Assembly: GCA_005502925.1 (NCBI GenBank)
Contig: SCPD01000025.1
Coordinates: forward strand, 1-64,000
Direction of reading: 5' to 3'
DNA: 64,000 nucleotides
Source: Rhizobiales bacterium Y(2018)
GTDB lineage: Bacteria > Pseudomonadota > Alphaproteobacteria > Rhizobiales > Aestuariivirgaceae
Shown one piece after another: positions 1-64,000 of this stretch (positions within the stretch are counted from its first letter, which is position 1; each line of letters starts with the position of its first letter). The notes beneath the pieces are model-generated. The model was not told the DNA's origin, did no database searches, and worked only from the letters and a program-made list of their open reading frames with translations. The position numbers and the translations under genes are program-made.

Positions 1-105
1 GGTGGTGAGGGTGGGTTGAGATGCTATGCTCGCGGGTGGTGGATGTAAGCATCTACTCTGTTCTTGCGAGCTGATAATTGAAACGTCTGTAGATCAGTTG
101 TTCGC

Positions 106-330
106 TACTATGTATATAGACTCGTGGATCCGCGCAGTGGAGAAACCTTCTACGTCGGCAAAGGCAAGAACAACCGCGTTTTCGCACATAGCCGAGGCAA
201 TCTGGAGGCCGATGAAGATGAAGCCGTTGGCAAATTAAAAAGAATTCGAGAAATCTCAGTCGCGGGCTTCGGCACGACTATGAAAGTAGTCGTTCACGAT
301 GTTCCTGCTAGGTCGCTATTTTAAAGCAAG
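106..330 (+). pseudogene. GIY-YIG nuclease-like fragment
   Basis: The frame from about base 106 reads [20 protein letters not shown] and continues to a stop at 324. This matches the start of a GIY-YIG domain of the LEM-3-like kind, with YVY and the YVGKGK core. No ATG, GTG or TTG lies in frame between the upstream stop (79-81) and the conserved motif, apart from a GTG at 124 inside the motif. The similarity seems to resume in another frame after about 330 (residues like VALDAILIQR), which suggests a frameshift. I read it as a dead or truncated gene. Family is fairly sure, function is not. Confidence 0.6.
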
Positions 331-508
331 CAGGAAATGAGGATTCGCGTGTCGCCCTAGACGCTATCTTAATCCAGAGAAACTTTTGTCATCAGACTCG
401 GGCAAACGCTGACGCGTCGGGTCCGTCAGCTGACAGCCCAGTATTCCAAATGCGCACGAGCAGCGAGCACGGAGCCGGGGATCCCGCAACAAATTATGAC
501 GACGGCCA

Positions 509-964
509 TCACTTTTGCATTGCAGCCTGCGGTGTGTTGCGGAAACTTATGGCCATACGGTTATAGGCGTTCATCAAGCCGATCGCGATGGTGAGATCGA
601 CCAGTTCCTTTTCCGCGAAGACGGCACGGGCCGCCTCAAAGGCTTCATCCGACACGTGGGTGTCGGCCACGCGGGTCACTGTCTCGGCCCAGGCAAGGGC
701 CGCACGCTCCCGCTCGCTGAACAGGTCGCTTGCTTCCGCCCAGGCCTGGAGCAAAGCCAGCTTCTCGACCTTGACGCCTTTCTTGATGAGGTCGCGGGTG
801 TGCATGTCGAGGCAATAGGCGCAGTTGTTGATCTGCGAGATGCGCAAATAGACGAGGTCCACCAGTTCGGCCGGAAGTCCGCTCTGCAGGATGTAGCCAT
901 AGACGGTGCCCAGAGCTTTGATGCCGCTGGGCGCGATCTGGTTGTAGTCGAGACGCCTGGTCAT
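509..964 (-). CDS. AhpD-like carboxymuconolactone decarboxylase family protein
   Basis: 151 aa. Around residues 45-60 it has NNCAYCLDMHTRD, the C-x2-C-x3-H motif of the AhpD/CMD fold, used by AhpD-like alkylhydroperoxidases to reduce peroxides through a cysteine pair. Length is normal for single-domain family members. An AGGAGA ribosome site precedes the ATG by a few bases. It is the first gene of a same-strand run with cupins and hydrolases (509-4109) and may share their transcript. A peroxidase-like or decarboxylase-like role in a small-molecule pathway is an inference; the substrate cannot be read from sequence. Confidence 0.85.
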   Translation of the reverse strand: MTRRLDYNQIAPSGIKALGTVYGYILQSGLPAELVDLVYLRISQINNCAYCLDMHTRDLIKKGVKVEKLALLQAWAEASDLFSERERAALAWAETVTRVADTHVSDEAFEAARAVFAEKELVDLTIAIGLMNAYNRMAISFRNTPQAAMQK

Positions 965-987
965 GGGTGTTCTCCTGGATCTTCGAG

Positions 988-1404
988 TTATTTTAGATAC
1001 CGGGTCAGCTCTTTGTCGCCGGTATCGGCGATGAAAACGGCGAGCAGCCTGGCGGGCTTCGTCTTGCTCGCATTGCGGCTGATGGAATGGGTGGCGCCGG
1101 GGGGCTCCGACCAGCTCTCGCCCGCTTTGTAGATGCGAGCTGGCTCGTCATTCACCTTGGACTCGATCTCGCCCGAGATGACATACGCAAAGACGAAGCC
1201 CGTCTTCGTATGGATATGCGGGACCGAAGCCTGGCCCGGCTGATAATCGACGATGAGCGAGGTTAGTGTCTTGCCCGGAATATTGGGGATTGCCTGCTCG
1301 AAAACTGGCGTGACCTTGTCGCCCGTATTATGAGCGAAAGCGGGTGCTGCACTTGCCAGAACGAAGGTGGCGACGGCGGTGGTCAGAATGGATGAGGCGT
1401 TCAT
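988..1404 (-). CDS. Secreted cupin-domain protein
   Basis: 138 aa from the ATG at 1404, which has an AGGAGA site 6-7 bases upstream; the longer frame to 1440 lacks one. Residues 1-24 form a signal peptide ending near APAFA-H. The rest is one cupin barrel with PHIHTKTGFVFAYVISGEI (motif 1, metal-binding His pair) and a second motif near PPGATHSISR. Single-cupin periplasmic proteins often bind a metal, but the reaction is unknown. It pairs with the next hydrolase and resembles the cupin at 2386-2796, so the cluster looks like a cupin/hydrolase pair repeated twice. Confidence 0.8.
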   Translation of the reverse strand: MNASSILTTAVATFVLASAAPAFAHNTGDKVTPVFEQAIPNIPGKTLTSLIVDYQPGQASVPHIHTKTGFVFAYVISGEIESKVNDEPARIYKAGESWSEPPGATHSISRNASKTKPARLLAVFIADTGDKELTRYLK

Positions 1405-1440
1405 GGGGTGGTCTCCTGTGCATACTGGGTGTCTGCGCAT

Positions 1441-2373
1441 TCAGCGGAATGAGGCGCGAACCTCATCGATTGTCCGCTGCGGATTCTGCAGGTGAGGGTA
1501 ATGGCCGATGCCGGGAAGAACGCTGAGCTCGGCGCCAATCCGGTCAGCGAACTCGACCCCCATTTCCTTCTTGATGTAGATATCCTGCTCGCCCCACACC
1601 ACTTTCACCGGCGTGGCGAGCTTCGCCAGCTGCTTTTCGAATTGATTCTGGTCGCGGGTGAAATTTGCGTAGTAGCGGGCGAAGGCGTCCGCCGTCGTCA
1701 TAGCGCCCTGGTCCCAGCCACGCGCCATGTCGTCCTTGAGCTCAGGCGAGATTTGGAAATGGACTTCCGCCGGCAGGCCCCTGGTAAAAGCATTAGCGAG
1801 GATATCATCGCGCCTCTTGTTGAACTCGGCGCGGGCCGCTTCCATCGACGGCCCCGCTTTCAGGGCCTGCAGATTCTCATTCATATATTGGGGCCTGTCG
1901 AAGGGCGCGAAATCGCCGACAATGATTGTCCGTGCCACGTCCGGCTTTTCCAGCGCGAGTAGAAGCGCCGGCAAGGCGCCGATATCGGTGGCGTAGATCG
2001 CGAGCTTGGACGTGTCGATGCCCGCCTTCGCAATATAGTCGCCAAGAACCCGCGCATAGTCCTTGGGCGCATAGGAGAAGCTGTCAGCCTCGGGTCTGGA
2101 CGACAGGCCATAGCCCGGCCAATCGAAAGCATGGACTTCATAGTCATCGCCAAGCGCCAGCGCCACATCCTTCCACGCGTAATGCGTCTCCGGAAAGCCA
2201 TGCAGAAAGAGAACCGTGCCTTTCGGCTTGTCATTGCGCAGGATCATTCGTCTCAAAGTGATGTCCTTGTCGATCTCGACGAAACCCATGTCGAGATCGC
2301 TTGCGTGGACCGGCGTCAGGGAAGACGAGAGCATCGCGACGGCGGCAGCCAGATTGCGGATTTCGGTTTTCAT
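1441..2373 (-). CDS. Exported alpha/beta hydrolase
   Basis: 310 aa from the second ATG (2373), preferred because AGGAG lies 6 bases before it while the first ATG (2379) abuts the site. A signal peptide (residues 1-25, ending near PVHA-S) is followed by an alpha/beta-hydrolase fold: oxyanion region LFLHGFPETHYAWKDV, then YATDIGALPALLLAL at the nucleophile elbow, where Asp stands in the position typical of haloalkane dehalogenases and epoxide hydrolases, and the catalytic His in LPGIGHYPHLQNP near the C-terminus. An epoxide- or halide-type hydrolase acting in the periplasm is likely; the substrate is unknown. Confidence 0.8.
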   Translation of the reverse strand: MKTEIRNLAAAVAMLSSSLTPVHASDLDMGFVEIDKDITLRRMILRNDKPKGTVLFLHGFPETHYAWKDVALALGDDYEVHAFDWPGYGLSSRPEADSFSYAPKDYARVLGDYIAKAGIDTSKLAIYATDIGALPALLLALEKPDVARTIIVGDFAPFDRPQYMNENLQALKAGPSMEAARAEFNKRRDDILANAFTRGLPAEVHFQISPELKDDMARGWDQGAMTTADAFARYYANFTRDQNQFEKQLAKLATPVKVVWGEQDIYIKKEMGVEFADRIGAELSVLPGIGHYPHLQNPQRTIDEVRASFR

Positions 2374-2385
2374 GGTCATCTCCTC

Positions 2386-2796
2386 TTACTTGCCCGGTAT
2401 CAAAAGCGGCTTGCCTTTTTCGACGATATAGGTGGCGAGCTCCGCAGCGTTGCCTTTGCCGACATTCTTTACCGCATGCGGCGTGCCATAGGGAATGAGC
2501 AGCACTTCGCCCGCCTTCACCGTCAGCGGCGGCCTGTCGTCGAGCTGATATTCGAGAACGCCTTCGATGACATAGACGAGCTCTTCGCCCGGATGGCTGT
2601 GACGGACGGCGAACACGCCTTCGGGAAAATCGACGCGCACCTGGACGACCTCGCGGCCGGGGATGCTGAGATCTTCCTTCATCAGGGGCGTGCGCTTGAT
2701 ATCGCCCAGCGATATTTCCTCTGAGTGCGCCGCGAGCGGCGCCAGAGCGATGCTGGCGATGATGGCCGCGGCGGCGAGGATGCGATGTGTTTTCAT
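2386..2796 (-). CDS. Secreted cupin-domain protein
   Basis: 136 aa from the ATG at 2796 (AGGAGA 8 bases upstream; the frame extends to 2823 without a ribosome site). A signal peptide covers residues 1-24 (ending LAAHS). The cupin core has VRHSHPGEELVYVIEGVLEY with the HxH and Glu metal ligands, and IPYGTPHAVKNVGKG as motif 2. It sits directly downstream of the TAT-type epoxide hydrolase and just upstream of another exported hydrolase in the same transcription unit. Exact reaction unknown. Confidence 0.8.
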   Translation of the reverse strand: MKTHRILAAAAIIASIALAPLAAHSEEISLGDIKRTPLMKEDLSIPGREVVQVRVDFPEGVFAVRHSHPGEELVYVIEGVLEYQLDDRPPLTVKAGEVLLIPYGTPHAVKNVGKGNAAELATYIVEKGKPLLIPGK

Positions 2797-2819
2797 AAGA
2801 GTCTCTCCTTGATTGGTGT

Positions 2820-4109
2820 TCACTGTACCGGACGAAGCGGGCGGAAGGCGGCGCGCAGCTCGGAGCTGAGGAGTGCCGGCTGTTCCCAGGCGGCGAAGTG
2901 GCCGCCCTTCTCGATTTCGTTGAAATAGGCAAGGTTGCGATAGGCCTTCCTGGCCCAGCTCTCGGGTGCCCGATAGACCTCATGTGGAAAGACAGAGACC
3001 GCTACGGGGAGAGAAATCTCGGATGTCTTCTGCGCGGCGGCGAGGACGATGCTCTGGCCGGCGGTCTCCCAATAGATGCGGGCGGCCGAGGTCGCGCTGT
3101 TGGTCAGCCAGTAGAGCGTGATGTTGTCGAGCACGTCGTCCCGGTCGAGCCGGCGTTCGAGCTCGCCATTATTGTAGTCGAAAATCCAGGCGGCGAGACC
3201 CACCGGTGAATCGGTGAGGCCATAGCCGATCGCCTGCGGCCTTGTACCCATGATGGCGCCATAGGCCCGATATTTCTTGTAGAACAGATCGAGCGCATTG
3301 AAAGCCGCGCGCTCCTTGTCGGAAAGGTCTGCCGGTGCCGGCTTGCCGCTGGCGAGCACGGCGGCAATCTCAGTCGGCACCGTCGCCGGCAGGTTGATGT
3401 GGATGCCGCGCAAGCCGGCCGCGCCCTGACGCGCCATGGCGCTCGACACGGGCGAGCCCCAGTCGCCGCCCTGGGCGACATAATGGGTGTAGCCGAGACG
3501 GCGCATCAATTCGGCCCAGGCCCGCGCGATGCGGTCGGGGTTCCAGCCCTTCTCCTTGGGCTTGCCGGAGAAACCGAAGCCCGGCAGCGAGGGGATCACC
3601 AGATGGAAAGCGTCCGATGCGTCGGCGCCATGCGCCGTCGGGTTGGTGAGAGGATCGATGATCTTGAGCTGCTCGATGATCGAGCCCGGCCAGCCATGCG
3701 TCACGATGAGCGGCAGGGCATTCTCATGCCGCGAACGGACATGGATGAAATGAATGTCCAACCCGTCGATCTCGGTCATGAACATGGGGAGCGCGTTGAG
3801 GCGCGCCTCGATTTTGCGCCAGTCATAGTCCGTACCCCAATGGCGGACGATTTTCTGCAGCGTCGCGAGCTGGTTGCCCTGCGAGCCATCGGCGACGGTT
3901 TCCTTATCCGGCCAGCGTGTTTCGGCGATGCGGCGGCGCAGATCGTCGAGCGCGCCTTGCGGAATATCGATGCGGAACGGGCGAATGGCTTCGCTTGCGG
4001 ATGCTGCTGCCAATCGCGATAGCAGAAGCTGTGCGGCACCCGCGGCAAGACCGGCAGCGGCGATGCCGAGGAACCGGCGGCGATCAGGATTGATGATCTG
4101 GCTGTTCAT
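2820..4109 (-). CDS. TAT-exported epoxide hydrolase family protein
   Basis: 429 aa. The N-terminus has a twin-arginine signal (DRRRFLGIAAAGLAAG) and ends near LAAASA, so export is folded. Then comes the epoxide hydrolase N-terminal (EHN) domain (PFRIDIPQGALDDLRRRIAETRWPD) followed by an alpha/beta hydrolase: oxyanion HGWPGS, nucleophile Asp in VAQGGDWGSPVSSAMA, and the acid/His end at EKGGHFAAWEQP. This is the layout of microsomal-type/juvenile-hormone-type epoxide hydrolases, which open epoxides with water through an Asp ester. Length is normal. It leads the cupin/hydrolase run and its start has a GGGAGAG site. Confidence 0.88.
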   Translation of the reverse strand: MNSQIINPDRRRFLGIAAAGLAAGAAQLLLSRLAAASASEAIRPFRIDIPQGALDDLRRRIAETRWPDKETVADGSQGNQLATLQKIVRHWGTDYDWRKIEARLNALPMFMTEIDGLDIHFIHVRSRHENALPLIVTHGWPGSIIEQLKIIDPLTNPTAHGADASDAFHLVIPSLPGFGFSGKPKEKGWNPDRIARAWAELMRRLGYTHYVAQGGDWGSPVSSAMARQGAAGLRGIHINLPATVPTEIAAVLASGKPAPADLSDKERAAFNALDLFYKKYRAYGAIMGTRPQAIGYGLTDSPVGLAAWIFDYNNGELERRLDRDDVLDNITLYWLTNSATSAARIYWETAGQSIVLAAAQKTSEISLPVAVSVFPHEVYRAPESWARKAYRNLAYFNEIEKGGHFAAWEQPALLSSELRAAFRPLRPVQ

Positions 4110-4133
4110 GACACTCTCCCTGGTTTCCGTTTG

Positions 4134-4940
4134 TCAGCGATGATGCAGATTGTAGCGCGGAGCGGTGATGGCGCTCGACAGTTTGGGCGTCATGGCGCGG
4201 CGCTGGGCCTCGTAGCGATCCCATTCACCCTGGTTCGGCAGCGAAGGGATGGTGATGGTTTCGCCCTGATCGAGGCCGGCGAGCGCGGCATCGACCAGTT
4301 CGTCCGCCGACATCACGATCTCGCCCGGAAGCTGGTGAACCGGCATGCCGGCGACGTCCCAGAATTCGGTGGCGGTGGCGCCCGGCAGGACCGCCTGGAC
4401 GCGGATGCCCTTGTCGGCGATCTCGTGCAGAAGCGATTGCGTCAGCGCCAGCACGAAGGCTTTGGTGGCGCCATAGACGCCGTTCAGAAGCTCAGGCGCG
4501 ATGGCGACGGCGGAAGCGATATTGATGATCGTGCCATGCCTGCGGGCGATGAAGGCCGGCACCGCGGCATAAGTCAAACGAGTCAGAGCGGTGACATTCA
4601 GGCGGATCATGTCTTCCATCCTGTCGACATCCGAGGCGACCAGCGGAGCGGCGGCGCCGATGCCGGCATTGTTCACCAGAATGGAAATGGAGTCATTGCT
4701 GCGCAAAATATCCTCGATGCGCCGGAGATCCACAGGAACGGTGAGATCGGCGGCGACGGTCTCGACCTTGCGACCTGTGGCGGTCGTGATGCGGCGCGCC
4801 ACGGCGCTGAGCCGTTCTTCGTTGCGGGCGATGAGAATGAGATCATGGCCGCGTTTGGCGAAACGGTCGGCATAGAGGGCGCCGATGCCGGTCGATGCGC
4901 CGGTGATGAGGACGGTGCCTTTGGACTCGGTGTTGGTCAT
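4134..4940 (-). CDS. Short-chain dehydrogenase/reductase
   Basis: 268 aa from the ATG at 4940 (GGAGACC just upstream); the frame extends further without support. Classical SDR: TGASTGIG cofactor motif near residue 14, NNAG (ILVNNAGIG) near residue 90, catalytic Ser in NIASAVAIAPEL and YGATK (Tyr-x3-Lys) near residues 155-160. NAD(P)-dependent oxidation or reduction of a small substrate. It is followed upstream by a transporter whose first 29 codons are a copy of this gene's start. The divergent LysR gene at 6111 is the likely regulator of both. Confidence 0.88.
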   Translation of the reverse strand: MTNTESKGTVLITGASTGIGALYADRFAKRGHDLILIARNEERLSAVARRITTATGRKVETVAADLTVPVDLRRIEDILRSNDSISILVNNAGIGAAAPLVASDVDRMEDMIRLNVTALTRLTYAAVPAFIARRHGTIINIASAVAIAPELLNGVYGATKAFVLALTQSLLHEIADKGIRVQAVLPGATATEFWDVAGMPVHQLPGEIVMSADELVDAALAGLDQGETITIPSLPNQGEWDRYEAQRRAMTPKLSSAITAPRYNLHHR

Positions 4941-4980
4941 GTCGGTCTCCTGTGGTCGGGGTTTGGGTCGAGAGGTTGCT

Positions 4981-6012
4981 TCAGGCGTGAGATGGCTTCG
5001 CCGTGCCGTGGAAGACGCGGATCGTGACGAGGACACCCGCCGTCAGAACGGCGAGGCCTCCGGCTTCAATGAGAGTCGGCAAGCGGCCATGCACGGCGAG
5101 GCCGAATATCGTGCCGAAGATGGTTTCGGACACGAGCAGCTGGGCGGACAGAGCGACGGGGAGTCTCTGCGAAGCGAATGTCCAGGCGAGCGCGCCGCCA
5201 ATCGATGCGAAGACCGCCAGCGCCGTGCCCCAGATATAGATAGGCGCCGCATTCTCCCAGCCGAGCCCCAGCAGCGGAATATTGAAGACACCCAGCGCAA
5301 GACCGATGGGACCGAAGGCCAGCATTTCCAATCCGCCGCCGGCCAGTATCAAAGCGGTCCAGATATGCGCATCGAAATTGGGCCGCGCGGCGAGGGCCTT
5401 CTGATTGGCGAGGCCGAACCATGTCCACAGACCGACAGCGGCCATCGCCAGCAGTATGCCGATGGCGGGTGAGCCGGCGCTCGCCATGCTCGTCGCATCG
5501 AGAATGCTGGCATTGACGAAAGCGAGACCGACCATCGTCAGCAAGACCGACAGTGACAGGGCCCGCCACGAAACGACTTTCCGGGTGAGATTGCCGGCGA
5601 TCGCCAGGACGACCGGAACCAGGCCGAGAAAGGCCGGCGCGATCACCGGGCCTGCAAAAATCGCAGCGCCAGCGACGGTGAGGAAATAAGCGAGATAGCC
5701 GATGAAGCCGAGAAAGAACGTCGTCAGCCAATCGGTCCTGGTCAGAGCGCGTATGGCATCCCTCTTGTACAAGAGAAACAGCATGCCGAGCGCCGCCGGG
5801 ATGACGAAGCGGAACAAGGCGAAGTCGAAGATCGAGTAATCACCGATGACAAAGGGGACGACGAAGTTGAGCGACCAGGCGAGCGCGCCGAAGAGAGCCG
5901 CCGCGACGCCCATGAGGTAGGATTGGTCGACGAAGCGGCCGGCGGGGATGGCGCCGATGCCGGGGGACGCGCCGGTGATGAGAACGGTGCCCTGGGCCTG
6001 GATGCTGGTCAT
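4981..6012 (-). CDS. EamA/DMT-family transporter with SDR-derived N-terminus
   Basis: 343 aa. From about residue 31 onward it is a ten-helix DMT (EamA) transporter: two repeats, with AALFGALAWSLNFVVPFVIG opening the first. Residues 1-29 are not membrane sequence: GTVLITGASPGIGAIPAGRF closely matches the Rossmann start of the neighbouring SDR, including TGASxGIG, and the DNA around both starts, including the upstream GTCGGTCTCCTG on the plus strand, is nearly the same. A duplication of roughly 75 bp has put the SDR start onto the transporter. An internal ATG at 5913 (MGVAAALFG) would give a normal 310-aa transporter. Substrate unknown. Confidence 0.85.
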   Translation of the reverse strand: MTSIQAQGTVLITGASPGIGAIPAGRFVDQSYLMGVAAALFGALAWSLNFVVPFVIGDYSIFDFALFRFVIPAALGMLFLLYKRDAIRALTRTDWLTTFFLGFIGYLAYFLTVAGAAIFAGPVIAPAFLGLVPVVLAIAGNLTRKVVSWRALSLSVLLTMVGLAFVNASILDATSMASAGSPAIGILLAMAAVGLWTWFGLANQKALAARPNFDAHIWTALILAGGGLEMLAFGPIGLALGVFNIPLLGLGWENAAPIYIWGTALAVFASIGGALAWTFASQRLPVALSAQLLVSETIFGTIFGLAVHGRLPTLIEAGGLAVLTAGVLVTIRVFHGTAKPSHA

Positions 6013-6110
6013 GTCGGTCTCCTGCGTTGCTGGAGACTTGACTAATCCCTTCCGAAATTATTGAGTATCTGGTAATATTGGTAGTTATCCTTCCAAAAAA
6101 TGGAAAGATT

Positions 6111-7007
6111 ATGGATCGGTTCGAGGCGATGTCGATCGTGCTGGCAGTGGCCGAGGCGGGCAGTCTTTCGGCGGCGGCGCGCCGGCAGAAGACGCCCTTG
6201 GCGACAGTGAGCCGAAAAGTGTCGGACCTCGAGGCGCATCTCGAGACCAAGCTGTTCCATCGCTCGACCCGGGCGCTGGTGCCGACCGATGCGGGACGCG
6301 CTTATATCGCCGCGGCTAAGCGCATCCTCGCCGATATCGAGGAAACCGAGCGGGCCGCCGCGGGCGAATATGCGACGCCGCGCGGCGACCTGATCATCTC
6401 GGCACCCGTGGCGCTGGGGCGCTTCTATCTGCAGCCGGTCGTGACGGAGTTCCTGGCGGCCTATCCCGAAGTCGACATTCATCTGAGCCTGGTGGATCGC
6501 GCGGTCAATCTGGTGGAAGAGCATGTCGATGTCGCACTGAGACTGGGCACGCTTGCCGATAGCGGCCTGATCGCGGTGCGGATCGGCGAGACATCGCGTG
6601 TGATCTGCGCCAGACCTGACTATCTGCGATCACGCGGGACGCCCGCCACGCCCGATGATCTCGCAAGCCATGACATGATCAGCTATCCGCCGCTGCAGTC
6701 GCCGAGCCTGTGGCGCTTCAAGCAAGGCGAGACGCATTATTCGGTGCCGGTGCGGTCGCGGCTCATCGTGAGCAATCTCGAATCGGCCTGCGATGCGGCG
6801 CGTGCCGGTATCGGCATCACCGAGGCCTTCCTCTATCTCGTCGCCTCATCGATCAGATCGGGCGAACTCACGCCGCTGCTGCAGGAATTCCAGCCGCCAT
6901 CTTTTCCGGTGAGCTTCGTCTATTCGCCCAACCGCTACCTGCCGGCCAAATTGCGGGCGTTCCTCGATTTCACGCTGCCGCGCCTTAGGGGTCGCCTCGT
7001 GCTCTAA
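6111..7007 (+). CDS. LysR-family transcriptional regulator
   Basis: 298 aa from the ATG at 6111 (GGAAAG upstream). The N-terminal winged helix-turn-helix has SLSAAARRQKTPLATVSRKV and LFHRSTRALVPTDAG; a LysR substrate-binding domain follows from about residue 90. It is divergent from the transporter/SDR pair with a 98-bp gap, the usual LysR layout, so it probably controls 4134-6012 in response to an unknown effector. A short inverted repeat TTCCA-N5-TGGAA (6091-6105) lies immediately before the start and could be part of its operator. It is the last gene before the left att repeat. Confidence 0.9.
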   Translation: MDRFEAMSIVLAVAEAGSLSAAARRQKTPLATVSRKVSDLEAHLETKLFHRSTRALVPTDAGRAYIAAAKRILADIEETERAAAGEYATPRGDLIISAPVALGRFYLQPVVTEFLAAYPEVDIHLSLVDRAVNLVEEHVDVALRLGTLADSGLIAVRIGETSRVICARPDYLRSRGTPATPDDLASHDMISYPPLQSPSLWRFKQGETHYSVPVRSRLIVSNLESACDAARAGIGITEAFLYLVASSIRSGELTPLLQEFQPPSFPVSFVYSPNRYLPAKLRAFLDFTLPRLRGRLVL

Positions 7008-7046
7008 AAGGGAGTCTAGTGAAACCGCCAGAACCAAAATGCCAAG

Positions 7047-7092
7047 ACTGAAAATCCGCGTGTCGGTGGTTCAATTCCGCCCCTGGGCACCA
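7047..7092 (+). repeat. Left att site: 3' part of tRNA-Phe(GAA)
   Basis: Forty-six bases starting ACTGAAAATCC and ending CTGGGCACCA equal the anticodon-loop-to-CCA part of a bacterial tRNA-Phe (GAA anticodon, T arm GGTTCAATTCC, encoded CCA). The 5' half of a tRNA is absent upstream. The same 46 bases recur in the same orientation at 58253-58298 with one difference. This is the classic product of integration into a tRNA 3' end. It marks the left boundary of the island. Confidence 0.9.
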
Positions 7093-7547
7093 CTTCACAC
7101 CAGATGAATCTCAACTGGTGGCTCCTCAGTGATGCGGTAATTAGTCAGCATCCTGCTGCCTCAAGGCAATTCCCAATTGGGACTCCCACTGTCCTGCGCG
7201 CGACTGTCTTGCAGCCGCAATCTCAATCGTCGATTGGCGAAGCTTTGCTAGCCGGCTATCCGCAGAGCTCCTTGTTCTCTTCGATTGGCGCGCTCTTTTT
7301 TGCTCTCACGTTGGTGCGTTTTCGTCGTTCGATACTATGCGTCCACAGGGCCGGAGACGTTCAGAGAATCGGAGCGGCGATCTCACTTTATGGCAGCGCA
7401 TCGGATTATCCGAACACCGCTACGCACTTTCGATCCAATGCTGTCAGTCCAGTACGGGACGCGGTAGTGCCCGGCTCTTTTGCCGCCAACGCAACCCGTG
7501 GGGCAGCTTCCTTTTCACTGAGTCGTGATCGGTGCGCCGGCCATGAT
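7093..7547. other. Gene-free leader of the island
   Basis: No convincing gene between the left att repeat and the FNR-type box at 7548. An open frame from 7104 to 7631 runs through the box and the ribosome site of the next gene and has no recognisable domain, so I do not call it. No integrase, excisionase or transposase was seen here, which is unusual just inside an att site. Confidence 0.6.
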
Positions 7548-7561
7548 TTGATCAGGATCAA
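7548..7561. promoter_or_regulatory. FNR/FixK box upstream of Spy-like gene
   Basis: TTGATCAGGATCAA, a perfect TTGAT-N4-ATCAA palindrome ending 66 nt before the start at 7628. Matches the known FNR/FixK consensus; activity is inferred. Confidence 0.85.
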
Positions 7562-7627
7562 GGCCCGCGGCCCAAATATGTTCACAGGTTTTGCTGTCCG
7601 CCATGTGCGTGCGGAAGGAGAACAAAC

Positions 7628-8131
7628 ATGAAGAAAATTCTACTGACGCCTGTTGCAATGCTTCTTTTCGGACTTGCATTCTCGGTGCCGTCGTATGCCC
7701 AGATACATAGCCACGGCGCGGGTATGATGGGCGGTGGATGCCCGATGATGGAGATGATGGGTGGCGGGATGATGGATCGGGGCATGATGGGCGACCGGCA
7801 GGCCCATATGGGAGCCATCGCCGAAGGCCGCCTCGCTTTTCTCAAGAGCGAGCTCGCAATCACCGACAAGCAGACCGAGGCCTGGAACGGATATGCCAAG
7901 GCAGTGAAGGCCGGGGCAGCTACCATGCAGGAGATGCACGCCGGCATGATGGGTGCCGTTGAGAAAGGCACTGCGATCGAGCGCATGGATGCGCGCATCA
8001 AGGGTATGCAGGGGATGGTCGAGGCGATAAGCGCACTCAAACCCGCGACTGTAATGCTCTATGACGCTCTCACGCCCGAACAGAAGAAGGTCGCCGACGA
8101 ATTGATCGGTGTGGGCTGCGGCGGCATGTAG
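7628..8131 (+). CDS. Spy/LTXXQ-family periplasmic protein, Met/His-rich
   Basis: 167 aa with a GGAG ribosome site before the ATG. Signal peptide at residues 1-24 (VPSYA-Q). A Met/Gly/His-rich stretch follows (residues 30-60, repeated MMGGG-type units), then a helical domain with two LTxxQ-like motifs (AITDKQTEAW and LTPEQKKVADEL). This is the Spy/CpxP fold class, periplasmic chaperone or metal-stress proteins. The Met-rich segment suggests copper or silver binding. It lies behind a perfect FNR-type box and starts a block of metal and redox genes (7628-12666). Confidence 0.8.
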   Translation: MKKILLTPVAMLLFGLAFSVPSYAQIHSHGAGMMGGGCPMMEMMGGGMMDRGMMGDRQAHMGAIAEGRLAFLKSELAITDKQTEAWNGYAKAVKAGAATMQEMHAGMMGAVEKGTAIERMDARIKGMQGMVEAISALKPATVMLYDALTPEQKKVADELIGVGCGGM

Positions 8132-8144
8132 GCTCTCGCCGGTC

Positions 8145-8487
8145 ATGGCGTATTATTTCGGTATAACCGTCGACATGCCTTGCGCGCGCTGTCGAGCGGG
8201 AATCTGAAACGCTAGGCAGGAATTCAAGGACCTTTGCGCCGATTGCCATAACGCAGAAGCTACAGGTGTAATGCCCTTTTGACGAAGTCGGGCACCTTTA
8301 TAACGAGACGTTCTCGCACCGCACTACGATCTGATCTCGATCTTTTACGCAGGCGAAGCGGACATCGTCGACAGATGCAAAGCCGGCTATCCGACTATCG
8401 TTCCTGGGATCCTCCTCCGAGAAGTGAACGTGGAGCACCTTCAGTCTCGTCAGTTCAATGAGGCGATGCTGGCCGACCGGCAATCAG
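8145..8487 (+). pseudogene. Decayed remnants (DUF302-like start, c-type cytochrome motif)
   Basis: Three pieces of coding-like sequence without an intact frame. At 8145 an ATG opens MAYYFGITVDMPCARC and stops after 20 codons; this resembles the start of DUF302 proteins. At 8223-8281 a frame reads FKDLCADCHNAEATG, a heme c motif (CxxCH) like those of the island's cytochromes, then stops. A further frame to about 8490 contains YAGEADIVDRCKAGYPTIVP. I read this as debris of two or three genes. The cytochrome motif is secure, the others tentative. Confidence 0.45.
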
Positions 8488-9186
8488 CTACACAGTCACG
8501 CCGAAGATCCTTCCGATCACTGCAGTTGCGATCATCGCGAGAGCACCCCAAAATGTGACCCGGGCGGCGCCTTTGAGCAAGCCTGCACCGCCTGCTGATG
8601 CCCCAAGCGCTCCAAGAGCCGCCAAGGCACCCAGTGTCGTCACCGCGACGCCAGACATGATCTGGGACTCCGGCACCAGCAATGTCACAATAAGAGGAAG
8701 GACGGCGCCGGCGGCGAAAGTCAAAGCGGAAACCAGCGCGGCTTGCAATGGATTGGTCGTTACCGTCTCCGAGATGCCCAACTCGTCACGCGCATGAGCA
8801 CCCAGCGCGTCCTGCGCCATAAGTTGCGTGGCGACCTGACGGGCAAGCTCGCTATCGAGGCCGCGCTCCATGTAGATGCGGGTGAGTTCATCAAGTTCCG
8901 CATCGGGCGCCTCGCGAAGCTCGCGGGTTTCGCGGGCGATGTCGGCCTTCTCGGCATCTGCCTGAGAGCTTACAGAGACATACTCTCCGGCCGCCATCGA
9001 CATCGCCCCGGCGACCAGCCCTGCGAGTCCGGCCACCAGAACCGCGCTGCGCGCCGACCCCGCAGCGGCGATGCCAACGACCAGACTCGCAGTCGAGACG
9101 ATCCCGTCATTCGCGCCGAGGACAGCGGCGCGCAGCCATCCGATACGATGGGCCATGTGGACTTCGGAATGGGAAAGCCTGCTCAT
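8488..9186 (-). CDS. VIT1/CCC1-family Fe2+/Mn2+ transporter
   Basis: 232 aa, normal family length. Typical VIT features: GANDGIVSTASLVVGIAAAG in the first membrane helix, MAAGEYVSVSSQADAEKAD leading into the charged cytosolic metal-binding region (residues 60-130), and three C-terminal membrane helices. Family members move Fe2+ or Mn2+ out of the cytosol, often against H+. A FixK-type box sits 36 nt upstream of the start, so it is probably induced at low oxygen, when ferrous iron rises. The start could be ATG 9186 or 9156. Confidence 0.9.
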   Translation of the reverse strand: MSRLSHSEVHMAHRIGWLRAAVLGANDGIVSTASLVVGIAAAGSARSAVLVAGLAGLVAGAMSMAAGEYVSVSSQADAEKADIARETRELREAPDAELDELTRIYMERGLDSELARQVATQLMAQDALGAHARDELGISETVTTNPLQAALVSALTFAAGAVLPLIVTLLVPESQIMSGVAVTTLGALAALGALGASAGGAGLLKGAARVTFWGALAMIATAVIGRIFGVTV

Positions 9187-9222
9187 TGACTATCTCATTG
9201 TCGATATTGAGGCATTGGCTCA

Positions 9223-9236
9223 TTGACCTGTGTCAA
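9223..9236. promoter_or_regulatory. FixK-type box upstream of VIT transporter
   Basis: TTGACCTGTGTCAA, ending 36 nt from the start at 9186 on the minus strand. It fits TTGA-N6-TCAA. Confidence 0.75.
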
Positions 9237-9286
9237 TCCGGGCAGACGGGGCTGGATGTTCTGCCTGGCCATGTCCCCAATATCTT

Positions 9287-9877
9287 TCACGGGCGCCGCT
9301 TTCGCCCTGTGATCATCGCCCCGACAAGGTTCTCGCGATGCTCCACGCTGGCGACAAGGACACCGACAAGATGGAGACCGACGAGCACAATCGCCAGATT
9401 GGCGGCAATCTCGTGAACGTCCTCCACCCATTCCACTCCCCAATAGGCATCACTCGTCATCATGATGCCTGTTGCTGTCGTAGCCGTCAGAACGAGCAGG
9501 AGAGCGATAACCATCGCGCCGCCGGCCGGATTATGGCCGAGATAGCGCTTGGCGCGAAACCTCGCCGTGTCGAGAAGAAAGCTCAAAATCGTCGACGGGC
9601 GACAGACGAAGTTGCGAAAACGAGCATATGATGTGCCGACAAAGCCCCAGATGACGCGGACCATGAGCAGCCCGACGATCGCGTAGCCCGCCCACTCGTG
9701 AACACGTTTCAGCTCATCACCCGTCAACCATGCGACCGTGAATGCGATGACCAGCGACCAGTGGAACAGGCGCACCATCAGATCCCAGACCTTGATCATC
9801 AATCTGCCCTCTCCGCCGGCGCCGATCGCCGGCGGCTCACCGCCGCCGGCCTCGCCATTGCTGTCGAAGGTCGTCAT
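9287..9877 (-). CDS. Cytochrome b561/Ni-Fe hydrogenase b-type membrane protein
   Basis: 196 aa from the ATG at 9877, which overlaps the stop of the upstream PepSY gene (TGATG) and has GGAGGA before it. After a short soluble lead the core begins IKVWDLMVRLFHWSLVIAF, with four predicted membrane helices and His residues in helix 1 (RLFHWS), at RVHEWAGY, at EDVHEIAAN and at LVGLHLVG, as expected for bis-heme b anchoring. It likely passes electrons between the quinone pool and a periplasmic partner; the PepSY protein may assist. Partner unknown. Confidence 0.85.
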   Translation of the reverse strand: MTTFDSNGEAGGGEPPAIGAGGEGRLMIKVWDLMVRLFHWSLVIAFTVAWLTGDELKRVHEWAGYAIVGLLMVRVIWGFVGTSYARFRNFVCRPSTILSFLLDTARFRAKRYLGHNPAGGAMVIALLLVLTATTATGIMMTSDAYWGVEWVEDVHEIAANLAIVLVGLHLVGVLVASVEHRENLVGAMITGRKRRP

Positions 9878-10164
9878 CAATCCTCCTCCGCCTCGTCACC
9901 GAGGATTTCACCCGTGGCGGGATGGACCAGAACCTCGACACGCTTGCCATCCTTGGCGACGGCATAGACCTCGTAGGCCCCCTTCTCGACCCTGACCTGG
10001 CGAACGTCGTAGCCCTGGGCCGTGAATTTTTCCGTGATCTGCGTGACCGTCAGCCATTTGTCGGGAGGAACATTAAGCTGCGCTTCATCTTCGGAAGCGA
10101 TGGCCAATCCTGCGCCTCCGAACAAGCCAGCCACAAGAATCGCGGGAATCAGGAATTTCTTCAT
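9877..10164 (-). CDS. PepSY-domain periplasmic protein
   Basis: 95 aa. Signal peptide at residues 1-24 (LAIAS-E), then one PepSY unit: LTVTQITEKFTAQGYDVRQV followed by YEVYAVAKDGKRVEVLVHP and the typical ending TGEILGDE. Translationally coupled to the cytochrome b gene below it. PepSY proteins of this size often accompany membrane cytochromes and two-component systems; their molecular role is not settled. Divergent from a second PepSY gene at 10308, with an FNR-like box in between. Confidence 0.85.
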   Translation of the reverse strand: MKKFLIPAILVAGLFGGAGLAIASEDEAQLNVPPDKWLTVTQITEKFTAQGYDVRQVRVEKGAYEVYAVAKDGKRVEVLVHPATGEILGDEAEED

Positions 10165-10250
10165 TTCTCTTCTCCATGTCGATATGACCGGAGCGCCTTC
10201 TGCAATCCGATGCCGGCGGATAATGCCCGAGGCGGCCTGACAGCTTCCCT

Positions 10251-10264
10251 TTGATCCATGTCAG
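10251..10264. promoter_or_regulatory. FNR/FixK-like box between divergent PepSY genes
   Basis: TTGATCCATGTCAG, one mismatch in the last base of the consensus. It lies 86 nt from the minus-strand start (10164) and 43 nt from the plus-strand start (10308) and could serve either. Confidence 0.55.
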
Positions 10265-10307
10265 GGACCTGTCAGATTCGATGCGATATCGAACGCGACG
10301 GAAAATT

Positions 10308-10625
10308 ATGATGATGACCCGTAGAGCACTCCTTCTCGCATCTGCTGCCCTGTTGTCAGGCGCAGCACTCGCGAGTGCCGAAGACGATATTGATGACGAT
10401 CACAACGAGGCCCGCCGCGCCGTGGAGCAGGGCCGTGCGCGTCCGCTTGCGGAAATCCTCAGTCGAATCCAACCTCGCCTCGGCGGGAAAGTGATCGGCG
10501 TCGAGCTCGAGCGCGAGCATGAGCGCTATATCTATGAGCTCAAGGTCGTGACAGCGGGCGGCAAGCTTCGAGAGATATATGTGGATGCGACGACGGGTGA
10601 GATGCTGACGAGCGAGGAGGAATAA
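10308..10625 (+). CDS. PepSY-domain periplasmic protein
   Basis: 105 aa from the first of three successive ATGs (10308); the open frame reaches 10251 but that start lies inside the FNR-like box. Signal peptide to about ALASA-E. An acidic/His stretch EDDIDDDHNEARR precedes a PepSY unit (LAEILSRIQPRLGGKVIGVEL ... EIYVDATTGEMLTSEEE). The stop overlaps the start of the response regulator (TAATG), so it is the first gene of a three-gene signalling operon and may feed the kinase with a periplasmic cue. This is inference from context. Confidence 0.82.
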   Translation: MMMTRRALLLASAALLSGAALASAEDDIDDDHNEARRAVEQGRARPLAEILSRIQPRLGGKVIGVELEREHERYIYELKVVTAGGKLREIYVDATTGEMLTSEEE

Positions 10626-11290
10626 TGCGCATACTCCTCGTCGAGGACGATGTGCGGATTGCGCGTGAGATCGCTGCCACCCTGCAAGCCGCCGGTTACA
10701 TGGTCGAAACCGTGGGCGACGGTGAAGCGGCCTGGTTCCGCGGCGAGACGGAAGACTATGACCTGATCGTCCTTGATCTCGGCCTGCCTAAGATGGATGG
10801 CCTCGCCATTCTCAAGCGCTGGCGGGCGGCGGGCCACTCGCTGCCGGTCCTGGTCCTCACCGCTCGTGGAACGTGGCCTGAGCGTGTGGAGGGTATCAAT
10901 GCGGGGGCCGATGATTACCTGCCCAAGCCGTTTCAGATGGAGGAAATGCTCGCCCGCATCCGCGCCCTTATCCGGCGCTCCGCGGGCTTAGGCACATCCG
11001 TAATTGAGTCCGGTCCAATAAGTCTTGACACGCGCGCAATGCGCGTAACGCTCAATGGCATGCCCATGGCTCTTTCGCCGCTCGAATATCGACTGCTGTC
11101 CTATCTCATGCACCACAAAGGCCGCGTCGTCCCCGGTTCGGAATTGCTCGAGCATCTTTATGGTGCCGGCGACAACCACGAAGTCAATGCCCTCGAAGCG
11201 GTGGTGGGGCGTTTGCGGAGAAAGCTCGGAGCCAAGACGATCGAAACACGGCGTGGCTTCGGCTACTCGATGCCAGGATCAGTTGCATGA
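10625..11290 (+). CDS. OmpR-family response regulator
   Basis: 221 aa. Receiver domain with the acidic pair (LLVEDD), phospho-acceptor Asp in LIVLDLGLPKMDG (residue about 51) and Lys in ADDYLPKPF; C-terminal winged helix from about 130 (LSPLEYRLLSYLMHHKGRVV, VNALEAVVGRLRRKL). PhoP/QseB-like. Start overlaps the PepSY stop and its end overlaps the kinase start, so all three are coupled. Probably regulates metal or envelope stress genes nearby (Spy-like, VIT, cytochrome b); target genes cannot be read directly. Confidence 0.92.
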   Translation: MRILLVEDDVRIAREIAATLQAAGYMVETVGDGEAAWFRGETEDYDLIVLDLGLPKMDGLAILKRWRAAGHSLPVLVLTARGTWPERVEGINAGADDYLPKPFQMEEMLARIRALIRRSAGLGTSVIESGPISLDTRAMRVTLNGMPMALSPLEYRLLSYLMHHKGRVVPGSELLEHLYGAGDNHEVNALEAVVGRLRRKLGAKTIETRRGFGYSMPGSVA

Positions 11291-12666
11291 GACGCGGGTC
11301 CCTGCGCCTGCGCCTTTTGCTGGCAGGAGCGATCTCGATCCTCGTTGCCCTGACGCTATCGGCAGTAGGGCTCACTGTCCTCTTCAAGCGACATGTCGAG
11401 CGCCGCGTCGAGGCCGAGCTTGCCGTCTATCTCGATCAGATCGTAGCCGGACTCGATCGCGGGGTGAGTGGTGCGCCGGTAATGTCCAGATCGCCCGTCG
11501 ATCCGCGGTTCATGGAGCCGCTCTCCGGGCTCTACTGGCAGGTTCAGCTCAGCAAAACCACGCTGCGGTCGCGCTCTCTGTGGGACAGCCGGCTTACGTT
11601 GCCACTGGACGAGCTTGCCGACGGTGCAGTTCACCGGCATCATATTGCGGGATCGAATGGCGCTCAGCTCATCGCCGTCGAGCGCAGCGTTACGTTGCCA
11701 GAACGCCTGGGCGGCGGCACAATGCGCGCGGCCGCGGCACTTGACGCGGCTGATGTTACAGCGGCAACGCGCGCCTTTGCGGTCGATCTCCTGCCCTACC
11801 TTTTTCTGATCGCCGCCTTGCTGATCGCGGCGGGCTATGCGCAGATCGCGATCGGGTTGCAGCCGCTCACCGCCGTACGCAAACGCCTTTCGGCGATCAG
11901 GGAGCACAAGACGCGCCGGCTCGGACAGGGTTTTCCGGACGAGATCGTGCCCTTAGCGGAAGAGGTCGACGCACTGCTCGAGGCGCGGGAAAGGCAGATC
12001 GGGAAAGCACGCGCACGAGCCGGCGATCTGGCGCACGGTTTGAAGACGCCATTGCAGGTGCTTTCGGGCGATGTGGAGCGTCTGCGGATAAAAGGAGAAA
12101 TTGAGATCGCCGCCGAGATAGAACAAGTTGCCACCGCCATGCAACGGCACGTCGATCGTGAGCTTGCTCGGGCCCGCATTGGTGCGGGTGGTGGGCAAGA
12201 CGCCTGTGCCGCTCTTGCCGAGGTGGTCGAAAGGGTCGTCGCGGTTATGGTCAGGACGCCCGCCGGCGCCGGCCTCAATTGGTCCATCGACATTCCACCC
12301 GGCACAATTGCCCGGATTGACCCGGACGATCTGGCGGAAGTGGTCGGAAATCTTGCCGAGAATGCCGCGCGCCACGCACAGACTGAGGTTTCGATACATA
12401 CGCGCCGCGAAGGCGGTTTTATCGTCCTGACTATTGCCGACGATGGCGAGGGCATCCCGCCGGAACAGCTCGAGGAAGCCCTTTCGCGCGGCGGCCGTCT
12501 CGATCGGTCCGGAAGCGGCGCCGGGCTCGGTCTCTCGATTGTCGGCGATATTGCAGAAGCCTGGGATGGGCGCTTCGAAATCCGCAACACCGCCGCAGGG
12601 TTCGAGGCGGAAATCTGCGTACCCCATCCTGGGTCTCCGCTCGCGGCCAATCAGAAGCAAGGCTGA
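11287..12666 (+). CDS. Sensor histidine kinase
   Basis: 459 aa. Membrane helix near residues 10-33, a periplasmic segment to about 160, a second helix (FLIAALLIAAGYAQIAIG), HAMP-like linker, then HisKA with LAHGLKTPLQVLSGDVERL (His in the phosphorylation box) and an HATPase domain with NLAENAARHAQ, ADDGEGIPPEQ and GSGAGLGLSIV. QseC/PhoQ-like layout and length. Overlaps the response regulator by 4 bp. The ligand sensed is unknown; the PepSY partner and neighbouring metal genes suggest a metal or redox cue. Confidence 0.92.
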   Translation: MRRGSLRLRLLLAGAISILVALTLSAVGLTVLFKRHVERRVEAELAVYLDQIVAGLDRGVSGAPVMSRSPVDPRFMEPLSGLYWQVQLSKTTLRSRSLWDSRLTLPLDELADGAVHRHHIAGSNGAQLIAVERSVTLPERLGGGTMRAAAALDAADVTAATRAFAVDLLPYLFLIAALLIAAGYAQIAIGLQPLTAVRKRLSAIREHKTRRLGQGFPDEIVPLAEEVDALLEARERQIGKARARAGDLAHGLKTPLQVLSGDVERLRIKGEIEIAAEIEQVATAMQRHVDRELARARIGAGGGQDACAALAEVVERVVAVMVRTPAGAGLNWSIDIPPGTIARIDPDDLAEVVGNLAENAARHAQTEVSIHTRREGGFIVLTIADDGEGIPPEQLEEALSRGGRLDRSGSGAGLGLSIVGDIAEAWDGRFEIRNTAAGFEAEICVPHPGSPLAANQKQG

Positions 12667-12793
12667 GGTTCGCTTGGGCAGCACCTTGGCCATAAAAGAT
12701 GATTGTCCAGGCCGGAGTAAATTGCCGCCACCCTGAAGTTCATAGTAACCTGCTCAGATGCAATCGGCATCAACGAAAATGGGAGAGCCCAAA

Positions 12794-12982
12794 ATGATCA
12801 ATAGCCGCTACAAAAAACTCTCGGGAATGCACGCAGGGCATACTTATATCGTTAGCGCTCCATATGGAGAGATTGAATCGCCGATGCGTTGGATGCTTCA
12901 CATGGAAGGCAATGAAGAGGAAAAGTTCGTTGCTGCCGAGGATGAGCTGGCTGATACGAAGCTCTGGCAGTCCCTAGCTTAG
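12794..12982 (+). CDS. Small hypothetical protein
   Basis: 62 aa from the ATG at 12794, chosen because GGGAGAG lies 8 bases upstream; the frame opens earlier at 12758. No family recognised. Sequence is hydrophilic with a central YIVSAPYGEIESPMRWMLHM and an acidic C-terminus (NEEEKFVAAEDELAD). No signal or membrane helix. It stands alone between the kinase and the convergent CYTH/CHAD gene. A TTGA-N6-TCAA sequence begins two bases after its stop and is probably chance. Confidence 0.5.
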   Translation: MINSRYKKLSGMHAGHTYIVSAPYGEIESPMRWMLHMEGNEEEKFVAAEDELADTKLWQSLA

Positions 12983-13131
12983 ATTGACCCTATTCAATCG
13001 ATCCGGTCGATTAGTCACCCGAATCACGAAGTGAGCATTGTCCGTTGCAAGTAAAATATCTCAACATTATTTAGGGCACTACTGCCTGGTGGGACGAGGA
13101 AGAGACTTAAGACAATGCGGCCACAACGGGG

Positions 13132-14655
13132 CTAGCATTCTATCCAGAACGGCTTCTGTTTGCGGAGCTGGGTTCGCTGGCTCTCGGCTTCAACCAGCAG
13201 GGCTTGTTCGATTTCCCTGTTTCTCGGCGCTGAGGCCGCGTGTCTATTTATCTTGTCATGCTGACGCCCCAGCAGCCTTTTCATAGACGCAATATCCGTC
13301 AGCTCCCCGAGTGTATCTTGCAAGCTTTCGGCTGCCTGTAGGCAGCCGTTGTAGCGGTCCCTTTGTTTGACGAAGAGGCTGCCGAAGAATTCGCAGGCAT
13401 ACCGGAATTTTTTACTCTGGATACGGAAGCGATGGCGTTGATCAGGTTCAAGACGTGAAATTTTGTCAAACTTGCGCAGCTTTCGCCATCGCCGCTCTAG
13501 TATCCGGATCGCGCCATCTTTGACCTTTTCTGCGCCAAGTGTGCTTCGCTCGCAATTCTTGGGCCTAGTCAATGGGCCGCACTCGATAAAGGCGACAAGA
13601 TCGATCAGACGCCGACAGAAACGTGTCGAACGCAACATCGCGACCACTTTCGCATAGGCTGCCTCGCGCTTTTCGCGAAGCGCAAGCAAGGTAACCGTGC
13701 TGGGCAAAGAATTGCCGGCATGCTCCAGGCTCGCGATCAGGATGTCGAGGTCCCGTATCTTGCCGAGTGTCCTAAAGACCCGTCTGGTTTCTAGGCGGAG
13801 CACCGATAGCTTCCGCTTCGGAAGGAGCGCCCCATGAAAAGAGAGAAGTGAGCGAAACCGCCGGATCGCGACTCTCATTTGATGCAGTGGTTCCGGTTCA
13901 GGGCTATTTAGCAGCAAAGTGGCATTGACCGCGAATTGGCGAATACACGCAGAGGCAATTACATGAAACGCCGCTGCCGCCGTCATGTTCTCGGCGAGTT
14001 GAACAGGGCTGGCCTTCACGGCATGCCCGGCTTCTCCCCCTAATAGCAGATACCCTCGATCAGCCTTACTCGCCATTTCGAGGCGCAATGGTATAGTCTG
14101 GACGACTTCCCGAGCGAGCTCGAATACGGCCTTAACCTTGCCTCTACGGAGTTCGACTTCAAGTTCACAGATGGGTTCGCTTCCGGATTCGATCCGAACC
14201 ATGCCTTCGTCCAAGGTTACACTAATATTGTTGTTCTTCCGCTGAAGAAGCCATTCCGTGCGCTGGACATCGATACGAAAAACGGGCCGCAATGATTGAC
14301 GCAATTTCTTGTATATTGCGGACGGGAAGTGCTTGCGGATCGCATCGATATCCGGCTTATCGCCGATGAGTTCGGTTTCATATTCCTCGCGAATGAACAA
14401 TCCATTTGATCGGGCAGCTTGTAGCTTCAAGGTTTGGATCGTCCGATCATTGGACGTGCGCAAGCGCAGCGACATGCCGGCTTCGTGAAGCACGTGGTCA
14501 GGGGTATCGAAATAGACCGATACAAGTGCCTTTATGGTCGGGCGAATGGAAACAAGCGATCGATGAGACACCAGTCGGCTTATATCGTGGGATTCTACCG
14601 CAAATTTCAGCTCGGTCTCGAGGATACTCGGTTTGCCGCGCGAGACAGGAGACAT
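13132..14655 (-). CDS. CYTH and CHAD domain protein
   Basis: 507 aa. N-terminal CYTH domain (residues about 10-205) with the signature ETELKFAV and later RLRTSNDRTIQTLKL, a triphosphate-binding tunnel fold; C-terminal CHAD helical domain (about 230-500) with LHQMRVAIRRFRSLLSFHG and KDLD-like RDLDILIASL. CHAD domains bind polyphosphate and CYTH proteins hydrolyse triphosphates, so a polyphosphate-linked role is likely. A perfect FNR-type box lies 73 nt upstream, which would tie it to low oxygen. Starts at the second of two in-frame codons (TTG ATG). Confidence 0.88.
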   Translation of the reverse strand: MSPVSRGKPSILETELKFAVESHDISRLVSHRSLVSIRPTIKALVSVYFDTPDHVLHEAGMSLRLRTSNDRTIQTLKLQAARSNGLFIREEYETELIGDKPDIDAIRKHFPSAIYKKLRQSLRPVFRIDVQRTEWLLQRKNNNISVTLDEGMVRIESGSEPICELEVELRRGKVKAVFELAREVVQTIPLRLEMASKADRGYLLLGGEAGHAVKASPVQLAENMTAAAAFHVIASACIRQFAVNATLLLNSPEPEPLHQMRVAIRRFRSLLSFHGALLPKRKLSVLRLETRRVFRTLGKIRDLDILIASLEHAGNSLPSTVTLLALREKREAAYAKVVAMLRSTRFCRRLIDLVAFIECGPLTRPKNCERSTLGAEKVKDGAIRILERRWRKLRKFDKISRLEPDQRHRFRIQSKKFRYACEFFGSLFVKQRDRYNGCLQAAESLQDTLGELTDIASMKRLLGRQHDKINRHAASAPRNREIEQALLVEAESQRTQLRKQKPFWIEC

Positions 14656-14728
14656 CAATGAAGCGCCTATGATGAAACATCGATAGTTCAGCCAAGTTCG
14701 AGAGTATAGGCCGTGTCTGCGAGAGGTG

Positions 14729-14742
14729 ATTGATTTGGATCA
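14729..14742. promoter_or_regulatory. FNR/FixK box upstream of CYTH/CHAD gene
   Basis: TTGATTTGGATCAA, perfect TTGAT-N4-ATCAA, ending 73 nt from the minus-strand start at 14655. Confidence 0.8.
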
Positions 14743-14841
14743 AGCTCCCGAGGATTTAGCCCCGGCTAGAGTGAGTTCCATTGGTTTACTATCGAGAGTT
14801 ACACAAAGCGCCGGCGGCGGGCTATGTGGGCAGGAAATCCT

Positions 14842-15000
14842 TCACTTGCTCCTCAATCCAGACAGTGACTTCGCCACGGTGGCTTCGAATTGCCACGGCG
14901 CTCGATATTCTGCTCTATAGCCTCGTTGACGCGCCAAGGCACTCTGGACCATGTGGTTCTTCCGTGTCAGAAGAAATCTCATCACCTCGGAATTTGGCAT
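14842..15000 (-). CDS. Putative small protein
   Basis: 52 aa, beginning MPNSEVMRFLLTRKNHMVQS, rich in Arg and aromatic residues (ARQRGYRAEYRAPWQFE). I include it because AAGGAG stands 8 bases before the ATG. No family recognised and no membrane helix. It points toward the CYTH/CHAD gene but is separated from it by the FNR box, so it is not in that operon. It may be spurious. Confidence 0.35.
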   Translation of the reverse strand: MPNSEVMRFLLTRKNHMVQSALARQRGYRAEYRAPWQFEATVAKSLSGLRSK

Positions 15001-15124
15001 AACCAGGACTCCTTTTCGCGCGCTCTGTCGAATTTGGAGAGGCACAAGGTTCAAGATTCAATTCAGGACCGCTGCCAGGATGCATTGAGGATGGCGGGCT
15101 CAGTGTGATTGGCTTCATATGAAC

Positions 15125-15712
15125 TCATCGAAGAAGCGATTCTCCATCGTGAGATTCGGCTGTCACACCTTTCGAAACCTGCTTGCCATAGACGCCTCGA
15201 TTCCATGGTGCCCAGATCAGCAGACGTGCCATGCCGCAGAAGCCTGTGATACCGGCCACGATCAACCCCGCCCCTACAAATGCAGGGATGGCGAGGAGCC
15301 AGGGAGAGATAAGAATTCCAAGGAGAGTGCCGAGGAACACCATGCTGCCGGCGCCGATCTGCACCTGACGTTGCAGTTCCAGCGGTTGTTTGGGATCCTT
15401 GGAGACCGGCAGGCCTGCCTTCTTCCAGGCATCGAGCCCGCCCTCGATGATAAAAGCCTCACAGGTTCCCGATACCTTGCTAGCGAGCAGTGGCGCGCTA
15501 TTCGTCGTGCGGGCGCCGCTGCGGCAGTAAAAGATCACCGGTCTGCCGGCGTCCAAGGAGATATCATTGCGGTTAAACTCCGACAGAGGAAGGTGGTGCG
15601 CACCCGGAATCCACTCACGTGCGTGTTCGTCTGCCGCGCGGATATCGACGAGGACGGCGCCGTTGTCGAGTAGGCGCTTGGCATGCTCAGGTGTGATAAT
15701 ACGAGGCGACAT
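15125..15712 (-). CDS. Rhodanese with C-terminal DUF2892 membrane segment
   Basis: 195 aa from the ATG at 15712 (GGAGA upstream). Residues 1-110 are a rhodanese domain: LVDIRAADEHAREWIPGAHH, with the catalytic Cys in VIFYCRSGARTTNS. Residues 120-180 carry two membrane helices of the DUF2892 type (GSMVFLGTLLGILISPWLLA and a second). This is the Blh/YgaP layout, moving sulfane sulfur at the membrane. It follows a BigR-like repressor by 31 bp and forms a sulfide-response operon with it. Confidence 0.9.
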   Translation of the reverse strand: MSPRIITPEHAKRLLDNGAVLVDIRAADEHAREWIPGAHHLPLSEFNRNDISLDAGRPVIFYCRSGARTTNSAPLLASKVSGTCEAFIIEGGLDAWKKAGLPVSKDPKQPLELQRQVQIGAGSMVFLGTLLGILISPWLLAIPAFVGAGLIVAGITGFCGMARLLIWAPWNRGVYGKQVSKGVTAESHDGESLLR

Positions 15713-15743
15713 CGTTGTCTCCAATTCATTCCAGATTCGACGA

Positions 15744-16061
15744 TCAGCCGGAACGGCAGAAGAGGTTGTGCAGAGTGGCGAAGAGCTGCTCGATGCGCGG
15801 ATCGGAGATCCGGTACCACAGCGTTTGGCTTTCGCGTCGGTACGTAACGAGGCCTTCATCACGCATCTTGGCGAGATGCTGCGAGAGCGCGGACTGGGAC
15901 AGACCGACCGCCTCAGCAAGCGAATTAACGTTGGCCTCACCCCACTCTACCAGCTTGCACAGGATCATGAGCCGTCGCTCGTTGGCGAGCGTCCGCAGAA
16001 TGTCCGCCACTTTGGTTGCTTTCACCTCGAAGGATTTCGTATCGAACGCTTGCTTCGCCAC
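15744..16061 (-). CDS. ArsR-family regulator, BigR/SqrR-like
   Basis: 105 aa, GTG start. ArsR winged helix with NERRLMILCKLVEWGEANV, VGLSQSALSQHLAKMRDEG and a C-terminal LFCRSG. The two Cys residues (one in helix 2, one near the end) match the redox pair of BigR, YgaV and SqrR, which form a disulfide or tetrasulfide with reactive sulfur and let go of DNA. Gene order with a DUF2892 rhodanese is that of the known BigR operons. The AT-rich upstream region carries two AGAAG repeats (about 16065-16110 on the minus strand), a possible operator. Confidence 0.85.
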   Translation of the reverse strand: MAKQAFDTKSFEVKATKVADILRTLANERRLMILCKLVEWGEANVNSLAEAVGLSQSALSQHLAKMRDEGLVTYRRESQTLWYRISDPRIEQLFATLHNLFCRSG

Positions 16062-16535
16062 CTACTTGCCCTTCTAAATTAGCTGTTACTTATGTAGCTA
16101 CTTCTAATATAACATCAAGGGGCGAACGATGCCATTATGGGAGCTTCAATCTCAGGCTCGAAAGCCCCCTGGCCGGCGAAAATGAATGGCGTGCGCCATC
16201 TCAGTAATACTCAAGGGTGATGCCGACGTCGGCGTCCGGCCTAGTTTCGGCGCCCCGGTAGTGGCATCCCGTGACCAAGAGTTGAAAATCGGCAAGGTCG
16301 GCGATGGGAATGCACTGCAAACGGGCCAGCGGCAGTCAAGCACGGCTGGCAATAAAATGAACTATCTAAACGCTCCCACCCAAGCGGGAGTTCTGATGGT
16401 ATTGTGACCAAACCGGTCGGATCGAGGGCCTTGCGGGTTGGACGAGCTACGAAGCTTCCCGGCCGTGTTATTGAAATCATACCGCGGGAAGGGAATATCG
16501 TCGCAGGCCCTGCCATTATCGCGAGTTTCGATACA
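16062..16535. other. Gene-poor stretch
   Basis: Besides the likely BigR operator next to 16061, I see no gene with a ribosome site or a recognisable domain. Short open frames on both strands look like noise or decay. Confidence 0.5.
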
Positions 16536-16678
16536 TCAGAAATTGAGCATCAGCCGCAGGCTGGCGCGCAGCGGTTCGTTACGCCGCACGCCGTTGTAGC
16601 GAATGGCATATGGTTTTCAAAGACTGCGCTGTTCGTCATGTCCAGCGGTGCGAGCTGATCACCGGCACCGATCTCGTC
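16536..16678 (-). pseudogene. Remnant of outer-membrane barrel C-terminus
   Basis: On the minus strand a frame from about 16678 reads DEIGAGDQLAPLDMTNSAVF then, after a one-base shift, AIRYNGVRRNEPLRASLRLM and LNF with a stop at 16536. Alternating residues and a terminal Phe are typical of outer-membrane beta-barrel ends. No start or ribosome site remains. Probably the surviving tail of a deleted gene. Exact family not identified. Confidence 0.4.
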
Positions 16679-16842
16679 ATTAATGAGTAGGAGTAGGCGC
16701 TACGAACTTGAGCACCCACACTAAAGATTGCGCAAGGTTACGCGATTCAGAAACCGATCGCTTCCTCGGTATAGTTCCCCATTTGATATGCCAGAAGCGG
16801 CACTGTTCAAGCAAGTGATCCCCGAAAATAGTATCTCTGTAC

Positions 16843-17313
16843 TCATTTCATAGTCTGGATGGTCTCAAGATACTTGACCAATCGCCCGATCCGCTCGGTT
16901 ACTTCAGCGGTGGCTTCCTGGGCCTCTTCGACTGTTACTGATTCATTCAGAACTTCGCCAAGGAACAGATCGCCCCAAACCGGCATTTCTCGTGTGCCGT
17001 GAGAGATCGGCATATCACGCCCTATGATCGTCTCAAAGACTGCGGCTTGCGGAAAAGCTCCACCATTCCGCTCGGTGATCCGCGTCAGATCAGGCGGCGT
17101 TATCTTCAAGACGCGCGCGACAGGTCCATCGCCCTTTCCATTAGCGCCATGGCACGCCGCACAGTGAAACTGGAAATCCTGCTGGACTGTTGGCGACACG
17201 CTTCCAGTGTCGGCCTGAACAGACCCTGCCCCAAATACGAGCCAGATGGCAGGGACAACTGCCATTCTCAACCGAAAGCCGAATTGTCCTAAAGTGTCAG
17301 ATAAATTTGTCAT
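16843..17313 (-). CDS. Periplasmic c-type cytochrome
   Basis: 156 aa with a signal region to about VQADT. One heme c site FHCAACHG (CxxCH) near residue 52 and a likely axial Met in HGTREMPVWGDLFLG. It belongs to a paralogous set in this island (43207-43638, 51960-52394) that shares PPDLT and the REMPVWGD motif around the Met ligand. Likely a soluble electron carrier or a subunit of a periplasmic redox chain. A FixK-type box lies 180 nt upstream. GGAGAA ribosome site before the ATG. Confidence 0.9.
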   Translation of the reverse strand: MTNLSDTLGQFGFRLRMAVVPAIWLVFGAGSVQADTGSVSPTVQQDFQFHCAACHGANGKGDGPVARVLKITPPDLTRITERNGGAFPQAAVFETIIGRDMPISHGTREMPVWGDLFLGEVLNESVTVEEAQEATAEVTERIGRLVKYLETIQTMK

Positions 17314-17931
17314 TCATATATTCTCCTTGGCATCAACAATTGCCGACTGCGCATAGCACGCAGATTACCGCTGCGATGTTGATTGCTATCTTCTGTCTCT
17401 GAGCTTCCGAGGGGAGACATCTCGGCGATGAGCCACGATGCGTACACTACTTTGGGCCTCGAGCATTTAGAGCCTAACCGCCGGGCGCTTTCCTTGATCG
17501 TGGTCAATCTAGATAGCAAAGTACTGCGGCAATGTTCCTAGAATATGATATCGGCGTTTTTTCTGATCGGGCGAAACTCAATGTCGCGTCAAGTGGTGCA
17601 TTGCATTAAGTGAGCATTAGCGAAATTCTTCCTCGTCGAATTGACTGACGTAAAAGCACCATGACCAAAAGGATGCACTTGGTGGAGGATTTGATTCCAA
17701 TATCCAAGCCACACTCCCGTTTGCAGAGGCAAGTAGGCCACCTGTCAAGGTATTTGACAATGGCATCTACGGCTCTTCTCCTCTCACCGCAGCAAATGCC
17801 GCCGCCATGAAAGCATTAGGGGTAGGTACTTCGGCGGAAACAGCAGCTGCTACCATTACTCACCTCCTTTTGATGCACTATTTCCCGACTAAGTGCAGAG
17901 TGCACTCCGTACGATAGGATGCGTATTTCCT
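17314..17931. other. Intergenic region with one FNR box and possible decayed coding
   Basis: Contains the FixK-type box at 17494. On the plus strand 17680-17918 an open stretch without a start codon reads like protein (for example VKVFDNGIYGSSPLTAANAA); I could not assign it and treat it as possible remnant coding sequence. Nothing else supported. Confidence 0.4.
17494..17507. promoter_or_regulatory. FixK-type box upstream of cytochrome c
   Basis: TTGATCGTGGTCAA, ending 180 nt from the minus-strand start at 17313, farther than most boxes in the island. Confidence 0.65.
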
Positions 17932-18026
17932 AACTTTCGCGTATATGAATTGCATAATAGTTAGATTTTCTTTGCGCTTAACCTCTCAATGGGCTAACTT
18001 ATCCGTATTTAACATACGCGAAAGTT
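17932..18026. promoter_or_regulatory. Inverted repeat before AbiEi-HipA gene, likely operator
   Basis: AACTTTCGCGTAT (17932-17944) and its exact reverse complement ATACGCGAAAGTT (18014-18026) are 69 bp apart. The second copy ends at the base before the first ATG (18027). Placement suggests autoregulation by DNA looping or blocking of transcription; inferred. Confidence 0.7.
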
Positions 18027-19868
18027 ATGTTCATGCCCCTGCATCTGGTCGGTGAGACGATCGACAAAACCCGCAGCCATTATCTGGCCGAAAATGGCCG
18101 CTTGATGCAGCTGATGCGAGGTATCTATGTCGATGCCAGTGATGATATCGACTCGACAGTGCTCCGTCACGCCGTCCGGATCGCCCATTATCTCTATCCT
18201 CGTGCGTATCTCTCGGCGGCGAGCGCTGTCCTGCTCGGCCCAACCCGCAACGGGCGTCTTTTCCTGAGCAGCCGCCGCGTCCAGCGCACCCGCCTGCGCA
18301 TGCTAGAGATCATCCAGAATATTGCGCCTGATCATCCCTCTGTTGCTCCCGCCATCATCGACGACGGCATGGGCGAGTTCCGAGTCGAAGTCTCCACGAT
18401 GCGCCAACGCTTCCTCGAGGCGTTTCGGATAAGGAGCGAGCATGCGGCCTCACTTGATGAGGGGATGCGCGAACAGATCGCTCAGCGACTTGTCGAGGAG
18501 TTCGGCTCGCCACAAGGCGCCGCTGACGCGGTCTGGACCCTCGCCCGCGAAAACAAATGGTACCGCGAGGGCGAGCAGTCCGAGCGCTTCCTGTTACGCC
18601 GCCCCGCGACCGCTCCCGTACGGAACGAAGCCGCACTCGACCTAACCGTGGCCTGGCACGGCGCGCCGGTCGGCCATTTGACTCATGATGGCTTCGAGTG
18701 GCGCTGGCGGGATAAGAATTGGGACGGACCACCACTGATCCGGCAGACGACGCCAGGCAAGCTGCCACCTTTTATCGTCTCCCTGTTGCCAGAAGGATGG
18801 TTGGAATCGGTCCTGCGCGTTCGGGACGAGCGTGCCGTTCTGAAATCAGGTGCACGCTACATGTCGAACATCACAATTGTCGAACGACCTAGCGAACTGG
18901 CTGAACTGCCGGCCGATGTTCTGACCACGCCGCTCGCTCGCTTCACCAACGAGGGAGAATTTACTGGACGCTACGACGGTCCCGGCCGTGGCGAGATCGA
19001 GGATAACTTCGAGCGCAATCTTGCGGCCATATTCGAGCGCAGAGACACGCCGCGCCTGTCAGGCATTCAGATCAAGGCCCCGATGTTTCTTGCCGAGGAC
19101 GGCACGCTCTCAGCCAGCGTAGGACGGCCTTTCACGCACATCCTCAAACCGGCCGGGACGAGTGGCTTCGAGACTCTCCCGATCATCGAATGGCAGGCGC
19201 TTGTTCTCGGCGCGGCGGTCGGATTCGAAGTGCCCGCCATGGCGCTCGTCCCAATGCCGGACGGCATGCCGCCCGCCCTGCTTGTCGAACGCTTCGATAT
19301 CCGGCGCGGAGGCGACGACACGCGTCTTCTGGCGCTCGAGGATTTCTGCTCCGTTCTCGGCCTGCCTACTGAGGCCAAATACGATGGCACGATGGAACGT
19401 GTCGCGCGTGCCTTGCGTCCGCTCTCTACGAGGCTGGACGAGGATCTGCTCATCGTCCTTAAGCGCGCCGTATTCGCCTGGCTTATTGCGGACGGTGACA
19501 TGCACCTGAAGAACCTCGCCCTGCTCAAGATCGCTGAGCCGGGGAATGATAGTTTCGGTAGCGTGCGTATGGCACCACTTTACGACGCTGTGACCACGCG
19601 CTCCTTCCCACATCTTGCGCGCGATCGTATGGCGCTGAAGCTGAACGGCAAGGACGACCGCCTACGTCGCGCCGACTTCAAAGCGCTCGCGGCTACAGCG
19701 GGCATCAAGGCGTCGGACGCCGATCAGGTTATAGACAGTGTCGCTTCAGCGCTTGCAGCGTCCCTTGACACGCTCACCCTGCCGCGCTTCATCGCCGGTT
19801 CGCCCGCCGCTGAAGCGGCCGCCACCATGCGCGCTCTGGCAAAGGAGCGAATAGACACTGTAACGTAG
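18027..19868 (+). CDS. AbiEi-like/HipA fusion protein
   Basis: 613 aa. Residues 1-180 resemble the AbiEi-type antitoxin/regulator fold (HYLAENGRLMQLMRGIYVD, YLSAASAVLLGPTRNGRLFL). From about 205 it is a HipA kinase: HDGFEWRW short N-subdomain, LKPAGTSGFETLPIIEW in the N-lobe, LLVERFDIRR, catalytic loop LIADGDMHLKNLALL and metal site MAPLYDAVTT. HipA proteins phosphorylate a translation factor or tRNA synthetase. Here the DNA-binding/antitoxin-like part and kinase are one chain and no separate hipB is present. Start is 18027 or the ATG at 18033; no clear ribosome site. Confidence 0.85.
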   Translation: MFMPLHLVGETIDKTRSHYLAENGRLMQLMRGIYVDASDDIDSTVLRHAVRIAHYLYPRAYLSAASAVLLGPTRNGRLFLSSRRVQRTRLRMLEIIQNIAPDHPSVAPAIIDDGMGEFRVEVSTMRQRFLEAFRIRSEHAASLDEGMREQIAQRLVEEFGSPQGAADAVWTLARENKWYREGEQSERFLLRRPATAPVRNEAALDLTVAWHGAPVGHLTHDGFEWRWRDKNWDGPPLIRQTTPGKLPPFIVSLLPEGWLESVLRVRDERAVLKSGARYMSNITIVERPSELAELPADVLTTPLARFTNEGEFTGRYDGPGRGEIEDNFERNLAAIFERRDTPRLSGIQIKAPMFLAEDGTLSASVGRPFTHILKPAGTSGFETLPIIEWQALVLGAAVGFEVPAMALVPMPDGMPPALLVERFDIRRGGDDTRLLALEDFCSVLGLPTEAKYDGTMERVARALRPLSTRLDEDLLIVLKRAVFAWLIADGDMHLKNLALLKIAEPGNDSFGSVRMAPLYDAVTTRSFPHLARDRMALKLNGKDDRLRRADFKALAATAGIKASDADQVIDSVASALAASLDTLTLPRFIAGSPAAEAAATMRALAKERIDTVT

Positions 19869-19887
19869 CGTGGGATTCACGGCGAGT

Positions 19888-20062
19888 TTACGCACACCAG
19901 CGCGCCACTAACTGCGGGCCCTGAGCGGCAAGCGCCCTTTCATAGCCGTTTGTTGCGATCGGTACTGTTTCACCAACTTTGTCTCCACGACTAATTGCGG
20001 AGAAAGGACCTCTTGCATACTCACCCGCAGCAAGGGTCAGCGAAACTTGAAGATTCTCTCGA
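19888..20062 (-). pseudogene. Unassigned coding remnant
   Basis: On the minus strand an open stretch without a start reads ENLQVSLTLAAGEYARGPFS and later KVGETVPIATNGYERALAAQ before a stop at 19888. It looks like real protein sequence but I recognise no family. It is the only content seen between the HipA gene and the next USP gene (19869-20227). Confidence 0.3.
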
Positions 20063-20227
20063 ATTCATTGGCGACCGGCTCTGGTCCGGGGCTTTGCATT
20101 TCAAGGGAAACCACCCGACAACACGGTGGCGATCATATACTGGCTGCTAGCGACATCAGCGGGGTCGACATTCCCTCTCACTTCCCATCGGCGTCGCGCC
20201 TCGGCCGTTCACTGCATGATGGCCCCT

Positions 20228-21070
20228 TCAATGAGAGAACAAGACGCCGCACTTCATTCCCTTGAGTACCGAACGGGTCGCACCGCCGAGTAGAAACTCC
20301 CTTAGGCGAGCGTGACCATAGGCGCCCATGACCAGTAGATCGGCGCGGCGGCTTTCCGCCCTTGTCAAAAGAGCTTCGCCCACATCATGAGAGCCATCGA
20401 GACCAATTATGCGTGCCTTGATCCCTTGCCGAATAAGAGCCCTGATCAACGCATTCTTACGCGCATCCATGCGCGTTTCGCCAAGCGCCGTGTCGGATTC
20501 CTCCGCTGCGATCAGAACATCGTCGGCTTGTTTGAGGAGCGGAATGGCATCGAAGATAGCGCGGGTGGCTTCTCTTGAGCCGTTCCAGCCGATCATTATC
20601 CGATCAATCGGGAATCCGGAGTGGCCTGTCGGAGGCATGACCAGCGTTGGTCGGCCTGACCCGGAAAGAACCTCCTCGGAAAAATCTGCTCCCAGCGCGC
20701 GATTGCTCTCGGACGACGAGTAACCGACGATCACTAAATCCGCTTGACGCGCCTCTTCGACGACTGTCCTCGAAATATGCGGCCATGGCGCAACCAAGAC
20801 CTGAAACTCCCCCTGGACACCGGCTTCCTTTACCGCTTCCTCGAAAGTGGATCTCACGCTTTTTTCCTGCTGAGTATAGTGTTTCTGAAGCGTGTCGTCT
20901 TCGATCGGAAGCGTCTCGATTTCGGAGGCTAATTTGAGCTCGATCCCGGGAATTACGTACAATCCGACAATATGGGCTCCTTCCTTCTTTGCGATAGACG
21001 TGGCAGCTCGCAAGATGCAGTCAAGCTGCGAAATTTCATTCAGGCTGGCGAGAATGGTCTTGTAAGACAT
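20228..21070 (-). CDS. Universal stress protein, tandem domains
   Basis: 280 aa with two UspA domains (about 1-145 and 150-280). Starts MSYKTILASLNE; the second domain ends with GAYGHARLREFLLGG and ATRSVL, near the G-2x-G-9x-G nucleotide-binding pattern. Tandem USPs bind ATP or act as dimers in starvation and low-oxygen survival. A FixK-type box sits 56 nt upstream. A broken copy of this gene lies near the right end of the island (about 57130-57480). Confidence 0.92.
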   Translation of the reverse strand: MSYKTILASLNEISQLDCILRAATSIAKKEGAHIVGLYVIPGIELKLASEIETLPIEDDTLQKHYTQQEKSVRSTFEEAVKEAGVQGEFQVLVAPWPHISRTVVEEARQADLVIVGYSSSESNRALGADFSEEVLSGSGRPTLVMPPTGHSGFPIDRIMIGWNGSREATRAIFDAIPLLKQADDVLIAAEESDTALGETRMDARKNALIRALIRQGIKARIIGLDGSHDVGEALLTRAESRRADLLVMGAYGHARLREFLLGGATRSVLKGMKCGVLFSH

Positions 21071-21126
21071 CTATTCATCTCCTTTCTGAGATGCTGCCAG
21101 TCAATCACGAACGACTTACGAGGCCA

Positions 21127-21140
21127 TTGACTTGCGTCAA
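21127..21140. promoter_or_regulatory. FixK-type box upstream of USP gene
   Basis: TTGACTTGCGTCAA, ending 56 nt from the minus-strand start at 21070. Confidence 0.8.
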
Positions 21141-21178
21141 GCACCAGCCATCATGGGGCATTCTTCCCTGAGCCAATC

Positions 21179-21192
21179 TTGATCTGAATCAA
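21179..21192. promoter_or_regulatory. FNR box upstream of hemerythrin gene
   Basis: TTGATCTGAATCAA, perfect, 34 nt before the plus-strand start at 21227. With the box at 21127 it gives each of the two divergent genes its own site. Confidence 0.82.
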
Positions 21193-21226
21193 TGCGAAGA
21201 TTTTGGCCAGACGGCATTTGGTATTC

Positions 21227-21745
21227 ATGTCGACCGGTCATTCGCGCCATACAGGTGGGCAGCAAAGCCCGCTTGATTTAGTCGAGAGCGCCCATCACCT
21301 CCAGGCGCGACTTTGCGACTCGTTGGAACTCATCGCTGATGGATTGCCCGACAATGTCGATCAGGCCTTATGCCGATCAACTGTCAGGTCGCTGCAGCAT
21401 GAAATGCCTCTTCACCATCGCGACGAAGAACTTGGCCTGTTTCCATTGATTGAGAAGCGCGCCTTGCCAGCCGATAATATCCACGACATTCTGGCACGAC
21501 TGGCTCTCGAACACGCAACCGATGAGAGCTTTGCATCCGAACTGCTCGAGAGCCTCGAGCATCTGAGCGCAGGAAGAAGACTGAACAACCCCGAGATGGT
21601 CGGGTATATGCTGCGGAGCTTCTTCGAGAGCTATCGGCGGCATATTGCGTGGGAAAACACGATCGTTATTCCGCTGGCGCGGGAGCGCCTCACGGCATCT
21701 GACCTCATAGAGCTCGGCAAGGCCATGGCTCGCCATCGCCGTTAG
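21227..21745 (+). CDS. Hemerythrin HHE-domain protein
   Basis: 172 aa from the ATG at 21227; a TTG at 21203 is possible. Four-helix hemerythrin-like domain with His and Glu/Asp ligands placed as in the family: VESAHHLQARL, LQHEMPLHHRDEELGLFPL, LALEHATDESF and SYRRHIAWENTIVIPLA. Such di-iron proteins bind oxygen or NO or serve as iron-center stores. With a perfect FNR box directly upstream, a role in oxygen or NO handling at the switch to low oxygen is likely. Divergent from a USP gene. Confidence 0.88.
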   Translation: MSTGHSRHTGGQQSPLDLVESAHHLQARLCDSLELIADGLPDNVDQALCRSTVRSLQHEMPLHHRDEELGLFPLIEKRALPADNIHDILARLALEHATDESFASELLESLEHLSAGRRLNNPEMVGYMLRSFFESYRRHIAWENTIVIPLARERLTASDLIELGKAMARHRR

Positions 21746-21808
21746 GGTCGGCACGAACCCACTTTGACGAAGTAATCTCGTGTCACCGAGAAGAAAAACA
21801 GATATGCG

Positions 21809-22651
21809 TCAGTGCGACAAAAGCACCGGGCAAGTCATCTTACGCAGCACCGTTCGGGTGACACCTCCAAGGACGAGCTCATGCAGCCGGGAATGCCCAT
21901 AGGCCCCGATCACCAACAGCCCCGCGCCAAGTTCCTTCGCCTTGTCCAGCAGCGCCTCGCCGGCATCCTCGCCCCGGGTGATGAGGGGATTGAGCAGCGC
22001 ATTTACTCCGTGGCGACGCAGGGACGCCGCGATATCCTCGCCCGCCAACGAAGAATCCGAGCCGGGATCGCTGGGAGGATCAACGCGGATTATGTAGACT
22101 TCTCTCGCTCGCCTGAGGATCGGGAGGCTGTCAAACGCGGCCCGCGCGGCTTCGCGCGAGCCATTCCAGCCAATGACCACTGTGGCGGGGGCGGGCTGCA
22201 TCGGCAGGTCGAATGGAACAACAATGACCGGCCGGCCGGCTGCCACCAGAACACGGGGCACGAAGTCCAACTCCACGCCGGCCTTGGACATGCTTTCTGT
22301 CTGGCTCACCATGACAAGATCGCACGCCCGCCCCCGATCTATAACGGCGTCGCAGATGAGCGGACTGGCGGAACGCTCAATTCGGAGATCATTACCAGTT
22401 CCGGCGGCAGAAAGAGCCTTGGAAAATGCCGCCCTGATCTTCGCCTCACGACGATCGAAATATTCCCTGTGTGCCTCGAACATGTCCGGAATGGGCTCAT
22501 AGACGGCCGATGGATAGATTCGAACCGCGGGTATCACATAAAGACCCGTCAGCTGTGCCTCGAATTCGGTAGCAAGCCCGGCTGCGGATGCCAGAATCGC
22601 TTCAATATTGGCGGTTTCATTGAGATTTACCAGGATAGTCCGATAAGACAT
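21809..22651 (-). CDS. Universal stress protein, tandem domains
   Basis: 280 aa, two UspA domains. Starts MSYRTILVNLNETANIEAIL and ends GAYGHSRLHELVLGG then VTRTVL and KMTCPVLLSH, like the other island USPs. An internal VVIGWNGSREAARAAFDSLP marks the start of the second domain. No FixK-type box was found directly upstream. It lies just downstream of the FNR gene on the same strand (57-bp gap), so it may be read from the fnr promoter. Confidence 0.92.
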   Translation of the reverse strand: MSYRTILVNLNETANIEAILASAAGLATEFEAQLTGLYVIPAVRIYPSAVYEPIPDMFEAHREYFDRREAKIRAAFSKALSAAGTGNDLRIERSASPLICDAVIDRGRACDLVMVSQTESMSKAGVELDFVPRVLVAAGRPVIVVPFDLPMQPAPATVVIGWNGSREAARAAFDSLPILRRAREVYIIRVDPPSDPGSDSSLAGEDIAASLRRHGVNALLNPLITRGEDAGEALLDKAKELGAGLLVIGAYGHSRLHELVLGGVTRTVLRKMTCPVLLSH

Positions 22652-22708
22652 GGCTCACTCCAAACCCCGATTGTCACACGTGCCGTACGCCGCGGCGCTT
22701 TTGTGGCG

Positions 22709-23437
22709 TCAGTCACCTGGCGATTGTCCGGCGGCATCGGCCAAGCGCGCCATAGAGAACAGCTTGATGCCTCGCGTGCCCTTTATCTCGATTATGCCCG
22801 TGGCTTTCAGCCTAGTCATCTGCCGGCTCACCGTTTCGACCGTGAGCCCCAGATAGTCAGCCATGTCCGCCCGCTTCAATGGCATGTCGAACTGGGCACC
22901 AGCCTGCTGCGGTGATCTGGCGAATCTGCACGCAAGAAGGAGGAGGAAGCTTGCTACCCTTTCAGCCGCGCTCTTGCGCCCGAGCAGCAGCATCCAATCC
23001 CGCGCAGCATCAAGATCATCGAGGGTACGCTCGAACAGACATTGCTTGAGATCGGGAAACGTGGCGATCAACCGTTCGAAGGCGTCACTGGGAAAGATAC
23101 AGAGCTCGACGTCGGTCGCGGCCATGGCGAAATAGCGATTGGTCCGGCCAAAGGTACGGCCGAGAAAATCCGATGCAAACAAAAGCCCAACGATCTGCTC
23201 ACGCCCGTCAACCGTGACCTTGGTCAGCTTTATGGTTCCGGAAACTATATTTGCAAAGAGAGTGACAGGCTGGTCGCTGGATATGATCGTCTGGCCCGCC
23301 GCATATTTCTTATAATGAGCTATCTCATTGAGGCGATTGAGCTGCTCATCGCTCATGGCCCCACAAACGGCCAGCTTTCGCACCGCGCAGAGCTGACAAC
23401 GGTGGAGATGGTCCATTTCCTGCGACTTCCTGTTCAT
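22709..23437 (-). CDS. FNR-type oxygen-sensing regulator
   Basis: 242 aa Crp/Fnr protein. N-terminal cluster HRCQLCAVRKLAVCGAM gives C-x2-C-x7-C and a fourth Cys lies in DVELCIFPSDAFERL, the pattern that holds an oxygen-labile [4Fe-4S] in FNR/FnrL. C-terminal HTH with LGLTVETVSRQMTRLK, whose E-x2-SR recognises TTGA half-sites. It can therefore read the TTGA-N6-TCAA boxes of the island directly. The divergent box at 23500 lies 62 nt from its start and may make it self-regulated. Best single candidate for the regulon's master activator. Confidence 0.9.
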   Translation of the reverse strand: MNRKSQEMDHLHRCQLCAVRKLAVCGAMSDEQLNRLNEIAHYKKYAAGQTIISSDQPVTLFANIVSGTIKLTKVTVDGREQIVGLLFASDFLGRTFGRTNRYFAMAATDVELCIFPSDAFERLIATFPDLKQCLFERTLDDLDAARDWMLLLGRKSAAERVASFLLLLACRFARSPQQAGAQFDMPLKRADMADYLGLTVETVSRQMTRLKATGIIEIKGTRGIKLFSMARLADAAGQSPGD

Positions 23438-23499
23438 GCTCTTGCTACGCCGGCGCGGTGAGATTCCGGGAGAACTTACCGTGCCCGGCCGGACGAGGT

Positions 23500-23513
23500 T
23501 TGATCCAGGTCAA
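23500..23513. promoter_or_regulatory. FNR/FixK box between fnr-like gene and 23620 gene
   Basis: TTGATCCAGGTCAA, 62 nt from the minus-strand fnr-like start (23437) and 106 nt from the plus-strand start (23620). Position suggests it serves the regulator gene. Confidence 0.78.
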
Positions 23514-23556
23514 GCCCGCTGAACCGGTACGACCAGGGTTCGCATACTCCCATCAG

Positions 23557-23570
23557 TTGACGCAAATCAA
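23557..23570. promoter_or_regulatory. FixK-type box upstream of host-attachment-family gene
   Basis: TTGACGCAAATCAA, ending 49 nt before the start at 23620. Confidence 0.78.
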
Positions 23571-23619
23571 AGCTCTCCGCCTCGGGGTCGCTAGATATGA
23601 ACATGAAGGAGATACTGTC

Positions 23620-24078
23620 ATGCACGTACCAAAAACGCTTTATATCATCGCAGACGGTGGGCGTGCCCGCTACATTGAGCGCACTGCCCCCGGGCATTTC
23701 ACGACATTGCAGAGTTTCATCTCAGCGCACATTCACGACAAATCGTCGGCGCTCACCCGGCGCAAGCCGGCTCGTGTTCATGAGAGTGCCACGAGTGCCA
23801 GACATACGATAGCGGAGAAACAGGATCCGCGAGACAAAGTTGAAAGTGCATTTGTTCAATCGATCGCCGACGATCTGCACAAGAAAAACGCTCTCGACCG
23901 TTACGACAATCTGGTCATCGTCGCTCCGGCGAGATTGCAGAAGGTTATCTCCACTTCACTGTCTCCGGCGCTCGCCGCCAAGCTGATCAAAAGCATCGAC
24001 AAGGATCTGACCAAAGTCTCCGACGCGGATCTGGGACGGCATCTGCCGGAGCTTCTCGTCGCACGCTCCACCAACTGA
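23620..24078 (+). CDS. Host-attachment (baeRF) family protein
   Basis: 152 aa from the ATG at 23620 (AAGGAG 8 bases upstream; the frame runs back to 23458 across two regulator boxes, so the long form is wrong). Contains TLYIIADGGRARYIERTAPG at the start, a run of charged residues, and LVIVAPARLQKVISTSLSPA in the second half, typical of the family annotated as required for attachment to host cells, related to archaeal/eukaryotic release factor folds. Its biochemical role is unknown. In this setting it looks like a stress or ribosome-linked factor. Confidence 0.82.
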   Translation: MHVPKTLYIIADGGRARYIERTAPGHFTTLQSFISAHIHDKSSALTRRKPARVHESATSARHTIAEKQDPRDKVESAFVQSIADDLHKKNALDRYDNLVIVAPARLQKVISTSLSPALAAKLIKSIDKDLTKVSDADLGRHLPELLVARSTN

Positions 24079-24115
24079 CAGTTGATACCTCGCAAACATC
24101 CAAGGTTTTCAGCCT

Positions 24116-24520
24116 ATGACAAGATCAGATATTCCCGTCACACAGGGTTTCCCGATGGGCTTCGCCAAAGTGAGGCTCCGTCTTGCGCGCGAGCATGAGC
24201 ATCCACAAGGAAGCCAGGAATACGGCTATGATCTTGTGGTTCCGCTCAGCACGGACGGCCGGATCGACAGTAGTCTGTGGAAGGCGCATCGCGAACTCTG
24301 TCGCGTCGTCCACTACCGGTCCAATGAAGAACATGACGTTGGTCACATGATCCGCCGTCCCGGCGGCCAGTGGGTATTTCACTTCGACATAAGGGGCGAC
24401 GACGCCGATGCGGAGGGTCATAACTTCACTCACGAGCGCTTTGTCGTCGGTGAATATGTTTCGGTTATCGAAGACGGTGCGTCACATACCTACCGTGTGA
24501 TCACCGTCGAGGCGCTATGA
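24116..24520 (+). CDS. Conserved-looking hypothetical protein
   Basis: 134 aa, no family recognised. Soluble, acidic-rich, with RREL-like helices and a beta-rich C-terminus: YGYDLVVPLSTDGRIDSSLW, HDVGHMIRRPGGQWVFHFDI and VVGEYVSVIEDGASHTYRVI. Its stop overlaps the start of the alcohol dehydrogenase by 4 bp, so the two are co-translated and probably work together. It follows the 23620 gene by 37 bp and should belong to the same box-controlled operon. Confidence 0.7.
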   Translation: MTRSDIPVTQGFPMGFAKVRLRLAREHEHPQGSQEYGYDLVVPLSTDGRIDSSLWKAHRELCRVVHYRSNEEHDVGHMIRRPGGQWVFHFDIRGDDADAEGHNFTHERFVVGEYVSVIEDGASHTYRVITVEAL

Positions 24521-25509
24521 CACCTTCTCGCGCCATGATGCTGACCGAGTATGGCCGCCCGCTGGTGGTACGTAATCGCACGATACCGGTGCCGCAGCAT
24601 GGCGAAATTCGTCTCCGTGTAAGTGCCTGCGGCGTTTGCCGGACCGATCTTCACGTGGTCGATGGCGAGTTGACCAAAGCGCCGCTTCCCCTCATTCCTG
24701 GACATGAGATTGTGGGTTATGTTGACGCGTTGGGGCCTGACGTCAATGACTTCTCATTGGGACAGCGGGTCGGCGTGCCCTGGCTGGGATACACGTGCGG
24801 AAAATGCGCCTATTGTGGGTCTGGCCTCGAAAACCTCTGTGACCATCCCTTGTTCACCGGTTACACGCGAGACGGCGGCTATGCCACGCATGTCGTCGCT
24901 GACGCGCATTATGTCTTTACATTGCCGGAAGCAAAGGCCGACGCCGCTCTGGCGCCCCTGCTCTGCGCCGGCTTGATCGGATGGCGCTCCCTGCGGATGG
25001 CACAAGATGCGAAGCGCCTCGGGCTTTTCGGCTTCGGCGCCGCTGCCCACATCGTAACGCAGGTTGCGCTATGGGAGCATAGGCGCGTTTTCGCCTTCAC
25101 TCGTACCGGCGATGGAGAAAGCCAGTCATTCGCCCTCCGGCTTGGAGCAGAATGGGCGGGCTCATCCGATGAGGCGCCACCGGAGCCACTCGATGCCGCC
25201 ATCATTTTTGCCCCCGTCGGCGCTCTTGTGCCACAAGCGCTCAAAGTGGTCCGTAAAGGTGGCCGGGTGGTATGCGCGGGCATCCACATGAGCGACATCC
25301 CAAGCTTTCCCTACAAACTGCTGTGGGAGGAGCGCCAAGTTGTCTCGGTCGCCAATCTGACAAGGGCAGATGGCGATAGCTTCTTCCGGATACTGCCACA
25401 GATCGGGATAGAAACGCAGATTTCCACTTACCCGTTGACCGAGGCAAACCAGGCCCTGGCAGATCTGCGCTCGGGACGGATTGTCGGAGCGGCGGTATTG
25501 ACTATGTGA
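24517..25509 (+). CDS. Zinc-dependent alcohol dehydrogenase
   Basis: 330 aa, MDR family. Catalytic zinc ligands: Cys in CGVCRTDLHVVDG, His-Glu in PLIPGHEIVGYV and a later Cys (LLCAGLIGW). Structural zinc four-Cys loop in YTCGKCAYCGSGLENLCDH. The NAD(P)-binding part shows LGLFGFGAAAHIVTQV. Likely reduces aldehydes to alcohols (or the reverse), a way to get rid of NADH without oxygen. Translationally coupled to the 24116 gene. No own regulator box; belongs to the operon starting at 23620. Confidence 0.92.
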   Translation: MTPSRAMMLTEYGRPLVVRNRTIPVPQHGEIRLRVSACGVCRTDLHVVDGELTKAPLPLIPGHEIVGYVDALGPDVNDFSLGQRVGVPWLGYTCGKCAYCGSGLENLCDHPLFTGYTRDGGYATHVVADAHYVFTLPEAKADAALAPLLCAGLIGWRSLRMAQDAKRLGLFGFGAAAHIVTQVALWEHRRVFAFTRTGDGESQSFALRLGAEWAGSSDEAPPEPLDAAIIFAPVGALVPQALKVVRKGGRVVCAGIHMSDIPSFPYKLLWEERQVVSVANLTRADGDSFFRILPQIGIETQISTYPLTEANQALADLRSGRIVGAAVLTM

Positions 25510-25519
25510 GCTGACCCAA

Positions 25520-26227
25520 ATGGGCAAACGAAGTCAGGCTATCCAGCAAAAATGCGCGATCACCGGCATCGCACATGATCCCTCGGAGTTGATTCCGCTG
25601 GAATTGCTCAGGCATACAATCTCCGAGAGAATCAAAAAGGATCATCCTGGACTCGCCGCCGATGCGGTAATCAGCCGTCAAGAGGTCAATCGCTACCGTA
25701 GCGCCTATGTCGAGGACCTTTTAAGGGCCGAGCGTGGCGAGCTCTCGACGTTGGAGAAGCAGGTTGCCCGTAGCCTGGCCGAGGGCGACCTGATCACGAA
25801 AGATATCGAGACCGGCTTCAGTATTCGCCGCATGCTGGCGGAACGCGCATCGGATAATCTGGCCAATTTCGGCGGCAGCTGGCGTTTCCTGATCTTCTTC
25901 ATGTTCAGCCTGGGTATTTGGATTCTGGTCAATGTTCTAGGCAACAGAAGTTTCGACCCTTACCCGTTCATCCTGCTCAACCTTGTCCTGTCGTGCATTG
26001 CCGCAGTTCAGGCTCCCATCATCATGATGAGCCAACGTCGACAAGAGGCTAAGGATCGGATGAGGTCGCTCAATGATTATCGGGTCAATCTGAAGGCGGA
26101 GCTCGAGATTCGCCATCTGCACGAGAAGATCGATCATCTCCTCTACAATCAATGGCAGCGCTTATCGGAGATTCAGGAACTCCAGATCGAAATCATGCAA
26201 AGCCAAGCCGCAAGCGGAGACCGATAG
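25520..26227 (+). CDS. DUF1003 membrane protein
   Basis: 235 aa. Cytosolic N-terminus with CAITG and helical region, then two membrane helices in the DUF1003 core (FLIFFMFSLGIWILVNVLG and FILLNLVLSCIAAVQAPIIM) with the family's NxxxxFDPYPFILLN signature, followed by MMSQRRQEAKDRMRS and a coiled-coil-like C-terminus (RHLHEKIDHLLYNQWQRLSE). Family function is unknown. It starts 10 bp after the dehydrogenase stop, same operon. Confidence 0.88.
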   Translation: MGKRSQAIQQKCAITGIAHDPSELIPLELLRHTISERIKKDHPGLAADAVISRQEVNRYRSAYVEDLLRAERGELSTLEKQVARSLAEGDLITKDIETGFSIRRMLAERASDNLANFGGSWRFLIFFMFSLGIWILVNVLGNRSFDPYPFILLNLVLSCIAAVQAPIIMMSQRRQEAKDRMRSLNDYRVNLKAELEIRHLHEKIDHLLYNQWQRLSEIQELQIEIMQSQAASGDR

Positions 26228-26257
26228 GCCGCTCCATTGTGGGTCCTGGCACCTCTT

Positions 26258-26271
26258 TTGAGCTGAATCAA
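26258..26271. promoter_or_regulatory. FixK-type box upstream of USP gene
   Basis: TTGAGCTGAATCAA, ending 51 nt before the start at 26323. Confidence 0.78.
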
Positions 26272-26322
26272 AGCCCGCGAGTCCTGACTGGGCCACAGAT
26301 TGCAAAAGGAAGGAACCGCTTC

Positions 26323-27168
26323 ATGCATAAACTTCGACATATTGAGAATATTCTCATTGGCTTGTCGGTGGAGAGCAAATACGAGCCCACCGCTGCCATA
26401 AGCTACGGGCTCACTCTCGCGAAAGAGGCCGGAGCGCAAGTTACAATCTATGCTCCCTCGGTGAAGCTCGCCTTGCCTCATTCATATATCAGCGGCGTCG
26501 TGTCGGGCATCGTGGCCGAAGAAAACCGCCACCTCAAGGAGCTGGCGCGGACGGTGATCGACCGAATCGGCGAACAGGCCCGGGCCGCGGGTGTTTCCGC
26601 GTCAATCAGCTCGCCTCAGCTCAGGCGCTTGAAGCTGGTGGAGGGTTTTGCCAAGGAGACGCGCTTGCACGATCTATGCGTGCTCGATAGTGAATCCGAC
26701 ACGATGGATATCGATCGAGACCTGATCGAGGCCGCCCTGTTGGACAGCGGGCGCCCGGTCATTATCGTGCCCCCCGGCTTTCCTTCATTCCGCGCGCGCC
26801 ATGTCGTGGTCGCCTGGGACGGCAGCAGCAAGGCGGCGCGCGCCCTGTTCGACGCGCTTCCGATCCTGCGGGCTGCTGAGACAGTCGAAGTGATCCAAGT
26901 CGAGGGTGAAAAGGATCTTTCCGGAGCTCTCCCCGGTTCGATGCTGGTGTCCCATCTGCTTTCTCACGGGGTCAAGATCACCGCTAAGAATATCCTGGCG
27001 GATGATGGCGATGTGGCCCGGACACTCAGGCAATATGCCGAGCAGTCGAATGTGGATATGATTGTCATGGGAGGCTTCGCCCATTCACGGATCAGGCAGC
27101 TCATTCTCGGCGGCATGACCCAGGCAATGCTGAAAAGCTGCAACGTGCCGTTGTTCCTATCCCATTGA
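26323..27168 (+). CDS. Universal stress protein, tandem domains
   Basis: 281 aa from the ATG at 26323 with AAGGAAGGA upstream; the longer frame back to 26152 overlaps the DUF1003 gene and the box. Two UspA domains; more divergent than its paralogs (starts MHKLRHIENILIGLSVESKY) with VVVAWDGSSKAARALFDALP opening domain 2 and GGFAHSRIRQLILGG near the end. It precedes the FixL-like kinase by 75 bp and may share a transcript with it. Confidence 0.9.
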   Translation: MHKLRHIENILIGLSVESKYEPTAAISYGLTLAKEAGAQVTIYAPSVKLALPHSYISGVVSGIVAEENRHLKELARTVIDRIGEQARAAGVSASISSPQLRRLKLVEGFAKETRLHDLCVLDSESDTMDIDRDLIEAALLDSGRPVIIVPPGFPSFRARHVVVAWDGSSKAARALFDALPILRAAETVEVIQVEGEKDLSGALPGSMLVSHLLSHGVKITAKNILADDGDVARTLRQYAEQSNVDMIVMGGFAHSRIRQLILGGMTQAMLKSCNVPLFLSH

Positions 27169-27243
27169 CATCAATTGAGCCTCTGTTCCGCTGACAGGTT
27201 CCAGTGCTAGACTACCACCCGGGCATCAGGTCCGGCTTGGAAA

Positions 27244-28797
27244 ATGCAGCAGCAATCGGCGAGCAACGGTGCGGAGGTCTCGAAACTCGAGGCCATTCTC
27301 AACTCCGCCGTGGCGGCAATAATCACCATAGATAATCGAGGCTTGATCGATTCGGTAAATCCGGCGACCGAACGCATATTCGGCTATAAGGCGAGCGAAT
27401 TGATCGGTCAGAATGTCCGCATGTTGATGCCCGAACCCTTCCATGGCGAACATGATGGCTATATTTCGAATTACCTTGCCACCGGACGGCGGAAGATCAT
27501 CGGCATTGGCCGGGAGGTGATGGGCAAGCGGAAGGATGGAACGGCCTTCCCCCTCGATCTGTCGGTGAGCGAGTTCGTAGCGGGCGGCAAACGCTATTTT
27601 GCCGGCATCATCACCAATCTCAGCGACCGCAAGCGATTTGAAGAGGCGTTGCTGGAAAGCGAACGCAAGCTGGCTCAGGCGCAAAGACTGGAAGCGATCG
27701 GTCAGCTGACAGGTGGAATTGCTCATGATTTCAACAATCTTCTTACCGTGATCACGGGAAATTTAGAATTCATCGAGATGCGCTTGCAGGATGGACGGCT
27801 GCAGGAGATGCTGAGAGATGCCCAGGACGCGGCTGACCTCGCCGCCAAGCTGACAGCTCGCCTGCTCGCATTCGCCAGGCGAAGTCATCTCGAACCCGAG
27901 AATCTCGAGGCGAATGAGCTGGTGGTGAATGTAACCAGCATGCTTCGCCGCACTCTTGGCGAGCATATTTCCCTGTCCACCGTTCTTGCGCCGCATCTCT
28001 GGCAGGTGAAGGTCGATCCCACCCAGGCCGAAAGCTCACTCGTCAATCTCGCCATCAATGCGCGAGACGCCATGCCCCACGGGGGGAAGCTTGTTTTCGA
28101 GACACGAAATACCCGTCTGGATGAGCTCAGGAGCGGCGACACGACTGAACTGCCGCATGGCGACTATGTTCAGATATCCGTTTCCGATACCGGCGCCGGC
28201 ATGCCGGCGGAAGTCAAGGATCGGGCTTTCGAGCCGTTCTTCACAACCAAGACGCGCGGGCACGGGACCGGTCTTGGCCTCAGCATGGTTTACGGTTTTG
28301 CCAAACAGTCCGGAGGGCATGTAACGATCTCCAGTGAACTTGGTCATGGAACCACGATCAACATCTACTTGCCACGGGCCGACGGCACGGCCGAAGCCGC
28401 CCCTGGTTATCAATCGGCGGCCGAGCAGCGCAACGAGACCATCCTCGTCGTCGAGGACGACGACAGCGTCCGAAATCTTACGATTACGCGCCTGGCAACG
28501 CTCGGCTTCAAGATCTATGAATCTTCGGATGGAGCAAGCGCAGTCAGATTACTTGAAAGCGGCCTCAAGGTGGATTTGCTGTTCAGCGACCTGGCGATGC
28601 CCGGTGGGCTCACGGGATACGACGTCGCCCGAAAGGCCAAGGAGATCAATACCAGTATTCGGGTTTTGCTAACATCGGGCTATGCCGAGGATCTGTTGCG
28701 GACGGAAAATCTCGGCAGCATCAAATTGCTTCGCAAGCCCTATCGGCTGGCCGATCTGAAAAGTGCGTTGGACGCCGTGTTCAACGATCCGCCGTAA
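27244..28797 (+). CDS. FixL-like heme-PAS hybrid histidine kinase
   Basis: 517 aa, soluble. PAS domain at about 15-130 with [16 protein letters not shown] (His70) and [17 protein letters not shown] (Arg90). In B. japonicum FixL the heme ligand His and the oxygen-sensing Arg have the same sequence setting and the same 20-residue spacing. HisKA box [14 protein letters not shown] (His161), HATPase with [22 protein letters not shown] and [11 protein letters not shown], then a C-terminal receiver with [12 protein letters not shown] and Asp449 in [11 protein letters not shown]. Likely an oxygen or NO sensor that phosphorylates its own receiver or the regulator at 29793. No fixJ is adjacent. Confidence 0.88.
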
Positions 28798-28803
28798 TGC
28801 GAG

Positions 28804-28817
28804 TTGATTCAGATCAA
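28804..28817. promoter_or_regulatory. FNR box upstream of USP gene
   Basis: TTGATTCAGATCAA, perfect, ending 54 nt before the start at 28872. Confidence 0.82.
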
Positions 28818-28871
28818 ACACCTCTGACAGCATTCAACTAGTCTGGCACTAGATTTGGGAAGGTGCCGACG

Positions 28872-29741
28872 ATGAAATCCATTCTGGTCGCTCTCAGCGG
28901 GACAAAGGCCGATGACGCGGTGCTCGAGGCCGCCTACGCCGTGGCGAGGCCGCTGAATGCCCATCTTCATTTTTTTCATATCCCGATCGATAAGGTGGAT
29001 CCGGCGGACTATAATCCTCATATCGATTTTGCCCGAGGCAGCGCCGTGGATTTCGCGCTCCGTGAAGAGCTTGCCAACGCGGAGGATGCGGTTACACGCG
29101 CTCACGCGCATGTCACCCGCTATTGCAAAAAGAAAGAAATAGCGATTGTCTCCCTTCCAGCAGCCAAAGACCGGGTGACCGCCAGCTGGAGCACTGACCC
29201 GGTAACGATGAGCGTCGACGGATTGATCAAAGCTGCCCGGACTCATGACCTCACCATCGTCGGCCGCTCCGCCACCGGTCGCAGCTGGTCACAAAACCTT
29301 CTTGAGGCATTGGCGACGCAAACTGGGCGGCCCATTCTGATTGTACCCCCGGGCTGCCGGGAGATGACGTTCGATACGGTTGCCGTTTGGTGGAAGGATC
29401 ATGCGGCAGCGGCGCGGGCGCTGACCGCAGCCTTGCCGCTGCTCAAGGCCGCCGAACGCGTTGTCGTTCTAAGCGTCGCCGAAAGCACCGATTCAGCCGC
29501 AAGTTCACTCGATGATCTGAAAGAGCAGCTCGCTTGGAATGGTATCGAAACGGTCACGCAAGTTCATGAACGTGACCACAGATCAACAATCCGGCGGCTA
29601 TGGACATCAACTCTAATCGAAGGCGCGGATCTTGTCGTTATGGGAGGATTCAGCCGTTCACGCATCAAGGAGTTCATTTTTGGGGGATGCACCCAGTCCG
29701 TACTCGATGACAACGTGCGGCCGGTACTCCTGCTCCACTGA
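28872..29741 (+). CDS. Universal stress protein, tandem domains
   Basis: 289 aa from the ATG at 28872 (GGGAAGG 8 bases upstream). Starts MKSILVALSGTKADDAVLEA; domain 2 is the more degenerate half (VAVWWKDHAAAARALTAALP) but ends with GGFSRSRIKEFIFGG. Least typical of the island USPs, closest to the 26323 protein at the C-terminus. Placed between the FixL-like kinase and the convergent OmpR-type regulator, so likely part of the same signalling neighbourhood. Confidence 0.88.
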   Translation: MKSILVALSGTKADDAVLEAAYAVARPLNAHLHFFHIPIDKVDPADYNPHIDFARGSAVDFALREELANAEDAVTRAHAHVTRYCKKKEIAIVSLPAAKDRVTASWSTDPVTMSVDGLIKAARTHDLTIVGRSATGRSWSQNLLEALATQTGRPILIVPPGCREMTFDTVAVWWKDHAAAARALTAALPLLKAAERVVVLSVAESTDSAASSLDDLKEQLAWNGIETVTQVHERDHRSTIRRLWTSTLIEGADLVVMGGFSRSRIKEFIFGGCTQSVLDDNVRPVLLLH

Positions 29742-29792
29742 AGACGTTATCCATTGACCAGCTGGTGTCCTCATTTCAGGGTCACGCGCGCA

Positions 29793-30530
29793 TCAGGTGG
29801 AAATCTTGCTGACTTTGACAGAAAAGCTGTAGCCCACTCCCCTTATCGTCTTGATGAGGCTTTCAGCGTCCCCGCCGAGCCGCTTGCGCAGCCGCGATAT
29901 CTGGCTGTCTATGGCCCGGTCATTGGCGGCCCAGTCATGCCCCTTGAGCTGATCCATGATCGCCTCGCGTGAAAGGACATGTCCGGGTCGCTTGATGAAC
30001 ACGGCCAGGAGGTCGAACTCGGCGGTCGTCAGGTGACAAGGCGTTCCATCCGGAGCTCGCAGATCGCGTTTTGTCAGATTGAGTTCCCATTCGTCAAATC
30101 GAAATCTTGCCTCGCTTTCGGAAAGAGGCGTGACCGATGCCCGCCTGGCTCCCTGGGTTCGGCGCAAGACGGTTCGCACCCGAGCGAGCATCTCGCGCAG
30201 ATGAAACGGCTTGGCGATGTAGTCGTCAGCGCCGAGCTCGAGACCGACAACCCGGTCGATCAGGTCGCCCTTGCCGGTCACCATGATGATCGGGATTTCC
30301 AACTCCGCCCGCAACTTCCGGGCGATCTCCAGGCCGCTTTCCATTCCGAGGGTCAGATCGAGCGTTATGAGGTCGATATGGGTGCTCTGAACGAGCGTGA
30401 ACAGATCATCGCCGGATGCCGCCTCGCTGACCCTGTAGCCCTCCGCTTCGAAGCAATTCCGCAAGAGAGTCCGGATGGGCGGCTCGTCGTCAACAACGGC
30501 AATATGAATGGGAGCCTGAGTCAAGGGCAC
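29793..30530 (-). CDS. OmpR-family response regulator
   Basis: 245 aa. Receiver with VVDDEPPIRTLLRNCF, phospho-acceptor Asp in LITLDLTLGMESG (about residue 56) and GADDYIAKPFHLREM; winged helix with LTTAEFDLLAVFIKRPGHVL and SQISRLRKRLGG. KdpE/TorR-like. No kinase is adjacent on its own strand; the hybrid FixL-like kinase 1 kb away is the obvious candidate partner. No FixK-type box found upstream. Confidence 0.9.
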   Translation of the reverse strand: MPLTQAPIHIAVVDDEPPIRTLLRNCFEAEGYRVSEAASGDDLFTLVQSTHIDLITLDLTLGMESGLEIARKLRAELEIPIIMVTGKGDLIDRVVGLELGADDYIAKPFHLREMLARVRTVLRRTQGARRASVTPLSESEARFRFDEWELNLTKRDLRAPDGTPCHLTTAEFDLLAVFIKRPGHVLSREAIMDQLKGHDWAANDRAIDSQISRLRKRLGGDAESLIKTIRGVGYSFSVKVSKIST

Positions 30531-30594
30531 ACGCGCAACGTTCGATGGCCGGTGGTATCATAGAGGCGAAATTGATGCAAATGCGCGCGGATCA

Positions 30595-30816
30595 TCAGCC
30601 GGCCAGTGCCGGTCTCCGCATCCATCCGGTAGCTGCCTTGACATAGGAACGCCTGACCGCTGCCCAGGCAATACGATAAGCGGCCGCTTCCCGCCGAGGG
30701 TCGTCAGCATGGGCAGCGAAGGCATGATTGAAGGCTTCCCGAAAGATGTCCTGGGCATGCTCCGGGAGATGGTTCCTGACCGCATCGGGCAAATCAGTGC
30801 TTCCGGCATATGGCAT
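30595..30816 (-). CDS. ChaB family protein
   Basis: 73 aa with GGAGGG before the ATG. Contains the ChaB core: DLPDAVRNHLPEHAQDIFRE, AFNHAFAAH and AYRIAWAAVRRSYVK. ChaB is named for a regulator of cation transport ChaA in E. coli, but its function is poorly known and here no chaA is seen. It lies 15 bp downstream of the DUF2333 gene, probably one operon under the box at 31936. Confidence 0.88.
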   Translation of the reverse strand: MPYAGSTDLPDAVRNHLPEHAQDIFREAFNHAFAAHADDPRREAAAYRIAWAAVRRSYVKAATGWMRRPALAG

Positions 30817-30831
30817 TTTCGGCCCTCCGGA

Positions 30832-31851
30832 TCACTGAGCCAGTACCAGCCTGATCTCCACCAGGTTGGAGCGCGAGCGTAGAACGTAGAAGCCTAGCGT
30901 GGTCAGGTGGGACGGCATCAGCCAGCCGGATTCCGAGCCATTGGAAACGATGAAGGGCTGGATATCCAGGCTAGCCCGCATCTGCTGCTCGGCGGTCTGC
31001 CAGAGCTGCGTCAAATCCCGCTGGGCGATGACTTCCTGGAAGTCGACATGAGCCGCCGCCAGTATGCCGTAGTAGGCATAGAGCTGACCGTAGGCGAACC
31101 AGAAATTGTCATCAGCACGGGTGTCGAACCAGCCGTTATTGTGCCGCTCCGCGCGATCGCGCAAGACAGCCGACGTCGCGCCGATATCGTTTGCAATGCG
31201 GTCGATGAATTGAAGGAGATTGTCGGCCCGCGGGTCAAACACCGCTTGGCATTTTTCGAGCCGATCGTTGAAAGCGCGCAAATCCTTGATCGATGACCGG
31301 TAGAAGCTGGGTGTCGGGGTCTTTGGCCCGAAGGGATGGATTCCGAAGAACCAAGTATACTCGTCAAACTGCAGATTTCCTCTAGCGTCCTGCAGCTGCT
31401 GGTCCATCTGCGAGGTGCCGCGCACGCGTCCCAGCGTGTCGACAAGCTCTATGGTCACGCGGCGCACCGCCTGATTCACCCCTCTCTGAAAAGCCGCCTT
31501 GTTGTCGAAGAAAGGGGTCGACTCCCACTCGATACCGAACAAGCCGAGCTTGTAGAGAAGCATCGATGACACCCAATCGTTCTGATTGACGTTGAAATCG
31601 ACAAGTTCGGCCGTCACATCGACAATGGCGGAGCGCCGACAAGCCTTCGGTGGAACACTACCTGATCCGTTCGTTGGTGCGCCGGCAGCGGCAGAAGTAG
31701 CCGTTGTAGCCACCAAGTTGTCCGGATAATCGGCATCGAAACCGCTCCAGCGCTGGCTGCTCCAGAAGAAATGGGCATAAAGAACAGCAATCCCGAAGAG
31801 AATCATCCAAAGTGTATCCCTGACAAGGCGACTGCGCCAAATCGACTTCAT
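30832..31851 (-). CDS. DUF2333 inner-membrane protein
   Basis: 339 aa from the ATG at 31851 (purine-rich GAGAGAGCAAGAGCC before it; the frame extends to 31995 across the FixK box). One N-terminal membrane helix (TLWMILFGIAVLYAHFFW), the rest periplasmic. The family signature runs through LVDFNVNQNDWVSSMLLYKL, FDNKAAFQRGVNQAVRRV, and an end NLVEIRLVLAQ. Function of DUF2333 is unknown. FixK-type box 84 nt upstream. Confidence 0.88.
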   Translation of the reverse strand: MKSIWRSRLVRDTLWMILFGIAVLYAHFFWSSQRWSGFDADYPDNLVATTATSAAAGAPTNGSGSVPPKACRRSAIVDVTAELVDFNVNQNDWVSSMLLYKLGLFGIEWESTPFFDNKAAFQRGVNQAVRRVTIELVDTLGRVRGTSQMDQQLQDARGNLQFDEYTWFFGIHPFGPKTPTPSFYRSSIKDLRAFNDRLEKCQAVFDPRADNLLQFIDRIANDIGATSAVLRDRAERHNNGWFDTRADDNFWFAYGQLYAYYGILAAAHVDFQEVIAQRDLTQLWQTAEQQMRASLDIQPFIVSNGSESGWLMPSHLTTLGFYVLRSRSNLVEIRLVLAQ

Positions 31852-31935
31852 GGCTCTTGCTCTCTCTTCCTCTTCGGCGCCGCACGGGGCCGGGTTGGAT
31901 CCCTCCGTACGATAGGCAATTCGCCGCTCCGCGGA

Positions 31936-31949
31936 TTGATCCGCGTCAA
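31936..31949. promoter_or_regulatory. FixK-type box upstream of DUF2333-chaB
   Basis: TTGATCCGCGTCAA, 84 nt from the minus-strand start at 31851. Confidence 0.75.
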
Positions 31950-32076
31950 GTGTAAAGCCTTCTGCCAGAAAGCCGACCGGCACGAATTGCCACAAACCGG
32001 CACAATCGCGGCAAAGACCTGCGACGGGACGCGTGCTTAATCCCCCCTCGAAAAGTCATTTGTTCAGGAGGGTAAT

Positions 32077-32787
32077 ATGCTTGCACTGGCCGCACGTCCG
32101 GAACACAAACCCATCTCACTGCGGCCCGTCATGGGTCTGCGGGAGTCTTCCAGGCATCTGAGAACATTCGACGAAATCCTATCATGCGAGATGCTGCGCA
32201 AACTCGATCCACATCAACATCTGTTTCATCAAGGAGACGACGACAATAAGATCTATAAGATCGAATTCGGCCTCGTGAAACTCTACCGCATCCTGAGTGA
32301 TGGCCGCCGCCAGATCATTTCCTTACGTTTTGCCGGTGACATCTTGGGACTTGAAAGCGCTTCGGAGAGGCATTGCAGTGCTGAAGCGATCACTCATGTG
32401 AAATTCCGGTCTCTGGATCAGAGCTGCGCCTATCGGAGATTGCGCGACGAGCCGGCCATGGCGCCGCAGTTCGTCAGCCTTCTGTCGCGCGAGATCGAGA
32501 ATGCCAGAAGCCAGATCGCCGTCCTCAATCGTCGATCGGCGATCGAAAAGCTATCGGCTTTCATTCTTGAGCTTCACCGCCGCCAAAACGAAACCGACAC
32601 AATTCGCCTTGACCTCAGCAGGTCCGATATTGCCGACTTCCTTGGCCTCACGATCGAGACCGTAAGCCGCAATCTCACCAAGCTGAAGGTCAAGCGGATT
32701 ATCCAGCTCCCGGAGATTCACGAGCTCGTCATTCTCGATATAGACCGACTGGAAACGCTGGCGGCGGGCGATGGCGGGGAATGGTAG
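32077..32787 (+). CDS. FixK-like Crp/Fnr regulator
   Basis: 236 aa with an AGGAGGG ribosome site. cAMP-binding-like barrel from about 45 (LFHQGDDDNKIYKIEFGLVK) and C-terminal HTH LSRSDIADFLGLTIETVSRN with the E-x2-SR recognition pattern for TTGA half-sites. It lacks the N-terminal Cys cluster of FNR, so it should not sense oxygen through Fe-S and fits FixK/NnrR-type proteins controlled by transcription or another signal. Has no box of its own. It heads a run of stress genes and probably shares the island's boxes with the FNR at 22709. Confidence 0.88.
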   Translation: MLALAARPEHKPISLRPVMGLRESSRHLRTFDEILSCEMLRKLDPHQHLFHQGDDDNKIYKIEFGLVKLYRILSDGRRQIISLRFAGDILGLESASERHCSAEAITHVKFRSLDQSCAYRRLRDEPAMAPQFVSLLSREIENARSQIAVLNRRSAIEKLSAFILELHRRQNETDTIRLDLSRSDIADFLGLTIETVSRNLTKLKVKRIIQLPEIHELVILDIDRLETLAAGDGGEW

Positions 32788-32794
32788 GAAGTCC

Positions 32795-33292
32795 ATGGGG
32801 TCTACGACACACAAGCGGTTTGCGGTCGCGGTTGTCGGCGGTCTCGACGACGCCCTGCATGCCATACGGCAATTAAGGCGCAACGACATCCCCCCTCGGC
32901 TGATTTCTATCATCGGGGAAGAGAAGCGTTTCGACCGCGACCGGGACATATCCGATGAACCCGACAAGCAGCAGTCTTTCAAAATTCAATCCGGCTCGAA
33001 CGCAATTATGACGCTTGCCTATGGATCCGATTTTCCGAAAGCCATATCACACAATATCGAGGCATTCGAAGGCCTGCTGGCCCGCTGGCTGATTCCCGCA
33101 CATGCTCGGCGCCTGGCCCAGGCGGTCGCCGCCGGCGAGCTTCTTCTTCTGGTGGAACTGGCGAGCATGGAGGAAGAACGCGTTGTCACGCGTACCTTGC
33201 TGCGCAGTTGCCGGGGGTCTGTCGAAGTACACGATCTGGACGCAGGAGACGACAACAAGGAATTACCCGCATGCGCGCAGAAAATCTTATGA
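32795..33292 (+). CDS. Hypothetical protein
   Basis: 165 aa from the ATG at 32795 (AGGAAG upstream), 7 bp after the FixK-like stop. No family I can name with confidence. Starts GSTTHKRFAVAVVGGLDDAL with a predicted beta-alpha start and DALHAIRQLRRNDIPP, like proteins with a flavodoxin or general-stress-like fold, then LIPAHARRLAQAVAAGELLL and EEERVVTRTLLRS. Overlaps the CBS gene start by 22 bp, so the three genes form one operon. Confidence 0.65.
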   Translation: MGSTTHKRFAVAVVGGLDDALHAIRQLRRNDIPPRLISIIGEEKRFDRDRDISDEPDKQQSFKIQSGSNAIMTLAYGSDFPKAISHNIEAFEGLLARWLIPAHARRLAQAVAAGELLLLVELASMEEERVVTRTLLRSCRGSVEVHDLDAGDDNKELPACAQKIL

Positions 33293-33966
33293 CCGCTGAA
33301 CTCGTAACCGTTTCGCCCGACGCCTCGGTCGTCGAAGCGGCGGAGCTCATGCTCCAACACCGGGTGAGCGGACTTCCCGTGGTGGACGCTTCGGGCACTC
33401 TCGTCGGCATGATAACGTCCGGCGATCTCTTGCGCCGGACAGAAATCGGAACGGAGGCGCATCGCGGCGGATTTGCCGAATTCCAGGCCGGCCACGAGCG
33501 CGTCGCGGCCGATTATGCGCAGGCTCACGGCAAACAAGTTGGCCACGTCATGACAACGGCGTTGCACACGGTCGGCACGGATGCATCCATAACGGAAATC
33601 GTCGACATGATGGATCGACATGATGTGAAGCGGGTGCCTGTGATCCGGCAAGGGAGACTGGTCGGGCTGGTGAGCCGTACGGACATTCTGCGCGCCTTCG
33701 CCACGACCGCCCGACAGTTCACTCAAGAGGTCTGCGACGACGATGAGATCAGGAGAAGACTCTTTGCGGTCTATACGCGCGAATCCTGGGCACCACTGGC
33801 CAGCATCGACATTCGAGTACGGAACGGCACCGTCGAGCTTGTCGGCAGTGTCTCCAGCGATGCGCAGAGGCAGGGATTGATGGCCGCGGCCGGGTCCATA
33901 CCGGGCGTCAAGTCGGTCATCGATCATTTGGCTCTCTCGAACGGCGCGCCCGACGTCCTCCCTTGA
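33271..33966 (+). CDS. CBS-CBS-BON domain protein
   Basis: 231 aa from the ATG at 33271 (AAGGA upstream). Two CBS motifs (MTAELVTVSPDASVVEAAEL and VMTTALHTVGTDASITEIVD), each followed by a GLVS/GMIT loop, and a C-terminal BON domain (IDIRVRNGTVELVGSVSSDA, VKSVIDHL). CBS pairs bind adenine nucleotides, BON domains bind phospholipid or polymer. Proteins like this are frequent in stress operons of alphaproteobacteria. Starts within the end of the preceding gene. Confidence 0.9.
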   Translation: MRAENLMTAELVTVSPDASVVEAAELMLQHRVSGLPVVDASGTLVGMITSGDLLRRTEIGTEAHRGGFAEFQAGHERVAADYAQAHGKQVGHVMTTALHTVGTDASITEIVDMMDRHDVKRVPVIRQGRLVGLVSRTDILRAFATTARQFTQEVCDDDEIRRRLFAVYTRESWAPLASIDIRVRNGTVELVGSVSSDAQRQGLMAAAGSIPGVKSVIDHLALSNGAPDVLP

Positions 33967-33976
33967 CATGAATCAA
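33963..33976. promoter_or_regulatory. FixK-type box upstream of arcB
   Basis: TTGACATGAATCAA, 63 nt before the start at 34040. An ATG inside the box (33968) is an apparent upstream start of the OTC frame and must be false. Confidence 0.82.
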
Positions 33977-34039
33977 AGCGGTCATGGCCTCGCGGAGGCC
34001 ATTGTTGATCCTCCTGAAAAGCCATGCGGAGCCAAATCC

Positions 34040-35041
34040 ATGCCTGTCAATCTGAAGGGACGAAACGTACTCAGCCTCGACGGCTTCAGCCCGGATGAGA
34101 TCAGACTTCTTCTGCGCCTCGCCGCCGAGCTCAAATCGGCCAAGCTGGCCGGGACCGAACGCCAGCGGCTCCTGCGCCGCAATATCGCGCTGATCTTCGA
34201 GAAGGATTCGACCAGGACGAGGACCGGATTCGAAGTCGCCGCCTATGACCAGGGCGCCAATGTTACTTACATCGGACCAACTGGAAGTCAGATCGGACAC
34301 AAGGAGAGCATGAAGGATACGGCGCGGGTTCTGGGTCGCCTCTATGACGGCATCGAATACCGTGGCGACAAGGCTGAGAAGGCGGTGGAGCTTGCCCGCC
34401 ATGCCGGCGTACCGGTCTATAACGGCCTGACCAGTGAAGACCACCCGACCCAGATCCTCGCCGACTTCCTCACCATGCGCGAATTCACGCATCTTCACCT
34501 CTCCGATCTGGCGGTCACATTCATGGGCGACATTCGGAACAATGTCGCGCGGGCCCTCGCTCTGGGTGCGGTGAAGATGGGCATCGACATGCGGCTTTGC
34601 GGCCCCGATGCTCTGCGCCCGGACACAGCCTTCATCGCACATCTTGGCGAAATCAGCTGCGAGACCGGCGGCAGGCTGACCATTACTGCGGACGTTTCCG
34701 AAGGCGTACGCGGCAGCGACTTCATTTACACGGATGTCTGGCTCTCGATGGGCGAACCGAAGGCGCTCTGGAAGGAGCGGATCGAGGAGCTGTCGCCATA
34801 TCGCGTCACACCACAGGTCATGTTCGAAAGCGGCAAGCCGCATACGAAGTTCATGCATTGCCTGCCGGCCCTCCATGACACCGAAACGGCAGTCGGCGCG
34901 GAGATCGCCTCCGAATTCGGTATCGGGGAGATGGAGGTGAGCGATGCTGTTTTCGAATCCAAGGCATCTATTGTTTTTGACCAGGCGGAGAACCGGATGC
35001 ATACCATAAAGGCGCTGCTCGTCGCGACGATCGACGGCTGA
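34040..35041 (+). CDS. arcB: Ornithine carbamoyltransferase (catabolic context)
   Basis: 333 aa from the ATG at 34040. Carbamoyl-phosphate site STRTRTGFE (about 55-63), HPTQ-type loop EDHPTQILAD, ornithine site HCLPALHDTET near 270-280. Full length for OTCases. In this setting it should run in the catabolic direction: citrulline plus phosphate to ornithine and carbamoyl phosphate, feeding the carbamate kinase 5 bp downstream. Controlled by the FixK-type box at 33963. Catabolic use is inferred from neighbours; the enzyme family also includes anabolic ArgF. Confidence 0.93.
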   Translation: MPVNLKGRNVLSLDGFSPDEIRLLLRLAAELKSAKLAGTERQRLLRRNIALIFEKDSTRTRTGFEVAAYDQGANVTYIGPTGSQIGHKESMKDTARVLGRLYDGIEYRGDKAEKAVELARHAGVPVYNGLTSEDHPTQILADFLTMREFTHLHLSDLAVTFMGDIRNNVARALALGAVKMGIDMRLCGPDALRPDTAFIAHLGEISCETGGRLTITADVSEGVRGSDFIYTDVWLSMGEPKALWKERIEELSPYRVTPQVMFESGKPHTKFMHCLPALHDTETAVGAEIASEFGIGEMEVSDAVFESKASIVFDQAENRMHTIKALLVATIDG

Positions 35042-35046
35042 CGGCC

Positions 35047-35979
35047 ATGCGCCTTGTCATTGCACTTGGCGGGAACGCTTTGCTGAAACGCGGGGAACCG
35101 ATGTCCGTGGAGGTGCAACGCCGGAACATCCGCGCCGCCTCTGTTGCCCTTGCACCGGTGATCAGGGCTCACAGCGTCATCGTGACCCATGGCAACGGGC
35201 CCCAGGTGGGATTGCTCGCGCTGCAAGCCGCCGCGTTCACTTCGGTTCCGAGCTACCCTCTCGACGTCCTGGGCGCCGAGAGCGAAGGCATGATCGGCTA
35301 TCTGCTCGAACAGGAACTTTCCAATCTGCTAGGTCCTTCCGTTCCGCTTGCGACTTTGCTGACGCAGATGGAAGTCGACCCGCGAGATCCGGCATTTCTT
35401 CATCCGACCAAGCCGATCGGTCCGGTCTATACAGCGGACGAGGCCGAGGCGATCAAGGACCGGCTCGGATGGCAGATGGTTCAGGACGGGGCGAAGCTGC
35501 GTCGGGTCGTGCCTTCTCCGGCGCCTGTCGCCTTGATGGAGCGCAAGGCCGTCGAAGTGCTCGTCCAGACGGGGGTGACGCTGATCTGCGCCGGCGGCGG
35601 CGGAATCCCCGTGGCACGGGAGCCGAACGGAACGTTTGCCGGGGTCGAAGCCGTCATCGACAAGGATTGGGCGTCCGAACTCATCGCGAAGCTCATGCGG
35701 GCGGACGGTCTGATCATGCTGACCGATGTCGATGCGGTCAAGAGTGACTACGGCACGCCCCATGCACGCAATATCCGGAGCGCTCACCCGGCCGCCCTCT
35801 CATCCCTGTCCTTCGATGCCGGGTCGATGGGGCCGAAAGTCAAGGCCGGGATAGCCTTCGCGACCGCGACCGGGGGATTCGCGGCGATCGGCGCCCTGAC
35901 TGATCTGGACAGAATTCTTTCCGGAGAGGCCGGCACCCGCATTTCAACGCTCCATGAAGGCATTTTATACGGACGGTGA
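35047..35979 (+). CDS. arcC: Carbamate kinase
   Basis: 310 aa, normal length. Starts MRLVIALGGNALLKRGEPMS, with VTHGNGPQVGLLALQ and ICAGGGGIPV and KAGIAFATATGG, all typical of carbamate kinases of the amino-acid kinase fold. It makes ATP from carbamoyl phosphate and ADP, giving CO2 and ammonia, the energy-yielding last step of the arginine deiminase route. Five bases after arcB, one operon. Confidence 0.94.
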   Translation: MRLVIALGGNALLKRGEPMSVEVQRRNIRAASVALAPVIRAHSVIVTHGNGPQVGLLALQAAAFTSVPSYPLDVLGAESEGMIGYLLEQELSNLLGPSVPLATLLTQMEVDPRDPAFLHPTKPIGPVYTADEAEAIKDRLGWQMVQDGAKLRRVVPSPAPVALMERKAVEVLVQTGVTLICAGGGGIPVAREPNGTFAGVEAVIDKDWASELIAKLMRADGLIMLTDVDAVKSDYGTPHARNIRSAHPAALSSLSFDAGSMGPKVKAGIAFATATGGFAAIGALTDLDRILSGEAGTRISTLHEGILYGR

Positions 35980-36013
35980 AAGCCCGTGCCGGGCTTGATC
36001 TGTGATGCCGGGA

Positions 36014-36027
36014 TTGATCTGGATCAT
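36014..36027. promoter_or_regulatory. FNR box upstream of 36088 gene
   Basis: TTGATCTGGATCAT, one mismatch in the final base, ending 60 nt before the start at 36088. Confidence 0.7.
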
Positions 36028-36087
36028 GGCAGGGAACTGGCCTCGTTATAAGGATTTATCCGAAGAGACAATTGCCGGATATCCGTC

Positions 36088-37656
36088 ATGGAACCTATCG
36101 TTGAAGATCGCCCGCAGGAGGAAGTGCTGAAGTATCTGGGCAGCGCTGTGGCCCATGGCATGTCAGAGACACCGCGCAGGATCGACACGCATTGTTCGGT
36201 GGTCTTTCTGGCCGGCGCGAATGTCTACAAGGTCAAGAAGGCGGTCAAGTTTCCTTTCCTCGATTATTCGAGCATCGAGAAGCGTAAACATTTCTGTCAG
36301 CTTGAATATGCGATCAACCGACGGCTTGCGCCCGATCTCTATAAAGGTGTTGTCGCGATAACTCGCTCTGGCCACGGCCTTTCAATCGGCGGCCCCGGCG
36401 AAGCCGCCGAGTGGGCGGTGCATCTGCGGCGTTTTGATGAGAATGCGACTTTGGACAAGCTGGCCCAGGCCGGAAAGCTTGCTCCGGAGATCATTCGAGA
36501 CCTAGCCGCCGTCGTTTCAAGAACGCATTCCGAAGCGAAAACCGTGAGAAACGGACATGCCACTGAAGCGCTGAACGACGTTCTAGAGGAAACACTCAAC
36601 GAGCTCGCTCACGCTCCCCACATCTTCTCTCCGGCCAGAGTGACCGAGTTCAGCCACGGCATGCGCGCGTCATTCCGCGAATCTCGTGGACTTCTCATGA
36701 TCCGCGAAGCGACCGGCCATGTGCGCCGTTGCCACGGCGATCTGCATTTGCGCAATATCGTCAAGTTCGATGGCAAGGTCTCTCTATTCGACGCGATCGA
36801 ATTCGATGAAGCCATAGCGACAACCGACATCTTTTATGACCTTGCCTTCCTCCTCATGGATCTGTGGGAGAAAGGCCTTAAAGTCGAAGCGAATTTGCTC
36901 CTGAACCGCTATCTTTGGCGATCCGAGGATATGACAGACGCGCTTTGCGGCATGGCCGCGCTGCCCTTATTCCTGAGCCTCAGAGCCGCCATAAGGGCCA
37001 AGATCGAGGCGCTCGACGCCTCTTCCAGGACAGGTCAACGGATCACCGCTGCGCGGCAGTATTTCGAGACCGCCCGTGATTTCCTGAAACCTCGCCGGCC
37101 ATTGCTGGTCGCCATCGGCGGTCGGTCGGGCACCGGCAAGAGCACACTCGCCGCAAATCTCGCCCCCTTTATCGGCCGGCCCCCGGGCGCCATTCATTTG
37201 CGAAGCGATATTGAACGGAAACGGCAATTCAATACGGCCGAGACGACGCGGCTGCCACGCGCGGCCTATAGCGCGGAAGTCACCGCAGGTGTCTATGAAA
37301 CCCTCGAGAAGCAGGCTGCCGTCGCCCTGCGCTCAGGCCATAGCGTCATCGTGGATGCAACTTTCCTCGCTGGCTTCGAGGCGAACTCGATCGTCAAAGT
37401 GGCCAAGTGCGCCAATGCCGACTTCCGGGGTATCTGGCTCGACGCGCCGACGGGACTCCTGATGCGCCGCCTAGCACTCCGGACCGGCGACGCATCGGAC
37501 GCCACTCCTGAAGTACTCCGCGCGCAGCCCCCCTCCACTCAGGCGCCCGCGGCGTGGTTTTGCATAGACGCATCCAGGCCTGCCGGCGAGATGCACCGCG
37601 CGGCCATGAGTTATCTTGGATTGCATGACTGCGGCGTCAATCATCTCGTTGCGTGA
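36088..37656 (+). CDS. Bifunctional phosphotransferase/AAA ATP-binding protein
   Basis: 522 aa. N-terminal half (about 30-320) is an aminoglycoside-phosphotransferase-like kinase with HGDLHLRNIVKFDG (catalytic Asp) and FDAIEFDEAIATTDIFYD. The C-terminal half (about 345-515) is a P-loop kinase: AIGGRSGTGKSTLAANLAP. Such APH-ATPase fusions are common beside stress operons; substrates are not known. Not evidence of antibiotic resistance. Has a near-perfect FNR box 60 nt upstream and is followed by a USP gene with its own box. Confidence 0.85.
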   Translation: MEPIVEDRPQEEVLKYLGSAVAHGMSETPRRIDTHCSVVFLAGANVYKVKKAVKFPFLDYSSIEKRKHFCQLEYAINRRLAPDLYKGVVAITRSGHGLSIGGPGEAAEWAVHLRRFDENATLDKLAQAGKLAPEIIRDLAAVVSRTHSEAKTVRNGHATEALNDVLEETLNELAHAPHIFSPARVTEFSHGMRASFRESRGLLMIREATGHVRRCHGDLHLRNIVKFDGKVSLFDAIEFDEAIATTDIFYDLAFLLMDLWEKGLKVEANLLLNRYLWRSEDMTDALCGMAALPLFLSLRAAIRAKIEALDASSRTGQRITAARQYFETARDFLKPRRPLLVAIGGRSGTGKSTLAANLAPFIGRPPGAIHLRSDIERKRQFNTAETTRLPRAAYSAEVTAGVYETLEKQAAVALRSGHSVIVDATFLAGFEANSIVKVAKCANADFRGIWLDAPTGLLMRRLALRTGDASDATPEVLRAQPPSTQAPAAWFCIDASRPAGEMHRAAMSYLGLHDCGVNHLVA

Positions 37657-37659
37657 TCC

Positions 37660-37673
37660 TTGACTTCGGTCAA
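37660..37673. promoter_or_regulatory. FixK-type box upstream of USP gene
   Basis: TTGACTTCGGTCAA, ending 60 nt before the start at 37734. Confidence 0.8.
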
Positions 37674-37733
37674 TGCCCCTGTGGAGTCCGCGACTATCCT
37701 CGCACACCGAACATCCGACGCGAGGAAAATATC

Positions 37734-38576
37734 ATGACATACAAGACAATCCTGGTGAGCCTCAACGATCTCGAGCGCAATGAAGATCTTCTCACAAGCG
37801 CGGCCGAGCTCGCGCGCAAATTCGACTCCCATCTCCGCGGCCTCTATGTCATCCCCGCGGTTGAAGTCTACCCGGCAGCGGATTTCGGAATGCCGGTTGT
37901 CTTCGAAGGCAATCGAGAGACCTATCAGAAGGCCCAGAAGTCCGTGCTGGACCTGTTCGATTCGATCGTGCAGGTAGCCGGCATCCGAAGCGACTTCGTT
38001 GTGGTCGACTCGAGCAGTCCCAGCATAACGGACCATGTCGTCGATTACGCCCGCCGCTCCGACATAACCATCATAAACCAGGCCTCGGATAAAGATGGAT
38101 TGTCCGTCACCGACCGCGGTTTTGTCGAGCGTACGCTGCTGGCAACCGGAAGGCCAACCCTCGTTCTGCCCAGAAAAACCCGAACGGACTTCGCCACCGA
38201 TCTCGTGATCATCGGATGGAGCGGGCGGCGAGAATCGGCGCGGGCGGCCTTCGACAGCATCCCGCTGCTGACTTGCGCGGATGAGGTCAGGGTGGTCTGG
38301 GTCGATCCCGAGAAGGAACGCTCCAACCCGGGCAGCCTGCCCGGCGCCGACTTGGCCACGACCTTGTCACGGCACGGCATCAAGGTGTCGATCGAACCTC
38401 TTTCCACCGGCGGGAGAGAGGCCGGCGAAGCTCTGCTGACCAAAATCTCGGATAGCGGAGCAGGCCTCCTGGTGATGGGCGCCTACGGACATTCGCGCCT
38501 CAGCGAGCTCATTCTCGGCGGAGCAACCCGATCTGTCCTCAACGGCATGAATTGCCCGGTGCTGTTCTCGCACTGA
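37734..38576 (+). CDS. Universal stress protein, tandem domains
   Basis: 280 aa from the ATG at 37734 (AGGAAAA upstream; the longer frame crosses the box). Two UspA domains: MTYKTILVSLNDLERNEDLL at the start, LVIIGWSGRRESARAAFDSI opening domain 2, and GAYGHSRLSELILGG with ATRSVLNGMN at the end. Very close in motif to the 53100 protein, so these two look like recent duplicates. Stands between the APH-ATPase gene and the convergent arcA. Confidence 0.92.
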   Translation: MTYKTILVSLNDLERNEDLLTSAAELARKFDSHLRGLYVIPAVEVYPAADFGMPVVFEGNRETYQKAQKSVLDLFDSIVQVAGIRSDFVVVDSSSPSITDHVVDYARRSDITIINQASDKDGLSVTDRGFVERTLLATGRPTLVLPRKTRTDFATDLVIIGWSGRRESARAAFDSIPLLTCADEVRVVWVDPEKERSNPGSLPGADLATTLSRHGIKVSIEPLSTGGREAGEALLTKISDSGAGLLVMGAYGHSRLSELILGGATRSVLNGMNCPVLFSH

Positions 38577-38627
38577 AGCGCCAACCAAACCCGGCCTTGT
38601 CGTCCGAGTTGCCTCTGAGTCAGATAT

Positions 38628-39836
38628 TCATGCCGGGTCGCGGATCAGCGGGCATGTCATGCAATGCCCGCCGCCGCGGCCACGGCTCAGCTCCGCGCCT
38701 TCTATGGTGATGACCTCGACGCCAGCCCGGCGCAACAATGTGTTCGTGTAGACATTGCGATCGTAGCCTATGACGACACCAGGCTCGATGGCGACTACAT
38801 TGTTGCCATCGTCCCATTGCTCGCGTTCCGCCTCATACCTGTCACCTCCCGTGGCGACGACACGAAGAGATTTCAATCCCAAGGCCGCGGCAACCACATC
38901 AACGAAGGGTTTGTCCTCCTCGGTCACCTTGATATTTCCGGCATGCCCCGGCCGAAGCGAAAAGCTGCGCAGGCGCCCGACCACGGGTGGATACATGGTG
39001 ACTAGGTCGCGATCGCAGAAGGTAAAGATCGTATCGAGATGCATGTAGGACCGGTCGCGCGGCATCAGAGCCGCGATCACGTGTTCGGCAGAGCCTGTCG
39101 CGAAGAGTTCCCTGGCGAGAGCACTCACCGCGCCGGGCGTCGTGCGCTCTCCCATACCGATAAGCACCGCCTTGCCGCCAACCGGCATGACGTCGCCGCC
39201 CTCGAGACTCGCCGGCGCACCCATCGCCGAAAGAAATGACGCCCTGTCGGTACTGAACCGCGGATGATAGCGATAGATCGCTTCGACATTCGCCGCCTCG
39301 GGGCGGCGCGCCGGCCAGTACATCGCCCCGAGCGCCAGTCGGTCATAGATCCAGCACGACGTGTCGCGGGTGAAAAGCTGGTTCGGCAAAGGCGGCAGCA
39401 CAAAGTCGTCCGGCGCCAGGGTGACGCCGACCAATCCCCGCGGATGAAAGGGAAGCTCCGCGCGCGTTACACCGCCGACGAGACGCACCGCGAGCTCGTC
39501 CGCAGCCATCTCCTTGAGCCAAGCCCTGAGCTCGTCCATGATGTCGCAACCGACGGTGCCTGATACCAGCCGGCGGTCGAGCAGCCAGTGACGCGCCTGC
39601 GGGTCGAGCAACGTTTCGGCGAGAAGCTCTCCCAGATCATGCACCTTGACTCCGCGCTCGCGCAGTGCATCGACGAACATGTCATGCTCCTGGCGGGCCC
39701 GTTTGACCCAGAGCACATCGTCGAAAAGCAGGGATCGGCAATTCTCCGGGGTGAGGCGGCGCAACCCAAGGTCCGGCCTGTGAACGATCACTTCGCGAAG
39801 CTGTCCGACTTCAGAATGTACACCGAGCTTATGCAT
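38628..39836 (-). CDS. arcA: Arginine deiminase
   Basis: 402 aa from the ATG at 39836 (AAAGAGG upstream). Contains [18 protein letters not shown] at the start, [22 protein letters not shown] (Glu/Asp of the active site), [12 protein letters not shown] (catalytic His) and the nucleophile Cys in [15 protein letters not shown] at the end. Converts arginine to citrulline and ammonia. The antiporter gene lies 11 bp upstream in the same operon. Full family length. Confidence 0.95.
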
Positions 39837-39847
39837 TGTCGCCTCTT

Positions 39848-41311
39848 TCAGAGCGGGCTGATGACGCCGGCCCACATTTCATAGGCCGCGAGCAAGGCGG
39901 CGAGCACCAAAGCGACAGCGAGACACGCCTCAGCCGCCGAGAAGACACGGCCACCGGCCTCGCGTCGCGCCCAGACATAAATGAGGATCCCAGGCGCATA
40001 GAGCGCGGCGCACATGAAGAGATATGTCGGCCCCGCGGCATAGACCAGCCAGAGGCCATAAGCGGTGGCGAGCAAGCCGGTGAGCAGAGGAAGCCAGCGC
40101 GACTCTTCCGGCCGGTATGCCTCACCAGTGACTGCCAGTTTCGCGGCATAAGCGCCCGAAAACACGTAAGGCACCAGGATTGCGGTCGAAGCGATGAAGA
40201 ACAATGCCTGGTAGGTGCTCTGCGCAAACAATGTGATGATGAGAAACAGCTGGACAAGCAGATTGGTGATGAGAAGCGAAAGCGACGGCACGCCCGCGTC
40301 GTTGTGCTCGGCGAAGAGTTTCGGCATCGTGCCGTCCTTGGCCGCGGCAAATGGGATTTCCGCTGCCAAGAGAGTCCAGCTCAGGAAGGCGCCCGCGACG
40401 GATACGACCAGAGCGATATTGATCATGACGGCCCCCCAGGGTCCCACAACTTTCTCCAGCACGCCGGCCATGGAGGGATTCTTGAGTGCCGCAAGCTCGG
40501 GCTGCGAGAGGACACCAAGCGACAGCAGCGAGACCAGAGCGTAGAGGGCGAGACAGGTGAAGAAGCCAGCGACAGTCGCAATCGCGATGTCACGGCGTCG
40601 TTCCGCCCGGGCGGAAAAGACGCTGGCCCCTTCTATTCCGATGAATACCCAGAGAGTCACCAGCATGGTGCTCTTCACCTGGGCGGTGATGGAGCCGAAA
40701 CTGGCATTGCCCAAGCCAGTAAAGTCCATGGAGAAGACATCAACCTTGAAGGCAACCGCCACGACGCCGATGAACAACACGATCGGCGCGATCTTGGCGA
40801 TGGTAACGATCAAATTGACGATCGTGGCTTCACGGATTCCCGTCAGAATGATGAAATGCACGATCCAGAGCAGTATCGATGCCGCCACGACGGCCTGCCA
40901 CGTATTTCCCTCTCCAAAAGAAGGAAAGAAATAGGAGAGGGCGCTGAACACCACGACGGCATAGGAGACATTCCCAAGCCAGGCGCTGAGCCAATATCCC
41001 CAGGCGCTGTTGAAACCGATGAACGAGCCGAATCCCGCCTTGGCATAGGCGTAAGGTCCGGCCTCGAGCTCGGGCTTGCGCGTCGCCAGCGACTGGTAGA
41101 CGAATACCAGGGCCAGCATCCCTACCGCCGTTATCGCCCAGCCGATGATGATGGCCAAGGGCCCGGCACCGGCCGCCATGTTCTGTGGCAGGCTGAATAC
41201 ACCGGACCCCACCATGGATCCAATGACCAGCGCCGTCAGGGCGCCCAGGCGCACCTTTTTCGCGGATTTTTTTGCCGCCGGCGCGGGGAATGCGGTATCG
41301 CTTACGGACAT
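39848..41311 (-). CDS. arcD: Basic amino acid antiporter (arginine/ornithine type)
   Basis: 487 aa, APC superfamily, about 12-13 membrane helices. The first helix region [20 protein letters not shown] holds the family's GSMVGSG substrate loop; later [17 protein letters not shown] is typical of the APA antiporters (ArcD/LysI-like). It heads the operon with arcA and likely swaps external arginine for internal ornithine, completing the energy-free cycle. FixK-type box 56 nt upstream of its start. Confidence 0.9.
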
Positions 41312-41367
41312 TGGACGTCCTCCTCAGCAGGATCGCGCGAGAATAACGGTGTCGCACGCAGCGAGAT

Positions 41368-41381
41368 TTGACCAGGATCAA
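41368..41381. promoter_or_regulatory. FNR/FixK box between arcD and 41429 gene
   Basis: TTGACCAGGATCAA, 56 nt from the arcD start (minus) and 47 nt from the plus-strand start at 41429. Could drive both directions. Confidence 0.82.
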
Positions 41382-41428
41382 CCGCGCTCCGGGCAACGTG
41401 CCTATTCTGCCCCGATCAGGAAGAAGCC

Positions 41429-42004
41429 ATGGCTGTATCTGCAGAGAATGCAATCGAGCTGAGGGTCGACGATATTGCTCAATTATTCGACACCCTTGAC
41501 CCCTACCCTTTTCCCGAGCGGGACCTCAACCGGGATGCCGAGGAATATATCGTCGGTTGGGCGGGTGAGCTGTCGCCGAAGCAACCTCTCCGTATCATCG
41601 TTCACTATCCCGACACGGCGCAGCAACGAATTGCCTTTTCCGCACTCCGCAAAGCCATAGCAGGTTATTTCGACGCACGCTCACTCGCCACCCAGCGCGA
41701 GCTCAACGAGCTTTTTCGCATCGGACGACTATCGCTCCTCATCGGAGTGGCTACCCTGATTACATGCCTGTTCCTGGCGCAGCTGGCGGCGGAGCTCTTG
41801 CAGGAGGTGCCTTTCAGGAAGCTGATCGAGGAGAGCTTCCTGATCCTCGGCTGGGTCGCCAACTGGCGTCCGCTCGACATATTCCTCTATGATTGGTGGC
41901 CTCTGGTCCGCAGACGCCAGCTGTATCGGCGTATCGCCGTCGCGCGTATCGACGAAATGCCATACGAGATTCGAAATTTGTCTCCCCGGGTCGCTCAAGC
42001 TTGA
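41429..42004 (+). CDS. Hypothetical membrane-associated protein
   Basis: 191 aa, no family recognised. Soluble N-terminus with IELRVDDIAQLFDTLDPYPF and FPERDLNRDAEEYIVGWAGE, then a membrane helix (LSLLIGVATLITCLFLAQLA) and a second weak hydrophobic patch (FLILGWVANWRPLDIFLYDW), then a basic RRRQLYRRIAVARIDE tail. It shares a divergent promoter region with arcD and ends just before the hsp20 box, so it belongs to the regulon. A good target for new function. Confidence 0.78.
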   Translation: MAVSAENAIELRVDDIAQLFDTLDPYPFPERDLNRDAEEYIVGWAGELSPKQPLRIIVHYPDTAQQRIAFSALRKAIAGYFDARSLATQRELNELFRIGRLSLLIGVATLITCLFLAQLAAELLQEVPFRKLIEESFLILGWVANWRPLDIFLYDWWPLVRRRQLYRRIAVARIDEMPYEIRNLSPRVAQA

Positions 42005-42014
42005 CCGAGATCAA
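42001..42014. promoter_or_regulatory. FNR/FixK box upstream of hsp20
   Basis: TTGACCGAGATCAA, ending 56 nt before the start at 42071; overlaps the last bases of the preceding gene. Confidence 0.8.
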
Positions 42015-42070
42015 GGACCCCGGACAGATCGAATAGGCATAATGTCGGTCCCTACTGACAGGAGGATAGC

Positions 42071-42595
42071 ATGACACAGTCCGTTACCAGACTGCCCATC
42101 ACCAAAAAGGAAAAGACTTCTCCCGCGCCGGCGCCTTGGCGGCCATTGCTCGGCCTTCAGCGTGAGATCAACCAGATCTTCGATCAGGTTGACCGCAATT
42201 GGCGACCGTTCGTCCAGCGCTCCATCGATTGGAATCCGGTGGCTAGAATGGAAGCCTCATGGTCATCACCCGCCGTCGATATCGTCGATAAACACACTTC
42301 GTACGAAGTAACGGCCGAGGTGCCCGGCATGGCAGCCGAGAATCTCGAGGTCAAGCTGGTCGACAATCACTTGGTGATCAAGGGTGAGAAGAAGGAGAGC
42401 CGCGAGGAGACAGAGGGCGGCAGTCATCTGTCGGAGCGCTATTATGGGGCGTTTGAACGGAATTTTCGTGTTCCCGACGGAGTAGACTCTGGAAAGATCG
42501 AGGCGGCTCTGAAAGATGGCGTGCTGACCGTCGTCCTGCCCAAAACAGCGGAAGCGGTGAAGCCCGCCAAGAAGATTGAGATAAAGGCTGCCTGA
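42071..42595 (+). CDS. Hsp20/alpha-crystallin small heat shock protein
   Basis: 174 aa with AGGAGG before the ATG. Alpha-crystallin domain from about 68: SSPAVDIVDKHTSYEVTAEV, then LVIKGEKKESREETEGGSHL, ERNFRVPDGVDSGKIEAALK and GVLTVVLPKT. Holds unfolding proteins without ATP. Under its own FNR/FixK box, fitting a low-oxygen induction rather than heat control. Confidence 0.94.
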   Translation: MTQSVTRLPITKKEKTSPAPAPWRPLLGLQREINQIFDQVDRNWRPFVQRSIDWNPVARMEASWSSPAVDIVDKHTSYEVTAEVPGMAAENLEVKLVDNHLVIKGEKKESREETEGGSHLSERYYGAFERNFRVPDGVDSGKIEAALKDGVLTVVLPKTAEAVKPAKKIEIKAA

Positions 42596-42674
42596 AGGCG
42601 CGGCAGGAACATAAGCAGCCCCTGGGACGCGAGCCGCATCTTGCGCCCCAGGCCATGTGCTCAGAGAGACCATC

Positions 42675-43169
42675 ATGGGGAAGAAGAACGTTACCGGTTA
42701 TACAGCGCTTCAGCTCATTCTGCATTGGCTGATCGCCGCTTTCGTCATCCTGCAGCTTGTCTTTGTCGAGACGATCGGTAAAGTCGTGGACGCGGGCGAA
42801 AGAGATACTATGCCCACTTCTGCCGACCGCTTTCTTGCCGATCTCCATTATTGGGTAGGAATTGCACTCCTGGCACTCATGGCGTTGCGTTTATGGCTTC
42901 GGGCATCCCGGGGCGCTCCGCCTGTGGCGCAAGGAGGCTGGGTTGGACTTGCTGGCAAAGTCAGCCATGCGACATTCTATATTGTGCTGATCCTGATGCC
43001 GGTAAGTGGACTTTTGGCCTTCTATCTAGGTGGGCTCTTTGGCGAGGCTCATGAACTGGGTAAGCCGGCTCTCATCGTGCTGATTTCATTGCATGCGGTC
43101 GCCGCGCTCTATCACCAGTTCTGGCTCAAAGACGGAACATTGCGACGCATTCTCGTGCCACGGCGATAA
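42675..43169 (+). CDS. Cytochrome b561
   Basis: 164 aa from the ATG at 42675 (AGAGAG upstream). Four membrane helices with the b561 heme His residues in TALQLILHWLIAAFVIL, ADLHYWVGIALLAL, GKVSHATFYIVLILMPVSGL and VLISLHAVAALYHQF. Passes electrons from quinol or a soluble donor across the membrane. Lies 80 bp after hsp20 on the same strand, so likely the same transcript. Convergent with a cytochrome c gene, a possible partner. Confidence 0.9.
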   Translation: MGKKNVTGYTALQLILHWLIAAFVILQLVFVETIGKVVDAGERDTMPTSADRFLADLHYWVGIALLALMALRLWLRASRGAPPVAQGGWVGLAGKVSHATFYIVLILMPVSGLLAFYLGGLFGEAHELGKPALIVLISLHAVAALYHQFWLKDGTLRRILVPRR

Positions 43170-43206
43170 CCACCTCGGTAAACGGGTCCGGACGCCGCGC
43201 GATGGC

Positions 43207-43638
43207 CTATCTCTGGAGCGTCTCGATGAAATCGATCAGACGTTCTATCCGTTGCCGGACGGTTGAGCTAACAGCGTCGGCACCGCCAAATCCTTCGTCG
43301 GCATCCATCTGGAATATTTGTCCCCATACAGGCATTTCGCGATCGACATGATTTCGGATATCCTCCCGGCCATCGATAACACGCCGCAACTTTTCCCTCG
43401 GAAACCTGCCGTTGTTGTTACGTGCACTTAACATGGTCAGGTCCGGTGGTGCGACGCTAAGGCCGAAAGTCTTGGCCCCCGCCCCCCGCCCATCCTCGCC
43501 GTGACAGGAGGAGCAGGAGAAACGGAAATCGGCTTCCGCCGACGGCTCCGTGCCACCGGCGGGAGCGGCCCCGAAGGTGTGGGACGCAAGCAACAGCGAC
43601 AAAAGTGCAGCGCCCTTCCTATGAATACAAATCGGCAT
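43207..43638 (-). CDS. Periplasmic c-type cytochrome
   Basis: 143 aa from the ATG at 43638 (GGAG 6 bases upstream). Signal peptide to about THTFG/A, one CxxCH (RFSCSSCHGEDGRG) and a Met ligand in DREMPVWGQIFQMD. Same family as the 16843 and 51960 proteins, but with the HGT of HGTREMPVWGD changed to VDREMPVWGQ. Convergent with cytochrome b561. No FixK-type box seen directly upstream. Confidence 0.9.
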   Translation of the reverse strand: MPICIHRKGAALLSLLLASHTFGAAPAGGTEPSAEADFRFSCSSCHGEDGRGAGAKTFGLSVAPPDLTMLSARNNNGRFPREKLRRVIDGREDIRNHVDREMPVWGQIFQMDADEGFGGADAVSSTVRQRIERLIDFIETLQR

Positions 43639-43687
43639 TCTAAACTCCATCACGTCTATGGTATGCGGAATTGTCGCCTAAAGGTTA

Positions 43688-46072
43688 CTACGTGTTCCAG
43701 CGCCAATCGCGAATCTCCGGCATGTCCTGCCCATATCTGCGGATATAGTCGTGATGCTCCTTGAGCTTTGCGGTCATCAGCTGCGCCAACGCCGCTAGGC
43801 CGCTATCGGCACCTGGAATCCACCGCAAGACACTCAGGACGAGATGAAACCGATCCAGTCCGTTGAGTACGGTCATGTCAAAGGGTGTCGTGGTCGTCCC
43901 TTGCTCATTGTAGCCTCTTACATGGATATTGGAGTGATTGCGGCGCCGATAGGTCAATCTGTGGATTGTCGTCGGATAGCCGTGATAGGCGAATACGACG
44001 GGCTTGCCGGTGGTGAAGATGATGTCGAACTGTTCGTCGGACAATCCATGCGGATGGACGTCCTTCGGCAGCAAGGTCATCAGATCGATGACATTGACGA
44101 TGCGCACCCGCAAGTCCGGGGCAAATTCGCGAAGTATCTGGACGGCGGCGAGCGTTTCGAGTGTGGGAGCGTCACCCGCGCAGGCCATCACCACGTCGGG
44201 CTCATCGCCATGGTCGCTCGACGCCCAGTCCCATACGCCTATACCGGCGCGAAAATGGGCTATCGCCTCGTCGATCGACAGCCATTGCCACGCGGGAGGC
44301 TTGCCCGCCACGATGATGTTGATCCTGTTCCATGTGTGCAGGACATGTTCCGTGACGCAAAGTAACGTATTGGCATCCGGCGGCAGATAGACACGGACGA
44401 TATCCGGCTTCTTGTTCAAGGCGACGTCGATGAACCCGGGATCCTGGTGGCTGAAGCCGTTATGCTCCTGGTGCCAGACATGACTCGACAGCAAATAGTT
44501 AAGCGATGCGATCGGCTGCCGCCAGCCGATCGAACGGCAGGCATCAAGCCATTTTGCGTGCTGGTTGAACATCGAGTCGACGATGTGAATGAAGGCCTCG
44601 TAGCACGAAAACAGGCCATGGCGTCCAGTCAGTATGTAGCCTTCGAGCCACCCCTGGCAGGTGTGTTCAGAGAGAATTTCGAGGACCCTGCCCTCATGCC
44701 CGAGGCTTACATCCTCAGGGAGAATCCGCTCCATCCAGGCGCGGTCGGTTACCTCGAAGACGTCTTGAAGTCGGTTCGACGCTGTCTCGTCAGGCCCAAC
44801 GATACGAAAATTCTTCTCGGCCGAGTTTGCTTCCAGCACGTCGCGCAGGAAACGGCCCATCACTCGTGTCGATTCAGCCTTTACCGAGCCGGGCCGCCCG
44901 GTCATCACGGCATGATCACGAAGAGCGGGGAGGATCAGCGGCTTGCGGAGTCCGCCATTGGCATGCGGGTTGGCGCTCATACGCCGGCGGCCGCGCGGGG
45001 CTGCGGCGGTAACCGCCTCCAAAGGCGCACCTCTCGCGTCGAAGAGCTCCTCCGGCCGGTAACTTTGCAGCCATGCTTCGAGCTGCCGCACATGCTCGGG
45101 ATTCTCCGCCAGGCCCGACAATGGCACCTGATGCGAGCGCCAGAAGCCCTCGGTCACGAGCCCGTCCACTTGCTTGGGGCCAGTCCAGCCCTTCGGACTT
45201 CTCAGAACTATCATCGGCCATTTCGGACGCGACCGGAATTCGCTTTCTGGCTGGCGGGCCCGCACCTGTATAGTCCGGATGCGATCAAATGCCTGATCGA
45301 GAACAAATGCCATCCGCCTGTGCATCAGGTGCGGATCTCTGCCTTCGACAAACAACGGCTCGTAGCCATAGCCTGAAAGGAGCGAATGCAGCTCGTCAGG
45401 CGGAATGCGCGCGAGTATGGTCGGATTGGCGATCTTGTAGCCGTTGAGATGAAGAATGGGCAGCACCGCTCCATCCCGCTTTGGGTTCAGGAATTTGTTG
45501 GAATGCCATGCTGCCGCCAGAGGGCCTGTTTCCGCTTCACCGTCGCCAATGACACATGCGACAACAAGCTCGGGATTATCGAAAGCGGCACCGAACGCAT
45601 GCGATAGTGCGTAGCCGAGTTCGCCGCCTTCGTGAATCGAGCCTGGAACGTCAGGCGCCGCATGGCTCGGTATGCCACCGGGAAAGGAGAACTGGCGGAA
45701 TAGCCGTCGCATTCCCTTCTCGTCACGCGGGACTTCGAGATTGAGTTCGCTGTAAGTTCCTTCGAGATAACTATTGGCGACCATGGCCGGGCCGCCATGC
45801 CCAGGTCCGCACACATAGATCATATCGACGTCCCTGTGCCGGATGATCCGATTGAGATGCGCATAGATGAAATTGAGGCCGGGAGAGGTGCCCCAGTGTC
45901 CCAGCAGCCTCGGTTTGATATGCTCGAGGCCGAGCGGCTCGCGCAGCAGCGGATTGTCGAGCAGATAGATCTGACCTACCGTGAGATAATTGGCGGCGCG
46001 CCAGTATGCGTCGATGGCGCGCGCCTCATCTTCGGGCAAGTAGTCCTGCGACGTCGAGATCGCTGTTTCCAT
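43688..46072 (-). CDS. xfp: Phosphoketolase
   Basis: 794 aa, full length. N-terminal [17 protein letters not shown] and [20 protein letters not shown] site [20 protein letters not shown], and C-terminal [18 protein letters not shown]. Splits xylulose 5-phosphate or fructose 6-phosphate into acetyl phosphate plus glyceraldehyde 3-phosphate or erythrose 4-phosphate. No acetate kinase gene lies in the window, so acetyl phosphate must be used by a host enzyme. No box right before it; it may be read from the trxC-remnant promoter at 46613. Confidence 0.95.
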
Positions 46073-46100
46073 TTATCCAAGACCTTTCATCTAGAGCCTT

Positions 46101-46134
46101 CCCGTTTTGATCGAATCGCTTCGATCAAAACGGG
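46101..46134. repeat. Perfect hairpin repeat
   Basis: CCCGTTTTGATCGAA (46101-46115), loop TCGC, then TTCGATCAAAACGGG (46120-46134): 15-bp perfect arms. Looks like a Rhizobiales intergenic palindrome. Not followed by a T run, so a terminator is not certain. Confidence 0.75.
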
Positions 46135-46161
46135 AAAAGGGTTCGAATACATATGATCTGG

Positions 46162-46207
46162 AGCGCTTCCTTATCGCCAAAGTCGAGCAACTTTGGTAGG
46201 AAGCGCT
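46162..46207. repeat. Second hairpin repeat
   Basis: AGCGCTTCC (46162-46170) pairs with GGAAGCGCT (46199-46207), with an inner CCAAAGT/ACTTTGG stem. Together with 46101-46134 it forms a two-palindrome repetitive module between xfp and the trxC remnant. Confidence 0.7.
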
Positions 46208-46271
46208 CTAAGACCGCTCATCCGGCGGACCGAGCCATTTGTCGTTGCCGGTACAACTTCGTCCATTGCCA

Positions 46272-46535
46272 TCAGATGGCCTGCCGACTTGCAAGATGAG
46301 CACGCGTCCATTCAACGATCAGCCGCGTGTCCATCACTCCGGAATTGCGCGCCACAACCTTCCCCTTCCGAATGAGGAGCAAGGTCGGTATCGAGCGGAT
46401 GCCCAGCCTCGCCGACGGCCTGTCCCGAAAAGAGCGGCCGCCCGCAGTCGTCGGACCTCGCTCGCCGGGCCGATCCTTCCGCATGCGATTTACCTGATTG
46501 CAATGGCCGCAGACGACCTTATGACCGGTTGCCAT
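46272..46535 (-). pseudogene. trxC: Thioredoxin 2 (TrxC) remnant, active site deleted
   Basis: The start at 46535 reads VVCGHCNQVNRMRKDRPGER, the zinc-ribbon lead of TrxC. A second frame then shows CGRPLFSGQAV, the next TrxC segment, and the first frame resumes with RLGIRSIPTLLLIRKGKVVA, the thioredoxin cis-Pro region to the C-terminus. About 50 residues, including the WCGPC active site, are missing between these parts and the frame shifts twice. So the gene is dead as a thioredoxin, yet a FixK-type box remains 77 nt upstream. Confidence 0.75.
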
Positions 46536-46612
46536 TTTCCACTCTGAGAGCAGCCGTGAGGGTCTCCTCACGCATTAATGTCCATCTTATTCGACGCTTG
46601 CGCCGCCTTGCC

Positions 46613-46626
46613 TTGACTTCGATCAA
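46613..46626. promoter_or_regulatory. FixK-type box upstream of trxC remnant
   Basis: TTGACTTCGATCAA, ending 77 nt from the remnant's start at 46535. May now serve xfp further downstream. Confidence 0.72.
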
Positions 46627-46722
46627 CCAACGGAATGTCGGCCTTCAAATATTGACAAAAGGAACAATCCTCGTCGGCCGGCCATGCGGGCTGCCGTTCG
46701 ACTATCTCTCTCCCTGCAGGAA

Positions 46723-47838
46723 TTACTTCAAGAACCGCCGGAAGCGCCACAGGGAGATGGAGAAGAACGCAGCACCGATCGCTAATAGAGCAAGGAATTG
46801 TGGCCATACGACATCGAGACCAGCACCGCGGAACAGGATCGACTGCGCCAGAGCCACGAAATGCGTATTGGGCGCGACCAACATAATGTCCTGCACGATC
46901 TCCGGCATGCTTTCGCGAGGCGTGACCGCTCCCGACAGGAGCTGCAGCGGAAGCAAAACCAGCATCAACAGCAGCCCGAACTGGGGCATCGATCCGGCAA
47001 TCGTCGCAAGGACCAAGCCTAAGCAAGTCGTGGCAAAGATGTGGAGCGTGGCACCGAGCATGAAAAGCGCCAAAGAGCCTTGAATCGGAACAGCCAGCAC
47101 GCCCTTCACGATGAACACCAGAGAAATGCTCGAAGCAACAAGAACGACAAGGCCCATCGACCAGATCTTGCTGATCATGATCTGGGCCGGCGTGACAGGC
47201 ATGACGAGAAGATGCTCGGTCGTACCATGCTCGCGCTCGCGGATGAGGGCTGCTCCGGTGAGGACGAGCGCCAGCATGGTGATGGAGGTGATAATCTCCG
47301 TAATGCTGCCGAACCAGCCTCTGTTGAGCTCCTGGTTGAATCTTGTTCGCAGGACGAGGTCGACCGGGAGAGGGGCACTTCCCCGATAGCGGCTCAGAAA
47401 CTCGCCGACCTCGCTCCCTACAATGCTGCGGACATAGCCGCCGCCGGTGAAGGCCTGGGTCATGCGGGTGGCATCGATATTGAGCTGGAGGGTCGGGGAG
47501 CGCCCGGCCAGAAGATCGCGCTGGAAATTCGGCGGGATATCCAGGGCAAAAGTGTCGAGGCCGGCATCCATTCTCACATCCATGTCACGCTGGGAAATGA
47601 GCTTCGGCGTCGCGAAGTATGGCGGATAGAAGGCCAGAATGATCCGGGAAGACAGCGGCGACTGATCCTCGTCGACAATGGCGATCGCCGCGCGATTGAG
47701 CGTTTCCGGCATGGCACGCGAAGCGGTATAGATCGAGAGCGTGAAAGCATAGACAATGAGAACAACGAGTATCGGGTCCCGAGCCAGGCCACGCAGCTCT
47801 TTGACTCCCAGGTGAAGGATGTTCCTGCCGATCGCCAT
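46723..47838 (-). CDS. ABC-2 type transporter permease (YhhJ-like)
   Basis: 371 aa. One N-terminal helix (DPILVVLIVYAFTLSIYTAS), a large periplasmic loop, then five C-terminal helices with TEIITSITMLALVLTGAALI and IREREHGTTEHLLVMPV, the ABC-2 permease signature. Third gene of a HlyD / double-ATPase-permease / permease operon, the order of yhiI-rbbA-yhhJ. Starts 2 bp after the upstream gene. Exports an unknown substrate. Confidence 0.9.
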   Translation of the reverse strand: MAIGRNILHLGVKELRGLARDPILVVLIVYAFTLSIYTASRAMPETLNRAAIAIVDEDQSPLSSRIILAFYPPYFATPKLISQRDMDVRMDAGLDTFALDIPPNFQRDLLAGRSPTLQLNIDATRMTQAFTGGGYVRSIVGSEVGEFLSRYRGSAPLPVDLVLRTRFNQELNRGWFGSITEIITSITMLALVLTGAALIREREHGTTEHLLVMPVTPAQIMISKIWSMGLVVLVASSISLVFIVKGVLAVPIQGSLALFMLGATLHIFATTCLGLVLATIAGSMPQFGLLLMLVLLPLQLLSGAVTPRESMPEIVQDIMLVAPNTHFVALAQSILFRGAGLDVVWPQFLALLAIGAAFFSISLWRFRRFLK

Positions 47839-47840
47839 GT

Positions 47841-50621
47841 CTAGCCAGCCTGCTTCTTGAGTAGCGCCGCACTCAGGCCGAGCAAAATTGGAATGGCGAT
47901 CAGGAGAGGCATGAACGCCCCGGCCAAGTCGGTGAAATCGAGGGCCTTGGAAAAAGCACCACGCGATATAGTCATGAAATAGGTGGTCGGATAGAGGCGT
48001 CCGATGATCGCTCCCGCTCCTTGCAGTGATGAGACCGGATCGATCATTCCCGAATATTGCACGGCCGGTATCAGGGTGATGAGAACGGTGGCGAAAATGG
48101 CAGCGATCTGACTCCTCATGAAGCTCGATATGAGAAGGCCCAAGCCTGTCGCCACAATGACATAGAGGAGTGCTGCGACGCTGAGCATAGGAAAGCTGCC
48201 AGTCAGTGGCACGCGGAAGAAGAAGATTGCAAAGGCCGCAAGGGTGACGAAGTTCATCAGCGCCAGGCCAATATAAGGCAGTTGTTTTCCGATCAGGAAT
48301 TCGAGACGGGTAACCGGCGTCACATAGAAATTTATGATCGATCCGAGCTCCTTCTCCCGCACCACGCTGAGCGCCGCAAGCATGGCCGGGATCATCAGCA
48401 GAAGGAGTGGGATGACGGCCGGCACAATGGCCACGAGGCTCTTTATGTCAGGATTGTACCGATAGCGCAGTTCCACCTGGAAGGCGTCGGCCGCCGCGGT
48501 GTCGCCGCGAAGCTCGCGCGCCTTCTGCCTGAGCCAACCTTCATGCATCCCTCGCACATAGCCAAGAACCCTCTCGGCCCGCATCGGCATGGCACCGTCG
48601 ATCCACCCGCCGAGCTCCACCTGCCGGCCGCGCGCCACGTCCCGCCCAAAACCCGGTGGAATTTCGAGGGCAAGGCTGATTTCCCCCCGGCGCATCCGCC
48701 GGTCCAGATCGATATAGTCGATGAGTGGCGCCTTCTCCGTGAAGTAACGCGAACCGGCAATCTGCAGCCGATAGTCACGGCTGATCGTTGTGTCATCGTG
48801 ATCGAGCACCGCGAAGGACAAATTCTCCACATCCATGTTGATGCCATAGCCGATCACGAACATCAGGATGACGCTTCCAAGGATCGCGAGCGTAGCCCGG
48901 ATGGGGTCGCGACGGAGTTCGAGCGCCTCGCGCCGCGAATAGGCGAACATACGGGAGAAATCGAACGGCGGTCTGTCCCCTTCCCGCGAGGCGCGGCCCG
49001 CCGGCGGCGCAGCTTGGACGGCGGGCGCCCGATCCGGCGGCGCCGCATCCGGTTCCACCTCTCCAATCGCCTCTTCAAGATAGCTGATAAAGGCTTCCTC
49101 CAGCGTGCCGGCGGAGCGCGCCGCGATGATGGCCGCGGGCGAATCGCTGACCAGCACTCTCCCGGCATGCATCAGAGACACGCGGTCGCAAAGCTCCGCC
49201 TCGGACATGAAATGTGTCGAGACGAATATCGTCACGCCATCCTTTCGCGAGAGGTCGGACAGGATCTCCCAGAACGCATCGCGCGCAACGGGATCAACCC
49301 CGGAGGTCGGCTCGTCGAGGATCAGGATTTCGGGCGCATGGATCATCGCGACGGCGAGCGAAAGACGCTGACGAACGCCAAGTGGCAGGACCTCGGGCAG
49401 AGCGTCCATTACGCCTTCCAATCCGAAGCGTCTGGCCATATCCGTGATCCGGCGAGGGATGACGTCAGACGGCAGGGCATAAAGGCGCGCATGCAGCTCG
49501 AGATTCTGGCGTACCGTCAGTTCAGTGTAGAGCGAGAAAGCCTGTGACATATAACCGACCCGGCGCCGCAGCTCGATATCCCGGGGATCGACGGGCCGCC
49601 CGAAAAGCTCCGCCTTGCCTGTGCTTGCCGGCAGAAGGCCGGTCAGCATCTTCATCGTCGTCGTCTTGCCGCAGCCGTTCGATCCAAGAAAGCCGAAAAT
49701 CTCACCACTGCGGATGCGAAAACTGACATTGTCGACGGCGGTGAATTCTCCAAAGCGCATGGTCAGATTCTTGGCCTCGATGGCAATCTCGCCCTCTTGT
49801 ACCCGTGGCGGAATGACCACGTTCCGGTGCCCTCGCCGTTTTTCCTCCGGAAGCAGAGCGATGAAAGCCTCATCGAGCCCCCGGGCGCCTACGCGCTTCT
49901 TCAGGGCCTCCGGCGTGCCCACGGTGAGGATGCGACCGGCATCAAGGGCGACAATCAGATCGAAATGCTCCGCTTCCGCCATGTAGGCCGTCGAGACGAT
50001 GATACTCAGATCTGGACGGTCGCGCCGTATGTCTTCAATCAAGTGCCAGAATTGCCGTCGGGACAAAGGATCCACGCCTGTCGTCGGCTCGTCCAGGATC
50101 AGGAGATCCGGATCATGGATAAGGGCGCAGCAGAGCCCGGTTTTCTGTTTCATGCCGCCGGAAAGCTTGCCGACGGGACGATTTGCGAAGGCGCTCATGC
50201 CGGTACGCTCCAGCAGGCTCGCTATGCGCCTGTGGCGCTCACCCTGTGCATGGCCGAAAAGGCGGCCGAAGAAATCTATGTTCTCGACGACCGAGAGGGT
50301 CGGATAAAGATTTTTTCCCAGCCCCTGCGGCATGAAGGCGATGCGCGGGCAGATTGACCTGCGATGACGAACATCGGCGATATTTCCGCCGAGAACATCG
50401 ATGTACCCCTCCTGCACGGCGCGCGCACCGGCGATCATCGAAAGAAGACTGGACTTGCCGACGCCATCCGGGCCGATCAGCCCGACCAACCGACCGGCAG
50501 GCAGCTCCAAATCGATGTCCGCGAGAGCCCGTGTCTTTCCGTAGGAGAGCCCTACCCCCGCCAGCCGCGCAACACTTGTGGCAGGCCAGGACGAGACGAC
50601 AGGGTTGTTCATCCCGCTCAT
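47841..50621 (-). CDS. RbbA-type fused ABC ATPase/permease
   Basis: 926 aa from the ATG at 50621, whose ATGA overlaps the stop of the HlyD gene; a longer frame to 50654 is less likely. Two ATP-binding domains: Walker [10 protein letters not shown] (first, about residue 45) and GSNGCGKTT (second, about 310), signatures [12 protein letters not shown] and [13 protein letters not shown], Walker [14 protein letters not shown] and [13 protein letters not shown]. The C-terminal third is an ABC-2 permease ([20 protein letters not shown] and five helices). The second signature lacks the usual LSGG, a point worth checking. Confidence 0.92.
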
Positions 50622-51685
50622 TGCAGAAGATTTTCTCTCAGCTTCGCCGGCCATTCGACCTGTGAATCGAGGCGCACATAGGCCATTCCAGGCAGGCCCG
50701 TCTTCACCTGCTTGATGTATTTCCGCAGGAGAGTTTGTGGAATTCCCGCCTTCACGCGGAACATCAGCTTCTGCCGTTCCTCTTCGGTTTCGACCGTCTT
50801 GGGCGTGAACTGAGCCACATCCGCCACGAAGGTCACCTCGGCAGGGATCACATATTGGGGCGCAGCATCGAGCACCAGGCGGACATCGGCACCGATCGCG
50901 ATGCGGCCCGCCTGAGCGGTCGGCAGGAAGAACGTCATATAGACGTCGCCCAGATCGACGAGATTGAGCACGCGGCCTCCGGCGGAAAGCACCTCCCCGG
51001 GCTGGGCGACACGATACTGAATTCTTCCGTCACGGGGCGACTTGAGCGTGCTGTCATTGATATCCGCGGTAATGCTCTGAATTGCGGCATGGGCCGCTTC
51101 GACGGCCGCCTCGGCATCCACCAGTTGTGCCTTGGCGGCGCCGATCGCGGCATCGGCGGCGGCAAGCTGCGCCCGCGCTGCCGCGACTGCGGAGCGGGTG
51201 CCTTCCGCACTCGCGCGATCATCGTCGAGGACCTGCTGCGACACGGTGTTGGTCCTGATGAGCTGCTGGGAACGGGCCAGTTTCCTAGCGGCGACATCGA
51301 GCTGGGCCTGCCGCTGCGCGACCACGGCTTCCGAAGCTGCCTTTTCCGCCTGCCGCTGGACGATCACACTCCGGGCCGTGTCCACCCCAATGATCGTACG
51401 CCGCCACTGCGCCAGCGCTTGCCGCCGCTGAGCCTCGAGCTGCTCTGTGTCCATGAGCGCGAGAACCTGGCCTGCCTGGACGAAATCTCCTTCGGCGACG
51501 AATATCTGCTTGATGCGACCTGGAGACTTGGTCGAGATGTCGATCTCCACCGCTTCGATACGGCCGTTACCGCTGGCTATGCCCGCCGGCAGCTCATTGC
51601 CGACCAGATGCTGCCAATAGAGATAGCCCGCCCCGGCCAGGGCGATAAGCAGGACGGCAGCGAGCCAGTGGCGTCGACTGATCAT
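50618..51685 (-). CDS. HlyD-family membrane fusion protein (YhiI-like)
   Basis: 355 aa from the ATG at 51685. One N-terminal membrane anchor ([19 protein letters not shown]), lipoyl half-motif [20 protein letters not shown], a long helical hairpin (about 95-215), second half [20 protein letters not shown] and beta-barrel end. Links the inner-membrane ABC exporter to the periplasm or an outer-membrane channel. No outer-membrane protein is encoded nearby. FixK-type box 140 nt upstream. Confidence 0.9.
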
Positions 51686-51825
51686 TTCATCGCACCCGCG
51701 CGAATCTGGCGGCGACCCCACGGATATCCTCGGTTGTCGACCAAGTTGCTGCGACAGGCCACGGGTTCAATCTCCATAAAAACATTGTTCTGCAATGTGG
51801 CTAGACCATTCCGGCACAAGCGGTC

Positions 51826-51839
51826 TTGACCTGAATCAA
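51826..51839. promoter_or_regulatory. FixK-type box upstream of ABC exporter operon
   Basis: TTGACCTGAATCAA, 140 nt from the minus-strand start at 51685. With the box at 51884 it gives two sites between divergent units. Confidence 0.75.
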
Positions 51840-51883
51840 TCCCGCGCTCCCACGCGGATGACGCCGAATCGGGCCGCGCTGGA

Positions 51884-51897
51884 TTGATCGGGATCAA
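51884..51897. promoter_or_regulatory. FNR box upstream of cytochrome c
   Basis: TTGATCGGGATCAA, perfect, ending 62 nt before the TTG start at 51960. Confidence 0.82.
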
Positions 51898-51959
51898 GGC
51901 GCGAGAGGCCCGCCGCCGGATAATCATTCCAATCGACTGGAACACGGCAGGAGGCAGCA

Positions 51960-52394
51960 TTGAAAGCACACAGATCGATGACGGTCACCGTTGTTGCCGC
52001 CACCGTGCTCGCCTGCTCAGGCGCATTCGCTCATGCCGATTCGACGACAGCTCGCGATGACTTCCGCACCCTGTGCGCGGAATGTCATAATGCCGATGCA
52101 AAGGGAAACGGACCGCTCGCGGCGAATCTCACGAAGGTTCCGCCCGACCTCACGCGCATCAAGCAGAGAGCTCACGGGACGTTCGACAGGAAGGCCGTGT
52201 ATGATTGGATCCTCGGCCTCAAAATGACGCAATCGCACGGAACGCGGGAAATGCCGGTCTGGGGCGACTGGCTGATGGATGAAGCAATGGATGGAGGCAC
52301 TTCTCTCGCTGAAGCAAAAGCCGCCGAGAAACAAGTTGAGCATCAGGTGATGGGCATTGTCAGATATATTGAATCCCTGCAGATCGAAGACTAA
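51960..52394 (+). CDS. Periplasmic c-type cytochrome
   Basis: 144 aa with a TTG start, chosen because AGGAGG lies 6 bases upstream; an ATG follows six codons later. Signal peptide to about AFAHA-D. One CxxCH (RTLCAECHNADAKGNG), PPDLTRIKQR, and Met ligand in HGTREMPVWGDWLMDE. Paralog of 16843 and 43207. A decayed piece at about 8223 also matches the region around its heme motif. Under a perfect FNR box. Confidence 0.92.
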   Translation: MKAHRSMTVTVVAATVLACSGAFAHADSTTARDDFRTLCAECHNADAKGNGPLAANLTKVPPDLTRIKQRAHGTFDRKAVYDWILGLKMTQSHGTREMPVWGDWLMDEAMDGGTSLAEAKAAEKQVEHQVMGIVRYIESLQIED

Positions 52395-52428
52395 CGAGGC
52401 CAACCATAGTCATCGAAGAGTCGACTGA

Positions 52429-52944
52429 TCAGCATCCAGAATGTATGGCTGGCGGAGTAATTTTCATCAGCAGATAGCAGCCGGCGCCAAGTTCGAAGTC
52501 GGACTCCCGAAGCAACTCGTCTTCGGCGTTCTCCTCGACCCTGCGCAGAGGACGACCGATGACTTTTGCCTTGGCGAAATCGTAGTTCAAAGGGTCCCCC
52601 ATCAGCCGAACCTTGGTTGCAAGGGCGGCTATGGCCTGCCGCGGCCACGCGGTGACGTCAAAAGCGATAATGTCACGGTTGATGAGGTCTGAATTGGCGA
52701 GCCGGCAAATATCGCCGCGCAGAACCTCAGTTGTCCGGCATTGCGGCAAATCGCGCGGATCGGCTTCGCTCTCCGTCGAATAGCACATCATGCCGGCGGC
52801 AAGTTGCCCTCGCTGGACGAAGATCGCCAACAGAGCTCCGTCACCATCGCCAGCTTGCGCCTCGAGCGGCCCTGCCAAGCCCAGGACGCAAACCAGTCCC
52901 GCGGCTATCCTTGCCCAATCATGCGCCTCAAGAAATCTGCCCAT
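52429..52944 (-). CDS. Secreted hypothetical protein
   Basis: 171 aa with a signal-like N-terminus (RIAAGLVCVLGLAGPLEAQA). No family recognised. Several Cys residues (MMCYSTE, PQCRTTE, DICRLAN, GAGCYLL and a final SGC) in an exported protein suggest disulfides or metal binding. A FixK-type box ends 33 nt upstream of the start, so it belongs to the regulon. Function unknown. Confidence 0.75.
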   Translation of the reverse strand: MGRFLEAHDWARIAAGLVCVLGLAGPLEAQAGDGDGALLAIFVQRGQLAAGMMCYSTESEADPRDLPQCRTTEVLRGDICRLANSDLINRDIIAFDVTAWPRQAIAALATKVRLMGDPLNYDFAKAKVIGRPLRRVEENAEDELLRESDFELGAGCYLLMKITPPAIHSGC

Positions 52945-52977
52945 TTTTCCAGGTTATCCCGTCGACGCGAAATCGCC

Positions 52978-52991
52978 TTGATCGACGTCAA
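52978..52991. promoter_or_regulatory. FixK-type box upstream of secreted hypothetical
   Basis: TTGATCGACGTCAA, 33 nt from the minus-strand start at 52944. Confidence 0.75.
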
Positions 52992-53029
52992 GCCAACAAT
53001 TGCCTGCAAGCAGAGCGGCTAGGCCGCCT

Positions 53030-53043
53030 TTGACCTCGGTCAA
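53030..53043. promoter_or_regulatory. FixK-type box upstream of USP gene
   Basis: TTGACCTCGGTCAA, ending 56 nt before the plus-strand start at 53100. Confidence 0.8.
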
Positions 53044-53099
53044 AGACTTCCCAGGCTTACTGCATAACCTGGCACCTCGAATTCTCGACGGAGTGATGA

Positions 53100-53939
53100 A
53101 TGTCCTACAGAACCATTCTGGTCAGCCTCAACGACCTCGACCGCAATGCCGCCCTCCTGGAAAGCGCGGCCGGATTGGCGCGCGATCATGGCGCCCATCT
53201 CCAGGGCCTCTATGTCGTTCCAGCCATCGAAATCTATGCTGGCGTCGGTTTTGAGCCTGTCGTCTTCGAAGACCGGCACAATGCATTCCGGAAGGCCGAA
53301 TGGAGCCTTCGCAAGAGCTTCGAATCCACGCTGGAGAACTTCGGCATTCGCGGTGATTTCGAAGCCGTCGAGTCGGCAAGTCCCGATATTTGCGCGCATG
53401 TCATAGATCGCGTTCGCCGCTGCGACATCGCCGTCATCAACCAACCCACCGACAATCACGACCTGTTCGCCGTCGACCGCAGCTTTGCCGAACGGGTGAT
53501 CTTGTCCGCTGGCCGACCGACGATTGTCGTGCCGAGAACTGGTGACACAAAGCTGGTTCCGGATCTGGCCATTGTCGGCTGGAGCGGAACGCGCGAGGCT
53601 GCACGCGCGGCATTCGACAGCGTACCGATCCTGAAGAAGGCCAGGAGCGTACGGATCGTATCGATCGATCCGGACAAGACACATCCTTATGTCCGAGGCG
53701 CGCCGGAGAGCGAGCTTGCCACCGGATTGTCGCGTCATGGGATCAATACCACGTTCGAGCCCATCGTCTCTGGGGGCGAAGAAGCCGGGAGTATTCTGCT
53801 GAAGATGGTCACGGATAGCCACGCAGGCTTGCTGGTGATGGGAGCCTACGGGCATTCGCGCCTGAGCGAACTCATTCTCGGCGGCGCCACGAGGTCTGTG
53901 CTGGCCGGCATGAAATGCCCGGTCATCTTCTCGCACTGA
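53100..53939 (+). CDS. Universal stress protein, tandem domains
   Basis: 279 aa, GGAG before the ATG. Two UspA domains: MSYRTILVSLNDLDRNAALL, LAIVGWSGTREAARAAFDSV opening domain 2, GAYGHSRLSELILGG and ATRSVLAGMKCPVIFSH at the end. Nearest motif match in the island is the 37734 protein. Convergent with the cytochrome c gene at 53963. Confidence 0.92.
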   Translation: MSYRTILVSLNDLDRNAALLESAAGLARDHGAHLQGLYVVPAIEIYAGVGFEPVVFEDRHNAFRKAEWSLRKSFESTLENFGIRGDFEAVESASPDICAHVIDRVRRCDIAVINQPTDNHDLFAVDRSFAERVILSAGRPTIVVPRTGDTKLVPDLAIVGWSGTREAARAAFDSVPILKKARSVRIVSIDPDKTHPYVRGAPESELATGLSRHGINTTFEPIVSGGEEAGSILLKMVTDSHAGLLVMGAYGHSRLSELILGGATRSVLAGMKCPVIFSH

Positions 53940-53962
53940 GGATTGGTTGCGCGGCAGGCTGC

Positions 53963-54337
53963 TTACCGGTCGAGACTATCGATGAAGGTCGACAGCGCGG
54001 CCGCCTGGGTGGCTGTCATCGTGAATTCCGGCATCGCCGGATGGCCGACGACGATCCCCTCCACGAACGCTTCCTCAAGATCGGAGGCTCTATACATGCG
54101 GGCAATGACGCGGAAGGGTGGCGCCGGCGGAAATGGACTGTCACCGGCAGCGGCGATATTGTGGCATCTCGCACAATTGGCCTGGGCTATGACACGGCCG
54201 CGCTCCTCGGTTTCTCCGGCCGATACCGCCCCCGCCAAAGACACAGCCAGCGGCGTCAGCAAAACCGTCAGCCTCAAGATCGAACGGGATATGGAACAGC
54301 TCACCGTGTGGCTCAGCGCGCTATCGTCACGGTGCAA
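53963..54337 (-). CDS. Class I c-type cytochrome
   Basis: 124 aa. Signal peptide (about 1-40, ending VSAGE), heme site ANCARCHNIAAAGDS (CxxCH near residue 56) and Met ligand in GHPAMPEFTMTATQ near the C-terminus. A short mono-heme cytochrome of a type different from the REMPVWGD family. Its start overlaps the end of the USP gene by 25 bp, so both are likely read from the box at 54782. Confidence 0.9.
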   Translation of the reverse strand: MHRDDSALSHTVSCSISRSILRLTVLLTPLAVSLAGAVSAGETEERGRVIAQANCARCHNIAAAGDSPFPPAPPFRVIARMYRASDLEEAFVEGIVVGHPAMPEFTMTATQAAALSTFIDSLDR

Positions 54338-54726
54338 TCCGCGCGCCGTGCAATGTCGGCAGCCACCGATCCGAGCATGAGGCGCGATACCCCGCCCTTG
54401 TCGCCGGTACCGACGACGATATGGTCGACCTTTTTCTCGTCTGCGTATTGAACAATACCTGAATCCGCCTCGCGGCTGGCGATGACAACCTCCTTGACGA
54501 CGGCGACGCCGGCACGGCGAGCCTCTTCAGCCCCCAAATGTACGATGCTCTGGGCTTCCGCATCTTCATGAGAATAAAGGAGTGGCCCGCGAATGCCGCC
54601 AAGTGCGACGTTCACGAGAGCGACAATCAATTCGGCTCCGGCGCGCTTTGCCAGATCGGTCGCGTAAGATACCGCTATCCTGGAATGTTCGGCGCCGTCA
54701 GTGGCCACCAGTATCCGCTTGTCCAT
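54313..54726 (-). CDS. Universal stress protein, single domain
   Basis: 137 aa, one UspA domain. Starts MDKRILVATDGAEHSRIAVS and keeps the ATP-binding signature GTGDKGGVSRLMLGS (G-2x-G-9x-GS), so it should bind ATP, unlike some tandem forms. The only single-domain USP of the island. FixK-type box 55 nt upstream. Confidence 0.93.
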   Translation of the reverse strand: MDKRILVATDGAEHSRIAVSYATDLAKRAGAELIVALVNVALGGIRGPLLYSHEDAEAQSIVHLGAEEARRAGVAVVKEVVIASREADSGIVQYADEKKVDHIVVGTGDKGGVSRLMLGSVAADIARRADCTVTIAR

Positions 54727-54781
54727 GATTATCTCCTCCTCGGGATAACGATGAATCCTATCTGCTGAATCGATCAGGACT

Positions 54782-54795
54782 TTGATTTAGGTCAA
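54782..54795. promoter_or_regulatory. FixK-type box upstream of USP-cytochrome pair
   Basis: TTGATTTAGGTCAA, 55 nt from the minus-strand start at 54726. Confidence 0.8.
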
Positions 54796-54896
54796 TAGAT
54801 GATCAGGCTTCCGGGCCAATTTTGATTGGTCATCTGATCGCCAGCAAAGCCACCGTCGCTCGGAAAATGCTGCGATTTCCTCCACTTCGATCCGAT

Positions 54897-54910
54897 TTGA
54901 CCAGCATCAA
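54897..54910. promoter_or_regulatory. FixK-type box upstream of P-type ATPase
   Basis: TTGACCAGCATCAA, ending 130 nt before the start at 55041. This and the previous box are the only content seen in the 54727-55040 gap. Confidence 0.72.
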
Positions 54911-55040
54911 TGCGAACAAATCCGCTCGAACGCCAATATTGTGCTGTAATACGGCTTCGCCACATTGGCAGTCAGCCAGACATCTGGCGCGGAAGGCTGC
55001 GAGGACTCCTCAGCGCGATCGCGCTAAGGTCCGCGATTGA

Positions 55041-56936
55041 ATGACGGTACAAGTGTCAATGGTGAATTCGAATATGACAACACTGGAAGCCGGCATCTCC
55101 CACAGGACAGTCAGTACGAACACCAATCGCCCTCATGAACTTACCACGGCTATTCTGCTGATCTCCCTGGTTTGTCTTGGTGCTGGCCTTTGGCTCCCTG
55201 GTACTGGCGATATCCCGGCATCCGGTCTCGTTTGGACCATTGGCACTCTTCCCGTACTCCTCACGTTGTCCATCCAGATTGTCCACAGCCTTAGACGGGG
55301 CGATGTCGGCCTTGACATCACCGCCGCTTTATCGATGTCTGCAGCACTATTGCTTGGCGAGAGTCTCGCGGCGAATGTGGTCGCGATCATGTATGCCGGC
55401 GGCCAATTTCTCGAGAGTTTCGCCGATCGACGTGCTGGACGTGAAATGTCCGCGCTACTCGAACGCGTGCCGCACAACACAATGCGCCTTTCAAGCCAGG
55501 GTCTCGAGGAAGTCGGTGTCGAAACACTCGTACCGGGCGATCGAATCGTGGTGCGCAGTGGCGAAGTCGTGCCTGTCGACGGCACTCTTCAGAGCGATGC
55601 TTTGTTGGATTATGCGAGTCTTACCGGCGAGGCCTTGCCGGTGAAAGCTCACAATGGCATGCAGGTACTGAGCGGCGCCGGCAATGTCGGTCGGCCCTTT
55701 ACGATGATCGCGTCACACACGGCCCAGGAAAGTACTTATGCCGGCGTCGTACGTCTTGTCGAGCGAGCCAAACTCTCGAAGGCTCCGATTACCCGTATGT
55801 CCGATCGCTATGCTCTGGCCTTTCTAATCGGTACAGTCGCCTTGGCTGGCGCTTCCTGGGCTTTGACCAATGATCCGGTTCGCGGCTTGAGTGTCCTCGT
55901 CGTCGCCACACCTTGCCCGTTGATCCTCGCCGTTCCCGTCGCGATTGTCGCGGGCCTCTCGCGAGCCGCAAGAGTTGGCGTGCTGGTAAAAGGCGGAGCA
56001 ATTCTGGAACTGATGGCGGGCATTCGTACTATTGTATTTGACAAGACCGGGACGCTGACCGGCGGTACGCCCAGGCTTGTCGTCGCCAAGGTAACAGGCT
56101 CACTTTCGGAGGATGAAGCTCTGCGACTGGCGGCATCACTCGATCAAGACTCAACCCATCCTATCGCAAAGGCGCTGGTGGCTGAGGCAAAATCCCGACA
56201 ATTGGCCCTCACCCCTCCCAACGATGTCATTGAAACGCCTGGCGAGGGCATTACGGGTAGAGTCGAAGGCCGAACGGTAGCTGTGGGCGGACTCGGCTAT
56301 ATCAGGAAGCACGCTCGCAGCGATACGCCGATGACGTCGACCGGAGCCGAGATGGTGCTCTCCGCCCTGGCTGTCAACGGAGAGGCGGTTGCCGTCTTCG
56401 GCCTCGCTGACATGCCGCGAGACGGCCTTTCATCGCTGCTCGACTCGCTCCGCCGGATAGGTATCGAGCGCATCATTCTAGCCAGCGGCGACCGCCAGGC
56501 TGTGGCGGACGCAATAGCCCGGGATCTGGCGATTGACGTGATCATGGGCGATCTCGATCCTGACGCTAAAGTGGCCATCGTCCAGGCAGAAGCAAAGCAA
56601 GGTGCTGTGATGATGGTGGGAGATGGCATAAATGACGCCCCGGCTTTGGCAGCGGCGAATGTGGGCGTTGCCATGGGAGCAAAGGGCGCTGCAGCCTCTT
56701 CTGAAACCGCGGACGTCATCATCCTCAGAGACAGTCTCGACGCCATCGTACCGGCGCTCTTAATTGCGCGGCGTAGCCGCAGAATTGCGCTTCAGAGCAT
56801 TGCAGTCGGGTTGACGCTATCCGGAGGTGGCATGGTCGCCGCCGCCTTCGGCTATCTCTCTCCCGTGAATGGCGCAATAGTCCAGGAAGCTATCGACATT
56901 CTGGTTATCCTGAACGCTCTTCGAGTACTGATTTGA
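55041..56936 (+). CDS. Heavy-metal translocating P-type ATPase
   Basis: 631 aa, P1B-like. No N-terminal metal-binding (HMA) domain. Membrane motif ATPCPLILAVPVAIVAG has TPCPL where copper pumps have CPC, so the metal cannot be guessed with confidence. Actuator LTGEALPVK, phosphorylation site FDKTGTLTGG (Asp about 334), nucleotide/hinge VGDGINDAPALAAANVG. Probably exports a divalent metal ion. FixK-type box upstream suggests induction at low oxygen. The start could also be an ATG a few codons downstream. Confidence 0.9.
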   Translation: MTVQVSMVNSNMTTLEAGISHRTVSTNTNRPHELTTAILLISLVCLGAGLWLPGTGDIPASGLVWTIGTLPVLLTLSIQIVHSLRRGDVGLDITAALSMSAALLLGESLAANVVAIMYAGGQFLESFADRRAGREMSALLERVPHNTMRLSSQGLEEVGVETLVPGDRIVVRSGEVVPVDGTLQSDALLDYASLTGEALPVKAHNGMQVLSGAGNVGRPFTMIASHTAQESTYAGVVRLVERAKLSKAPITRMSDRYALAFLIGTVALAGASWALTNDPVRGLSVLVVATPCPLILAVPVAIVAGLSRAARVGVLVKGGAILELMAGIRTIVFDKTGTLTGGTPRLVVAKVTGSLSEDEALRLAASLDQDSTHPIAKALVAEAKSRQLALTPPNDVIETPGEGITGRVEGRTVAVGGLGYIRKHARSDTPMTSTGAEMVLSALAVNGEAVAVFGLADMPRDGLSSLLDSLRRIGIERIILASGDRQAVADAIARDLAIDVIMGDLDPDAKVAIVQAEAKQGAVMMVGDGINDAPALAAANVGVAMGAKGAAASSETADVIILRDSLDAIVPALLIARRSRRIALQSIAVGLTLSGGGMVAAAFGYLSPVNGAIVQEAIDILVILNALRVLI

Positions 56937-57129
56937 TCCAGGACTTTCGAGACCAGCGGCGACGCGGCGGCCGACCTCCGTGAGGATCGTCCTCTTCTAG
57001 GAAAGCCTACGACCCAGGTGTGATACTCGACCGGATTAAGCGCAGAAGGCCTTCGAGAAGCAAAGAAAGCCCCTGAGCTGCGCCCGAGGCTCTCCAAGAT
57101 TGCGGACCTCGCTTCCGGATTTGATTCGA

Positions 57130-57480
57130 ACTATGCACTCTTCCAAGCTCGCATAGGTCCCACACAAAGGCCCCGATCAATGCATTTTGCGTATCCCCGC
57201 GCGTTTCGCCATGCTGCGGATCGGGCTCCTCTGCTGCGATCAATACGTCTCCGGTTTGCTTAAGGAGCGGAAAGGCATCGAAGATCGCACGGCTCGCTTC
57301 TCTTGAAGCATTCCAGCCGATCGTTGTCTACTCAATCGGGAATGCGGACCGACGTATCAAGCCATGAGCAGCGTTGGCTCTCCCTAAACGAAACGTATCC
57401 TATCGGAAAAATCCGACCCAGTGCTGTCGGACGACGAATAACCGAAAACGAATTCTGCTTGCGGTTACTTAGTAACAACG
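57130..57480 (-). pseudogene. Decayed universal stress protein gene
   Basis: On the minus strand pieces in different frames match the middle of the 20228 USP: a GYSSSDSTG-like segment near 57440, a SREA-like segment near 57300, then IAAEEPDPQHGETRGDTQNA (57180-57243), compared with IAAEESDTALGETRMDARKN in the intact gene. Stops and frame changes break it. A degraded extra USP copy. The rest of 56937-57655 shows no gene. Confidence 0.65.
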
Positions 57481-57655
57481 TCGAGCTGTTTCGAAGCGAA
57501 TGGAAATGACTATTCAACGAATCAGCCCCACGCTATTGGGCAGCCACGTCTTATGTTTACGAAGCAGTAGCCTGCAGCCGAATGAATATTGGCGCACCAG
57601 GGCTTAAGAGGCCCAACGCTTTTAGCTTCAAATTGCAAATCGTGAGGCGCGCTTA

Positions 57656-58132
57656 GTGTTGGATCAAGTCGCCGACTACGTAGTCAACACCCTCCCGTTT
57701 GCTTCTGCCCACTGCCACAGGTGCAAAAAGCTGTCGCAAGGCCTCATCGGCATTGGCGACGGAGACCGGACTTGCTTTTCCATGGGCTGCATCATCACGC
57801 CGGTACGAGCGCAGTCCCAAAAAATCGTCGACCCGGAAGAGCCCCCCTGGGTCCAGCCGCTTGAAAGCAAGGACGGCGGATCGCTGGGTGTGGTGTCTTG
57901 CTACGGCTGCGGCGCCAATAAATCATGGGACCAGACCCTGACGATAGTCTATCGTCGCGGCGAATTCCTGGTCGCCGGCTATGCCAGGGACTGGGACTGG
58001 AACAGCCATCTCGTGGACGGGAGTGTCGAGACGATCATGGGCAGTTGCGACATCGACTTCCTCGCGGGAAAAGGCGTCGTGTCGGACGGGCCGGATGAGG
58101 GCAAGCCGATCGGCGGGAAATTCACGCCGTGA
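57656..58132 (+). CDS. Hypothetical protein, possibly N-terminally truncated
   Basis: 158 aa from a GTG at 57656 (TTG follows directly); no clear ribosome site and the frame opens to a stop at 57623. No family recognised. Contains Cys pairs CHRCKKL and CYGCGAN, suggesting metal binding or disulfides, and a beta-rich second half (TLTIVYRRGEFLVAGYARDW). It lacks a signal peptide although the composition looks exported, so the 5' end may be lost. Last gene inside the right att repeat. Confidence 0.5.
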   Translation: MLDQVADYVVNTLPFASAHCHRCKKLSQGLIGIGDGDRTCFSMGCIITPVRAQSQKIVDPEEPPWVQPLESKDGGSLGVVSCYGCGANKSWDQTLTIVYRRGEFLVAGYARDWDWNSHLVDGSVETIMGSCDIDFLAGKGVVSDGPDEGKPIGGKFTP

Positions 58133-58252
58133 AGCTCACGGACTTGTCGGATGACTTGCGCCCCCAGCCTGCGATTTTTGAGGCGCCGCCCCTATCCAAC
58201 CTCCTCGCCTGCGGTCAGCACTCATGGCGGTGGCTTCGAGGTCCCCTCGAGT

Positions 58253-58298
58253 ACTGAAAATCCGCGTGTCGGTTGTTCAATTCCGCCCCTGGGCACCA
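58253..58298 (+). repeat. Right att site: 3' part of tRNA-Phe(GAA)
   Basis: Same 46 bases as 7047-7092 with one change (GGTTGTTC for GGTGGTTC), same orientation, ending GGGCACCA. The 5' half of the tRNA is absent here too. Marks the right boundary of the island. Confidence 0.9.
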
Positions 58299-58498
58299 TT
58301 TTCATCCATTAATTCAAGTGATTAGACGCCCCTAATCTTGGCGCGGGTTTGCAGCGTCGCTCCTAGGTAGCAGCTAGGTAGCAGCAAAAAAATGTAGTCA
58401 TGTGTATTTTGGGCAACACTCCCACTCGCTCCCAGGATTTGCTCTGCAGCTGCATGTCAACCCATTCGTCCAAATCGCTGATCAATAAAGCCGCTGAA

Positions 58499-59224
58499 TT
58501 AGCTCGCCATTGCATTTACGGGCGAAACCCTGGGCCCGTCGCCTCCGATGGCCTCGAACCGATAATACTTAGCGCCGTCGCCAAGCCGCCTGAATTTCTG
58601 AAGCGCCAGTTTGAAAAGTTTCTCGTCACAGGTAGAGATAATGAACTGCTTGTTTCCGGCCTCGGTTTGAAAGAGGCCGGCTATCAAATCAAGCAAAGCA
58701 TACATGTTCAAGTCATCAAAATGAGCAAAGGGGTCATCCAAAAAGACTGGAGAAAAGGCCGACCAGTTCTGCGAGCTGCAGGCCGTCAAGAAAAGCCCGA
58801 GCAACAAAGTCTGTTGTTGTGATTGACTGAAGTAATCAACTGGGCTCAGAGCCTCGCCGGCGCGGTTCACGCTTACCAAAATCGAGTCGCGATCATTCCT
58901 TATCTCAATGTCGTCAAAACCATAAACTGGTCTGAGCCGTCGCTGAATGGTTGAAGTGCGCGGTCCGTACTGGTTGGCAAAGTTTTCGACAGCCTTGGAC
59001 TGTTCGGCTTGGATATGCCTGCTGACGGTCAGGAAGAAGGCCCGCCAAGGCTTTTGCTTTTCGACTTCATCGCGCAGCTGGGCCTTTTGATTCTGCTTGT
59101 CGTCAATTGATCGCTGGATAAGGGCCTGGGCGGTAGCAGTGGTCTCAGCATCGAGGGCAAGCTCGATTTTGATCAAACTTTCGGATACCCCCCTGAGTCG
59201 GCTAAATCGCCCGCGACTTCCCAC
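58499..59224 (-). pseudogene. C-terminal piece of SMC/RecN-like ATPase
   Basis: The 241-codon frame shows only the C-terminal part of a large coiled-coil ATPase: helical stretch (IDDKQNQKAQLRDEVEKQKP), ABC-type signature region YFSQSQQQTLLLGLFLTA, Walker B FSPVFLDDPFAHFDDLN and switch-like QFIISTCDEKLFKLALQKF. The N-terminal Walker A half is missing. Its apparent start overlaps the small HTH gene, suggesting a deletion joined them. Such ATPases occur in defense and mobile-element gene sets. Likely debris of another integrated element. Confidence 0.65.
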
Positions 59225-59387
59225 CTACCGTCGGCCACGGTTTAATGCAGCCTTTCGGATTTTGCCAAACGCTGTTGCGAGCAGTGGAGCGGGACAGACC
59301 ATACCGATTGGAAAGATCGTCCACGTCCCAGCACTCGCTGAACCTCAGGCTTGCCCCAGTATCATTGACGGCAAGTTGCTTTTGCAT
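59202..59387 (-). CDS. Small helix-turn-helix protein
   Basis: 61 aa with GGAGGT and AGGAG right before the ATG, the best ribosome site in this stretch. Contains CWDVDDLSNRYGLSRSTARN, an HTH like those of AlpA/excisionase-type or MerR-like small regulators, and SVWQNPKGCIKPW at the wing. Possibly an excisionase or activator of a lost element. Overlaps the ATPase remnant at its 3' end. Confidence 0.55.
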   Translation of the reverse strand: MQKQLAVNDTGASLRFSECWDVDDLSNRYGLSRSTARNSVWQNPKGCIKPWPTVGGKSRAI

Positions 59388-59881
59388 CTCCTACCTCCAA
59401 TGTGCTGTTGAGCGCCGGCACCTGGCTGGCTGGATTCATGTAGTTTTGTGAATGAAATCTGCAAGCCCTTCGCATTATCAATGAACGTTTCGCGGTGGCT
59501 TGGGAATCAGATTCCAGTGAGGGCTGTTTCGGAGAAGGTGACAGCTGGATCGCGCGGCGGCTGGTGGAATGTCTATTACGCTGTCCGCGGATTTTGGTCC
59601 GGTTCACGTCGTAATTGCCGACCTCGGCGCTGGCCTGTGGTTCTAAATAACTCCGGTCGACGCACCACTCCTTGCAGCCGTTCGGAGGGCGTCGGACGGG
59701 TCGTGCCGGGGGCTTTCTCACAGATATGGCGATCAAGCACGCCGATCATTTCGGCCGAGAGCAGAGCCGTAACGAAGTCGTCTCTCGCGGGTGGATATAT
59801 CGGTCCCATCATGAGGCCTAATATTAGGATTCAGCCCCTCACGGGGGTTAACTACTAACACCTTGATTTATATGGAGAATT
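59388..59881. other. Gene-poor debris between element and tRNA-Gly
   Basis: Several short open frames on both strands (for example minus 59576-59812, starting MMGPIYPPARDDFVTALL) without clear ribosome sites or domains. I cannot support a gene here. Confidence 0.4.
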
Positions 59882-59956
59882 TGGAGCGGGCGAAGGGATT
59901 CGAACCCTCGACCCCAACCTTGGCAAGGTTGTGCTCTACCCCTGAGCTACGCCCGC
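59882..59956 (-). tRNA. tRNA-Gly(GCC)
   Basis: Reverse complement gives GCGGGCG acceptor start, D arm GCTCAGGGGTAGAGC, anticodon loop TTGCCAA (GCC), T arm GGGTTCGAATCCC and acceptor end CGCCCGC plus T and an encoded CCA. Full cloverleaf, 75 nt with CCA. Intact, no repeat next to it, so it was not the integration target. Confidence 0.97.
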
Positions 59957-60069
59957 ATTAGGTAAGGCGCCAGGGTTTGTTCCCGGCGCGGGCGTCTTAT
60001 TGCCTATGACTCGCGCAAATGCAATAGGAACCTCGCAACCATCGTAAAAGCTTCACAAAGAAGGTGAAA

Positions 60070-60567
60070 ATGCCTGCCAGCCGCGCCGATCTGATGGCCC
60101 GATTCTCGTCGCTGGGCATCCAGACTGAGACCCGCGAACACGCGCCCGCCTTCACCGTCGACGAGGCCCGCAACCTGCGCGGGGTGATTCCCGGGGGCCA
60201 CTGCAAGAATTTGTTCCTGAAGGACGAAAAGGGCGCCGTCTGGCTGATCGTCTGCCTGGAGGACGCCCGCATCGACCTCAAGGCCGCCCCGGCCAAGATC
60301 GGCTCGAAACGGCTGACCTTCGGCAAGCCCGAGCTTTTGATGGAGCTTCTGGGCGTCGAGCCGGGCTCGGTCACCCCCTTCGGCCTCATCAACGACACGG
60401 CAAACCGCATCACCGTCATCCTCGAGGAGCGTATGATGCGGGAAAACCTGCTCAATTATCACCCGCTCAGCAATGACGCGACGACCACGATCAAGGTAGA
60501 AGACTTCCTGGCCTTCATCCGCTCCTGCGGGCATGAGCCCCGCATCGTGGCCCTGGCAGCCCCGTAA
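60070..60567 (+). CDS. YbaK/ProX-family aminoacyl-tRNA deacylase
   Basis: 165 aa from the ATG at 60070 (AGAAGGTG upstream). YbaK fold with TREHAPAFTVDEARNLRG, GGHCKNLFLKDEKG, FGKPELLMELLGVEPGSVTP and FGLINDTANRITVIL. ProX-type proteins clear alanine wrongly attached to tRNA-Pro. Single-domain length is normal. Core gene after tRNA-Gly. Confidence 0.9.
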   Translation: MPASRADLMARFSSLGIQTETREHAPAFTVDEARNLRGVIPGGHCKNLFLKDEKGAVWLIVCLEDARIDLKAAPAKIGSKRLTFGKPELLMELLGVEPGSVTPFGLINDTANRITVILEERMMRENLLNYHPLSNDATTTIKVEDFLAFIRSCGHEPRIVALAAP

Positions 60568-60650
60568 GGCATGAGAGGCCGGCCGGGTTGCAATCACCCG
60601 GCTGATCCGCCATCTAAGGGGCAGAAATCCCGCACCGAAAGGCCGTTTTC

Positions 60651-61580
60651 ATGGAAATCTCCCCGACCGCTCCCGGCACGAGCAATGGCGCCGGCGCCCC
60701 GCCCCCGGGTGCGCTGATCAAGGATTCCGATACCCGCACCTTCATGGCGGACGTGGTCGAAACCTCGCGCAAGGTGCCGGTGATCGTCGATTTCTGGGCC
60801 CCCTGGTGCGGCCCCTGCAAGCAGCTCGGCCCCATGCTCGAGAAGCTGGTGAAGCAGGCCAATGGCAAGGTCCGCATGGTCAAGGTCAATGTCGACGAGA
60901 ACCAGCAGCTCGCTGCCCAGATGCGGGTGCAGTCGATCCCCGCCGTCTTCGCCTTCGTCGACGGCCAGCCGGTCGACGGCTTCATGGGCGCGCTGCCCGA
61001 AAGCCAGATCAAGCAGTTCATCGACCGGCTCGGCAGCCAGGGCGGCATGGCCGAGGAGATCGAAGCCGCGGTGACGGCCGGCCGCGAGGCTTTGGCCCAG
61101 AACAATCTCGCCGAGGCGGCGCAGATCTTCGCCCAGATCCTGGGCGTCGACCGCGAGCATGCCGGCGCCATTGCCGGCCTCGCCAAGTGCCAGATCGCCT
61201 CGGGCGATCTCGAGCAGGCCAAGGCCACGCTGGCGCTCGTGCCGCCGGCCAAGGCGAACGATGCCGAAGTGATCAGCGCCAAGGCGGCGCTCGAGCTCGC
61301 CGCCACCCCCGTCGATCACAGCGAGATCGCCAATCTCACCCGCGCCATCGAAGCCGATGCCGACGATCACCAGTCGCGCCTCGACCTCGCGGTGGCTCTC
61401 AACGCCGCCGGCAAGAAGCAGGAAGCGCTCGACCACCTGCTCCATATCGTGCGGCGCAAACGCGACTGGAACGAAGAGGCGGCGCGCAAGCAGCTCGTCA
61501 AGTTCTTCGAGGCCTGGGGCCCCAAGGACGAGTTCACGCTGCTGGGCCGCCGCAAATTGTCCTCTATTCTGTTCTCTTGA
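60651..61580 (+). CDS. Thioredoxin-TPR protein (YbbN/CnoX-like)
   Basis: 309 aa. N-terminal thioredoxin domain with WAPWCGPCKQLGPM (CxxC kept) and a cis-Pro region VQSIPAVFAFVDGQ, then helical TPR-like repeats from about 135 (AREALAQNNLAEAAQIFAQI and similar). CnoX/YbbN protects chaperonin clients from oxidation. Six bases before the next gene, so one operon with the LON-domain gene. Confidence 0.93.
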   Translation: MEISPTAPGTSNGAGAPPPGALIKDSDTRTFMADVVETSRKVPVIVDFWAPWCGPCKQLGPMLEKLVKQANGKVRMVKVNVDENQQLAAQMRVQSIPAVFAFVDGQPVDGFMGALPESQIKQFIDRLGSQGGMAEEIEAAVTAGREALAQNNLAEAAQIFAQILGVDREHAGAIAGLAKCQIASGDLEQAKATLALVPPAKANDAEVISAKAALELAATPVDHSEIANLTRAIEADADDHQSRLDLAVALNAAGKKQEALDHLLHIVRRKRDWNEEAARKQLVKFFEAWGPKDEFTLLGRRKLSSILFS

Positions 61581-61586
61581 TGGGCC

Positions 61587-62258
61587 ATGGGTTTTCTCGA
61601 CCAGTATCATTCGCCTGACGACCTGCCGCGCGTCCTGAAAGTGTTCCCGCTGCCGGGCGCGCTTTTGCTGCCGCATGCCGAATTGCCGCTCAACATCTTC
61701 GAGCCGCGTTATCTCGCGATGATATCGGATGCGCTCGCCGGCGACCGTCTCATCGGCATGATCCAGCCCGATGACGACGAGGCCGATCTGACCGGCAGCC
61801 CGGCGCTGAAGCAGGTTGGCTGCGCCGGCCGCATCACCTCCTTCGCCGAGACGCTCGACGGGCGGCTCCTCATCACGCTCTCGGGCGTCTGCCGCTTCGC
61901 CATCGCCAAGGAAGTCGCCGGCGACAAGCCCTATCGCCAGGTCGAGGCGGATTTCTCGAGCTTCGCCGAAGATCTGGCCGCGCCCGAGGATGAGGACGAT
62001 GTCGATCGCGCCTCCCTCCTCAAGGTGTTCCGCGACTATCTCCAGGCCAATGACATGAGCGCCGACTGGGACCAGGTGCGCTCCGCCTCCACCGAGGCAC
62101 TGGTCAATACACTCGCCGTGCTGGCGCCTTACGCGCCGCGCGACAAGCAGGCTCTGCTCGAGGCCAAGGATCTCAAATCCCGCGCCGATGTGCTGATCGC
62201 GCTGACCGAGATGGCGCTGGCGCGCCAGGGCTCGGGCACCAGCTCCGGCCTTCAGTGA
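61587..62258 (+). CDS. LON substrate-binding domain protein
   Basis: 223 aa. Contains only the N-terminal domain of Lon proteases: [59 protein letters not shown] and LSGVCRF. No ATPase or Ser-Lys protease part. Common stand-alone form in Rhizobiales, function unknown. Operon with yybN-like gene and Trm112. Confidence 0.93.
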
Positions 62259-62266
62259 GCGAGACC

Positions 62267-62452
62267 ATGAGCCGGCAAACCGATCCCAAGCTCCTCGAAA
62301 TCCTGGTCTGCCCGCTGACCAAGACCCGGCTCGAATATGACCGCGAGAAGCAGGAGCTGATTTCGCGCGCCGCCCGCGTCGCCTATCCGATCCGTGACGG
62401 TATCCCGATCATGCTGGCGGACGAGGCGCGCGAGCTCGGCGAAAATGAGTAG
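62267..62452 (+). CDS. Trm112 family protein
   Basis: 61 aa. [20 protein letters not shown] and [20 protein letters not shown], the UPF0434/Trm112 fold. The zinc Cys set is reduced to one in this form, as in many bacterial members. Nine bases after the LON-domain gene stop. Trm112 proteins activate methyltransferases in eukaryotes; the bacterial role is unclear. Confidence 0.88.
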
Positions 62453-62798
62453 CGAGCCGCCGGAAGAGATCCGCCTCAAGGATCACGGCCGCATCCTCGA
62501 GCTCGAATATGGACCTGGCGAAATCTACACGCTGTCGGCCGAATATCTGCGCGTCGAAAGCCCGAGCGCCGAGGTGAAGGGCCACGGCCCCGGCCAGGAA
62601 GTCACCGTCCCCGGCAAGAAAAATGTGCGTATCTTGCGGCTGGCCCCGGTCGGCCACTACGCCTTGCGCATCGTTTTCGACGACCGCCACGATACCGGGC
62701 TCTATACCTGGGGCTATCTGCGCGAGCTGGGTCGCGATGAGAAAACCCGCTGGCCGGCCTATCTCGAGAAGCTCGCGAACGAGAAGCTGACGCGCTGA
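62445..62798 (+). CDS. DUF971 protein
   Basis: 117 aa from the ATG at 62445, which overlaps the Trm112 stop. DUF971 / gamma-butyrobetaine hydroxylase N-terminal-like fold: [39 protein letters not shown] and [20 protein letters not shown]. Linked to Fe-S or Fe-containing enzyme maturation in some bacteria; role here not shown. Last gene of the operon. Confidence 0.9.
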
Positions 62799-62934
62799 CC
62801 TTGCTCAGCTTCTGTCGACAAACCTCACGCTGAGAGCTTGTGAAGGAATGAGCTCGGCGAGTGATTGTATAGATGGCGGCATATTGCGAGCGATGCGGGG
62901 CATGGTGAGCAATCCCGCTGGTTTAGGGAAGTGG

Positions 62935-63060
62935 TCATCGGGCCAGTTGCCTGGCTTGCAGGATGTTGTTGGCGAGGGCGAACCACAGCATGACGGCTTT
63001 GACCTTGGCGGCACCACGTACATTGAAGCGGGTCAGGTTCCAGTTGCGCTTCGGCGGGCA
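62935..63060 (-). mobile_element. Transposase C-terminal remnant
   Basis: On the minus strand PKRNWNLTRFNVRGAAKVKA followed by VMLWFALANNILQARQLAR and a stop at 62935 matches the C-terminus of IS transposases (IS1182-like). No start and no inverted repeats seen. It is the only IS trace in the window and fills most of the 62799-63103 gap. Confidence 0.65.
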
Positions 63061-63103
63061 CCTCAGGGTGAGGGATGCCTAGGGCAGTTTGCAAGCCGAA
63101 ACG

Positions 63104-63769
63104 TTAAGCGTCCCGCCTGAACGTCAGATAACTCGACACGCGGCCCTCGCGTTTCGCCTTGGCTTCGTAGCGCGTCACGATCCAGTCGGGGAATGGCGTG
63201 CGCCAGTCGGCGGGGCATTCAGCAGTCCAGGTGAAGCCGCCCGCTTTGCGCGTTTCGAACAAGGTCCACTGCACATAATGCTCGATGTCGCTGGCGAACA
63301 GAAACAGCCCGCCGGGCTTCAGCAGGCGATGGAACTGGCGCAGATTGTCCTGGGAGATCATGCGCCGGCGCAGATGGCGCGCTTTCGGCCATGGATCGGG
63401 ATAAAGCACATAGATGCAGTCGAGCACGCCGTCGGGCAGCAGCTCGAAGACCTCGCGCACATCGCCCGCATGCACCGTGACGTTGCCGATCTTCTTCGCC
63501 TCGATGAGCGCCAGCAACTTGGCCACGCCGTTGACGAAGGGCTCGGCGCCGATGAACTGCGTATCGGGATGGAGCTGCGCCTGATGCGCCAGATGCTCGC
63601 CGCCGCCGAAACCGATCTCGAGCCGGACGGGTTGCGACGGAGAAACGAACTTGGCCGGATCGAACTGAAGCTGGGGCAGAAGCTCGGCGATCAGTCTCGC
63701 GTGATGAGGGCGCAAGGCTTTTCCCTTGCGCCGCCCATAATACTGAAACCGCCTTTCGGTGTCGCTCAC
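63104..63769 (-). CDS. trmB: tRNA (guanine-N7)-methyltransferase
   Basis: 221 aa, GTG start whose GTGA overlaps the metK stop. SAM site [37 protein letters not shown] (DPWPK motif) and [10 protein letters not shown] near the C-terminus. Methylates G46 of tRNAs. Normal length. Confidence 0.95.
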
Positions 63770-64000
63770 TTCACCGCGGCTTTGAGCGCCTTGATGAGGT
63801 CGGTCTTCTCCCAGGAGAAGCCGCCGTCCTTCTCCGCCTTGCGGCCGAAATGGCCATAGGAGGAGGTGCGCGCATAGATCGGCTTGTTGAGGCCGAGATG
63901 ATTGCGGATGCCGCGCGGCGTCAGGTCCATGACCTTGGCCAGCGCCTTTTCGAGCTTCTTCTCGTCGATCTTGCTGGTGCCATGCGTGTCGACATAGATC
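63766..64000 (-). CDS. metK: S-adenosylmethionine synthetase, C-terminal part
   Basis: The last 78 codons, running off the window's right edge. Reads [40 protein letters not shown] and [20 protein letters not shown], the conserved C-terminus of MetK. Makes SAM from methionine and ATP, here translationally coupled to trmB, which uses SAM. Partial only because of the window edge. Confidence 0.95.

What the first reader, a model, noticed from the sequence alone, without database searches (positions are those of the whole stretch)
7548..54910. Dense island-wide FNR/FixK regulon: 24 boxes, none seen outside
I find 24 sites of the form TTGA-N6-TCAA (two with one end mismatch) within 47 kb, most ending 33-85 nt before a start codon, often about 55 nt. 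Eight fixed bases predict roughly one per 65 kb by chance. None was noticed in 1-7046 or 58299-64000. So this is not a random set of genes but a transferable low-oxygen regulon with its own promoters.
Basis: partly seen in the sequence, partly recalled or inferred. Interest (0 to 1): 0.9.

Follow-up and report, generated by a model that had tools for sequence, protein, structure and literature searches.

The report
Low-oxygen gene island with own switches
A 51,000-base block of survival genes in a bacterium is wired almost throughout with the same predicted low-oxygen switch, carries its own predicted oxygen sensors, and is bracketed by transfer-RNA scars that suggest it arrived as one piece.

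Summary
In detail: 24 exact TTGA-N6-TCAA sites at 7548-54910, against 0.76 in shuffles, none elsewhere on the contig. The strict form occurs 21 times in the island and 12 times in the other 7.05 Mb, about 240-fold denser. They look like promoters: 13 of 24 end 30-90 nt before a start codon with unadjusted starts (19 of 24 adjusted; random mean 1.3), and a -10-like element is phased 21 nt behind the box, here and in distant alphaproteobacteria but not at the 12 outside loci.

Predicted control: haem-PAS hybrid FixL, FxkR-like regulator, a diverged K-box before all five fixK copies in held loci of the genus, FixK, and iron-sulfur FnrN. The block lies between 46-nt tRNA-Phe 3' ends; its marker genes are missing from a sister genome. 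No integrase was found.

Against a closed regulon: one-mismatch sites near cbb3 oxidase genes outside, a second FnrL, boxes kept in only 29 of 43 relatives of boxed genes, and no link of box number with the marker in the family. Closest known: pRL9 hFixL-FxkR-FixK; by content, the Burkholderia lxa locus. Oxygen response is untested.

The parts
7047..7092 (+). left flanking repeat: last 46 nt of a tRNA-Phe(GAA) gene, 5' part missing (att-like)
   Evidence: 46-nt direct repeat with 58253-58298, one mismatch; identical to positions 31-76 of tRNA-Phe genes in two viral contigs
58253..58298 (+). right flanking repeat: same tRNA-Phe 3' part, one mismatch
7548..7561 (.). anaerobox, 66 nt before LTXXQ-family gene 7628+
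9223..9236 (.). anaerobox, 36 nt before VIT1 gene (8488-9186 -)
12984..12997 (.). loose box between converging genes; probably not a promoter
13438..13451 (.). loose box inside CYTH-CHAD gene; probably chance
14730..14743 (.). anaerobox, 74 nt before CYTH-CHAD gene (13132-14655 -)
17494..17507 (.). anaerobox, 180 nt before cytochrome c gene (16843-17313 -); assignment doubtful
21127..21140 (.). anaerobox, 56 nt before Usp gene (20228-21070 -); kept in 2 of 2 relatives
21179..21192 (.). anaerobox, 34 nt before hemerythrin gene (21227 +, adjusted start)
23500..23513 (.). anaerobox, 62 nt before fnrN-like gene (predicted autoregulation)
23557..23570 (.). anaerobox, 49 nt before host-attachment-family gene (23620 +); kept at 46-52 nt in 6 of 6 relatives
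26258..26271 (.). anaerobox, 51 nt before Usp gene (26323 +), possible operon with hybrid fixL; exact box in 1 of 4 relatives
28804..28817 (.). anaerobox, 54 nt before Usp gene (28872 +); 56, 55 and 55 nt in three relatives
31936..31949 (.). anaerobox, 84 nt before DUF2333 gene (30832-31851 -), 127 nt before fixK
33963..33976 (.). anaerobox, 63 nt before ornithine carbamoyltransferase (34040 +)
36014..36027 (.). one-mismatch anaerobox, 60 nt before APH-AAA gene (36088 +)
37660..37673 (.). anaerobox, 60 nt before Usp gene (37734 +); 60-61 nt in 4 of 4 relatives
41368..41381 (.). anaerobox shared by amino acid permease (39848-41311 -, 56 nt) and 41429 + (47 nt)
42001..42014 (.). anaerobox, 56 nt before Hsp20 gene (42071 +); kept in 4 of 4 relatives
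46613..46626 (.). anaerobox, 77 nt before weak thioredoxin-like ORF (46272-46535 -)
51826..51839 (.). anaerobox, 104 nt before HlyD-RbbA-permease genes (-)
51884..51897 (.). anaerobox, 62 nt before cytochrome c gene (51960 +); kept in 0 of 3 relatives
52978..52991 (.). anaerobox, 33 nt before 52429-52944 -; kept in 2 of 2 relatives
53030..53043 (.). anaerobox, 56 nt before Usp gene (53100 +)
54782..54795 (.). anaerobox, 55 nt before Usp gene (54313-54726 -)
54897..54910 (.). anaerobox, 130 nt before metal P-type ATPase (55041 +); not kept in the one relative
22709..23437 (-). FnrN/FnrL-type regulator: Cys14, 17, 25 and 113, ETVSR recognition helix
27244..28797 (+). hybrid FixL: haem-PAS, histidine kinase, receiver
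   Evidence: full-length matches only in G000, G002 and G004 of five genomes
29793..30530 (-). OmpR-type response regulator, FxkR-like (46% to the response regulator at the published fxkR9 place)
31989..32004 (+). K-box-like direct repeat GCCACA-N4-GGCACA, 72 nt before fixK
   Evidence: present before all five fixK copies in the held loci of the genus
32077..32787 (+). FixK-type regulator, best solved relative FixK2
34040..41311 (.). arginine deiminase pathway: OTC (+), carbamate kinase (+), deiminase (-), permease (-), with APH-AAA and Usp genes between
43688..46072 (-). phosphoketolase
46723..51721 (-). HlyD - RbbA - ABC permease genes

Best explanation
A 51.2-kb block (about 7093-58252), probably acquired through recombination at a tRNA-Phe 3' end, carries a low-oxygen survival regulon together with its controls. 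As oxygen falls, the haem-PAS hybrid kinase FixL should signal to the OmpR-type regulator, which should bind the diverged K-box at 31989-32004 and switch on fixK. FixK, and at still lower oxygen the iron-sulfur protein FnrN, should bind the TTGA-N6-TCAA boxes. Most boxes are placed so that the regulator dimer would sit near -41 (class II) and activate transcription starting about 33 nt beyond the box. Seven universal stress proteins, Hsp20, arginine deiminase fermentation, hemerythrin, small cytochromes and pumps would be switched on together. The 23500 box suggests FnrN autoregulation; the 26258 box, if Usp and hybrid fixL form one operon, would add positive feedback here, though the exact box is kept in only 1 of 4 relatives. 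Shown by sequence: box enrichment, promoter geometry, partial conservation, protein types, half-tRNA repeats, absence of marker genes from a sister genome. Inferred: phosphotransfer, DNA binding, oxygen response, mobility.
For: Enrichment. Position: 13 of 24 at 30-90 nt with unadjusted starts, random mean 1.3, maximum 8. -10-like TAnnnT at exactly 21 nt: 9 of 48 unassigned box sides in the window (other offsets mean 0.39), 6 of 42 in G002, 6 of 76 in G004, 22 of 194 in 78 other named loci (mean 1.07), 0 of 24 sides at the 12 outside loci. Footprinting: exact box within 250 nt in 29 of 43 relatives of genes boxed here, against 3 of 32 relatives of genes not boxed here. Protein types. K-box-like element before five of five fixK copies held. 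Half-tRNA repeats. G001 lacks the marker gene and full-length hybrid FixL and has 12 strict sites.
Against: No expression or binding data. The canonical K-box is not in the window: best match 2 of 12 fixed bases off, and the total not above chance. No integrase found in the ORFs tried. Another FnrL (C11:932957) could drive the boxes. One-mismatch boxes about 300 nt or more upstream of ccoN outside suggest core targets too. Boxes are not kept at fixK (0 of 4), cytochrome c 51960 (0 of 3), cytochrome c 16843 (0 of 1) or the P-type ATPase (0 of 1), and only in 1 of 4 at Usp 26323. Phosphoketolase has no exact box within 250 nt of its start, and neither has its one relative held. Strict box number does not track the APH-AAA marker in genus g2 of the family (p 0.60). 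39 of 80 named marker loci have no box, including 11 of 11 Azospirillum ones.
Confidence: 0.8

Rival explanations
1. The boxes are real, but the island is simply part of the genome-wide core FnrL regulon: the chromosomal FnrL senses oxygen, and the island's own regulators add little.
For: A second FnrL is conserved in G000, G001 and G004. A one-mismatch box lies about 300 nt upstream of ccoN in G000, with the same sequence in G001 and G004. Crp/Fnr proteins of this type share the site (PMC7888657, passages seen).
Against: Hybrid FixL, the OmpR-type regulator and fixK stay together with island genes in G000, G002 and one G004 block; full-length hybrid FixL is missing from G001; the K-box-like element is kept before every fixK copy held; the outside strict sites lack the phased -10.
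Confidence: 0.13
2. A vertically inherited stress locus that was lost in G001, not acquired; the tRNA-Phe half-repeats come from an unrelated older event.
For: Four of five genomes in the genus hold the marker gene, and relatives of island proteins are 43-85% identical between species. No integrase found in the ORFs tried. GC is only slightly lower than the flanks (0.584 against 0.61). The left flank 1-7046 is not shared with the tRNA-Gly region of G001 either.
Against: Different chromosomal places in G000, G002 and G004, with several paralogous blocks in G004; the repeats bracket all 24 boxes; comparable gene sets occur on plasmids.
Confidence: 0.25
3. The boxes are a chance or compositional cluster without function.
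For: Two or three of the 24 are not at promoters.
Against: Shuffles, permuted half-site controls, positional test, -10 phasing and footprinting reject it.
Confidence: 0.01

Closest known systems
hFixL-FxkR-FixK and FnrN system of Rhizobium leguminosarum/johnstonii 3841, plasmid pRL9 (PMC7888657, passages seen)
   Same: Same sensor architecture (hybrid FixL 47%, response regulator 46%, FixK 38% identity over the aligned parts); activating anaeroboxes at -32 to -34 in its Table 1; dual boxes before fnrN. The pRL9 stretch also holds alcohol dehydrogenase, two Usp, APH-AAA and HlyD-RbbA-permease genes, with 11 loose boxes in 41 kb.
   Different: Here hybrid fixL follows a boxed Usp gene instead of fixK, fnrN is inside the block, the K-box has diverged, seven Usp genes are present, and no cbb3 oxidase gene was found in the block (the genome's one ccoN match is on C16).
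Burkholderia cenocepacia lxa (low-oxygen-activated) locus (PMC9733578, PMC6127331, PMC3759415, passages seen; Sass 2013 not held, nothing seen)
   Same: 50 clustered genes induced by low oxygen, six Usp genes, a small heat-shock protein, a cytochrome c, a BON-domain protein; missing from strain H111.
   Different: The candidate FNR-type regulator named in PMC6127331 (BCAM0049) lies outside the lxa range BCAM0275-0323; homology to the window was not tested.
Alphaproteobacterial FnrN/FixK regulons (PMC4999443, passages seen)
   Same: Same regulator types and the FxkR site GTTACA-N4-GTTACA.
   Different: [quoted passage not shown] 'universal stress', 'usp' and 'Hsp20' have no occurrence in its main text.
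Mycobacterium tuberculosis DosR dormancy regulon (mentioned in PMC6127331, passage seen)
   Same: Low-oxygen regulon of 48 genes with 10 Usp and an alpha-crystallin.
   Different: Unrelated regulator and site (recalled).

Membership tests
FnrN/FixK (anaerobox) regulon | TTGA-N6-TCAA palindromes enriched at promoters | tested here: met
FnrN/FixK (anaerobox) regulon | activating box near -33 edge with a -10 element in register | tested here: met
   TAnnnT peak at 21 nt in the window, G002 and 78 named loci, weakly in G004; compare -32 to -34 in PMC7888657 Table 1. Transcription starts themselves not mapped
FnrN/FixK (anaerobox) regulon | cognate Crp/Fnr regulators, one with iron-sulfur cysteines | tested here: met
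   cysteine spacing and recognition-helix reading partly recalled
FnrN/FixK (anaerobox) regulon | oxygen-dependent expression | not testable with these tools
   needs RNA-seq
hFixL-FxkR-FixK cascade | hybrid FixL with haem-PAS, kinase and receiver | tested here: met
   His aligned with the FixL haem domain (its role recalled)
hFixL-FxkR-FixK cascade | OmpR-type FxkR | tested here: met
   46% over 243 columns to the pRL9 response regulator at the published fxkR9 place
hFixL-FxkR-FixK cascade | canonical K-box GTTACA-N4-GTTACA before fixK | tested here: not met
   no match with fewer than 2 mismatches, and total not above chance; a diverged direct repeat of the same spacing is conserved. Hence: works like this cascade, not filed as a canonical member
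B. cenocepacia lxa locus | contiguous block rich in Usp genes with a small heat-shock protein | tested here: met
   seven Usp, one Hsp20
B. cenocepacia lxa locus | homology and shared gene order with BCAM0275-0323 | not tested
   that record was not fetched
tRNA-integrated mobile island | direct repeats of a tRNA 3' end at both borders | tested here: met
tRNA-integrated mobile island | integrase | tested here: not met
   none by Pfam or PHROGs in the ORFs tried; not every ORF was tried, 64001-70463 was not scanned, and the contig begins at window base 1. Not filed as an active integrative element

The most novel reading that the evidence does not exclude
A transferable oxygen-response module: sensor kinase, response regulator with a rewired K-box, FixK and FnrN travel with, and act almost only on, some 20 class II promoters of the same island, so that a recipient gains a complete and insulated low-oxygen dormancy programme in one step.
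Probability: 0.35. Interest if true: 0.75.

Novelty: new variant of a known kind. Interest (0 to 1): 0.57.

Why it matters
Regulons are usually thought of as scattered targets gathered under a regulator over time. Here 21 of the 33 strict sites of a 7.1-Mb genome sit in 0.7% of it, beside their own predicted sensors. That makes it testable whether a whole stress programme can be inherited as one block and stay separate from the host's own FNR network. It also links the sensors known from rhizobial symbiosis to a stress-survival gene set in another family of the order, and predicts a new FxkR site.

Tried and rejected
Canonical K-box search in the window: 15 matches at up to 3 mismatches against 11 expected, rejected; the diverged element appeared only from aligning upstream regions of fixK copies. 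tRNA-Gly (59882-59956) as the insertion site: no repeat of its 3' end, rejected in favour of tRNA-Phe. Idea that APH-AAA marks boxed islands throughout the family: rejected. Idea that the outside strict sites are promoters of a core regulon: 11 of 12 lie inside an ORF on some strand (mechanical ORFs) and none shows the phased -10, but one-mismatch sites before ccoN keep the question open. My first gene caller picked antisense frames in places; gene choices were then made from the ORF list with Pfam. The first positional test used starts adjusted with the boxes in view, so it is partly circular; one search repeats it with unadjusted starts. The first footprint table used over-extended starts; one search repeats it with adjusted starts and counts every gene with a relative, including two unboxed genes whose relatives do have boxes (Usp 21809: 2 of 2; cytochrome b561 42657: 1 of 1). 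Rfam on the two repeats gave no tRNA match, as the copies are half genes. L019 and the G002 loci are the same DNA; the 78-locus test leaves out L018 and L019, the genus members.
Full report
Observation. The exact pattern TTGAN6TCAA occurs 24 times in the window, all between 7548 and 54910; shuffles give 0.76 on average and 3 at most. The window is bases 1-64000 of a 70,463-base contig of a 7.10-Mb genome in 37 contigs; the remaining 6.5 kb has no site. Genome-wide there are 90 loose sites (66 outside; reversed control 14) and 33 strict TTGAYN4RTCAA sites (12 outside; control 1). From the outside density the island should hold 0.48 loose or 0.09 strict sites; it holds 24 and 21.

Promoter geometry. 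With longest-ORF starts, 13 of 24 boxes end 30-90 nt before a start, and 18 of 24 end 30-135 nt before one; random placement gives means 1.3 and 2.3 and maxima 8 and 10 in 20,000 trials. With starts adjusted knowing the boxes the numbers are 19 and 21. A test that needs no gene starts: taking both sides of every box, the form TAnnnT appears at exactly 21 nt behind the box in 9 of 48 sides, while the other 41 offsets average 0.39. The same offset is the peak in G002 (6 of 42), in 78 other named loci (22 of 194, other offsets mean 1.07, the neighbouring offset 22 holding 10) and, weakly, in G004 (6 of 76, next best offset 5); the 12 outside loci of this genome give 0 of 24. A -10 element there puts the box edge near -33 and its centre near -41, matching the activating anaeroboxes of R. 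leguminosarum 3841 at -32 to -34 (PMC7888657 Table 1, passage seen). The name class II for this arrangement is recalled.

Conservation. In the held loci of G002 and G004, relatives of island proteins are 43-85% identical (75 comparisons). Some boxes keep their distance closely: 49 nt here and 48, 46, 50, 52, 49, 50 nt for 23620; 54, 56, 55, 55 for Usp 28872; 60, 60, 60, 60, 61 for Usp 37734; 56, 49, 62, 61, 54 for Hsp20. In all, an exact box lies within 250 nt in 29 of 43 relatives of genes boxed here and in 3 of 32 relatives of genes not boxed here. Misses include fixK (0 of 4), cytochrome c 51960 (0 of 3), Usp 26323 (1 of 4), 41429 (1 of 2), the fnrN relative in G004 (its match is partial) and the P-type ATPase (0 of 1). 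The three hits among unboxed genes are Usp 21809 (2 of 2) and cytochrome b561 42657 (1 of 1). In 80 named loci around relatives of the APH-AAA gene (1.41 Mb), TTGAN6TCAA occurs 104 times against 0-16 for each of the eleven other arrangements of the half-site; 39 of the 80 have none, among them 11 of 11 Azospirillum loci. 52 of these 104 boxes, against 5 of 48 control sites, lie near the start of a relative of a window gene.

Gene content. Pfam and NCBIfam give seven Usp proteins, Hsp20, hemerythrin, ornithine carbamoyltransferase, carbamate kinase, arginine deiminase, amino acid permease, phosphoketolase, alcohol dehydrogenase, a metal P-type ATPase, HlyD-RbbA-permease, small cytochromes c and b561, VIT1, CYTH-CHAD, rhodanese, CBS-BON, a HipA-like protein, and a fused APH-AAA protein. 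Together they suggest survival and energy saving under low oxygen rather than a new respiration (inference). Phosphoketolase has no exact box of its own within 250 nt.

Regulators. 22709-23437 is FnrN/FnrL-like (NCBIfam FnrL 254 bits, below its cut-off of 300), with Cys14, 17, 25 and a central Cys113; its Cys14, 17 and 113 align with cysteines of FNR, the third is two residues off. 32077-32787 is FixK-like (best solved relative FixK2) and lacks the N-terminal cysteine cluster. 27244-28797 is a hybrid FixL: its PAS aligns with the haem domain of FixL including a histidine, followed by kinase and receiver, 47% identical to the PAS kinase at the published hfixL9 place on pRL9 and 58.9% to one of R. 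etli 8C-3. 29793-30530 is OmpR-type and 46% identical to the response regulator at the published fxkR9 place.

K-box. The canonical FxkR site GTTACA-N4-GTTACA (PMC7888657, PMC4999443) is not in the window. Aligning upstream regions of the five fixK copies in the held loci (one each in G000 and G002, three in G004) shows one near-invariant block in otherwise diverged DNA, TTGCCACAAACCGGCACAATCG with one change in one copy. It contains GCCACA-N4-GGCACA, a direct repeat with the same spacing as the K-box. In 2.29 Mb of held DNA the class G-N-Y-ACA-N4-G-N-Y-ACA occurs 14 times; 11 of the 14 lie before fixK genes (two of them in L019, the same DNA as L131), among them canonical copies before pRL9 fixK9a (85 nt) and before a fixK-like gene in L044. 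Two other fixK-like genes tried (L160, L035) and pRL9 fixK9b showed no such site within the 300 nt examined (the L035 start is approximate), although a K-box is published between fixK9b and fxkR9, so this pattern misses some. The element is therefore a likely diverged K-box; binding is untested.

Borders and transfer. A 46-nt direct repeat, one mismatch, lies at 7047-7092 and 58253-58298. It equals positions 31-76 of tRNA-Phe(GAA) genes found by ARAGORN in two viral contigs; with three mismatches it matches the tRNA-Phe of Azospirillum sp. B510, which is followed by a site-specific integrase. Both copies lack the 5' half, as one would expect between stacked insertions (inference). All 24 boxes lie between them. 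G001 lacks the marker gene and full-length hybrid FixL, shows no island gene in the 40 kb held around its tRNA-Gly, and has 12 strict sites in its whole genome; a search of G001 for every island gene was not made. G002 carries the island elsewhere, with a cbb3 oxidase gene among its genes. G004 has island genes in at least five places, with hybrid fixL twice and fixK three times. No integrase was recognised in the ORFs tried, so present mobility is open.

Limits. The marker gene does not predict box number in the wider family: 39 genomes with and 30 without, mean 32 against 24, p 0.07; within genus g2 p 0.60 (counts). Another FnrL and one-mismatch boxes about 300 nt upstream of ccoN in this genome, G001 and G004 mean that the core network may share the regulators. 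In the listings I saw no paper on such an island; the library lacks most subscription journals. In Bradyrhizobium diazoefficiens several Usp genes and an Hsp20 gene are in a table of low-oxygen-induced genes (PMC6515984, passages seen), so low-oxygen induction of such genes is not new in itself.

Changes after checking. The positional and footprint numbers were replaced by the stricter ones, the no-box count was corrected to 39 of 80, and confidence was lowered from 0.82 to 0.80 and interest from 0.58 to 0.57, because conservation of the boxes is less complete than my first tally; the core-FnrL rival was raised from 0.12 to 0.13 for the same reason.

Verdict. A real and unusually concentrated FNR/FixK-type regulon with class II-like promoters and its own predicted sensors on a probably acquired island: a new variant of a known kind.

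Noticed in passing
window 7047-7092 and 58253-58298: 46-nt direct repeats equal to the 3' part of tRNA-Phe(GAA), both without the 5' half, bracket the whole boxed block.
   Followed up: yes
window 31987-32014: Near-invariant block before the five fixK copies held of the genus; contains a K-box-like direct repeat, with a further repeat 10 bp upstream in G002 and in one G004 copy (L131:10681, L152:3716).
   Followed up: partly
L150:9725 and L152:11605: GACACA-N4-GACACA repeats followed by a GCACA near two G004 island blocks, not tied to a gene.
   Followed up: no
window 21127/21179, 23500/23557, 51826/51884, 52978/53030: Four box pairs 52-58 bp apart in divergent promoters, about five helical turns, perhaps giving a second upstream contact for each direction.
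   Followed up: no
L163 (Leisingera aquaemixtae 59.8-kb plasmid): RepABC plasmid loaded with Usp, HipA, APH-AAA, HlyD-RbbA-permease, P-type ATPase and chaperone genes, but only one loose box in the 31 kb scanned (L162): a similar cargo perhaps under another regulator.
   Followed up: partly
L045, L047, L048, L053, L054, L065, L069, L071, L073, L080, L097 (Azospirillum): The APH-AAA gene is present but without any TTGA-N6-TCAA box in the stretches held (11 of 11), so perhaps other control there.
   Followed up: no
L157:1186, L156:3173, L158:3180: One-mismatch box about 300 nt upstream of ccoN, same sequence in G000, G001 and G004.
   Followed up: partly
window 18027-19868: 613-residue protein with a HipA-like C-terminal domain inside the island; function unknown.
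   Followed up: no
window 21809-22651 and 42657-43169: A Usp and a cytochrome b561 gene without their own box here, whose relatives in G002 and G004 do have one: regulon membership shifts between species.
   Followed up: partly
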